Origin: Chitinophagaceae bacterium
GTDB taxonomy: Bacteria; Bacteroidota; Bacteroidia; Chitinophagales; Chitinophagaceae
DNA length: 37,572 nucleotides
Direction: 5' to 3'
Assembly (NCBI GenBank): GCA_947447005.1
Contig: CANFHO010000016.1
Span: 1-37,572 of the forward strand
Shown here: piece after piece, positions 1 to 37,572 of the stretch
How positions within the stretch are numbered: the first letter of the stretch is position 1
How the letters are laid out: the number at the start of each line of letters is the position of its first letter
Notes under the pieces: model-generated
The model's database searches: none
What the model was told of the DNA's origin: nothing
What the model saw: only the letters and a program-made list of their open reading frames with translations
Made by a program: the position numbers and the translations under genes

Positions 1-60
1 AATCAATAATGATATGGATGTCTGAAAATCCTCTCCACTTTCCACCCCCCACTATTCAAC

Positions 61-1254
61 TTATTTCACTGCATTCGCTTTGAACACCCGGATGAAATTT
101 CCTCCAAGAATCTTGTAGATGTCCTGCTTGGTATATCCGCGTTTCAATAATTCTTGTGTGATCAATGGCATATCTGTTACATCATTCAATTCTCTGGGTG
201 AAGAATTGATGCCATCAAAATCTGAACCAATACCCACATGATCCACGCCAATGAGTTTTACGATATGATCAAGATGATCAATCAACATGCTGAGTGTAGG
301 ACGTGTATTGTCCATTTCATCATGATATTTTTCATGTATGAAAAGATTGGCATAAAAATCACTCGGATTTATTTTCAGGATGGAATCCTTTTCAGCCTGA
401 TGCTTTCGAATGAATGCATTGTTCTTGTCTTTGAAAGTGCTGTCTACGAATCCGGAATAGAAATTCAATTGGATAACTCCATTGTTTTTTCCGAGGGCTT
501 TGATCTGATCATCGGTCATGTTGCGTGGAACAGGACAAAGAGCATAGGTGCAACTGTGTGATGCAATAACAGGTTTGGTAGTTACACGAATGGCATCATA
601 AAATGTTCTTTCACCCACATGTGAAATATCAACAATCATGCCGAGCTTGTTCATGTGCCTCACGATCTCTTCACCAAAAGGGGTAAGTCCGTATGGCCTG
701 CCCAGATCAGCCTTCGCGCGCTCATCCGCTGCTGAACTGGCCCAGGAGGTACTGTTGTTCCAGGTAAGTGTCATATATCTCCCACCTCTCGCAAAAAGTG
801 TATCAAGATAGTCGAGTCTGTCCTCAATCATGTGTCCGCCTTCAACACCCATCATGGATCCAAGCTTTCCTGTTTTAACAGCGAGATCCAAATCCTTTGG
901 TGTTTTAACGATCATCATTTTTGTGGGATTCCTTTTTACATATGCATATAAAGAATCAATTTCTCGATTGGCATATGCATAGGCAGTACCCTTACCAAAA
1001 TTTTCATCACAAAAAATCGAAAAGACTTGTACATCAATTCCACCCTGTTTCATTCTTTTCAAATCCGAATGTGTAATCCCTTTCAGGTCCTGATCAAAGC
1101 TTTTTCCTTTTTCAATTCCTGTACTGATAAAATCATTGTGTGTATCAATTACAATGGCATTCTTGTGAATGGTCTTGTAGTCTTGTGCAACCAGGGATTG
1201 CGTTTGAAACGCTGTGGTCAGCAGTAAGAAGGCAATTGTTTTATTCATCATCAT
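61..1254 (-). CDS. secreted membrane dipeptidase, peptidase family M19
   Basis: Zinc-dependent dipeptidase of the renal dipeptidase (M19) family, which hydrolyses dipeptides and is probably periplasmic here. The N-terminus is a signal peptide ending near LVAQ (about residue 24). The expected metal ligands are visible: H39 and D41 in DTHND, E138 in GVEGG, H212 in ISHVG, H233 in ASHSC, and a late GSDFDG motif. At 397 residues the length is normal. Translation begins at one of three consecutive ATG codons, and the first overlaps the upstream gene's stop by one base (TAATG), so the two are likely translationally coupled. It is the last gene of a three-gene minus-strand run. The physiological substrate cannot be told from sequence. 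Confidence 0.92.
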   Translation of the reverse strand: MMMNKTIAFLLLTTAFQTQSLVAQDYKTIHKNAIVIDTHNDFISTGIEKGKSFDQDLKGITHSDLKRMKQGGIDVQVFSIFCDENFGKGTAYAYANREIDSLYAYVKRNPTKMMIVKTPKDLDLAVKTGKLGSMMGVEGGHMIEDRLDYLDTLFARGGRYMTLTWNNSTSWASSAADERAKADLGRPYGLTPFGEEIVRHMNKLGMIVDISHVGERTFYDAIRVTTKPVIASHSCTYALCPVPRNMTDDQIKALGKNNGVIQLNFYSGFVDSTFKDKNNAFIRKHQAEKDSILKINPSDFYANLFIHEKYHDEMDNTRPTLSMLIDHLDHIVKLIGVDHVGIGSDFDGINSSPRELNDVTDMPLITQELLKRGYTKQDIYKILGGNFIRVFKANAVK

Positions 1255-2537
1255 TATTTTAAAGCTTGATAGGTAAGCACTTTGAACCGGTCATTGAGAT
1301 CGCCGTTTTGCGTAGGATACACATTACGGAAAAACAATCCAACGAGTTTCTCTTTTGGATCCACCCAATAGGTAGAAGCAAACATGCCACCCCAATCGAA
1401 TGTACCTTCATTGGTTGGAAGCTTCGCACTTCCTTTTTCTGTAGTAATACCAAAACCCAGTCCGAATTTATTGATGCCATTATCTATGGATCCAATTTGA
1501 TTCATGGTCATCATACGCACACTGTTTCTGCTAAGAATCCTTACACCATTGTATTCTCCACCATTCAACATCATCTGTAAGAAAATCGCATAATCCATGA
1601 TAGTTGAAGAGAGTCCGCCACCACCACTGTACATGTCTAAATTCATGTTAGGGAAATCACGATAGAACGTGCCATTCAAGGCATACTGTTCTGCCATGGG
1701 ATAGAGCATGCCCTCTTTTTGTGAGTAAAGCATCACAAGTCTGCCTTTTTTATTTTCAGGGAGATAGAAGTAGGTGTCTTTCATTCCCAGAGGTTCGAAA
1801 ATCCGTTTACGGAAAAACTGATCCAGTGTCATTCCTGAAACCACTTCCACCAGGTACCCAAGCACATCCGTATTCAATCCATACGTGTATTTTTCTCCAG
1901 GGTTATGAAACAGGGGCAATGCACCAAGACGCTTGATGTTTGTTGCCAGGTTGATTCCTTTCACACCAATCCCACTTACCACACCATTTTTCGCATACAG
2001 GGCAGTGGCTGTTTTGGATCCGATCTGTGCATACCCAATTCCTGAGGTATGTGTGAGCAAATCACGGATGGTAATTTCTCTGGAAGCAGGAACAGTGGTA
2101 TAGCTTGAATCAGCCTCATTGAATTTGTCAAGTACTTTGGGTTTTGCAAATTCAGGTATGTATTTTGAAATGGGTTCATCCAACAGAATTTTACTTTCTT
2201 CATACAACATCATCACAGCAGTGCTGGTAATGGCTTTGGTTTGAGATGCAATTCGAAAGATATCATCTTTCTTCATGAGCGCCTTGGTCTCCATATTGCT
2301 GTACCCGAATGCTTTGTAGTATTCGATTTTGCCATCACGCAAAATGAGTCCAACGCCGCCATTCATCCAGCCTTTATCTACCCAACTTTGAATTACTTCA
2401 TCTGCACGTTTTAGTCGGTTGCCGTCAAACGCAGTTGAAGGTTGAGTTTTGAGCGTTGAAATGATTATTTTGGGAGATTGTGCTTCAACAAGCAAGATTG
2501 TGAACAACAACAAAGAGGATAAAATGTATTTTTTCAT
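1254..2537 (-). CDS. secreted serine hydrolase, beta-lactamase class C fold
   Basis: Serine hydrolase of the class C beta-lactamase/penicillin-binding protein superfamily (esterase, D-aminopeptidase or DD-peptidase-like). I place the start at 2537 (MKKYILSS), which gives a clean signal peptide ending at VEAQ. A longer reading frame from 2618 would add 27 unlikely residues in front. In the chosen numbering the catalytic S98-x-x-K101 lies in IASQTK and the second motif is Y219-G-L-N222; a late GGMF segment may be the third-motif region. The length of 427 residues is typical. It is followed by the M19 dipeptidase with a one-base overlap, which suggests joint turnover of peptides or peptidoglycan fragments. 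That link is inference. True antibiotic resistance is not implied. Confidence 0.9.
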   Translation of the reverse strand: MKKYILSSLLLFTILLVEAQSPKIIISTLKTQPSTAFDGNRLKRADEVIQSWVDKGWMNGGVGLILRDGKIEYYKAFGYSNMETKALMKKDDIFRIASQTKAITSTAVMMLYEESKILLDEPISKYIPEFAKPKVLDKFNEADSSYTTVPASREITIRDLLTHTSGIGYAQIGSKTATALYAKNGVVSGIGVKGINLATNIKRLGALPLFHNPGEKYTYGLNTDVLGYLVEVVSGMTLDQFFRKRIFEPLGMKDTYFYLPENKKGRLVMLYSQKEGMLYPMAEQYALNGTFYRDFPNMNLDMYSGGGGLSSTIMDYAIFLQMMLNGGEYNGVRILSRNSVRMMTMNQIGSIDNGINKFGLGFGITTEKGSAKLPTNEGTFDWGGMFASTYWVDPKEKLVGLFFRNVYPTQNGDLNDRFKVLTYQALK

Positions 2538-2618
2538 GATGGATGAATGAGTAATGAAGTTAAATAAATTCCATCGAGATGCACTGCGCTTGATATACAA
2601 GTTTTGGCTATTGGGCAC

Positions 2619-3389
2619 TTACTTGTGCCCCGTGCCCTGTGACTTGTCGTTTACCCATGGATTTTTCCCGGTTTTGAAATACTTGGAAGCTTCCAATATA
2701 TATGTATCGAATTCAAGGTCAGAGCTGAAAGAAGTAAAATAATAATCAGGCCGGTAGGCTTTCATGAATTTCTCCAGTTCAACTCCCTGTAACTTGGTGA
2801 GTTGTTGCACCAATTTTTTGGTGAACCTGTGGTCGATGTATTTTTGTTGTTCCTCTTCAATCAGGCGATTTTGCAGCACTCTCATTGATTTATTCTTTCT
2901 GAATTTAAAAGATTCAATGATACTTCCCAGATCGAGTCCAGGTACACCACCCATTCCTCCTGTTTCAGTCAGTTGCAAACCACCACCGCCAAATTCGAAC
3001 ACTTTGCGGTAGTTTTCTCTGTTCATGATAGAATCTTCCTTGTAAGACTTACCAATAACAACTACTTCTTTGAGGGTACGGTACTTATCCTGAATTTTTA
3101 CTTGAAGTGCAATGTCAAATCCTGCGGGGTATTGGATGGTTTTTACAGGGAAGAAGTTGGTGTTCCGCCCCATATAGGAAAAAAACACTGAATCGTTTTT
3201 ATCAACATTCAACCCATATCTGCCTACTGAATCGGTATATGTGATGGTTCCTTTTTTGGTACTCACCTTAACGGTAGGCACTGTAACCATTCTGGTAGAG
3301 TCGTATACGGTACCGCTTAGCCATATTTGCGATTGGCTGGATTTAAATAGAAAAATGGCAATCAGTATGGAAATAAAATGCTTCAGAAT
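2619..3389 (-). CDS. secreted CarboxypepD_reg-like domain protein with apparent non-ATG start
   Basis: Exported protein with an N-terminal beta-sandwich of the carboxypeptidase regulatory-like type (SGTVYDS, then TDSVGRYG), followed by about 150 residues of unrecognised sequence containing a glycine-rich patch (FGGGG). The first in-frame ATG is at 3290 and would cut into the sandwich. The open frame continues upstream through an evident signal peptide (LKHFISILIAIFLFKSSQS) to an ATT at 3387-3389, with an in-frame stop just beyond the adjoining repeat array and no ATG, GTG or TTG. I therefore extend to the ATT, giving 256 residues, but the true start is uncertain. The last residues (DKSQGTGHK) are encoded by another heptamer array. 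Function unknown; it leads the beta-lactamase-fold and M19 genes. Confidence 0.7.
   Translation of the reverse strand: MLKHFISILIAIFLFKSSQSQIWLSGTVYDSTRMVTVPTVKVSTKKGTITYTDSVGRYGLNVDKNDSVFFSYMGRNTNFFPVKTIQYPAGFDIALQVKIQDKYRTLKEVVVIGKSYKEDSIMNRENYRKVFEFGGGGLQLTETGGMGGVPGLDLGSIIESFKFRKNKSMRVLQNRLIEEEQQKYIDHRFTKKLVQQLTKLQGVELEKFMKAYRPDYYFTSFSSDLEFDTYILEASKYFKTGKNPWVNDKSQGTGHK
2620..2647. repeat. heptamer array A, four units
   Basis: Four contiguous 7-base units of the form N-M-C-Y-Y-G-T, such as GCCCTGT and GACTTGT on the plus strand. The array encodes the last residues of the minus-strand CarboxypepD_reg-like protein and includes part of its stop codon. A 6-bp inverted repeat, GGGCAC (2613-2618) and GTGCCC (2625-2630), overlaps it. 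Confidence 0.8.
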
Positions 3390-3390
3390 G

Positions 3391-3432
3391 TAAGTTCTAT
3401 GTTCTAGGTTGTATGTTGTAAGTTCTGGGTTG
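3391..3432. repeat. heptamer array B, six units
   Basis: Six contiguous 7-base units of consensus T-A/G-D-GTT-S on the plus strand, for example TAAGTTC (twice) and TATGTTG. The array ends one base upstream of the ATT that I take as the start of the minus-strand CarboxypepD_reg-like gene, where a promoter or leader would be expected. The remaining 3433-3546 holds nothing I recognise. Confidence 0.8.
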
Positions 3433-3546
3433 TTGAATCATCAACTGAATTGTAAATATATTAAGTAACAAACTCAATGGGTGTTAACAAACCCTTTAAA
3501 CTTTATAAGATCGAAGGAATCAGATGGGGAACCTACAACCTATGCA

Positions 3547-4431
3547 TTAAAAAGTAGAACCCAATATCCATCCTTCAATCACAAGCGGATAATGTTCATG
3601 TTCAAGCACATGAATTTTAGCAGCAAGAGAATCAGGTGTATCATCTGCAGAAATAGGCACTTCGGCCTGAAAAAGGGTTTGACCATGATCGTATTGTTCA
3701 TCCACCAAGTGTATGGAAATGCCTGAAAAAGGTTCGCCTGCGGCGATGACCGCCTCATGAACATGGCTGCCATACATTCCTTTTCCACCATATTTTGGAA
3801 GCAATGCAGGGTGAATATTTAAAATATGTTCAGGGAAGGCGGCAATCAATGTTTGGGGAATTTTCCATAGGAATCCTGCCAAAACAATATGTGTAATTCC
3901 TTGATTTTTAATATCTTGTACATATTTATCGGTATCCAGGAATATATGGCGTTCAATCATCATCAATGGAATGTTTGCATTTGATGCGATATGGATCACA
4001 CCTGCACCCGGCTTGTTGCAAACAACCAGCGAAATATCTATAAATGGATGATTTTCAAAATGTTCTATAATTTTTTTGGCATTGCTTCCTGCGCCGGATG
4101 CAAAAATGGCCACGTTAAACTTTTCGTTTGATATTTTAAGGGATTTAAGTAAACCCATGCGATGCAGGATCTTTTTTTCATAGTTCCAAAAGAAGGGAAA
4201 CTGTCCGAATAAAAAAGCCACAATGAGTATAATTACTTGATAACCAAATATCAATACACCCATGCGAAGGAGAATTCTCCATAATAAAAGGGTATTTTCA
4301 TCAAAACCTATCCACGATGTAATGCTCCTGGAAATATATGCAGTAAGGCTACCGGTAACGGCAAAAGTGCAAAGAATCAGGCCCAGTTGGGAGGCGGAAA
4401 CCTTCCATTTTTTTTGGAGATTTTCTAACAT
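3547..4431 (-). CDS. purN: phosphoribosylglycinamide formyltransferase fused to an N-terminal membrane domain
   Basis: The C-terminal ~190 residues are PurN, which transfers a formyl group from 10-formyltetrahydrofolate to glycinamide ribonucleotide in purine synthesis. Visible are the phosphate-binding SGAGSNA, the NIHPALLP motif with N205 and H207, and D248 in EQYDHG. The N-terminal ~95 residues resemble a DUF6787-type membrane protein with two hydrophobic helices (about residues 16-33 and 55-75), beginning MLENLQKKWKVS. The frame is continuous across the junction with no stop. M92 could serve as an internal start giving free PurN. I start at 4431 (M11 of the longest frame) because the ten residues before it are not domain-like. 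Normal PurN is about 190-210 residues and cytosolic, so this form would be membrane-tethered. The catalytic assignment is firm; the fusion's purpose is unknown. Confidence 0.88.
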   Translation of the reverse strand: MLENLQKKWKVSASQLGLILCTFAVTGSLTAYISRSITSWIGFDENTLLLWRILLRMGVLIFGYQVIILIVAFLFGQFPFFWNYEKKILHRMGLLKSLKISNEKFNVAIFASGAGSNAKKIIEHFENHPFIDISLVVCNKPGAGVIHIASNANIPLMMIERHIFLDTDKYVQDIKNQGITHIVLAGFLWKIPQTLIAAFPEHILNIHPALLPKYGGKGMYGSHVHEAVIAAGEPFSGISIHLVDEQYDHGQTLFQAEVPISADDTPDSLAAKIHVLEHEHYPLVIEGWILGSTF

Positions 4432-4589
4432 TATGCAAATAGAAGAAAAAAAGAGCAGCATGCCACAAAACCCGTGTCAAATTATTTTATATAGCCCATG
4501 AGTTTACTTTTTTGTGACAATTCTTGATTTTTTTAAAAATGAATCGCTGAAATGCAGTGTGGGCCTGCATCAAAAAAAAGTTAAAGATG

Positions 4590-4622
4590 TTGATATAATG
4601 TTGAAATCCTGTCTTAAATTTG
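4590..4622 (+). promoter_or_regulatory. predicted Bacteroidota-type promoter of the respiratory operon
   Basis: A perfect -7 element TAAATTTG (TAnnTTTG consensus) lies at 4615-4622, with TTG at 4590-4592, a 22-base spacer. Transcription would begin around 4628, leaving a leader of about 45 bases before actA. The rest of 4432-4589 shows no gene. Confidence 0.55.
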
Positions 4623-4672
4623 CACGCGATTACAGGAGACCTTCTCCATTTCAATTATAATCCACTGAGGGT

Positions 4673-5923
4673 ATGAATCATAAAAGAAAAATCTTTCAGA
4701 CACTTTATTCGGTTTTCATTCTAACAGCGTTCCTGTCTATCTCTGAGTTGGTTTCTGCTCAAGATGGCAAGGCACTGTTCAACCAAAAGTGTGCTTCCTG
4801 TCATGCAATTGATAAGCAACTCGTAGGTCCTGCACTGAAAGGCGTTGAAGACCGTTGGGATGACAAGAAAATGATCTATGAATGGGTCAGGAACAGTGCA
4901 GCAGTAATTAAAAAGGGTTATCCAAGGGCTGTTGAGGTCTATGGACAATTCAATAAAATTCAGATGACTGCTTTTCCTGAGTTGAAGGATGCAGATATTG
5001 ATGCCATTCTTGGATACATTGCAACAGGTGGCGCAAAAGCTGCTGCTCCTGGTGCGGCACCCGTAGCTGAGCAATCTGCTGGCAAAGAGTCTGATTCTAA
5101 CATGTTATATGGCATACTCACTTTGATTCTTGCTGTAATTACGCTGATTCTTCTTCAAGTGAACAGCAATCTTCGCAAGATGTCTGATGAGTCGCAAGGC
5201 GTTGCCTCCGCAGAGCCGATTCCTTTCTACAGAAACAAAGCATATATAGCCATCTTCGCTATTCTGTTGTTCCTTGGAGCTGGTTATTTCCTCTTCCAAA
5301 GTGCACAGGGATTGGGAAGATCAAAAAATTATCAACCTGAGCAACCAATTTTCTATTCTCATAAAGTACATGCTGGCGTAAATCAAATCAGCTGTCTTTA
5401 TTGCCATGGTGGTGCACAAGAGAGCAAACATGCCAATATCCCTTCGGTGAATATTTGTATGAACTGCCACATGGGTATCAACGAATATGCAAAGGGACCA
5501 AAATTGTATCGTGAAGACGGTTCTGAGGTGGATGGTACAGCAGAGATTCAGAAGTTATATAAATATGCTGGATGGGATCCATCCACTAAAAAATACACTG
5601 GCGATGCCAAGGCAATCGAATGGACAAGGATTCACAACCTGCCAGACCATGTGTATTTCAACCACTCTCAGCACGTAACTGCCGGTAAGCAACAGTGTCA
5701 AACCTGCCATGGAGAAATCCAAAAAATGGATGAGGTTTATCAGTTTGCCGACCTCAGCATGGGCTGGTGCGTGAACTGCCACAGAACAACAAAAGTTCAG
5801 TTCACAGAAAATAAGTTTTACAGCATTTATGAGAAGTTCCATGAAGATTTGAAAAACAAGAAGCTTGACAGCGTAACTGTTGAAAAAATTGGCGGAACTG
5901 AATGTCAAAAATGCCACTACTAA
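4673..5923 (+). CDS. actA: alternative complex III subunit A, six-heme cytochrome c
   Basis: Heme subunit of alternative complex III, the quinol:electron-acceptor oxidoreductase used in place of bc1. Signal peptide to about residue 30. The first domain is a monoheme cytochrome c (CASCH, 40-44). Two membrane helices follow (about 144-162 and 190-208), then the five-heme ActA domain with CLYCH 241, CMNCH 262, CQTCH 342, CVNCH 366 and CQKCH 411. With both helices spanning, both heme domains face the periplasm. The five-heme part matches the family; the N-terminal monoheme domain is an extra module relative to pentaheme ActA. It is first in the operon, 54 bases before actB. Hemes should carry electrons from ActB to ActE or directly to the oxidase CuA site. 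Confidence 0.95.
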   Translation: MNHKRKIFQTLYSVFILTAFLSISELVSAQDGKALFNQKCASCHAIDKQLVGPALKGVEDRWDDKKMIYEWVRNSAAVIKKGYPRAVEVYGQFNKIQMTAFPELKDADIDAILGYIATGGAKAAAPGAAPVAEQSAGKESDSNMLYGILTLILAVITLILLQVNSNLRKMSDESQGVASAEPIPFYRNKAYIAIFAILLFLGAGYFLFQSAQGLGRSKNYQPEQPIFYSHKVHAGVNQISCLYCHGGAQESKHANIPSVNICMNCHMGINEYAKGPKLYREDGSEVDGTAEIQKLYKYAGWDPSTKKYTGDAKAIEWTRIHNLPDHVYFNHSQHVTAGKQQCQTCHGEIQKMDEVYQFADLSMGWCVNCHRTTKVQFTENKFYSIYEKFHEDLKNKKLDSVTVEKIGGTECQKCHY

Positions 5924-5977
5924 CATTATAATTAATACACTGACACATCGCATACCACTCACAACCTTACATCTGAT

Positions 5978-8900
5978 ATGAAGCAAAAAAAATATTGGCA
6001 GAGTTTCGGTGAATTGAAGAACAGTGACAATTACCAAGAAAACGTTCAAGACGAATTCGGTGAAGACCTTCCAATGGCCGAGCACGAAGGAATCATGGAT
6101 GCCAAAGCGCCAAGAAGGGACTTTCTCAAATACGTAGGATTCAGCACTGCTGCTGCTACCATCGCTGCAAGCTGCGAAATGCCTATAAAAAAGAGCATTC
6201 CATACCTGAACAAGCCTGAAGGAATCACTCCAGGTGTTCCAAACTATTATGCTACCACATATATTCAGGATGGCGATGCAATCCCGGTTGTAGCCAAGGT
6301 TCGTGATGGCAGACCTATTAAAATGGAAGGCAATGATCTTTCAAGCATTACCAAAGGTGGTACATCTGCTCGTGTACAGGCTTCTGTACTTGGGTTGTAT
6401 GATACAGCTCGTTTGCGTTTTCCAATGGCGAATGGTAAGGAAGTAAGCACCTTCGAAGCATTCGATAAAATGGTTGCTGATTCACTCGCAGGTTTGGGTG
6501 GTAAACCAGTTGTATTATTGACTGAAACAATTACTTCGGTTACTACCAAAAATGTGGTTGCTTCATTCCTTTCAAAATTTCCTGGCGCACGCCATGTACA
6601 ATATGATGCACTTTCAGCAAGCGGTATCCTGAATGCAAGTGCTGCATCTTTTGGTAAAAGGGCCATCCCTTCATATCAGTTTGACAAGGCTACAACCATT
6701 GTAAGTCTTGGTGCTGATTTCCTTGGTACATGGTTGAGTCCAATTGAATATGCACGTCAATACGCAGTTGGACGTAAGATCAACCAGAAGAATCCGGAAA
6801 TGAGCAAGCATATTTCTTTTGAAAGCATGCTTAGCCTCACGGGTGCAAATGCCGACGATCGTTTCGTACATCTTCCTTCTGAAGAATTGGCTGTTGCTTT
6901 GAACATTCTTGCAGCAGTTGGCGGAAGCGTTTCTGCTCCAAAACTGGCTGAAGAGCGCCTGAACAAGGGTATCAAGCTCGCAGCAGCATCTTTGAAAAAA
7001 TCTGGTTCCACTTCACTTGTTGTTAGTGGAAGCAATAATACCGATGTACAAGTTGTGGTAAATGCCATCAACCAGCAACTGGGTGCGTATGGTACTACAA
7101 TCGATTGGGGTACAACACTCAATACCCGTCAGGGTGATGATGCAGCTATGGTTCAACTCGTTCAGGATATGAACGATGGGAAAATCGGAGCAGTATTGAT
7201 TCATGGTGTAAATCCCGCATACGATTATTTCGATGCAAAGAAATTTGAATCAGGATTGAAAAAAGTTGTTTCTCTATCTTTCAACGACAGATTGGATGAA
7301 ACAACTTCAATCTGTACATATGCACTTGCCGACAATCACTTCCTGGAAAGCTGGGGTGACGCAGAAATGAAATCAGGTTTCCTGAGCTTCATTCAGCCAA
7401 CCATTGCTCCTTTGTTCAAAACAAGGGCATTTCAAACTTCTTTGTTGAAATGGAGTGGTGATGCAACCTCTTACGGAGATTATTTCAAACAATACTGGCT
7501 CGGTCACTTTGGCTCACAAACTGCATGGGATAAAGCATTGCAAGATGGTGTTGTTGAAGCACCTGCGTCAGCTTCTGCAGGTAGCTACAATGGTTCAGCT
7601 CTTGCCGCCGTTTCAACGGTTGCTCCAAAAGCCCTTGGAACTGAATTGGTAGTGTATTCAAAAGTTGCTCTTGGTTCTGGTAAAGATGCCAACAACCCGT
7701 GGTTGCAGGAAATGCCTGATCCAATCACCAAGGCCACTTGGGATAACTATGCAATCATTTCTTTTGCTATGGCCAAGGAATTGGGAATCGTAGTTGATGA
7801 TAATTATGAAGTTGAAGTAAGCAAGCCTGTTATTAAAATAACAGCAGCTGGTAAAGAATATTCACTTCCTGTTCTTGTGATTCCTGGTATGCACAAAAAT
7901 GTAATTGCTGTAGCTCTTGGTTACGGTCGTTCTGAAGGTGCAGGTGCTGCTGCAGCAGGTGTAGGACAAAATGCATTCCCACTTGTTAGCTTCAATGGTA
8001 AAACATTTGCATACAGTGTTTCCAACGTTACTTTCGCAAAATCAACTGAAACATACAAAATCGCTTACACACAAACTCACAATCAATATGAAGGTCGTGA
8101 TGAAGTGGTTCGTGAATATGCGCTTGAAGAATTTAAGAAAAATCCAACCATCCTTCTTGATGTAAGGAATGAATTGGTGGAAGACTTTGCAACAGAAACA
8201 GGAAGTTACCGTGATGATGCTACATTATATCCAAGCCATCCATATCCTGGAGCTAAATGGGGAATGAGCATCGACTTAAACTCATGTATCGGTTGCGGTG
8301 CTTGTACTGTTGCCTGTACTTCAGAAAACAACGTTGCAGTTGTTGGTAAATCAGAAGTACTCCGCGCACATGAAATGCATTGGCTTCGCATTGATCGTTA
8401 TTTTGCTACCTATCGCGATAATTCAGGTGAAGACAATTTGGATGATTTGAATGTAGTGTTTATGCCAATGCTTTGTCAGCATTGCGATAACGCTCCATGT
8501 GAGAATGTTTGTCCGGTAAACGCTACCAACCACAGCAGCGAAGGTTTGAACCAAATGACATACAACCGTTGCATTGGTACACGTTATTGTGCCAACAACT
8601 GTCCATATAAAGTAAGACGTTTCAACTGGGCAGATTATATGGGTGCTGATAGCTTCCCAGACAATCAGAAAGGTGAATTGGATGATGCGGTAATGATGAT
8701 GAATGATGATCTTACAAGGATGGTATTGAATCCAGATGTTACTGTAAGGTCTCGTGGTGTAATTGAAAAATGTTCTTTCTGTGTTCAGCGTTTGCAAGAA
8801 GGAAAGTTGAAAGCGAAGAAAGAAAACAGGCCGCTTGAAACAGGAGCTGATGGCAAGTGGGATATTAAAACCGCATGTCAACAATCTTGTCCAACAAACG

Positions 8901-9130
8901 CCATTGTATTCGGTAATGTGAACGATAAGAACAGTCCGGTGAGCAAGATCCGCAGCGAAGAGCAAACAAACAGGGTGTTCTATGCGCTCGAGCAGATACA
9001 CGTTCTGCCAGGTGTTAACTACCTTGCCAAGATCAGAAATACCGACAGACATGTAGGTGTAGCTGAAGAAGGGCATGAGGAAGCAGCAGCCGAGCAGCAC
9101 GAAGAAAAAAAAGCTGAAGCAGCACATTAA
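5978..9130 (+). CDS. actB: alternative complex III subunit B, iron-sulfur subunit
   Basis: Large peripheral subunit that carries electrons from the quinol site to the hemes. It begins with a Tat-like motif (RRDFLK, 46-51) and a Cys at 66 (IAASC) that could be lipidated. The first ~750 residues are a molybdopterin-oxidoreductase-like domain, which in ActB proteins has no cofactor. The rest is a four-cluster ferredoxin domain: C770, C773, C776, C780; C833, C836, C841, C845; C865-x5-C871-x3-C875; and C932, C935, C967, C971. In the third group a threonine stands where the second Cys is usual (CIGTRYC), as expected for one [3Fe-4S] plus three [4Fe-4S] clusters. The C-terminus is a Glu/His/Ala-rich tail ending AAH. 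Length 1050 is normal for fused ActB. Confidence 0.95.
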   Translation: MKQKKYWQSFGELKNSDNYQENVQDEFGEDLPMAEHEGIMDAKAPRRDFLKYVGFSTAAATIAASCEMPIKKSIPYLNKPEGITPGVPNYYATTYIQDGDAIPVVAKVRDGRPIKMEGNDLSSITKGGTSARVQASVLGLYDTARLRFPMANGKEVSTFEAFDKMVADSLAGLGGKPVVLLTETITSVTTKNVVASFLSKFPGARHVQYDALSASGILNASAASFGKRAIPSYQFDKATTIVSLGADFLGTWLSPIEYARQYAVGRKINQKNPEMSKHISFESMLSLTGANADDRFVHLPSEELAVALNILAAVGGSVSAPKLAEERLNKGIKLAAASLKKSGSTSLVVSGSNNTDVQVVVNAINQQLGAYGTTIDWGTTLNTRQGDDAAMVQLVQDMNDGKIGAVLIHGVNPAYDYFDAKKFESGLKKVVSLSFNDRLDETTSICTYALADNHFLESWGDAEMKSGFLSFIQPTIAPLFKTRAFQTSLLKWSGDATSYGDYFKQYWLGHFGSQTAWDKALQDGVVEAPASASAGSYNGSALAAVSTVAPKALGTELVVYSKVALGSGKDANNPWLQEMPDPITKATWDNYAIISFAMAKELGIVVDDNYEVEVSKPVIKITAAGKEYSLPVLVIPGMHKNVIAVALGYGRSEGAGAAAAGVGQNAFPLVSFNGKTFAYSVSNVTFAKSTETYKIAYTQTHNQYEGRDEVVREYALEEFKKNPTILLDVRNELVEDFATETGSYRDDATLYPSHPYPGAKWGMSIDLNSCIGCGACTVACTSENNVAVVGKSEVLRAHEMHWLRIDRYFATYRDNSGEDNLDDLNVVFMPMLCQHCDNAPCENVCPVNATNHSSEGLNQMTYNRCIGTRYCANNCPYKVRRFNWADYMGADSFPDNQKGELDDAVMMMNDDLTRMVLNPDVTVRSRGVIEKCSFCVQRLQEGKLKAKKENRPLETGADGKWDIKTACQQSCPTNAIVFGNVNDKNSPVSKIRSEEQTNRVFYALEQIHVLPGVNYLAKIRNTDRHVGVAEEGHEEAAAEQHEEKKAEAAH

Positions 9131-9167
9131 TCAAAGAAAGTAGCGAATTCTCATAAACGACCAACAC

Positions 9168-10643
9168 ATGAGTGTAACAAAGTACGAATCACAGATCAGG
9201 GAGCCATTGGTGAATGGTGATAAGACCTATGGGCAGGTTACGAAAGACATCGTGCATACGATCGAAGTAAAACCTACGCGCCTTTGGTATATTGGATTTT
9301 ACATTTCTGCAGCATTGCTCCTTTTTGGTGCATATTCTGTGTATCGTGAGGTAACTTACGGTATCGGGCAGTGGAATCTGAACCGTACCATCGGTTGGGG
9401 TTGGGACATCACCAACTTCGTATGGTGGGTAGGTATCGGTCACGCAGGTACATTGATCTCTGCGATCCTCCTCCTGTTTCGTCAGGGTTGGAGAACAGGG
9501 GTAAACCGTGCGGCAGAGGCAATGACCATCTTCGCTGTAATGTGCGCCGGTCAGTTCCCGATCTTCCACATGGGTAGGGTTTGGATGGCGTTTTTCACAT
9601 TGCCTTATCCGAATACACGCGGACCATTATGGCCTAACTTTAACTCTCCATTGTTGTGGGACGTTTTTGCGATTTCAACATATTTCACGGTTTCATTGCT
9701 CTTCTGGTACTCAGGTTTGTTGCCTGACCTTGCAACAGTAAGGGATCGTGCAAAAACAAAATTGCGCAAGCATTTGTATGGAGTTGCATCTTTCGGTTGG
9801 AATGGTAGCACAAAGCACTGGCAACGTCATGAGAGTCTTTCTCTCGTTCTTGCAGGTCTTTCCACTCCACTTGTATTATCAGTACACACCATCGTATCAT
9901 TCGACTTCGCAACATCTATTGTTCCGGGTTGGCATACTACCATCTTCCCTCCATACTTCGTTGCTGGTGCGATCTTCTCAGGATTTGCCATGGTGCAAAC
10001 ATTGATGTTGATCCTCAGAAAGGTAATGGGCTTGGAAGACTATATTACTCTTGGCCACATTGAGGCAATGAACAAGGTAATTGTATTGACTGGTTCAATC
10101 GTAGGTTGTGCTTATCTGACTGAATTGTTTATGGCATGGTACAGTATGGTACCATTTGAACAAGATATCTTCTTCAAATACAGGATTGCTGGTCCTTATG
10201 GATGGAGCTACTGGTTGATGATGACTTGTAACGTAATCTCTCCACAGTTGTTCTGGTTCAGAAAACTCAGGAGGAATGTATTGTTCACTTTTGTGATGAG
10301 TATCATTGTGAACATTGGAATGTGGTTTGAGCGTTTTGTAATCATCGTATCTTCCTTGTATCGTGATTATCTTCCATCATCCTGGTCTATTTATTACAGA
10401 CCAACCATTTGGGAGATTGGTTTTTATCTCGGAACATTCGGTTTCTTCTTCACTTGTTTCTTCCTCTTCTCTAAATATTTCCCTGTAATCGCTATTGCTG
10501 AGATCAAGTATGTCTTGAAAACAACTGGCGAAAGCTTCAAGAATGATATGAGCGGATTGGAAGAGAAGGAATTGGATTCATTTGTGCATGAAATGCACCA
10601 TGATCACCATGAGGAAGGAAGTGTAAAAGTTGCACACCACTAA
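9168..10643 (+). CDS. actC: alternative complex III subunit C, NrfD/PsrC-like membrane subunit
   Basis: Polytopic quinol-binding subunit of the NrfD/PsrC family. Many hydrophobic helices run from about residue 40 to 450, with the characteristic HTIVSFDFA and PGWHTTIFPPYF segments around 245-270. It anchors ActB and forms one of the two related membrane subunits with ActF. The C-terminus is unusually His-rich (MHHDHHEEG, ending VAHH). The length of 491 residues fits the family. It follows actB by 37 bases and precedes actD by 24. Confidence 0.95.
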   Translation: MSVTKYESQIREPLVNGDKTYGQVTKDIVHTIEVKPTRLWYIGFYISAALLLFGAYSVYREVTYGIGQWNLNRTIGWGWDITNFVWWVGIGHAGTLISAILLLFRQGWRTGVNRAAEAMTIFAVMCAGQFPIFHMGRVWMAFFTLPYPNTRGPLWPNFNSPLLWDVFAISTYFTVSLLFWYSGLLPDLATVRDRAKTKLRKHLYGVASFGWNGSTKHWQRHESLSLVLAGLSTPLVLSVHTIVSFDFATSIVPGWHTTIFPPYFVAGAIFSGFAMVQTLMLILRKVMGLEDYITLGHIEAMNKVIVLTGSIVGCAYLTELFMAWYSMVPFEQDIFFKYRIAGPYGWSYWLMMTCNVISPQLFWFRKLRRNVLFTFVMSIIVNIGMWFERFVIIVSSLYRDYLPSSWSIYYRPTIWEIGFYLGTFGFFFTCFFLFSKYFPVIAIAEIKYVLKTTGESFKNDMSGLEEKELDSFVHEMHHDHHEEGSVKVAHH

Positions 10644-10667
10644 TTCTAAAAAAGTAAAAAGAATAAA

Positions 10668-11252
10668 ATGGCTTTGAAAAAATTTGTTGTAGGCTGTTTT
10701 GAAGATGAGAAAGTCCTCTTCCCTGCCGTTGAAAAGGTAAGGAAAACAGGATATAAATTTCATGACATCTATACGCCATTTCCGGTACACGGACTAGACA
10801 AGGCAATGGGTTTGAGAGAAACGAGTCTGCATACCGCAGGTTTCCTCTATGGTTTGATTGGAACAACAACCGCTGTAACATTCATGACATGGGTGTTTAC
10901 AAAAGATTGGCCAATGAATATTGGTGGTAAGCCACATTTTGCCCTTCCAGCCTGGATTCCAATCACATTTGAATTGACAGTTCTCTGTGCTGCTGTAGGT
11001 ATGGTACTTACATTTTGCTACATCTGCCAGTTGGCTCCATTTGTGAAAAAGCACACTTTCCATCCACGTGCAACAGATGATCTGTTTGTGATGGTAATCG
11101 AGTGTGGTGAACATACAAGCGAAGATGAAGTGAAGGCATTGCTCAATGAAGCAGGTGCACAAGAAGTAAATACACAAGTTGCTGAAGAAGGTTGGTGGAT
11201 TGGAAGGTATGATCAGGAGCAGGAACTTTATAAGGAACCAAACATTGCATAA
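10668..11252 (+). CDS. actD: alternative complex III subunit D (DUF3341)
   Basis: DUF3341 family protein, the ActD subunit. A short soluble N-terminus with the family segment KFHDIYTPFPVHGLD precedes two membrane helices (about residues 58-78 and 95-122). A soluble C-terminal domain of ferredoxin-like appearance follows (FVMVIECGEH, then GAQEV) and ends in charged residues. ActD has no cofactor and helps hold the complex together. Length 194 is typical. Confidence 0.93.
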   Translation: MALKKFVVGCFEDEKVLFPAVEKVRKTGYKFHDIYTPFPVHGLDKAMGLRETSLHTAGFLYGLIGTTTAVTFMTWVFTKDWPMNIGGKPHFALPAWIPITFELTVLCAAVGMVLTFCYICQLAPFVKKHTFHPRATDDLFVMVIECGEHTSEDEVKALLNEAGAQEVNTQVAEEGWWIGRYDQEQELYKEPNIA

Positions 11253-11301
11253 TTAAAGTAACAGGGAAAAGCTCCGAGGAGATCTATAAAACAAATAAGA
11301 A

Positions 11302-11934
11302 ATGAAAAGATCAACAATCGTTTTCTGTGGACTGGCTGCCTTGATGATGGTAGCTGTGGGATGCAGCGATGTGAAAAGAAAGCCGGGCAAAGTGTATATG
11401 CCAGACATGGCATACAGCCGTGCTTATGAAACGTATTCAACGAATCCGGTATTTGCAGATGGCAGAACCAATCAAGCTCCTGTAGCGGGTACTGTTAAGC
11501 GTGGCGATGAATATCCAGTTCATATTGGTATGGATGCCATTGGAGACACCGCAAACTATTTTGCATCACGTCAATTGGTAAATCCATTCACGGAACTTAC
11601 TGCTGATCAATTGAAGGAGTCTGAAAGGTTGTTCCTTATCAATTGTGCCATTTGCCATGGCTCTAAACTTGATGGCAATGGTCCATTGTGGAAAGACGGC
11701 GATGGTCCTTTCCCTTCAAAGCCAGCTGCGTTGGTGGGTGATGCAAGATATGAGAACATGCCTGATGGACAAATGTTCTACTCTATTACGTACGGAAAGA
11801 ATCTGATGGGAAGCTATGCATCACAAATCAATGCAAAGCAACGTTGGATGGTGATCAGCTATATCAAAAATAAGCAAGGCAAATTGAAGCCTGCCGCTGC
11901 TGCTGTTGACAGCGCTGCAGTTGCAACTAAATAA
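11302..11934 (+). CDS. actE: alternative complex III subunit E, monoheme cytochrome c lipoprotein
   Basis: Periplasmic lipoprotein cytochrome c. The signal peptide ends in a lipobox with Cys21 (VAVGC), so the protein should be membrane-anchored by lipid. One heme site, CAICH at 115-119; a methionine in the later ITYGKNLMGSY segment is the likely axial ligand. The C-terminus is an Ala/Val-rich tail. In the complex it lies next to the ActA hemes and is a candidate exit point toward the oxidase. Length 210 fits the family. Confidence 0.93.
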   Translation: MKRSTIVFCGLAALMMVAVGCSDVKRKPGKVYMPDMAYSRAYETYSTNPVFADGRTNQAPVAGTVKRGDEYPVHIGMDAIGDTANYFASRQLVNPFTELTADQLKESERLFLINCAICHGSKLDGNGPLWKDGDGPFPSKPAALVGDARYENMPDGQMFYSITYGKNLMGSYASQINAKQRWMVISYIKNKQGKLKPAAAAVDSAAVATK

Positions 11935-11957
11935 AAGAACGAATTAAAAAATCAGGG

Positions 11958-13178
11958 ATGAGCAAGCAACAATTTGAGATTTCAGCCGGATACAAGAAAT
12001 GGACGAACATTCTGCTCGGTGCAGGAGTTCTGACCCTGGCTTTGGGAGTCTTTTTCCTCGCCATGAGCAAGGATGAAGTGGCGCAAACACGCTTTTGGGC
12101 AGTTTTACTGCAGAACAGTGTATTCTTCCTGTTGGTTGTAAATGCCAGCATGTTTTTCATATGCGCAACTACACTCGCCATGGGTGGATGGCAAATGGCT
12201 TTCCGCAGGGTGCCAGAGGCGATTTCAAGTTTAGTGCCTGTTTTCTCTGCACTTGCATTCCTCGTGTTCGCAGGTATTATATTTGGCGACAAGCATACAA
12301 TTTATCATTGGTTAGATAAGGAGCATGTTGCACACGATCCTATTTTGAAAGGCAAAAGTGCATTCCTGAATCCTAAATTTTTTATGATATGGACCATCAT
12401 CACCATGGTAGTATGGTCATTGGTTGGCGCGAAAATGAGAAAACTTTCCTCTCAAGCAGATGAGCCAATGAGTTTGGAGGAATCTAAAAAATTCATCTGG
12501 AACAACACAGTTTGGGGAGCTATTTTTATTGTATTCTTCGCACTTACAGTAGCTTCAACCATTCCTTGGTTGTGGTTGATGAGTATTGATGCCCATTGGT
12601 ATTCAACCATGTATAGCTGGTATACATTTGTTAGTTCATTTGTAGCTGGAATGTCGTTGGTTGCATTGTTTGTAATCTATTTGAAGAACAACGATCAACT
12701 CGGTTATGTAACTGAAGAGCATTTGCATGATCTTGGTAAGTTCATGTTCGCATTCTCAGTATTCTGGACATACCTTTGGTATTCTCAATTCATGTTGATC
12801 TGGTATGCAAATATTCCTGAAGAAACAGTTTATTTCAAACCTCGTTTGGAAGGTCCTTATAAAGTTATTTTCTTCTTGAACCTTATTACCAATTTTGCAG
12901 TGCCGTTGCTGCTCTTGATGAGAAGTGGTGCAAAAAGAAGTTTTTCAACTGTAACTGTGTTAGCGATATTAATTATCCTTGGTCACTGGATGGATTTCTA
13001 TCAAATGGTTATGCCTGGAACAATGCATGAGCATTACAGTCTCGGTTGGTTCGAATTTGGTATTCTCGCACTTTATGCTGGATTGATCATGTTCTTTGTA
13101 GGCAAGGGACTGGCCAAGAAGCCATTGATTGCGAAATATCATCCATTTATCAAAGAAAGTACGATTCACCACACATAA
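11958..13178 (+). CDS. actF: alternative complex III subunit F, second NrfD-like membrane subunit
   Basis: Polytopic membrane protein of about ten helices, recognised as ActF from its sequence and operon place. Characteristic regions include STIPWLWLMSIDAHWYSTMY and the WTYLWYSQFMLIWYANIPEE segment. ActF pairs with ActC and is thought to take part in proton handling. The C-terminus ends STIHHT, again with histidines. It is the last act gene, 52 bases before coxB. Confidence 0.93.
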   Translation: MSKQQFEISAGYKKWTNILLGAGVLTLALGVFFLAMSKDEVAQTRFWAVLLQNSVFFLLVVNASMFFICATTLAMGGWQMAFRRVPEAISSLVPVFSALAFLVFAGIIFGDKHTIYHWLDKEHVAHDPILKGKSAFLNPKFFMIWTIITMVVWSLVGAKMRKLSSQADEPMSLEESKKFIWNNTVWGAIFIVFFALTVASTIPWLWLMSIDAHWYSTMYSWYTFVSSFVAGMSLVALFVIYLKNNDQLGYVTEEHLHDLGKFMFAFSVFWTYLWYSQFMLIWYANIPEETVYFKPRLEGPYKVIFFLNLITNFAVPLLLLMRSGAKRSFSTVTVLAILIILGHWMDFYQMVMPGTMHEHYSLGWFEFGILALYAGLIMFFVGKGLAKKPLIAKYHPFIKESTIHHT

Positions 13179-13230
13179 AATGAGGCGAATCCATCAAAAT
13201 ACAATTCATTAACAAAACATACGAAAGCAC

Positions 13231-14277
13231 ATGTCGGGTTATTTCATATTAGCAATCTTGGCCCTCGCATTTGTGGTCACATTCCAGATCGCAAAAGCAA
13301 GTGAATATGTTTCAGTGTTGAAAGGAGAAGAAAAAACTTTCAGGCAGAACAACCGTATCAATGCCTTTTTGTTTATCATCTTCCTCGTAGGAGGTCTTGC
13401 AGCAGCATGGTGGTGCAATGAAGCGTTCTACGGAAAAACATTGTTGGCGCAGCCTGCCGCTTCAGAGCATGGTGAAAAAATCGATTTGATGCTCATGATT
13501 ACCATAGCAGTAACCGGTGTTGTTTTCATATTGACACAGGTTTTATTGTTCTGGTTTGCATATAAGTATCAATACACTGAAAAAAGAGTTGCCTATTTCT
13601 TTCCCCATAATAATAAGTTAGAGTTGATCTGGACAGTTGTACCTGCCATCTTCTTGACTGTTTTGGTTGGATATGGTTTGTATTTCTGGTTGAAAATGAC
13701 AGGTGATGCACCGAAAGATGCTCAAATTGTTGAGATCACAGGTAAACAATTCAACTGGATGGTTAGATACCCTGGGAAAGATAAAGTGTTGGGAAGAAAA
13801 AATTATCGCCTTACAGATGCATCAAGTGGTAATGCACTTGGTGTTGATTGGGAAGATGGTGCAAGCCACGATGATCTTGAAGCAACTGAAGTACATTTGG
13901 TTGTAAATAAACCAGTTCAACTTGTAATCAATGCACAAGATGTAATACATGACGTAGGACTTGTTCATTTCAGGTTGAAGATGGATGCTGTGCCTGGTAT
14001 ACCAACAACACTTTGGTTTACTCCAAAATATACCACAGCTCAAATGAAAGAAATTACTGGAAATAAGAATTTCGTTTACGAAATTTCTTGTGACCAAATG
14101 TGTGGTGCAGGACACTACTCCATGAGAGGAGTGATTGTGGTTGAGACGCAAGCAGAATATGATGCATGGTTGGCTACTAAAAAGCCACAGTATGTAATAT
14201 TGCAGGAACAAAACAATCCTGCCCCTGCGGCGGCTGATTCAACCTCCGCTTCCAAACCATTAGCACAAATGAATTAA
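13231..14277 (+). CDS. coxB: cytochrome c oxidase subunit II (CuA)
   Basis: Subunit II, which accepts electrons at the binuclear CuA centre. The CuA motif is C287-x3-C291-x3-H295-x2-M298, with E/S residues between as usual (YEISCDQMC). The upstream His ligand lies in DVIHDVG (about residue 239). The N-terminus holds an extra hydrophobic helix (residues 1-20), another near 46-62, then two around 85-150, so this form has more membrane segments than the two of simple subunit II. There is no CXXCH, so no fused cytochrome c domain; the donor must come from the act gene products or a cytochrome elsewhere. The tail is Ala/Pro/Ser-rich. Confidence 0.95.
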   Translation: MSGYFILAILALAFVVTFQIAKASEYVSVLKGEEKTFRQNNRINAFLFIIFLVGGLAAAWWCNEAFYGKTLLAQPAASEHGEKIDLMLMITIAVTGVVFILTQVLLFWFAYKYQYTEKRVAYFFPHNNKLELIWTVVPAIFLTVLVGYGLYFWLKMTGDAPKDAQIVEITGKQFNWMVRYPGKDKVLGRKNYRLTDASSGNALGVDWEDGASHDDLEATEVHLVVNKPVQLVINAQDVIHDVGLVHFRLKMDAVPGIPTTLWFTPKYTTAQMKEITGNKNFVYEISCDQMCGAGHYSMRGVIVVETQAEYDAWLATKKPQYVILQEQNNPAPAAADSTSASKPLAQMN

Positions 14278-14303
14278 AGTATAAAGCGTACAAAAATAAT
14301 ACA

Positions 14304-16121
14304 ATGAGTAGCGAAACCATTTTACACGGACACGCAACAGAGGCAGCAGTACATGGACATGAGGCACATGGAGAACATGAGCATCATCATGAAGATTCAT
14401 TTCTTACGAAGTATATCTTCAGTACAGATCATAAAATGATTGCCAAGCAATTCCTGATTACAGGTATGATTTGGGCTATCATCGGTGGTTTATTTTCAGT
14501 GCTTTTCCGTTTGCAGTTGGGATATCCTGACATGTCTTTCCCTTTCCTGGAAGATCTTTTTGGCAAGTGGGCTGCAGGTGGACGCATATCAAATGAGTTC
14601 TACTATGCATTGGTAACCATGCATGGTACCATTCTCGTATTCTTTGTGTTGACTGCTGGTTTGAGTGGAACATTTGCGAACCTGCTTATTCCTCTTCAAA
14701 TCGGTGCTCGTGATATGGCATCAGGATTTTTGAACATGCTTAGCTACTGGTTTTTCTTTTTGGCCAGCATTGTAATGTTTGCATCCCTTTTCATTCAGAC
14801 AGGTCCTGCATCTGGCGGTTGGACAATCTACCCTCCATTGAGTGCATTGGGTCAGGCGAATGAAGGTTCTAAATTGGGTATGGACTTCTGGTTGATATCC
14901 ATGGCACTATTCATTGTTTCGTCTCTACTTGGTGGTTTGAACTATATCTCTACCATTCTAAACCTTCGTACGAAGGGAATGAGCATGACTAAAATGCCAT
15001 TGACTATTTGGGCGATATTCTTCACAGCAGTACTTGGAGTACTTTCATTCCCTGTATTGTTGTCTGGTGCAGTTCTTCTATTGTTTGATCGTAACCTTGG
15101 AACAAGTTTCTATCTTTCAGAGATTGTTGTAAAAGGTGAAATTCTTCCAAATGAAGGTGGAAGTGCAATTTTGTTCCAACACCTTTTCTGGTTCCTTGGC
15201 CATCCAGAAGTATATATCATCCTTCTTCCTGCAATGGGTATGGTTTCTGAAATCATGTCTGTCAACTCAAGAAAGCCAATCTTCGGTTATCTTGCGATGA
15301 TTGCCTCTTTGTTTGCAATTTGTATTCTTGCCTTCCTTGTGTGGGCTCACCATATGTTCGTAACTGGTTTGAATCCATTCCTGGGTGCATTCTTCGTATT
15401 GCTTACATTGTTGATTGCTGTACCATCAGCCATCAAGGTGTTCAACTGGCTAACAACATTGTGGAGAGGTAATATCAGATTCACACCTGCCATGCTTTTC
15501 GCCATAGGTTTTGTAAGTCTTTTCATTTCTGGTGGTTTAACAGGTATCTTCCTCGGAAATTCAACGTTGGATATTCACTTGCACGATACCTATTTTGTAG
15601 TTGCACACTTCCATATTGTAATGGGTGTGGCATCATTCTTTGGAATGTTTGCAGGTGTTTATCATTGGTTCCCTAAAATGTATGGACGTTATTTGAATAA
15701 CACAATGTCTTTCATCCATTTCTGGGTAACATTGGTTGGTGCATATTTGATATTCTGGCCAATGCACTATCAAGGACTTGCTGGTATGCCACGTCGTTAT
15801 ACCGATTTCAGCAATTGGGAATCATTCAAAAACTTTGCTGAAATGAACCGCTTTATCAGCACAGTTGCAATGATTGTATTTGCTATCCAGCTTCTTTTTG
15901 TATTCAATTTCTTCTATTCCATATTCAAAGGCAGAAAAGTTACTTCACAAAATCCATGGGGTGCAAACACATTGGAGTGGACTACACCAATCAATCCTGG
16001 TCATGGTAACTGGCCTGGTGAACTTCCTGAAGTTCACAGGTGGCCATATGATTATGGAAAAGACGGAAGAGAATTCATACCTCAAACTGAGCCATTGGGC
16101 GAAGGAGAGGCAGAACATTAA
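14304..16121 (+). CDS. coxA: cytochrome c oxidase subunit I, A1-like
   Basis: Catalytic heme-copper subunit that reduces oxygen and pumps protons. Visible are a heme ligand region HGTILVFF, the CuB/Tyr site GHPEVY, the CuB pair in WAHHMFVTG, and the heme ligands in HDTYFVVAHFH. The glutamate of GHPEVY is kept and the D-channel Asp is present in IGARDMAS, so this looks A1-type. The K-channel Lys is kept in VPSAIKVF, with Ser in place of Thr. About 12 helices. The N-terminus (residues 5-31) is strikingly His-rich and the C-terminus ends EAEH. It follows coxB by 26 bases. Confidence 0.96.
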   Translation: MSSETILHGHATEAAVHGHEAHGEHEHHHEDSFLTKYIFSTDHKMIAKQFLITGMIWAIIGGLFSVLFRLQLGYPDMSFPFLEDLFGKWAAGGRISNEFYYALVTMHGTILVFFVLTAGLSGTFANLLIPLQIGARDMASGFLNMLSYWFFFLASIVMFASLFIQTGPASGGWTIYPPLSALGQANEGSKLGMDFWLISMALFIVSSLLGGLNYISTILNLRTKGMSMTKMPLTIWAIFFTAVLGVLSFPVLLSGAVLLLFDRNLGTSFYLSEIVVKGEILPNEGGSAILFQHLFWFLGHPEVYIILLPAMGMVSEIMSVNSRKPIFGYLAMIASLFAICILAFLVWAHHMFVTGLNPFLGAFFVLLTLLIAVPSAIKVFNWLTTLWRGNIRFTPAMLFAIGFVSLFISGGLTGIFLGNSTLDIHLHDTYFVVAHFHIVMGVASFFGMFAGVYHWFPKMYGRYLNNTMSFIHFWVTLVGAYLIFWPMHYQGLAGMPRRYTDFSNWESFKNFAEMNRFISTVAMIVFAIQLLFVFNFFYSIFKGRKVTSQNPWGANTLEWTTPINPGHGNWPGELPEVHRWPYDYGKDGREFIPQTEPLGEGEAEH

Positions 16122-16158
16122 AATGAGTTGTTGTCGTTGACAACATTCAAATAAAAAG

Positions 16159-17058
16159 ATGCAAATGAATGACAAGAGGCAGAACGATGCATCAACAGGA
16201 AAGAGTATAGTGAAGGATTTTATGCAACTAATGAAGTTCACATTGAGCTTCACGGTAGTGTTCTCCTCCGTTGTTTCTTACTTGCTGGTTCCGGGAACAA
16301 CATTTGACATCACATCAGTTCTTTTACTTTTTGTAGGTGGATTGCTCGTAACAGGAGCAGCGAATGCCATCAATCAGATCACAGAAAAAGACACAGATGC
16401 AAAAATGAAACGCACAGCATCAAGACCAGTGGCTTCCGGAAGGATGTCGGTCGACGTAGCTGCAACCTTTTCAGTTTTTAGCGCTGTAGCTGGAATTTTC
16501 ATCATCGGATTGTGGTTCAATTGGGTTGCCGCAGGCATTGCTGCTTTCAGCCTTTTTTTATACGGGTTTGTTTATACCCCTTTAAAAAAAGTTCACTCAA
16601 TCTCTGTATTGGTAGGTGCCATACCTGGTGCTCTTCCATGTTTGATAGGTTGGGCAGCTGGAGATCCTGCGTTGGGTTTTGGTGGTTGGGTTTTATTTTC
16701 ATTGCAGTTCTTCTGGCAATTTCCTCATTTTTGGGCAATTGCCTGGGTATCTCATGAAGACTATACCAGAGCAGGATTCAAACTCTTGCCCACAACCGGC
16801 GGACCAACCAAATATGCAGCTGTACAAGCAATTTTGTATTCTGTAATCCTTATTCCAATTGGTGTATTTCCTTTTGTAATTGGAATGAGTGGTTGGATTA
16901 GCTTGATAGTAGTAACGTTGGCAAATCTGTTTATGTTAATTCAGTGTATCAGGTTGTTCAATGACATGGATGTGAAAGCGGCAAGAAGGGTAATGTTTAG
17001 CTCTTACATATATTTACCAGTAGTATTGTTGGCTTTATTGGCTGATAAACTTAGTTGA
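16159..17058 (+). CDS. cyoE: protoheme IX farnesyltransferase (heme O synthase)
   Basis: UbiA-family prenyltransferase that adds a farnesyl group to heme B to make heme O, the precursor of heme A for the oxidase. The prenyl diphosphate motif is seen at residues 69-90: N69, then D78, D80, then R85-T86 and R89-P90 (KMKRTASRP). Around eight to nine hydrophobic helices; 299 residues is normal. A second start at residue 3 is possible. It sits between subunit I and the subunit III genes. Confidence 0.94.
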   Translation: MQMNDKRQNDASTGKSIVKDFMQLMKFTLSFTVVFSSVVSYLLVPGTTFDITSVLLLFVGGLLVTGAANAINQITEKDTDAKMKRTASRPVASGRMSVDVAATFSVFSAVAGIFIIGLWFNWVAAGIAAFSLFLYGFVYTPLKKVHSISVLVGAIPGALPCLIGWAAGDPALGFGGWVLFSLQFFWQFPHFWAIAWVSHEDYTRAGFKLLPTTGGPTKYAAVQAILYSVILIPIGVFPFVIGMSGWISLIVVTLANLFMLIQCIRLFNDMDVKAARRVMFSSYIYLPVVLLALLADKLS

Positions 17059-17082
17059 AAATTGTAAGTAATAACAAAAGCA

Positions 17083-17646
17083 ATGAGCGAACAAAAAAAT
17101 AAAATTCATCCCCATAAATTTACTTTATGGGTAGCAATAGGAAGTATCCTGATGATGTTTGCAGGTTTAACCAGTGCATACATCGTCAAGAGAAGTCAAG
17201 CCAACTGGCTGATGATTGAAATACCAACCATTTTTTGGTATTCAACAGCAGCCATCTTGATCAGCAGTTTAACCGTTCAATTGGCACTAAGTGCTTTGAA
17301 AAAAAGGGAAATGGCTGTGTACAGGATGTGGATGTTAACAACCACTTTGTTGGGAGTTCTTTTTTTAATCATGCAGATCGTTGGATTTGCAAGTTTTGGA
17401 GGTCATGATATCCGTTTGGTAGGTGCAGGTTCGAATGCTTCTTATTCATTCTTGCTGGCCATCTCTGGCTTACATGGTCTGCACGTTCTCGGCGGAGTCG
17501 TAACATTTATCGTTATGGCCATCCGGGCACTCAGAAGTACAACCCGAACGTACAGCACTGTACCACTGGAGATTGCTTCTACGTATTGGCATTTTGTAGA
17601 TGCTTTATGGATCTACTTATTTATATTTTTCAACTGGATGAAATAA
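17083..17646 (+). CDS. ctaE: cytochrome c oxidase subunit III, first copy
   Basis: Membrane protein of five helices in the subunit III family, with the end motif YWHFVDALWIYLF. At 187 residues it is the short form lacking the first two helices of mitochondrial subunit III. It precedes a second, longer subunit III homologue by 37 bases. Subunit III supports oxidase stability and proton uptake. Confidence 0.9.
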   Translation: MSEQKNKIHPHKFTLWVAIGSILMMFAGLTSAYIVKRSQANWLMIEIPTIFWYSTAAILISSLTVQLALSALKKREMAVYRMWMLTTTLLGVLFLIMQIVGFASFGGHDIRLVGAGSNASYSFLLAISGLHGLHVLGGVVTFIVMAIRALRSTTRTYSTVPLEIASTYWHFVDALWIYLFIFFNWMK

Positions 17647-17683
17647 GTCCCGTTGTATTGAAACCTTTAAACAAGTAAACGAC

Positions 17684-18427
17684 ATGGCAACAGCCCAAGC
17701 ACAGATGCAAACCAAATGGTGGAGCGGCGGTAAAAGCCCCTTCAATGTTGAATATGGTAAGCTTATGATGTGGTACTTCCTCATGAGTGACGCCTTCACC
17801 TTTGGCGCATTCCTGATTTCTTATGGTACAATCCGTTTCAGCCAGAACTTTTGGCCTGATCCTAACCAGGTATTCAATGCATTCCCTTTTGCAGGGCATG
17901 CGAATTTGCCACTTGCTTTCGTGAGTTTGATGACCTTCATCCTCATTGTGAGTTCTGTTACAATGGTTCTTGCAGTTCATGCCGGGCATAAGAATGATAA
18001 GGAAGGTGTTATAAAATGGATGATTTGGACAATTATAGGTGGCATTGCATTCTTAGGCTGTCAGGCTTGGGAGTGGACACACTTGATAACTGGTGATCAT
18101 GCCGTTTTGATAAAAGGCGAAATCCAACATATTGGTACAACAGTAACTATGAACCCATGGGGTCCTGCTACGCATATGATGCATGAAGGTCACCATGTAG
18201 GAACTACGGGTCCGGTTGCCTTTGGAGGTTATTTCTTTGGAATCACTGGATTCCATGGTTTCCACGTATTGTCTGGTGTTGTTATCAATATCGTTATGTT
18301 GTTGATGACCATCAATGGCACATTCGAAAGAAGAGGTCATTATATGATGATTGAAAAAGCTGGTCTCTACTGGCACTTTGTAGACCTGGTATGGGTTTTC
18401 GTATTCCTTTGCTTCTATCTGATTTAA
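17684..18427 (+). CDS. coxC: cytochrome c oxidase subunit III, second copy
   Basis: A second subunit III homologue of 247 residues, ending with the same YWHFVDLVWVFVF signature. It carries a longer loop (about residues 125-170) rich in His and Gly (MMHEGHHVG) between helices. The two adjacent subunit III genes differ in length, so they are paralogues rather than a recent duplication. Either or both may be in the mature enzyme. Confidence 0.9.
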   Translation: MATAQAQMQTKWWSGGKSPFNVEYGKLMMWYFLMSDAFTFGAFLISYGTIRFSQNFWPDPNQVFNAFPFAGHANLPLAFVSLMTFILIVSSVTMVLAVHAGHKNDKEGVIKWMIWTIIGGIAFLGCQAWEWTHLITGDHAVLIKGEIQHIGTTVTMNPWGPATHMMHEGHHVGTTGPVAFGGYFFGITGFHGFHVLSGVVINIVMLLMTINGTFERRGHYMMIEKAGLYWHFVDLVWVFVFLCFYLI

Positions 18428-18451
18428 TCAAAAAATTAAAAGAAACGTATC

Positions 18452-18868
18452 ATGCAACATAGCGATTCACCAGAAATTACTTTTCACCACGAGGCTGGAG
18501 GCGAAGAGGTAATCAAGAAGATCATCAAGACAACAGTAATCCTCTCTGTGATCACCATCATCGAATTGGGATTGGGTCTTACCATGTATGCTATTCCTTT
18601 GGCTGCAGGACTTAAACTCTTCATAAAAGGGGTTATTGTAATTCTATCACTTGCAAAAGCTTTTTATATCGTTGGAATATTCATGCATTTGGGTGAAGAA
18701 CTCAAGAATCTTATCATGACCATCGTTGTTCCATTATTGCTTTTTGTATGGTTCATTGCTGCTTTCCTTTGGGAAGGTGATTCTTGGAAAAACCTCAGAA
18801 ATACCAGGGGTAAATCACAACCTGCAGTTATTCAACAAGCTGCACCCGCTGAAGAAGCACATCATTGA
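18452..18868 (+). CDS. ctaF: cytochrome c oxidase subunit IV (CtaF-type)
   Basis: Small membrane protein with three hydrophobic segments (about residues 28-50, 56-78 and 86-106), matching bacterial subunit IV of the CtaF/CyoD type. The N-terminus is soluble (HSDSPEITFHHEAGGEE), and the C-terminus ends EEAHH. It is the last gene before a strong terminator, so it closes the main respiratory transcript. Confidence 0.88.
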   Translation: MQHSDSPEITFHHEAGGEEVIKKIIKTTVILSVITIIELGLGLTMYAIPLAAGLKLFIKGVIVILSLAKAFYIVGIFMHLGEELKNLIMTIVVPLLLFVWFIAAFLWEGDSWKNLRNTRGKSQPAVIQQAAPAEEAHH

Positions 18869-18887
18869 TGATTTAAGATATTCATAA

Positions 18888-18927
18888 AAAGCATTGTTGA
18901 GGATAAAACCTTAATGATGCTTTTTTT
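18888..18927 (+). terminator. rho-independent terminator after the oxidase genes
   Basis: A 15-bp stem with three G-U wobbles (arms 18888-18902 and 18909-18923) encloses a six-base loop ATAAAA, and a run of seven T residues (18921-18927) ends it. It lies between ctaF and sco and would make sco and the genes after it dependent on read-through or a separate promoter. Confidence 0.85.
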
Positions 18928-18942
18928 GTTTAAATAATATAT

Positions 18943-19641
18943 ATGAAAACAAAAATATTCATTGCCATACTCATTACTGTGATACTGCCGGTTGCGAGTT
19001 ATTTGATCGTTAGCAAGTACAGCAGCGATGCTATTAACATGCCCAGAAGGTATTTTTATGATACCGTTACCAGTCGAATGGAAAAAGGAAGGCTTGTTAA
19101 TGATACGGTTTGGCATAAAGTAAAGCCTTTCAAACTCAAAAACCAGTTTGGAAAAGAAGTGGGTTTGGAAGATTGGGGTGATAAAATCATCATTGCTGAT
19201 TTCATTTTTACTTCTTGTCCGAATGTATGTCCAACCCTTACCAAAAATATCAAAAAGATTCAAACAGCATTTAATAAAACAGATTCAATAGTACGCTTTG
19301 TTTCATTTACCATTGATCCTGATAGGGATTCTGTTACCAGAATGAAGGCTTATGGAGATAAGTACGGAATCAATCATGATACCTGGTGGTTTTTGACTGG
19401 AGATCGGAAGGAAATATATAATATTGCATTCAATGAATTCAAGGCATCTATTGCAGCTGAAGGCAATATCGATACTGGATTCATACATACTCAAAATATC
19501 TTTTTATTGGACAGGGACAAGGTAGTGCGTGGATGGTACAATGGAATGGATAGCTCCAATATTGAGAAGTTAATTAAAGACATCGTGTTATTGAGTATGG
19601 AGCGGGATAAAAAAAGAAAAAGAAACCTATTCAGAAAATAA
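18943..19641 (+). CDS. sco: SCO1/SenC copper chaperone
   Basis: Thioredoxin-fold copper protein that helps load CuA of subunit II. One N-terminal membrane helix (residues 3-23). The copper-binding C92-P-N-V-C96 motif follows FTS, and the conserved His is H182 in TGFIHTQN. FTIDPDRD is the usual family segment. Length 232 is normal. The start lies only 15 bases beyond the terminator T-run, and the tail is Lys/Arg-rich. Confidence 0.93.
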   Translation: MKTKIFIAILITVILPVASYLIVSKYSSDAINMPRRYFYDTVTSRMEKGRLVNDTVWHKVKPFKLKNQFGKEVGLEDWGDKIIIADFIFTSCPNVCPTLTKNIKKIQTAFNKTDSIVRFVSFTIDPDRDSVTRMKAYGDKYGINHDTWWFLTGDRKEIYNIAFNEFKASIAAEGNIDTGFIHTQNIFLLDRDKVVRGWYNGMDSSNIEKLIKDIVLLSMERDKKRKRNLFRK

Positions 19642-19666
19642 ATTTTTAAAGCTAAAAAGTATAACT

Positions 19667-20209
19667 ATGTTGCAAGCAAGCATGAAGAAAAACGACAAAA
19701 GAGCAAATCTATTGATCATCCTTTTTTCAGTAATCGTATTCGTGGCAGTAGTTGTTTTATCAAAACTGAAGCTTGATGTTGAACTCCCATTCAATGTTCA
19801 TTTGTTTGCAAAAGCCAATGCAGTGATCAATTCACTCGTGTCAGTCCTTCTTGTTGTTGGTTTGGTGGCAGTGAAACAAAGCAAATTTATATTACATAAA
19901 ACAGTCATGATGGCTGCTATGGTGTTATCGTTGCTCTTCCTTGTCTCTTATATTTGTCACCACTTATTTTCTGATTCAACATCATATCTCGGTGAAGGGC
20001 CAGTTAAATATGTCTATTATTTCATATTGGTAACGCATATCCTTCTTGCTGCCATCATTCTTCCCTTTATTTTATATACTTCCTACAGGGCTTTGATTGC
20101 CGAATGGCCTGCGCATAAAAAACTTGCTAAAATCACATGGCCTATATGGTTTTATGTATCCGTAACAGGTGTGATAGTTTATTTGATGATTAGTCCTTAT
20201 TATCAATAA
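19667..20209 (+). CDS. DUF420 membrane protein
   Basis: Membrane protein with five hydrophobic segments and conserved-looking histidines (LLFLVSYICHHLF, FILVTHILLA, NVHLFAKANA), recognised as DUF420, a family often found beside cytochrome oxidase genes. A role in oxidase assembly or heme/copper handling is commonly guessed; the sequence does not prove it. A start six codons later (19682) is equally possible. Confidence 0.85.
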   Translation: MLQASMKKNDKRANLLIILFSVIVFVAVVVLSKLKLDVELPFNVHLFAKANAVINSLVSVLLVVGLVAVKQSKFILHKTVMMAAMVLSLLFLVSYICHHLFSDSTSYLGEGPVKYVYYFILVTHILLAAIILPFILYTSYRALIAEWPAHKKLAKITWPIWFYVSVTGVIVYLMISPYYQ

Positions 20210-20214
20210 AAGAG

Positions 20215-20242
20215 ACGAGTGACAAGAAACAAGAAACAAGTT
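20215..20242. repeat. heptamer array C, four units
   Basis: Four 7-base units of form ACRAGNN (ACGAGTG, ACAAGAA twice, ACAAGTT). Read on the minus strand they match the unit type of array D. The GTG start of the alkyltransferase-like gene (20219) lies inside the first unit. Confidence 0.8.
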
Positions 20243-20611
20243 ACTGGAAAAGTAAAAAAGGAATCTTCTGTTAAGGTTGATCAAAGAAATTTCTTTGAAG
20301 ATGTGTTCGATGTTGTGCGTCAGATACCCAAAGGGCGCGTTACCAATTATGGAAGTATTGCAAAATATCTTGGGTCGGGACTTTCTTCCAGAATGGTTGG
20401 TTGGGCTATGAATGCATCACATGGTGTAAAACCTAAGGTTCCTGCACAGCGTGTAGTAAATCGTAATGGCATACTTACAGGGAGAAATCATTTTGCTACC
20501 CCTACTCTGATGCAGGAGTTACTAGAAAAGGAAGGAATTGAAATTAAGAATGATAAAGTAGTTGATTTCAAAAACCTATACTGGGACCCAGAACAGGAAT
20601 TGGCATTGTAA
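20219..20611 (+). CDS. alkyltransferase-like protein, MGMT family without the active cysteine
   Basis: DNA-binding domain of the O6-alkylguanine-DNA alkyltransferase family. The helix-turn-helix region GSIAKYLG, the arginine finger R58 in SSRMVGWAM, and the NRNG loop are present. The alkyl-acceptor motif PCHRV is replaced by P75-A-Q-R-V79, so the protein cannot accept an alkyl group. Such ATL proteins flag alkylated bases for nucleotide excision repair. I use the GTG at 20219; there is no ATG before residue 59, and the first ~16 residues come partly from a repeat array. It begins 9 bases after DUF420. Confidence 0.85.
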   Translation: MTRNKKQVTGKVKKESSVKVDQRNFFEDVFDVVRQIPKGRVTNYGSIAKYLGSGLSSRMVGWAMNASHGVKPKVPAQRVVNRNGILTGRNHFATPTLMQELLEKEGIEIKNDKVVDFKNLYWDPEQELAL

Positions 20612-20649
20612 TAAAAAGGTGAATTGTATCACTTAGATTTACTAATCAT

Positions 20650-20684
20650 CACTTGTTACTCGTCACTCGTAACTTGTCTCTTGC
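20650..20684. repeat. heptamer array D, five units
   Basis: Five 7-base units, four of them of type NACYYGT, such as CACTCGT and AACTTGT, the fifth degenerate. They encode the C-terminal residues and stop codon of the minus-strand DUF5522 gene. With array C, 405 bases away in the opposite orientation, it brackets the alkyltransferase-like gene. Confidence 0.8.
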
Positions 20685-20853
20685 TTTTCAATTCAGATTT
20701 TTTTGGCTCTGGAACATTCTTAAAATCGTAAGGGCAATTCATGCAGCCATTTCCGCAACATGTTCCATTTTCGATATGATATTGAGCTGTCAGGACCATG
20801 AAACCCTGGTCATTATAATTGTAATGTATTCCTTCAATCAGCTTTTTTCTCAT
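20656..20853 (-). CDS. small DUF5522 family protein
   Basis: A 65-residue protein with a compact cysteine cluster CCGNGCMNCPYDF, preceded by YNDQGFMVLTAQYH, recognised as DUF5522. Four cysteines so close suggest a bound metal, but the function is unknown. The start overlaps the end of trmB by 20 bases, so the two are co-transcribed and perhaps coupled. The last ten residues (KSKRQVTSDE) are translated from the heptamer array and are unlikely to belong to the ancestral protein. Confidence 0.8.
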   Translation of the reverse strand: MRKKLIEGIHYNYNDQGFMVLTAQYHIENGTCCGNGCMNCPYDFKNVPEPKKSELKSKRQVTSDE

Positions 20854-21577
20854 CTCTGTAAAAACCTTCTTTTATTCCTTTCTCAATTTGAATAACTTTT
20901 TCTTTCAATAATTCATCCAATGCCTGGTCAATGTTTCCATCAATTTTGAATTTCAAATAATGGATACGTTTACTCTTGGCGATATCAAGATTTTCGTAAT
21001 GTGTTCTAATTTCCAACTCCGCATGACCAGGAAAATCCCGAGAAATATCATTTGAATCAACAACCATTTCAAACCCATAAGTTTCAATCACTGCCTTTGT
21101 GAATGCATACAAGGTGGGTGAATCGGTCTTTAAATTGATATAACCACCAGGAGACAGAAATTGTTTATACTTTCTTAAAAAAATTGGATGTGTAAGTCTT
21201 CTTCTGATATTTGAGATCCTTAACTGTGGATCAGGAAAAGTAATCCAAATTTCATTTACTTCGTTTGTACTGAAGTAGGAATCAATCATTCCAATTTGAG
21301 TTCGCAAAAAAGCAACATTGTTTAAGTCATTATCTAAAGCTCTTTTTGCACCTACCCAAATACGATTTCCTTTTACATCAATGCCAATGAAATTTCTGTC
21401 AGCATGTAAGGCGGCAAGTCCAATCGCATACTCACCCTTTCCACATGCCAATTCTAGGGTGATAGGAAATGTATTATTGAAATGACCATTCCACTTACCC
21501 TTCATGTTTTCAGGGTACTCATATACATTGTTGAAACTTGCTATATCTGCAAAGCGCTGAAGCTTATTTTGTCCCAT
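20834..21577 (-). CDS. trmB: tRNA (guanine-N7-)-methyltransferase
   Basis: S-adenosylmethionine-dependent enzyme that makes m7G46 in the variable loop of tRNA. Motifs seen: LELACGKGEYAIGLA (cofactor binding), the GIDVKGNRIW segment, IWITFPDPQ, and the TDSPTLYAF region. Length 247 is normal. The C-terminal 40 residues are Lys/Glu-rich. The start at 21577 is supported by an exact -7 promoter element close upstream. The 20-base overlap with the DUF5522 gene points to a shared transcript. Confidence 0.94.
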   Translation of the reverse strand: MGQNKLQRFADIASFNNVYEYPENMKGKWNGHFNNTFPITLELACGKGEYAIGLAALHADRNFIGIDVKGNRIWVGAKRALDNDLNNVAFLRTQIGMIDSYFSTNEVNEIWITFPDPQLRISNIRRRLTHPIFLRKYKQFLSPGGYINLKTDSPTLYAFTKAVIETYGFEMVVDSNDISRDFPGHAELEIRTHYENLDIAKSKRIHYLKFKIDGNIDQALDELLKEKVIQIEKGIKEGFYRDEKKAD

Positions 21578-21588
21578 AATAATGATTG

Positions 21589-21596
21589 CAAAAGTA
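21589..21596 (-). promoter_or_regulatory. predicted -7 promoter element of trmB
   Basis: On the minus strand this reads TACTTTTG, an exact TAnnTTTG match followed by CA, 11 bases before the trmB ATG. A clear TTG at the expected upstream distance was not found, so only the -7 half is supported. The transcript leader would be only a few bases. Confidence 0.4.
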
Positions 21597-21698
21597 AACC
21601 AGACAAGGTGAATTACACCGTTTTAAAATAGAATATTCCCACTCCATTCTGGTGATAACACCTTTTTAAGGCTTTCGTATCCATTTATTTTTACTCTT

Positions 21699-21718
21699 CA
21701 TAAGCGCAAATGCTTATG
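21699..21718. promoter_or_regulatory. hairpin upstream of the small cysteine-protein gene
   Basis: A perfect 7-bp stem, CATAAGC and GCTTATG, around a six-base loop, 53 bases before the ATG at 21771. No T-run follows, so it is more likely an operator or leader structure than a terminator. Confidence 0.4.
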
Positions 21719-21726
21719 AAACATCG

Positions 21727-21739
21727 GCACAACACCCGA
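21727..21739. repeat. left arm of a 13-bp inverted repeat
   Basis: GCACAACACCCGA, exactly complementary to 22092-22104. It lies 31 bases before the start of the small secreted protein gene, which the two arms enclose. Confidence 0.8.
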
Positions 21740-21770
21740 TACATTTTTAAAACCATTTAAAATAGTGAGT

Positions 21771-22082
21771 ATGAAAAAAATCATCATGATGAGTGGCTTG
21801 TTATTTGCTGCATTCATAACCAAAGCAGCAACAACAAGTAAGGTGCAAGAAGGAAAGGTAAAGATTGAAACACATCAGGAGTGTAAAAATTTGATCTCTG
21901 GTTTGTATGAAGAAACGGATGCGGGGCTATGTACTGTTACATTGAAAGGAAGTTTATTTCTCGGATTCATTGGAATTGAGGTAAGCTGCACTGGCACTGC
22001 TGCTTCATGTCAGCAGGCTACTGAAAAAGCAGCAAGTTGTTTGCAAGAGGCAATTAAAACAGTTAAACAGGTATTGGATTAG
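21771..22082 (+). CDS. small secreted cysteine-containing protein, unknown
   Basis: A 103-residue protein with a signal peptide (MKKIIMMSGLLFAAFITKAA) and a mature part holding five cysteines (HQEC, AGLC, VSC, AASC twice), a beta-like middle segment and a helical C-terminus. I do not recognise the family. The start is the ATG at 21771; a GTG two codons earlier is less likely. Two 13-bp inverted repeat arms enclose the gene. It is 46 bases upstream of a GLPGLI gene and may share its transcript, so it is a candidate partner of that exported system. Confidence 0.7.
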   Translation: MKKIIMMSGLLFAAFITKAATTSKVQEGKVKIETHQECKNLISGLYEETDAGLCTVTLKGSLFLGFIGIEVSCTGTAASCQQATEKAASCLQEAIKTVKQVLD

Positions 22083-22091
22083 GTAAACCAT

Positions 22092-22104
22092 TCGGGTGTT
22101 GTGC
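22092..22104. repeat. right arm of a 13-bp inverted repeat
   Basis: TCGGGTGTTGTGC, the exact reverse complement of 21727-21739. It sits 10 bases after the small protein's stop and 24 bases before the GLPGLI start. With the left arm it could fold around the small gene's message, or the two may be binding sites in opposite orientation. Confidence 0.8.
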
Positions 22105-22128
22105 TTTTAATCATTAAAAACAAATCAA

Positions 22129-22896
22129 ATGAAATTTATTATACAAGTTATTATTTATCTCATCCTGACCTATTTATCTCTAAGTCAGGAAGCAGAGGGT
22201 CAAACCATTTCAAAAAAAATTGAATATACATGCAGATACAATAGCATGTTCGACAGAGGCATTGGCTATAAAAATTATCATGCATCACTTATCATTCAAG
22301 GTGATAAATCTTTATACACCATGAAAGCAGATGCAAACAATAGGCAGGATAGTCATTTGGTCATGGTCGACTTAGAACCGGATAGTCTTTTCACCGTATT
22401 CAAAGACATGGAAAGCAACTCACTCATATTTGAAATCAATGACATGAATCAGCGAGCTGTTTATTATGCTGATACCTTATACCCAATGCATTGGGAGTTC
22501 CTTCAAGAGAAAAAATATATTTCAAATTTTGAGTGTGAAAATGCCAAAACAGTATTCAAAGGGAGGACTTACATTGTTTGGTATGCTCCAAGTATTCCTG
22601 TTATGAATGGCCCCTGGAAATTGGGTGGTTTACCAGGGCTTATCCTGGAAGCGTACGATGATGAAGACAATTGGCATATTGAATTTCAATCTGAAAAAAA
22701 TATACCGAGTATAGAATTTCATTCATTTGATAAACTTCTTCATGGCAATGTGCCCGGGTATAATAATTATGCAAATGAAGTGAAGAAAACATTTAATCGG
22801 GTATCACAATATCTGGCATCACAACAAACTGGCAACTGTCTCAGTTGTCAAACCAAATCGACTTTAAAGTTGCATACATGGGAAAGGATAGATTGA
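22129..22896 (+). CDS. GLPGLI family exported protein
   Basis: Secreted protein of the Bacteroidota GLPGLI family, named for the motif, which here is present exactly at residues 167-172 after GPWKLG. The N-terminal signal peptide ends near EAEGQ (residue 25). The rest is mostly beta-strand, and a CLSCQ pair is near the C-terminus. Function is unknown for the family; members typically sit beside a TonB-receptor-like gene, as here. Its TGA stop overlaps the ATG of the next gene by one base (TGATG), indicating coupled translation. Composition is clearly AT-richer than the respiratory genes. Confidence 0.88.
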   Translation: MKFIIQVIIYLILTYLSLSQEAEGQTISKKIEYTCRYNSMFDRGIGYKNYHASLIIQGDKSLYTMKADANNRQDSHLVMVDLEPDSLFTVFKDMESNSLIFEINDMNQRAVYYADTLYPMHWEFLQEKKYISNFECENAKTVFKGRTYIVWYAPSIPVMNGPWKLGGLPGLILEAYDDEDNWHIEFQSEKNIPSIEFHSFDKLLHGNVPGYNNYANEVKKTFNRVSQYLASQQTGNCLSCQTKSTLKLHTWERID

Positions 22897-25292
22897 TGTT
22901 CCGATATTGTCTTATGATATATATTTTTCTGATTCCATCTATAACAAAAGCACAAGACAGTTTACCTGTAAAAACTCTTCCAGGTGTACGTATTGTTGAT
23001 CGGAAAAGGAATTTCGTAGAAAGAAACGATACCATTATCTATGATGCAAAGGCATTCATGAGCAATGAAGTACATAAGGTGAAAGACCTACTTTCATTTA
23101 TGCCGGGATTCAGTGTTGATGAAAATGGAAGGGTGATGTTCAATGGTCGGGAAATAAAGCATATAATGATTAATGGAGAAGATCTGACTGGAAACAAATA
23201 TGAAGCAATAACAAAAAACCTGCAGGCGGGACTCATTAGTAGAGTGGAGTTGGTAAAGAGGTATCATGAGAACCGCCTGCTTTCATCTGTAGAATGGGGA
23301 GATGAGCAAGCAATTAATCTGGTAGTAGATGAACATAAAAAATATAAAGTCAATGCGCAACACACCTTTGGTACAACACCAGATTTCAAAAAAAAGGAGC
23401 TGGATGGGAATGTTATCTCCATTTATAAGAGAGCAACTACCCTGATGTTTTTTGATATGAACAATCATGGAAGAAATCCTACATTTTCATTATTTCCTGA
23501 TAATGCTCTGATAAAAAATTTTGCTCCTTTTAGGTTCCCCTATTCTTATATACCCACCTATCTTACCGATGATATTGCAGAAACCTATTTGAGAAATAAC
23601 AATGATAAAGGAGTGAATATTAGCCATACGCATAAAATATTTCCACATCTATCACTTCTAACAAAACTTATTATATCAGAACAAAAGTTAATCCATCGTC
23701 AGGATCTTATTTCATCATTTTTATTTCCAGGCATGGATGAATTGAAATATGAAAATAAGCAATTCAATAGAAAAGCATTTTATCAAACTGATTTACATCT
23801 TAATATGAAGTATGATAATTTAAAGCGTCATATTTCATCATATCAATTCTATCTGACTAATAACAGACAATCAAGTGCTAATCTTCAATATTCAACACTA
23901 CCCTTGATGGATACTGCTATGACGAATATGTCTGGATTATTCAGGATGTTAGCAATACAAGCAAATGAAACATTTCAGTTAAGTAGAAAATATGTGCTTG
24001 AATCAGAATCTAATTTAGTTATAGGCAAGCCTAAAAATCATTTGGATATTTCTTCACATGCTTTACCATTTTTACAAGGGGTACCTACAGGGTCTTCAAT
24101 ACTAATCGATGATGCAAAAGCAACAGAGCGGATGTTTACATCAGGATTGAAAATTTTGTTCAAATGGAAAAAAAGCTTTTTTCAATTGGGAATTAAATTG
24201 GAGAATCAACGTTTATACACATTGAATAATCTTTTTGCCAAACAAATGCAAGACAGTATTGAAATTGTTTCATCCAATGGAATTTTTCATTTAAATAGAA
24301 TATCTATATATGGAAAACGTGAACAAGAAATCAATAAACATCTGATGATATCATTGCATTCCTCATTGGGTATTTCTGGTTCCATTTGGAAAAATCAGAA
24401 AACACAACAGCTTACTGGAAATGTATTGATGTCATTGAATTATCAGAAGAATGCTTTCAGAACAACAAATCTATTTTTCAATCTTACAAGAGGGCTGCCC
24501 AATAAAAATCTATATTTTACTTCACCCATCCTGAATACCCAAATGCAGTTTATGAATGGCGCGCCAACGATTGTATATCCTGTGAAAGCAAGTTTACATC
24601 TTGCAAAAGCCTACAATGATTTATATAAAGGATTCTCAGTTTCATCTAATATATCAATAGAAAAAAAAATATATTCCCTGCTGCCTACACTCAATCAATT
24701 TCATTTTTATTCTATCCATGGATATGAATTGGGCAAAGAAGGTATGTTCATTTCCTCTTCATGTAAAATTCAAAAGAATTTATTTCCATATAAGATTAAA
24801 CCTTATGTAGATATCCGTGTGAACAGCAGCAATCAGAAAATATCATTCAATGGAAGTAAAAATAACATGAGCACTATTTTTTCTGAATTTCAGGTAGGAG
24901 TAGTTAGTTATTGGAATACAAAATTGAATGTGGAGTCAAGTGTATTATACAGATCAACTTTCTTGCAGATGAAACCCATGCAAGAAAATGGGAACAGTCA
25001 TGATTTTATTACAAGGGCAGACCTAAAGTTTAAATGTGAAATTGCAAAAAAGACCTATGCATCCATCTATGGAGTCTTATTAAAGAATAGACAATATATG
25101 TATTCAACAACATTCTTAGATGGGTATCTTGAACATACAATTTCTGAAAGGCTGATGTGTGTATTGAAAATGCACAATCTCCTGAATCAAACTATGTATA
25201 CAGAAAGGCCTTATGCTGCTTATTTCACACAAACAACGAGTGTGGCTATCGTACCACGTTATATTATGTTTTCAGTCCAAATAAATCTTTAA
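22896..25292 (+). CDS. TonB-dependent-receptor-like outer membrane protein
   Basis: Predicted outer-membrane barrel of about 800 residues. I start at 22896 (MFRYCLMIYIF), which gives a signal peptide ending at TKAQ; the open frame extends 17 codons further up inside the GLPGLI gene. A plug-like domain comes first (MPGFSVDENGRVMFNGREI, then IMINGEDLTGN and the SRVELVKRY segment), followed by alternating barrel strands ending in a terminal strand, IMFSVQINL. It lacks an obvious CarboxypepD_reg N-terminal domain and a clear TonB box. It is translationally coupled to the GLPGLI gene, so the pair probably works together on export or uptake of an unknown substrate. Its stop directly abuts the stop of the opposite-strand gene. 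Confidence 0.8.
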   Translation: MFRYCLMIYIFLIPSITKAQDSLPVKTLPGVRIVDRKRNFVERNDTIIYDAKAFMSNEVHKVKDLLSFMPGFSVDENGRVMFNGREIKHIMINGEDLTGNKYEAITKNLQAGLISRVELVKRYHENRLLSSVEWGDEQAINLVVDEHKKYKVNAQHTFGTTPDFKKKELDGNVISIYKRATTLMFFDMNNHGRNPTFSLFPDNALIKNFAPFRFPYSYIPTYLTDDIAETYLRNNNDKGVNISHTHKIFPHLSLLTKLIISEQKLIHRQDLISSFLFPGMDELKYENKQFNRKAFYQTDLHLNMKYDNLKRHISSYQFYLTNNRQSSANLQYSTLPLMDTAMTNMSGLFRMLAIQANETFQLSRKYVLESESNLVIGKPKNHLDISSHALPFLQGVPTGSSILIDDAKATERMFTSGLKILFKWKKSFFQLGIKLENQRLYTLNNLFAKQMQDSIEIVSSNGIFHLNRISIYGKREQEINKHLMISLHSSLGISGSIWKNQKTQQLTGNVLMSLNYQKNAFRTTNLFFNLTRGLPNKNLYFTSPILNTQMQFMNGAPTIVYPVKASLHLAKAYNDLYKGFSVSSNISIEKKIYSLLPTLNQFHFYSIHGYELGKEGMFISSSCKIQKNLFPYKIKPYVDIRVNSSNQKISFNGSKNNMSTIFSEFQVGVVSYWNTKLNVESSVLYRSTFLQMKPMQENGNSHDFITRADLKFKCEIAKKTYASIYGVLLKNRQYMYSTTFLDGYLEHTISERLMCVLKMHNLLNQTMYTERPYAAYFTQTTSVAIVPRYIMFSVQINL

Positions 25293-26975
25293 TCAATGAA
25301 TGGGAACGAGATATGATTCGCTTTCATTACCAGCCCTGTCAATTGCAGTAACAATGATATTTTTTAAGACATTGGACAGCCCATTGTTGTTTTTTACTTG
25401 CAAGGGTAAACTGGTAGTGTTTTCTGTTTTTGAGTAGATGGCATACTCCCATTGGTTGCCATATTGTGAATAAACAATCCATTGTGAAAGATCAGTCTCT
25501 TTAGACTTCCAATTTACCTGAAGATCGTTATCCTTTTTCTGAATTGAAACAACAGGAGCTGAAGGCATGATATTATCTAGCCAGGGGGATGCCGGTATCA
25601 AGGCTGCTTCTGTATAAGGGCCATCCATCAGCTTTTCAGCAAGTTCTGGATTCTTAACCAGTGAAGAAATATTCCAGTGAATAGCACCCATGCTTTTTGA
25701 AACAAGACTTCTGGTGAGTCCTATTTCATCCAAAATTTCTTGTGAGTTAGAAACAGATGGTTTATTGTTCACAACACTTATGCCTGGCCATAAATGACGT
25801 TGTAAAATGTTTTCACTCTGCCACCATGATAGTAAATCCGGAAATCTTTGTCCTGTTTTATTGATTGGCCAATACAATTGAGGTGCAAAATAATCTATCC
25901 ATCCTTTATTCAACCAAAGCTTTGCATCGGCATAAAGTTTGTCATATTGATCGAACCCGGTAACAGAAGAAGGGAATCCAGGTCGCCATATTCCAAACGG
26001 ACTCAAACCGAATTTTACATATTTCTTTTCAGCCTTGATTTCTTTATAGATCCTTTCAATGAGTGTATTTACAGCATCCCTTCTCCAATCTCCTCTTGAT
26101 AAGGAGCCTCCATTTTGTTGATAAGCACTGTATGATTTATCATCAGGGAAATCCTTTCCGCCATTGTACGATGGATATGGATAAAAGTAATCATCGAAAT
26201 GTATACCATCTACATCATATCTTTTTACAATATCATTTACAACCCTGCTGGTTTGATCTTGCGTAGCTTTTAAAGAAGGATCCATCCAATAATAACCTTC
26301 TTGTAACCTGTATACCAATTCAGGGTTTGTTTTGACAATTGATTTATCACTGATGGTATTGCCATTGGTATGAAAAGCGCGATATGGATTCAGCCAGGCG
26401 TGCAACTCCAATCCTCTTTTGTGGGCTTCATCAATCCAAAAAGCCAATGGGTCGTAAAAAGGTTCTGGAGCATCCCCTTGTTTTCCGGAAAGAAAATATG
26501 ACCAAGGTTCTATATCACTTTTATACAATGCATCCGCCTGAGGTCTTACTTGAAAAACAACGGCATTGAACTGATTGTCTTTAAGAAAATCCAATAATTC
26601 AATGGCTTCCTGTTGTTGTTCGTAGGCCGACAAACCAGGTTTGCTTGGCCAGTCGATATTTGCAACCGTTGCCACCCAAGCAGCACGAAATTCGCGCATT
26701 ACTTTGATTGGAGGGTTTATCGATGATTTATTTTCGATATTCGATGTTCGATTTTCGATGTTTGGTTTTGGAGATGCATTCTGATTTTTTTGGGCTACAA
26801 TGGCTGTGCTTTTGGTTTCAACAGCGGAAACTTGTGCCTCGTGACTTTTGACCTGTGACTTTTGGTTCGTGACTTGTGCCTCATGCCCATTGCCATGCAA
26901 TCTATCAGAAACCTTTTTTATGCTGGCGCAAGAGGCGAAGAAGACCAGAGAGGTAAGGAGTAGGGTACGAAACAT
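25293..26975 (-). CDS. GHL10-type glycoside hydrolase lipoprotein
   Basis: Lipoprotein with lipobox Cys16 (FFASC), so anchored in a membrane. Residues 28-88 are a low-complexity linker, largely encoded by two heptamer arrays. The family domain runs from about residue 92 (REFRAAWVATVANIDWP) to 430, with the FDDYFYPYP, WRRDAVN and YFAPQLYWP segments typical of GHL10 (DUF187) enzymes. The C-terminal ~85 residues look like a fibronectin-III or Ig-like module. The family is thought to cleave glycans, with reported links to peptidoglycan; the substrate here is not shown. Alone on its strand, convergent with the receptor gene and divergent from the next. Confidence 0.88.
   Translation of the reverse strand: MFRTLLLTSLVFFASCASIKKVSDRLHGNGHEAQVTNQKSQVKSHEAQVSAVETKSTAIVAQKNQNASPKPNIENRTSNIENKSSINPPIKVMREFRAAWVATVANIDWPSKPGLSAYEQQQEAIELLDFLKDNQFNAVVFQVRPQADALYKSDIEPWSYFLSGKQGDAPEPFYDPLAFWIDEAHKRGLELHAWLNPYRAFHTNGNTISDKSIVKTNPELVYRLQEGYYWMDPSLKATQDQTSRVVNDIVKRYDVDGIHFDDYFYPYPSYNGGKDFPDDKSYSAYQQNGGSLSRGDWRRDAVNTLIERIYKEIKAEKKYVKFGLSPFGIWRPGFPSSVTGFDQYDKLYADAKLWLNKGWIDYFAPQLYWPINKTGQRFPDLLSWWQSENILQRHLWPGISVVNNKPSVSNSQEILDEIGLTRSLVSKSMGAIHWNISSLVKNPELAEKLMDGPYTEAALIPASPWLDNIMPSAPVVSIQKKDNDLQVNWKSKETDLSQWIVYSQYGNQWEYAIYSKTENTTSLPLQVKNNNGLSNVLKNIIVTAIDRAGNESESYLVPIH
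26719..26760. repeat. heptamer array E2, about six units inside a coding linker
   Basis: Four clean 7-base units TTCGATN (26733-26760) plus two more degenerate ones before them. On the minus strand it encodes the NIEN-type repeated residues of the GHL10 protein's linker. Confidence 0.75.
26829..26884. repeat. heptamer array E1, eight units inside a coding linker
   Basis: Eight contiguous units of the NMCYYGT type, for example GACTTGT, GCCTCGT and GACCTGT, with a few degenerate. The unit type is that of arrays A, C and D. Translated on the minus strand it gives the repeated EAQV / KSQV residues of the GHL10 linker. Confidence 0.8.
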
Positions 26976-27026
26976 AATTGTCTTTTTGCAAATTTCCCTT
27001 CAAAAATTGACAATTCATGCCAATTA

Positions 27027-27048
27027 GGAAAAAAATAACTATTTTTCC
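27027..27048. promoter_or_regulatory. AT-rich palindrome between divergent genes
   Basis: A perfect 7-bp inverted repeat, GGAAAAA and TTTTTCC around an eight-base spacer, lies in the 91-base gap between the divergent GHL10 gene and the small protein at 27067. A shared operator or a leader hairpin is possible; it has no terminator role here. Confidence 0.35.
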
Positions 27049-27066
27049 GGTCCGAAATCTACAAGT

Positions 27067-27255
27067 ATGAAAAAAGTAATACTAGCTCTTGCACTTGTTT
27101 GTGTTGCCTTTATCGGAAATGCACAGGATAAAAAGTCAGGAAACGGAAAAGAAAAAACCACTACTTGCTCAAAGCCTGAATGCAAAGACGCTAAGGGTGG
27201 TACCTGTAAGCATATGAAATCAGGTAAACAATGCGGAAAGCCTTCTAAAGGATAA
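27067..27255 (+). CDS. small secreted Cys/Lys-rich protein, unknown
   Basis: A 62-residue protein with a signal peptide ending at GNAQ (residue 19). The mature part is about 43 residues, very rich in Lys and Gly with four Cys (TTCSKPEC, GGTCKHMKSGKQC), a spacing that might bind metal or form disulfides. Family not recognised. Its TAA overlaps the ATG of the following gene by one base, so the two are translated together. Confidence 0.7.
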   Translation: MKKVILALALVCVAFIGNAQDKKSGNGKEKTTTCSKPECKDAKGGTCKHMKSGKQCGKPSKG

Positions 27256-27809
27256 TGAAAAGAAAGCTCATTTCCATATCATTCATTTTGCTTTTGGCAG
27301 TCAACTGGTTTGGCTATCAAATTATTGCTGGCTATCTCGAAAAGAAGGCCATGACGGATATGCAAACCAAGCTCGACAATTGGCATTATAACAACAATGA
27401 ACTCATCAGTATCAAAATACCTTTTGAACTACCTTATGGTTCCGGTTCAGAGGAATACACTTCTGCTGATGGAAGCATCGATATCAATGGCATAACATAT
27501 CAATATGTAAAGAAAAGGGTCTACAAAGGGAATTTAGAGATTCTTTGTATTCCGAACTTTACAAAGACATCCATCAAAAAAAGCAAGGAAGATTTTTCCA
27601 AGCAAATAAATGAGATTGCCACAACGAATTCTTCAAAGAAATCATCAGGATCCCAAACCGTGAAAGTTTCGATCCCAGACTTTACTGTAGAGGGTATACA
27701 GTTGATCCATCTCCTATCGGAAACTGCATTTCTTACGCATGCTTCAAAGCATGTCAATCATGAATCCTCCTCATTTCTTCGAGGATTCGATCAGCCACCA
27801 GAAGCTTAG
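27255..27809 (+). CDS. exported protein of unknown function
   Basis: A 184-residue protein with an N-terminal hydrophobic segment (signal peptide or anchor) and a soluble, periplasm-facing remainder. The C-terminus is His/Ser-rich and ends RGFDQPPEA; the Pro-rich close recalls small Bacteroidota exported proteins seen near metal-handling genes, but I cannot name a family. It overlaps the preceding small Cys/Lys protein by one base, which suggests a joint role. Confidence 0.65.
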   Translation: MKRKLISISFILLLAVNWFGYQIIAGYLEKKAMTDMQTKLDNWHYNNNELISIKIPFELPYGSGSEEYTSADGSIDINGITYQYVKKRVYKGNLEILCIPNFTKTSIKKSKEDFSKQINEIATTNSSKKSSGSQTVKVSIPDFTVEGIQLIHLLSETAFLTHASKHVNHESSSFLRGFDQPPEA

Positions 27810-27836
27810 TCTTTCATACATTTTTTGAATTTCATA

Positions 27837-27853
27837 CAGCAACAATGTTGCTG
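27837..27853. promoter_or_regulatory. small perfect hairpin after the unknown exported gene
   Basis: CAGCAAC, AAT, GTTGCTG: a perfect 7-bp stem with a three-base loop, 28 bases after the stop at 27809. No T-run follows, so a terminator role is weak. Confidence 0.35.
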
Positions 27854-27861
27854 CATTAGAT

Positions 27862-27883
27862 CATATGTATGTACATGCATATG
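27862..27883. promoter_or_regulatory. 22-bp near-perfect palindrome, possible operator
   Basis: CATATG at both ends and a centre symmetric about GTAC, with one mismatched pair of positions in 22 bases. It lies 35 bases before the ATG of the outer-membrane protein gene at 27919, a position suited to a regulator site for that gene and the haloperoxidase-like gene after it. Confidence 0.4.
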
Positions 27884-27918
27884 TATTACAGTTTTATACT
27901 TCTACACAACTTTGCAAA

Positions 27919-28887
27919 ATGAGAAAAAACATACCTGCCAAAAAGGCTATCATCATAGCCTGTTTGATAAGCATTTTCGGATCGGCTAAATCACAAACAG
28001 ATCAAGACGCTATCATGATGACAAAAAATAATTTTTGTACAGGATTGATGAACGTTGGAAATTCATGGAATAGTTATTGGGAAGGCACATTTAAAAGAAC
28101 CAATGATAATATAGGTACCATTTCCACAAAAGGTTGGAGTGTAATGGGAAACTATGGTGTGAAAGACAACTTGAATCTTCTTTTCGGATTGCCATACCTT
28201 AAAACAAATGCATCAAAAGGAGTCTTACATAGTCAACAAGGCATCCAAGATCTTTCGCTATGGCTGAAATGGATGCCATTGGAAAAAGATTTAGGCAAAG
28301 GAATATTCGCTATATACACATTAGGAGGAGTATCCATTCCTGCAACCAATTATATTTCAGATTATTTACCTCTATCCATTGGGATGAAAAGTAAAACTTT
28401 GTCGGGTAGATTGCTCCTGGATTATCAGCAAGGCGATTTTTTTGTAACCGCTTCTGAAACATATACACTCAGATCAAATATCAGTATTGAAAGAAATTCA
28501 TATTTCACAACAAATTTCATTTTAAGCGACAAGGTTCAAATGCCCAATGCAAATGTTGCAGGGTTGAGGGCAGGATACAGAACTTCGAAATGGATTATAG
28601 AAGGTTTGTTGTATGATATGAAAACACTGGGTGGTTTCGACATCACAAAAAATAACATGCCCTTTCCAAGCAATAAAATGAATTCAACATTTGCAGGCAT
28701 CAACCTCAAATATGAAATTGAAAAAATATCAGGATTGTCATTGACCGGTGGAGTGAGTAAGGTATTGAAAGGTAGAAATGTAGGGCAATCTGTAAGCTAT
28801 AATGCAGGTGTGTTCTATATCCTGGACTTTTCACCGAAGAAGAAAAAAACAATAAAAAAAGAAGAGACCACCACACAAAAAAATTAA
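27919..28887 (+). CDS. outer-membrane transporter-like protein
   Basis: A 322-residue exported protein. The start at 27919 (MRKNIPAKK) gives a signal peptide ending at AKSQ; an 18-codon upstream extension from 27865 overlaps the palindrome and is unlikely. The mature part is made of alternating strands typical of an outer-membrane barrel, with FGLPYLKTNASKG and YTLGGVSIPATNY recalling the phenol-meta-pathway/transporter-type barrel family. The C-terminus is a Lys/Thr-rich tail. One base separates it from the haloperoxidase-like gene, so the two are co-expressed. Confidence 0.7.
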   Translation: MRKNIPAKKAIIIACLISIFGSAKSQTDQDAIMMTKNNFCTGLMNVGNSWNSYWEGTFKRTNDNIGTISTKGWSVMGNYGVKDNLNLLFGLPYLKTNASKGVLHSQQGIQDLSLWLKWMPLEKDLGKGIFAIYTLGGVSIPATNYISDYLPLSIGMKSKTLSGRLLLDYQQGDFFVTASETYTLRSNISIERNSYFTTNFILSDKVQMPNANVAGLRAGYRTSKWIIEGLLYDMKTLGGFDITKNNMPFPSNKMNSTFAGINLKYEIEKISGLSLTGGVSKVLKGRNVGQSVSYNAGVFYILDFSPKKKKTIKKEETTTQKN

Positions 28888-28888
28888 G

Positions 28889-30433
28889 ATGAAAAAAATA
28901 TTACATACCATATTATTCATTTCACTTGCCATTTCTTTTTCGCAATGCAAAAAAGAAATTAATGGAAGAACTGATGAATTATCACCGTTGAATCCTGCAA
29001 GCACAGATCTACAAGCAGGCACATGGAAAACAGTTTTATTGACACGACCCGATACTTTTTCAGTGGCCATTCCTGCCGCAACGAATTCTGCAAACTATCT
29101 CGCAGAACTCAATGAAATAAAAGGATATCAAAGTAATTTGACAGCAGAGCAAAATGACCAAATTAAATATTGGGCGGCAGGCGGCGTTTTACGTTGGAAT
29201 GAATTGATGAGAGAATTGGTTGCAAAATACAATTTGCCTCCATATCAAAATGCTGATGGTACATATCCCATTCCAAGTTCTGCAAATCCTTTTGCATATC
29301 CATTGTTCCCATTTGCAAATCCACCCTATGCTGCAAGAGCTTATGCATATATAGCAGCGGCTCAATACGATGCCTTGGTGGCTTGCTGGCATTATAAAAA
29401 ACTATACAACAGACCTGCCCCTTTCATGGTTGATGCAACCATTAAAACACAGGTATCACAATCTGCATTACCATCGTATCCTTCTGAAGCAGCTGTGTTG
29501 GCAGGTGTTACATCAGAAATGATGAAATTGTTTTTTCCGACTGAGATTGCAAATATTCAAATGAAAGCAGAAGCCCATGAAAGAAGTGCGTTAATGTCGG
29601 GCGCTGCTACCAGAAGTGATATTGTTGCAGGCGAAGCTTTGGGCCGACAAATTGCGAATGTGTTCATTGCCAAAGCCAAAGTGGACAATGCAGGCAAGGC
29701 TGTTGGTACCTCTACCGATTGGTCTGCACTGGAAAACAATACAAGAGCAAAAGGTGAGATTCCCTGGATCAGCTTGGAAAGTCCTAAAAGACCACCCATG
29801 TTACCCTTGTATGGGAAGGTCACTCCTTTCTTGTTTGATACCGCAACGGTTACTGCATTGAGGCCAGGACCTCCACCATCTACTTCAAGTGATCAAATGA
29901 AAAAAGAAACAGAAGAGGTGTATAATTACGTTAAAAATCCAACCAAAGAAAACAACAGGATTGTGTTGTTTTGGGCAGATGGTGTTGGAACATGCACCCC
30001 TCCTGGCCACTGGAATGCCATTGCTGCTGAAGATTTTATCAAGAAAAATTACAGCGAAGTTCGTTGGGCAAGAAATATGGCTTTGTTGAATATGGCATTG
30101 ATGGATGCTGCCATCGTATGTTGGAATACCAAATATTATTATTTCAATCCACGTCCTGCACAATTGGACCCAAGAATAAAAACATTGACAGGCACACCAA
30201 ATTTTCCAGCCTATATTTCTGGTCATTCAACATTCAGCGGTGCAGCAGCAGCCGTTTTAGGATATATGATTCCTGAACGTGCCAGTGCATATTCCGCCAT
30301 GGCTGAGGAAGCATCTAAATCAAGATTGGTTGGTGGAATTCACTACAGGGCTGATTGTGAAGTTGGCTTAAAAGTTGGTGCCAGCGTAGGTGCGTATGCA
30401 GTGAACAGGGGTAAGGGGGATGGGTGTCAATAG
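28889..30433 (+). CDS. vanadium-dependent haloperoxidase/PAP2-like lipoprotein
   Basis: A 514-residue lipoprotein (SQC lipobox near residue 20) of the vanadium haloperoxidase/PAP2 superfamily. The vanadate/phosphate site is complete: K415-x6-R422-P423 (KYYYFNPRP), S444-G-H446, and R479-x5-H485-x3-D489 (SRLVGGIHYRAD). Family members either oxidise halides with peroxide or remove phosphate; sequence alone does not decide. It follows the outer-membrane protein by one base. Its stop codon TAG overlaps the first unit of an 8-base repeat array. Confidence 0.9.
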   Translation: MKKILHTILFISLAISFSQCKKEINGRTDELSPLNPASTDLQAGTWKTVLLTRPDTFSVAIPAATNSANYLAELNEIKGYQSNLTAEQNDQIKYWAAGGVLRWNELMRELVAKYNLPPYQNADGTYPIPSSANPFAYPLFPFANPPYAARAYAYIAAAQYDALVACWHYKKLYNRPAPFMVDATIKTQVSQSALPSYPSEAAVLAGVTSEMMKLFFPTEIANIQMKAEAHERSALMSGAATRSDIVAGEALGRQIANVFIAKAKVDNAGKAVGTSTDWSALENNTRAKGEIPWISLESPKRPPMLPLYGKVTPFLFDTATVTALRPGPPPSTSSDQMKKETEEVYNYVKNPTKENNRIVLFWADGVGTCTPPGHWNAIAAEDFIKKNYSEVRWARNMALLNMALMDAAIVCWNTKYYYFNPRPAQLDPRIKTLTGTPNFPAYISGHSTFSGAAAAVLGYMIPERASAYSAMAEEASKSRLVGGIHYRADCEVGLKVGASVGAYAVNRGKGDGCQ

Positions 30434-30599
30434 GCAAAGAGGCAAGGAGGCAAGGAGGCAAAGAGGCAAAGAGGCAAAGAGGCAAAGAGGCAAAGAGGCA
30501 AAGAGGCAAAGAGGATTAAAATTGGATTTGCAAATTCGAATAAATGTTGGATTTGCACCAAAATTCTCTTTGCCTCTTTGCCTCCTTGCCTCTTTCCCT
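30432..30599. repeat. octamer array F with inverted counterpart
   Basis: Ten contiguous 8-base units AGGCAAAG/AGGCAAGG at 30432-30511, then a 54-base spacer, then four units in the reverse orientation (CTTTGCCT type) at 30568-30599. The two sides can pair in a long stem. The spacer contains TTGGATTTGCA twice (30522 and 30547). The array starts inside the stop codon of the haloperoxidase-like gene and may end its transcript. 30600-30634 holds no further feature. Confidence 0.9.
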
Positions 30600-30634
30600 A
30601 TTATTAAGTAACTTCAAATCCTAAAAAACCAACG

Positions 30635-32224
30635 ATGCGTTACCTATTTATTCTACTTCTTTTTTTAGTTCAGATTGGCTATTCTCAAAATACCTACAAC
30701 CTGATTCCTTATCCGGCAAAATTGGAAAAAGCGGAAGGTGGTTTTAAAGTGGGATTGAAAACTTCCATTTCATATGATAATGATGAATTACTGCCAATAG
30801 CCAATATGTTGGCTTCGCAGGTTGCTAAAACTTTGGGCAAGAATCCAATCGTTAAAAAAGGAAAATCTGCATCCATCGTTTTCACAACCAACAATTCATT
30901 GGGTGAGGAAGCATACAACTTGAAAATCAGTTCTAAAAAAATTGAAGTTCAATCAAAAACAGGTAAAGGTGCTTTTTATGCCTTGCAAACCCTCTTACAA
31001 TTGATGCCGGCCAGCAGCTTTGCTGAAAATGCAACATCAGCTGAAATACAAATTCCCAATTGCTCAATTGAAGACGCTCCACGCTTTGCTTACAGAAGTT
31101 TGATGTTGGATGCGGGTCGACATTTTTTTTCTGTGGATGATGTGAAACATTTCATCGACCTGATGGCCATGTATAAGTTGAACAATATGCATTGGCATCT
31201 CACCGAGGATCAGGGATGGAGAATCGAAATCAAAAAATATCCTTTACTTACAAAAATTTCTTCCATAAGAAAAGAATCTACTGTAGGACATTATCGCGAC
31301 AATAAATTTGATGGCAAACCATACGGCGGTTTTTATACACAAGATCAGGTGAAAGATATTGTGGCTTATGCATCAAAAAAATACATCAATATCATTCCTG
31401 AAATTGAAATGCCAGGGCACTCCCAGGCAGTATTGGCAGCCTATCCACAGTTTGGTGGAAATCCGGATAAAATATATGAAGTGCGCACCAAATGGGGCGT
31501 TTCGGAAGATGTGCTCTTTCCAAGAGAGGAAACATTCAAGTTCCTGGAAGATGTGTTGACGGAAGTGATGGATCTTTTCCCAGGACAATACATTCACATC
31601 GGTGGCGATGAGTGTCCGAAAACACAATGGAAAGAAAGCCGTTTTTGTCAGGATATGATCAAAAAACTGGGCTTGAAAGATGAACATGAATTGCAAAGTT
31701 ATTTCATTAGAAGAATAGATAAATTCATCACTTCGAAAGGTAAAAAGATGTTGGGATGGGATGAAATATTGGAAGGCGGACTTTCACCAAACGCCATGGT
31801 CATGTCATGGAGAGGCGTGAAAGGTGGTGTGGAAGCAGCAAAACAAAACCACGACGTCGTGATGTCGCCTAACAGTTTCTTCTATCTTGATTATTATCAG
31901 GGTGATTCAAAAACAGAACCATTGGCCATTGGCGGAAATCTTCCATTGTCTAAGTGCTACTCTTTCGAACCTTATTTGCCTGAGTTGACAGAACAAGAAG
32001 CAAAACATGTGATGGGTGTTCAGGCAAATATATGGACAGAATACATTGGCGATATTAAATATGTAGAGTACATGACATTCCCAAGAGCATTGGCACTTGC
32101 AGAAGTAGCATGGGCCCCTCGCAAAGAAAAAAATTATGAGGAGTTTAAAAATCGTGTAACGGGTCACTCTGCCATCTTGGATGCACTGAAAGTGAATTAT
32201 TCAAAAACATATTTGAAGCAATAA
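30635..32224 (+). CDS. beta-N-acetylhexosaminidase, GH20
   Basis: Secreted glycoside hydrolase that removes terminal N-acetylhexosamine by substrate-assisted catalysis. Signal peptide to about residue 18 (IGYSQ). A GH20b-like N-terminal domain is followed by the catalytic barrel: MHWHLTEDQGWR, IPEIEMPGHSQA, and the catalytic pair D325-E326 in HIGGDECP. Length 529 is typical. It is the first of five closely packed plus-strand genes, six bases before DUF2891. Likely substrates are chitin-derived or peptidoglycan/glycoprotein oligosaccharides. Confidence 0.95.
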   Translation: MRYLFILLLFLVQIGYSQNTYNLIPYPAKLEKAEGGFKVGLKTSISYDNDELLPIANMLASQVAKTLGKNPIVKKGKSASIVFTTNNSLGEEAYNLKISSKKIEVQSKTGKGAFYALQTLLQLMPASSFAENATSAEIQIPNCSIEDAPRFAYRSLMLDAGRHFFSVDDVKHFIDLMAMYKLNNMHWHLTEDQGWRIEIKKYPLLTKISSIRKESTVGHYRDNKFDGKPYGGFYTQDQVKDIVAYASKKYINIIPEIEMPGHSQAVLAAYPQFGGNPDKIYEVRTKWGVSEDVLFPREETFKFLEDVLTEVMDLFPGQYIHIGGDECPKTQWKESRFCQDMIKKLGLKDEHELQSYFIRRIDKFITSKGKKMLGWDEILEGGLSPNAMVMSWRGVKGGVEAAKQNHDVVMSPNSFFYLDYYQGDSKTEPLAIGGNLPLSKCYSFEPYLPELTEQEAKHVMGVQANIWTEYIGDIKYVEYMTFPRALALAEVAWAPRKEKNYEEFKNRVTGHSAILDALKVNYSKTYLKQ

Positions 32225-32230
32225 TTTCAG

Positions 32231-33316
32231 ATGAGAAATATCCTGTTGTGTATTGTAGGGTCTTTTGCTTTTCAATGGGTAAACGCACAAACACTCGACC
32301 TGGAGCAGGTTTCAAAGCTGGCTCGGTTGCCATTGCATTGCATCAACAATGAATATCCAAATCGCAACGGACATACCATTGAGGCTGCTTCTGATGCCAT
32401 GTTATTGCCTAACCAACTGCATCCTTCTTTCTATGGATGCCTCGATTGGCATAGCAGTGTACATGGACATTGGATGTTGGTAAAAGTCTTAAAACTATAT
32501 CCACAGATTAGCATGCGAGATAGCATCATCGCATTGTTGAATGGGAGTTTTGAGCCGTCTAAGATAAATGCTGAAGCAGACTATTTTTCAAAGTACAAAA
32601 CTTCATCATCATTTGAACGCACTTATGGCTGGGCATGGTTGTTGAAACTCGATCAGGAATTGTATACATGGAATGATCCATTGGCAAAAAAATGGCATGC
32701 AGCCTTGCAACCACTTACCAAAAAAGTGCTCGAATTATGGAAGAAATATCTTCACAAACAAACCTATCCCAACAGAACCGGCGTGCATCCCAATACTGCC
32801 TTTGGAATGGTGTTTGCTTTGGAATGGGCAAGGACGGTAAAGGATACTTCCTTTGAACATGCGTTGGTACAACGTGCTACCTATTTTTATCTCTCGAATA
32901 CAGCTACACCAGCCTATCTGGAACCGGATGGTTCTGATTTTTTAAGTCCCAGTCTGGAAATTGCAGATCTTATGAAGATGGTATTGCCCAAATCCACTTT
33001 CATCACATGGCTGAATAAATTTTATGAACCACGGAGTTTGAAAAGAATTATTGAAATGCCAGTGGTGAGTGATAGAACGGATATGCAGATTGTACATCTC
33101 GATGGATTGGCATTGAGCAGGGCCTGGTGCATGAAAGGTATTGCAGATGTGTTGCCCTCATCGCATCCATGGAAAAAATTATTTGAACAGAATGCATCCA
33201 TCATGCTGAAAAAAGCCTTACCCAATGTAACCAGTGGAAACTATGGAGGAGATCATTGGCTTGCAAGTTTTGCATTGTATGCATTGGACAGATATCATAA
33301 GCCAACTCATGAATAA
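32231..33316 (+). CDS. secreted DUF2891 protein
   Basis: Exported 361-residue protein (signal peptide to VNAQ) of the DUF2891 family, recognised from the SFYGCLDWHSSVHGHWM segment and the closing SGNYGGDHWLASFALYAL. It is helix-rich, in the style of alpha/alpha-barrel carbohydrate enzymes. Function is not established; its position between GH20 and GH32 genes suggests glycan processing, which is inference. The end overlaps or directly abuts the GH32 start. Confidence 0.85.
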   Translation: MRNILLCIVGSFAFQWVNAQTLDLEQVSKLARLPLHCINNEYPNRNGHTIEAASDAMLLPNQLHPSFYGCLDWHSSVHGHWMLVKVLKLYPQISMRDSIIALLNGSFEPSKINAEADYFSKYKTSSSFERTYGWAWLLKLDQELYTWNDPLAKKWHAALQPLTKKVLELWKKYLHKQTYPNRTGVHPNTAFGMVFALEWARTVKDTSFEHALVQRATYFYLSNTATPAYLEPDGSDFLSPSLEIADLMKMVLPKSTFITWLNKFYEPRSLKRIIEMPVVSDRTDMQIVHLDGLALSRAWCMKGIADVLPSSHPWKKLFEQNASIMLKKALPNVTSGNYGGDHWLASFALYALDRYHKPTHE

Positions 33317-33326
33317 ACATCATTTA

Positions 33327-34919
33327 ATGAATTTGAAATCAATTCAGTTCTTTTTAATTTGTATTTTTTCTGCAATGGGCTTGCATGCCCAAGACATTGT
33401 CAAGGAGTTCAAGATTGAAAAAAATTATATCAATATTCCAATCACACACAACGAGCCCAGGCAAAAGGTTTCATTTAGTGGTATTCCGGAATTGTCTACC
33501 TATGCTGTCATTCGTATTGCAGATGCCAAACCAGATTATTGGGTTTTCAAAGATGTTTCGCAGTGGAAAGGAAAGAACATCACATTTCATTTCAGTAAGC
33601 AAGTGAAAGGAATTGATATGATATATCAGTCTGATCGCTTTGCAGGTCAGGATAGTTTATATAAGGAAACCAACAGACCACAATTCCATTTCAGTTCACA
33701 ACGTGGATGGAACAATGATCCTAATGGACTTGTTTACCACAATGGAGAATATCATATGTTCTATCAGCACAATCCGTATGAAAGGGATTGGGAAAACATG
33801 CATTGGGGTCATACTGTGAGCAAGGATTTATTGCATTGGAAAGAACTGCCTGATGCATTGTATCCTGATTCACTTGGCACCATGTTTTCAGGATCTGCTG
33901 TGGTTGATAAAAACAATGATGCAGGATGGGGAAAGAATGCATTGGTTGCCATATATACAGCTGCAGGCAAGAAGAAGACACAAAATCTTGCGTATAGTTT
34001 GGACAATGGACGAACATTCAAAAAATATGAAGGCAATCCAGTGTTAGGTGCAGACCGTGATCCCAAGGTATTTTGGTATGAACCTACAAAAACATGGGTA
34101 TTGGTAAAATACAATGTCAATTTCAATGAGATTTACAATTCGAAAGATTTGAAACACTGGACGTATAAAAGCAAGGTTGATGGTTTTTATGAGTGTCCTG
34201 AGTTTTTTGAATTGGCAGTGGATGGAAATCCTAAGAATAAAAAATGGGTTATGTATGGTGCATCCGGAACATACATGATAGGAACATTTGACGGCTCACG
34301 TTTCATTCCAACTTCAGGAAAATACATGTATACATCCGGTTCATTATATGCAGCACAGACATACAACAATGTTCCTGATGGAAGACGACTTCAGATTGGT
34401 TGGGGAAGGATAGATCAACCTGGTATGCCATTCAATCAGTTGATGTTGTTTCCTAATGAATTGACATTGAAAACCACCAGAGAAGGTGTGAGAATGTTCT
34501 GTGTTCCTGCAAGAGAGATTTCAAATTTGCATGCGCAAAAACATGAATGGAAGAATACAACAGTTGATGTGGTGAACAAAGATTTGAATCAGTTAAAAGG
34601 AGAATTATATCATGGTGTGTTGGATTTTGAGTTGGACAAGGGCTTGGGTATGGAATTGCATTTCAGAGGCAACCCCATCATTTATTATGATGGTAATTTC
34701 AACACCTTCAATCATATCAATTACATCAACGAAGATCCCAAGAGCTTCAGATTCAAGGTTGAATTCCTCATTGATCGAACTTCCGTTGAGGCATACATGG
34801 GAAATGGAAAACTTTTCATTTCAGATGCACTAAAACACAGTTCAGAGCAAGGCTTGAAGCTAGTAGGTGATATTAAAGTGCATTCAATGGAGTTGTATGA
34901 ATTGAATGGAATTTGGTAG
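33327..34919 (+). CDS. glycoside hydrolase GH32 (fructan/sucrose-type)
   Basis: Secreted GH32 enzyme that cleaves beta-fructosides (levan, inulin or sucrose). Signal peptide MNLKSIQFFLICIF to LHAQ. The catalytic triad is visible: D131 in WNNDPNG, D245 in ADRDPKVF, E289 in YECPEFF. After a short N-terminal beta domain comes the five-bladed propeller and then the C-terminal beta-sandwich. I chose ATG 33327; ATG 33309 would add six residues and overlap the DUF2891 stop. The stop (34917-34919) leads straight into the next gene's AGGAGG. Confidence 0.93.
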   Translation: MNLKSIQFFLICIFSAMGLHAQDIVKEFKIEKNYINIPITHNEPRQKVSFSGIPELSTYAVIRIADAKPDYWVFKDVSQWKGKNITFHFSKQVKGIDMIYQSDRFAGQDSLYKETNRPQFHFSSQRGWNNDPNGLVYHNGEYHMFYQHNPYERDWENMHWGHTVSKDLLHWKELPDALYPDSLGTMFSGSAVVDKNNDAGWGKNALVAIYTAAGKKKTQNLAYSLDNGRTFKKYEGNPVLGADRDPKVFWYEPTKTWVLVKYNVNFNEIYNSKDLKHWTYKSKVDGFYECPEFFELAVDGNPKNKKWVMYGASGTYMIGTFDGSRFIPTSGKYMYTSGSLYAAQTYNNVPDGRRLQIGWGRIDQPGMPFNQLMLFPNELTLKTTREGVRMFCVPAREISNLHAQKHEWKNTTVDVVNKDLNQLKGELYHGVLDFELDKGLGMELHFRGNPIIYYDGNFNTFNHINYINEDPKSFRFKVEFLIDRTSVEAYMGNGKLFISDALKHSSEQGLKLVGDIKVHSMELYELNGIW

Positions 34920-34923
34920 GAGG
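34918..34923 (+). promoter_or_regulatory. strong Shine-Dalgarno site for the pseudouridine synthase
   Basis: AGGAGG begins inside the GH32 stop codon and lies nine bases before ATG 34933. Such a consensus site is uncommon in this window and supports the 34933 start over the 34906 alternative. Confidence 0.6.
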
Positions 34924-34932
34924 AACATATCA

Positions 34933-35544
34933 ATGAATGAACCGCAATCAATACCTCATTTTCATTACTTCATTTTAAACAAGCCCTATAATATGGTCTC
35001 ACAGTTTGTGAGTTCGCATGCTGTGCCTTTGTTGGCAGACCTCAACCATTCGTTTCCTGAGGGCATACATGCAATTGGTAGGCTCGACAAAGAATCAGAA
35101 GGCTTGTTGTTGTTGACCACCAACAAGAAGATTACGAGACTATTGTTTCAAAGTGTAGTGGCGCACAAGCGCACCTATTTGTTGCAGGTTAGGGGTATTG
35201 TAGAAGAAGCATCGTTGGAATTGATTCGACATGGTGTAGAGATACCGGTAAGTGATGGAGCAAATTATCTTACGAAGAAATGTGAAATCAAGATGGTTGA
35301 TAAACCTGAAGGAATGTTTTCCTCTGGATATGAATTGCATGAGCGTGTTCCCTGTTCATGGCTATTGATCACACTGACGGAAGGGAAGTTCCATCAGGTC
35401 AGGAAGATGGTAAAAGCCATTGGTCATCCTTGCAAACGATTGATACGGGTTTCTATTGAAGATATAGAACTCGATGGACTGCTTCCTGGGGAGATTAGGG
35501 AAGTTTCGGAAGAAGAATTCTTTCTCAAACTGAAATTGCAATGA
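34933..35544 (+). CDS. rluE: 23S rRNA pseudouridine synthase, RluE-like
   Basis: RsuA/RluE-family enzyme that makes pseudouridine in rRNA. The catalytic Asp is D52 in IGRLDKESEGLLLLT. The segments GKFHQVRKMVKAIGHPCKRL and LPGEIREVSEEEF complete the family pattern. There is no S4 domain and the length is 203 residues, favouring RluE over RsuA or RluB. It overlaps the transporter gene after it by four bases (ATGA). Confidence 0.9.
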   Translation: MNEPQSIPHFHYFILNKPYNMVSQFVSSHAVPLLADLNHSFPEGIHAIGRLDKESEGLLLLTTNKKITRLLFQSVVAHKRTYLLQVRGIVEEASLELIRHGVEIPVSDGANYLTKKCEIKMVDKPEGMFSSGYELHERVPCSWLLITLTEGKFHQVRKMVKAIGHPCKRLIRVSIEDIELDGLLPGEIREVSEEEFFLKLKLQ

Positions 35545-36434
35545 AAAAGCATTACACATGGTTGTTGACAGGTTTGACATTCGCAGCATTGTGGCCCTCC
35601 GCTTCTACAGCAACAAAAGTGGGATTAACAGTGGCACAACCATTGGTCATTGCGCAGATTCGTTTTTTTCTGGCTGCAGGGATATTGCTCTTTTTGTCTC
35701 ATGTGATTCGCAAACATCCATTGCCTACTGCTAAGATTTACAGGCAGACTGCCATCTATGGTTTGTTGAATATCACCATTTACCTTGGATGTTATGTCAT
35801 TGCCATGCAGCAAGTCACTGCCGGCATAGGTTCCTTGTCAGTTGCAACCAATCCTGTGCTCATCGGTTTTCTTTCAGTTTTTATATTGAAGAAAAAGCTG
35901 ACATGGCCGCTGGTGCTTTCGCTGATGGTTTGTTCAGTCGGGGTTGGTATTGCAGCATGGCCCCTACTTGGAAATGCATCTGTAACCTCCAAAGGTCTCT
36001 TGATTTTATTCATCAGTATGATTTCATATTCCGTGGCAGCCATTTATTTTTCATCGAAGGAATGGGGTGATATTTCGTTGATGACGATCAATGGATGGCA
36101 GACATTGTTTGGTGGTTTATTTCTTATTCCTTTTACGTGTGTATTTTATAAGGCCAGACAAAATCATTTCAATCAAACCTTTTGGTTTTCTGTAGCATGG
36201 CTTGCAATTCCTGTATCGATTATTTCTGTTCAGCTGTGGCTCAGGTTATTGCGAATACATCCCGTTCGCGCAGGACTTTGGTTGTTTTTATGTCCCTTGT
36301 TTGGCCTCATGCTCGCCAACTGGTGGTTGGGTGATGTCATCAGTATCTATACCATCCTTGGTGCCATGTTGGTTATAGCAGGGCTGTTCCTTTCCAAAAT
36401 AGATTCTTCAAATAGTGAAGTAGTATTTGATTAG
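35541..36434 (+). CDS. EamA/DMT-family transporter
   Basis: Ten-helix inner-membrane transporter of the drug/metabolite superfamily, with two EamA repeats (LWPSASTATKVGL at the start; second repeat from about residue 150). The substrate cannot be told. The ATG overlaps the upstream stop as ATGA, so the two are coupled. A 7-bp hairpin follows. Confidence 0.88.
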   Translation: MKKHYTWLLTGLTFAALWPSASTATKVGLTVAQPLVIAQIRFFLAAGILLFLSHVIRKHPLPTAKIYRQTAIYGLLNITIYLGCYVIAMQQVTAGIGSLSVATNPVLIGFLSVFILKKKLTWPLVLSLMVCSVGVGIAAWPLLGNASVTSKGLLILFISMISYSVAAIYFSSKEWGDISLMTINGWQTLFGGLFLIPFTCVFYKARQNHFNQTFWFSVAWLAIPVSIISVQLWLRLLRIHPVRAGLWLFLCPLFGLMLANWWLGDVISIYTILGAMLVIAGLFLSKIDSSNSEVVFD

Positions 36435-36453
36435 GAGGTAGAACATAAAATTT

Positions 36454-36471
36454 TGATAAACCAATTTATCA
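36454..36471 (+). terminator. possible AT-rich terminator after the transporter gene
   Basis: TGATAAA and TTTATCA form a perfect 7-bp stem with a CCAA loop, 20 bases after the transporter's stop, and a T-rich run begins about 13 bases later. The weak AT stem and the gap make this a low-grade call. Confidence 0.35.
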
Positions 36472-36553
36472 GACAGACCGATATTTTTTTTAAATCTTTA
36501 AAACATTTTTCACTCCTCCAATAGATTGCGGAGTGCCCTTCTATCTTCATTCC

Positions 36554-37069
36554 ATGAATGATTTGATCAAAGTATTGCAGGAACAATTCTGCAAGGAACT
36601 CAACGATGCCTGGATAGATGCCAACGAGGGACAAACCGAAACGGATATGGATGCTTTCAAATTCACCAAAATCTTTACGCTGGTGAAGGAAGCGATTGAA
36701 GAGGGATATACCTTTCTCATTGATTATGAACCCGTGAGTTATCTGACCGAACGCATCATGAATACCGATGCAGAGACCCAACTTTTCAATTTGCCGGAAT
36801 GGAAAATGTTGAAACCCATCAACAACATGCTCAAGGAATGTGATGAGAAGAAATGGGAAAACCTGAAACCACATTTGGAGGAGTTGAAAAATAAATCCGT
36901 GCGACCAATCATGCATGCATTTGTTTGCGATTTCGCCAGGGAGCAGGGTCCCTTTTATACCAAGGGTTCGAATGATACGATTCATGCTTTTGGCTCTTTC
37001 GGCAATATCAACCTGGATATGATGCTGGTAACCATGATTCACAGTGTAGAGAATAAGGTGAAAATTTGA
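36554..37069 (+). CDS. conserved-looking hypothetical protein
   Basis: A 171-residue soluble protein with no signal peptide or membrane helix; start at ATG 36554 (MNDLIKVLQEQF) rather than 36533. It is acidic and mainly helical, with DAWIDANEGQTETDMDAFKFT near the start. The C-terminal IHAFGSFGNINLDMMLV segment is distinctive, but I do not recognise the family. A leader inverted repeat, CACTCC/GGAGTG (36511-36535), precedes it. The codon pattern is consistent with a real gene; a reverse-strand frame over the same stretch is a shadow. Confidence 0.7.
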   Translation: MNDLIKVLQEQFCKELNDAWIDANEGQTETDMDAFKFTKIFTLVKEAIEEGYTFLIDYEPVSYLTERIMNTDAETQLFNLPEWKMLKPINNMLKECDEKKWENLKPHLEELKNKSVRPIMHAFVCDFAREQGPFYTKGSNDTIHAFGSFGNINLDMMLVTMIHSVENKVKI

Positions 37070-37125
37070 GCAACATCATAAAATAGCGTTGTTTTGTAGA
37101 TTCATTTTTTCCAAACCAAGATGAC

Positions 37126-37572
37126 ATGCCAAAGAATAAGTCAGCTGTAGCCCGACACCGGATCATCGATCAATGCATCAACGATAAAAGAAGAAGATAT
37201 CCAACGCTGGAGTATCTCGCAGATCGTTGTGCAGAAATATTGAATACGGATATTTCTCCATCTACGATTGAAAAGGATTTGGCAGATATGAAACGGGATC
37301 ATCCGGTTGGATACAATGCACCGATTGTTTATTCTCGACAACACAAGGGATACGCTTACAGTGAGGTTGGTTTTTCTATTGCTGAATTGAACCTGCAAGA
37401 CGAAGAATGGAATGGATTGCGATTTGCGTCCCAGCTATTGTACCAATATCGTTCTGTGCCTGTCTTTGCTGATTTCAAGCAAGCGATTGAACGCATCAAT
37501 ACACGGTTCTCATTGGGATTGGATATCGATGAACCGATCATCAGCAAGCATGTGCAATTTGAAACACCTCAT
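37126..37572 (+). CDS. partial WYL-type transcriptional regulator
   Basis: The first 149 residues of a protein that runs off the window. The opening MPKNKSAVARHRIIDQCIN and STIEKDLADMKRDH read as a winged helix-turn-helix, followed by IVYSRQHKGYAYSE, as in YafY-like WYL-domain regulators. The WYL domain itself would lie beyond the edge. The target is unknown; it may control a neighbour outside the window. Confidence 0.7.
   Translation, partial: MPKNKSAVARHRIIDQCINDKRRRYPTLEYLADRCAEILNTDISPSTIEKDLADMKRDHPVGYNAPIVYSRQHKGYAYSEVGFSIAELNLQDEEWNGLRFASQLLYQYRSVPVFADFKQAIERINTRFSLGLDIDEPIISKHVQFETPH

What the first reader, a model, noticed from the sequence alone, without database searches (positions are those of the whole stretch)
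2620..30599. Seven short tandem arrays, six with a 7-base period, sited on gene edges
Arrays A (2620-2647), B (3391-3432), C (20215-20242), D (20650-20684), E2 (26719-26760) and E1 (26829-26884) all have 7-base units, and F (30432-30599) has 8-base units. A, C, D and E1 share one unit type (NMCYYGT on one strand); B and E2 have other units but the same period. All sit at a start, a stop or a linker. They contribute a stop codon and tail (A, D), a start codon (C) and a linker (E1, E2), and one abuts an apparent start (B). The form recalls the heptameric STRR repeats known in cyanobacteria, but I know of no description of this set in Bacteroidota. The unit sequence drifts while the period is held, which suggests expansion by slippage or a copying step.
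Basis: partly seen in the sequence, partly recalled or inferred. Interest (0 to 1): 0.78.

Follow-up and report, generated by a model that had tools for sequence, protein, structure and literature searches.

The report
Stop-codon repeat arrays forming long hairpins
The short repeats in this Bacteroidota genome belong to a genome-wide set built from 7- and 8-base units that sits mostly just after gene stop codons, often as facing inverted pairs able to form long hairpins; similar repeats are known from Xanthomonas, but here there are many repeat words, related species carry other words at the same places, and the repeats flank single genes that have been turned around.

Summary
In 837,572 sampled bases of the window's genome, tandem arrays occur almost only at periods 7 and 8 and their multiples (none at 7 or 8 in two shuffles of the first 437,572). 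Of 74 arrays, 45 lie within 20 nt of a stop codon (3.6 expected), and 43 of those 45 are purine-rich in sense. Of 26 neighbouring pairs, 21 face purine arm then pyrimidine arm and none the reverse, so they can fold as long hairpins. Words are lineage-specific: the F octamer has 107 matches here and none in 40 congeners; at the D stop and in the GHL10 linker relatives carry other heptads. C and D flank an ogt gene that is inverted relative to 23 of 26 congeners; recR, also array-flanked, is inverted too. Closest known: Xanthomonas GGGAATC heptamers (PMC4692102), with the same stop placement and inverted pairs; G-quadruplexes do not explain the set here. Most likely: slippage-grown arms of mRNA 3'-end hairpins; function is inferred, not shown. 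New variant of a known kind.

The parts
2620..2647 (-). Array A: encodes the C-terminal tail KSQGTGHK and abuts the stop codon (2619-2621) of ORF 2619-3290(-); purine-rich on the sense strand
   Evidence: sequence and translation; weak alone, lag-7 score 10, expected 0.65 per shuffled window
3389..3433 (-). Array B: distal arm (GTTSTRN-like heptads on +), 113 nt after the stop of 3547-4461(-)
   Evidence: lag-7 score 18, 0 expected
3520..3545 (-). Possible short proximal partner of B next to the stop of 3547-4461(-)
   Evidence: 13-nt complementary match, shuffle p 0.01
20207..20246 (+). Array C: post-stop array of the DUF420 gene, purine-rich on +; the GTG start of the ogt ORF falls inside it
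20650..20684 (-). Array D: contains the tail and stop (TTA at 20656-20658) of the small CxxC ORF; inverted partner of C
   Evidence: C/D inverted match score 13, shuffled maximum 11
20219..20611 (+). ogt-like gene (6-O-methylguanine DNA methyltransferase, DNA-binding domain), inverted in place relative to most relatives
   Evidence: Pfam; gene order
20656..20799 (-). small ORF with C-x-x-C-P-Y-D motif; in non-inverted relatives ogt follows it on the same strand
   Evidence: start codon uncertain
26719..26769 (-). Array E2 (TTCGATR-like heptads) in the N-terminal linker of the GHL10 gene 25293-26975(-)
26829..26884 (-). Array E1 (same family as A, C and D by eye) in the same linker; relatives G004, G011 and G020 carry other heptads there
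30432..30514 (+). Array F proximal (purine) arm, AGGCAARG octamers, starting inside the stop codon of the PAP2 gene 28889-30433
30515..30565 (.). F loop, not shared with the other octamer hairpins read
30566..30599 (+). F distal (pyrimidine) arm, CTCTTTGC units, complementary to the proximal arm

Best explanation
These are tandem arrays, often paired as array-armed inverted repeats, placed at gene 3' ends. [quoted passage not shown] Inferred: each arm grows and shrinks on its own by 7-8-nt replication slippage (arm lengths differ, for example 10 and 4 units); the hairpin is kept because it serves the 3' end of the mRNA as a bidirectional terminator or a block to 3' exonucleases; words spread between sites of one genome by recombination and are replaced between lineages. 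A side effect, partly shown: two single genes flanked by such arrays on both sides (ogt, recR) are inverted in place, which fits the arrays serving as inverted homology.
For: Periods 7 and 8 and their multiples: 38 and 20 arrays at score 14 or more, at most 2 at any period that is not a multiple of 7 or 8. 45 of 74 arrays within 20 nt of a stop against 3.6 expected; 43 of these 45 purine-rich in sense. Intergenic sites: 18 of 41 convergent, against 37 of 292 background gaps of 60 b or more. Neighbouring arrays: 21 purine-to-pyrimidine, 0 reverse, of 26; mean complementarity 24.4 in own pairs against 9.7 across sites. Mean fold z of the 200 nt after the stop: -4.66 for 47 array stops, -0.80 for 52 other stops. 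Orthologous stop J2: scored arrays in G004, G020, G011 and G003, none in G012. ACAGCC/GGCTGT near 13 of 48 sites against 6% of random stop windows. ogt flanks: inverted match scores 13, 16 and 27 in three of four inverted genomes, at most 11 in 23 non-inverted ones. recR flanks: score 40 here, at most 9 in 26 others.
Against: No expression data. Canonical terminators are about as common without arrays: 8 of 18 convergent gaps with arrays, 48 of 83 without; tandem gaps 7 of 18 and 67 of 147. The own distal arm is the best or tied partner for only 6 of 21 proximal arms, because words are shared between sites. The order of unit variants is not mirrored between arms (17 hairpins, combined p 0.94). 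32 of 74 arrays have no facing partner by the test used, and 15 of 74 have a start codon as nearest gene boundary. Placement in other genomes is weaker: 13 of 52 arrays within 20 nt of a stop. G029 has inverted ogt without arms, and the other six genomes with inverted recR have no array at the threshold and no inverted flank match.
Confidence: 0.5

Rival explanations
1. Functionless by-product: 7-8-nt slippage happens anywhere and arrays survive only where they do no harm, just after stop codons; matching arms arise by strand switching at hairpins.
For: Period 7 is reported as the commonest class of longer simple repeats in bacteria, with a DNA-polymerase slippage idea (Mrazek 2007 as reported in passages; that paper itself not seen); arm lengths differ at many sites; adjacent units slightly more alike than in shuffled order; convergent gaps with arrays are long, median 129.5 against 20.
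Against: Purine-sense polarity 43 to 1 and arm order 21 to 0 are not expected from tolerance alone; the same words recur at dozens of sites; arms are not ordered copies.
Confidence: 0.27
2. REP-like mobile elements spread by a Y1/RAYT transposase.
For: Dispersed palindromes at gene ends; many octamer elements share similar three-unit chains; one Y1_Tnp gene in the genome.
Against: Loops differ between the octamer hairpins read; array-bearing G019 and G004 have no Y1_Tnp match while array-poor G031 has four and G029 two; the nearest scored array to the own Y1 gene in L223 is about 2 kb away.
Confidence: 0.1
3. G-quadruplex repeats as proposed for Xanthomonas and Nostoc.
For: Same placement and inverted pairs; relatives G004 and G019 have GGGACRA-like heptads.
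Against: 0 of 74 arrays in this genome have four G3 tracts on either strand.
Confidence: 0.03
4. A template-copying enzyme (reverse transcriptase or telomerase-like) adds units from a short template.
For: Period lock, identity nearly flat with distance along arrays, nested layers of two word families in matching order on both arms in a few hairpins (L253, L271, L170).
Against: No enzyme identified or searched for; several different words in one genome; weak adjacent similarity and uniform chains fit slippage.
Confidence: 0.04

Closest known systems
GGGAATC heptamer repeats of Xanthomonas (Rehm et al. 2015, PMC4692102; abstract, passages and sections 15-16 read)
   Same: Heptamers, 186 and 183 per genome, G-rich strand mostly within 50 bp after the stop on the coding strand, some overlapping the stop; 70 and 75 facing pairs; length and sequence variation at shared loci
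   Different: One G4-forming word type there; here many words, two periods (7 and 8), no four-G3-tract array in the sampled genome, other words in relatives, flanking inverted genes
TAACTGA heptamers of Beggiatoaceae, Cyanobacteria and five Bacteroidetes (MacGregor 2015, PMC4679880; abstract, passages and section 12 read)
   Same: Heptamer direct repeats, mostly intergenic, present in Bacteroidetes, with other heptamers in some of the same gaps
   Different: In the main species just upstream of start codons and a single word; here mostly downstream of stops, with facing pairs
Cyanobacterial STRR heptamers (recalled; Calothrix heptanucleotides are mentioned in a passage of PMC4692102)
   Same: Period 7, intergenic, degenerate units (recalled)
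   Different: Words and stop-codon polarity were not compared here
REP/BIME palindromes with RAYT transposases (recalled; PMC2817692 and PMC3733652 seen in search listings only)
   Same: Dispersed palindromes at gene ends
   Different: No fixed palindrome seen, loops differ, Y1 transposase not needed

Membership tests
Xanthomonas-type post-stop heptamer repeats (Rehm 2015) | heptameric tandem units concentrated just after stop codons with the G/purine-rich strand in sense | tested here: met
   45 of 74 within 20 nt of a stop, 43 of 45 purine-rich in sense; octamers also present
Xanthomonas-type post-stop heptamer repeats (Rehm 2015) | facing inverted pairs | tested here: met
   21 of 26 neighbouring pairs face purine then pyrimidine
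Xanthomonas-type post-stop heptamer repeats (Rehm 2015) | word GGGNATC able to form G-quadruplexes | tested here: not met
   0 of 74 arrays have four G3 tracts
TAACTGA repeats (MacGregor 2015) | word TAACTGA directly upstream of starts | tested here: not met
   7 of 74 arrays within 20 nt of a start, 4.6 expected at random; words listed differ, with a single TAACTGA unit inside L171:5549-5581
Cyanobacterial STRR | heptamer tandem arrays dispersed between genes | tested here: met
   38 period-7 arrays in 837,572 b; similarity of words to cyanobacterial ones was not tested
REP/RAYT elements | conserved palindrome with fixed ends | tested here: not met
   loops differ between octamer hairpins (13 listed, 29)
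REP/RAYT elements | Y1 (RAYT) transposase in array-bearing genomes | tested here: not met
   array-bearing G019 and G004 have no Y1_Tnp match
Intrinsic transcription terminators | stable hairpin after the stop codon | tested here: met
   mean fold z -4.66 after 47 array stops against -0.80 after 52 others
Intrinsic transcription terminators | short GC stem followed by a T tract | tested here: inconclusive
   8 of 18 convergent gaps with arrays, 48 of 83 without
Intrinsic transcription terminators | transcripts end there | not testable with these tools
   no expression data available here

The most novel reading that the evidence does not exclude
A general bacterial class of stop-codon hairpins built from 7-8-nt words, in which position, polarity and period are kept while the word is spread through a genome and replaced between species, and whose facing arms repeatedly turn single genes around in place.
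Probability: 0.2. Interest if true: 0.8.

Novelty: new variant of a known kind. Interest (0 to 1): 0.56.

Why it matters
Similar post-stop heptamers in Xanthomonas were read as G-quadruplexes. The same placement and pairing with words that lack four G3 tracts points to the hairpin, the purine polarity and the 7-8-nt period as the shared features. Relatives with other words, or no array, at the same stops make the origin and turnover of such arrays testable, and the flipped ogt and recR genes link them to gene-scale inversion, which reverses a gene's direction relative to its neighbours.

Tried and rejected
G-quadruplex: 0 of 74 arrays. RAYT spread: no match with presence of Y1_Tnp. SbcD absence as the permissive cause: no match in G000 and G004, but also none in array-poor G024, only sub-cut-off matches in array-poor G033 and G035, and a match over the cut-off in array-bearing G019; no association. 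Known RNA family: none in the window at gathering threshold. Arms as ordered copies of each other: not supported. Units as independent draws: lag identity looked flat, but a permutation test showed a small excess of neighbour similarity, so that reading was dropped. The octamer's variable base is not clustered along 56 mixed chains (z 0.2). Conserved loop, as in a transposon: not seen. A third gene between arrays (L176:7414-8577) could not be tested: neither neighbour was found beside it in relatives. Orthologous stop J1: I first read different period-7 arrays in four congeners; a recheck supports period 7 strongly in G004, weakly in G011 and G003 (p 0.0035 and 0.0065) and not in G020 (p 0.14, purine-rich only); G012 is bare.

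Limits: arrays were sampled from the first 20 kb of 40 contigs plus the window; 12 of the 74 arrays start in the first 1 kb of a contig, so the density is probably overestimated. Gene calls come from my own hexamer-based caller. The background gaps were limited to 60 b or more. The reversed-pattern control was not empty in this genome (64 + 9 matches against 48 + 59): the second octamer family GAAACGGA is the mirror image of AGGCAAAG; it was 0 in the 40 congeners. The threshold misses D itself, so weak arrays in non-inverted relatives could be missed there; one search gives a threshold-free match instead. The tree includes ogt's own columns, has weak deep branches, and the AU test was run after I had seen a first tree. 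recR was picked for a test because arrays flank it and also because it points against both neighbours, which favours finding an inversion.
Full report
CHECK. The window is the whole contig C16 of a 2,901,208-base assembly in 169 contigs; the nearest named records found with its GHL10 protein are Chitinophagaceae and other Bacteroidota. The seven arrays are at the stated places. Against 40 shuffles of the window, B, E2 and F are never matched, C, D and E1 are expected 0.03 times, A 0.65 times. Tandem Repeats Finder lists all but A. A is accepted only with its family.

GENOME-WIDE. In 21 stretches (437,572 b) arrays at score 14 or more were found at periods 7 (23) and 8 (12) and their multiples; two shuffles gave 0 at 7 and 8. 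In 41 stretches (837,572 b) the counts were 38 and 20, with at most 2 at any period that is not a multiple of 7 or 8. At score 12, 74 arrays fall in 48 sites. Several words are present: AAAAGAG, TAGGCAR, CAAGGCA and GTTAGGR-like heptads, AGGCAARG, GAAACGGR and GTGGAARR-like octamers; words run into one another inside single arrays, as in L014:624-734 and L018:14483-14592. The two commonest octamers are mirror images of each other, which is why the reversed-pattern control gave 64 + 9 matches in this genome.

PLACE AND POLARITY. Array sites: convergent 18, tandem 19, divergent 4, inside called genes 5, contig edges 2; background gaps of 60 b or more: 37, 165 and 90. 45 of 74 arrays lie within 20 nt of a stop (3.6 expected by random placement) and 7 within 20 nt of a start (4.6 expected); of the 45, 43 are purine-rich in sense, 1 pyrimidine-rich, 1 mixed. 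42 of 74 arrays have a facing complementary partner. Among 26 neighbouring pairs within 200 nt, 21 are purine-then-pyrimidine, 3 purine-purine, 2 pyrimidine-pyrimidine, 0 reversed. Own arms complement each other with mean score 24.4 (19 of 21 at 15 or more); arms from different sites 9.7 (21% at 15 or more, because words are shared; the own distal arm is best or tied for 6 of 21). Folding of 200 nt after the stop: mean z -4.66 for 47 array stops (29 below -3), -0.80 for 52 others (7 below -3). Nested layers occur in a few hairpins: an octamer outside and another family inside, in matching order on both arms, for example L253:15886-16045.

THE SEVEN ARRAYS. C starts right after the stop of the DUF420 gene and supplies a GTG start for ogt. 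D holds the tail and stop of a small CxxC ORF. A holds the tail of 2619-3290(-) next to its stop. B lies 113 nt after the stop of 3547-4461(-) with a weak partner beside that stop. F is a full hairpin starting inside a stop codon. E1 and E2 are the exception, in the linker of a GHL10 gene; relatives G004, G011 and G020, at 59-64% protein identity, carry other heptads in the same linker.

RELATIVES. The F octamer: 107 pattern matches here (one mismatch allowed), 0 in 40 congeners. Six congeners sampled for 40-100 kb (G029, G033, G035, G022, G024, G031) have no period-7 or period-8 array at score 14; three of them have one array each at period 21 or 24. G019 (5 period-7 in 63 kb) and G004 (2 in 48 kb) have GGGACRA-like heptads. 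In the 80 loci of other genomes (1,439,097 b), period 7 again leads: 22, against 4 at period 8 and at most 3 at other basic periods. Placement there is less sharp: of 52 arrays at score 12, 13 lie within 20 nt of a stop (8 purine, 2 pyrimidine, 3 mixed) and 7 within 20 nt of a start. Orthologous stops in the G004 group: at J1, G012 is bare, G004 has a strong heptad array, G011 and G003 weak ones of other sequence, G020 a purine-rich stretch without period 7. At J2, G004, G020, G011 and G003 all have scored arrays, partly of the same words, and G012 has none. At the D stop, the window, G004 and G011 carry three different word sets. The 6-mer ACAGCC/GGCTGT lies near 13 of 48 own sites against 6% of random stop windows; AACAGCC/GGCTGTT also sits in array hairpins of G019, G004, G020 and G011 built of other words, beside other copies inside genes.

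INVERTED GENES. In 23 congeners ogt lies on the strand of CxxC and trmB, with DUF420 facing it in the 22 where DUF420 was found. In the window, G004, G011 and G029 ogt is turned round; the other genes found (SCO, DUF420, CxxC, trmB, p22129, GHL10) keep their direction in all 35 loci listed. The two flanks of ogt are inverted copies of array sequence in the window (score 13), G004 (16) and G011 (27), not in G029 (5); 23 non-inverted congeners reach at most 11. On a tree of 29 genomes three changes are needed (states of G033 and G031 unknown), and one clade of the four inverted genomes is rejected (p-AU 0.0015). Test on other genes: a listing at score 10 gave 18 genes with arrays on both sides in the sampled and targeted stretches (ogt is not in it because D is below the threshold). 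Two were queried, both pointing against their neighbours (background 68 of 596 genes). recR (L253:15267-15881; Pfam) is inverted in this genome and in 6 others, not in 20, of 27 loci with both neighbours out of 30 fetched; here its two flanks are inverted copies over 76 nt including loop sequence (score 40, shuffled maximum 11), while the other 26 reach at most 9. The other gene had no conserved neighbours. Inversion without arrays also occurs, so arrays are at most one route.

MECHANISM. Arms differ in length and variant order is not mirrored (17 hairpins, p 0.94), so arms seem to grow separately. Neighbouring units are slightly more alike than shuffled (46 arrays, z 3.8; 85 arrays with targeted ones, z 6.6), as slippage predicts. 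Purine-then-pyrimidine order on both strands suits an RNA hairpin with a U-rich 3' side, hence terminator or 3' stabiliser; but canonical terminators are found at 8 of 18 convergent gaps with arrays and 48 of 83 without, which neither supports nor excludes it. No expression data were available.

LITERATURE. Rehm et al. (PMC4692102; passages, abstract, sections 15 and 16) describe nearly the same anatomy for GGGAATC in Xanthomonas. MacGregor (PMC4679880; abstract, passages, section 12) describes heptamers in Bacteroidetes. PMC4060949 (passages) surveys repeats and palindromes by phylum without this set in what I saw. Searches with Chitinophagaceae or Bacteroidetes and repeat terms listed no paper on this set; the library lacks most subscription journals. 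Verdict: new variant of a known kind, with many lineage-specific words and inverted array-flanked genes as the new points.

Noticed in passing
L253:15267-15881 (G000:C53): recR is turned round relative to its neighbours in 7 of 27 loci of the genus including this one; in this genome its flanks are inverted copies of one hairpin.
   Followed up: yes
G000 genome, e.g. window:30432-30514 and L013:5756-5790: The two commonest octamer words, AGGCAAAG and GAAACGGA, are exact mirror images (reversed, not complemented) of each other; found because the reversed-pattern control gave 64 + 9 matches.
   Followed up: partly
L014:3639-3784, L173:191-384; L238, L239, L244, L245: The 7-base core AACAGCC/GGCTGTT recurs at the inner ends of hairpins with different words in different species.
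   Followed up: partly
L176:17854-18403: Four purine heptad arrays spaced 167-174 nt apart after a stop codon, inside a larger tandem repeat with palindromes.
   Followed up: no
G000 whole genome: No SbcD (TIGR00619) match although the assembly is rated 100% complete; 13 of 41 genomes of the genus have one over the cut-off.
   Followed up: partly
window 27067-27255: Short lysine- and cysteine-rich ORF with a signal-like start just upstream of 27255, not examined.
   Followed up: no
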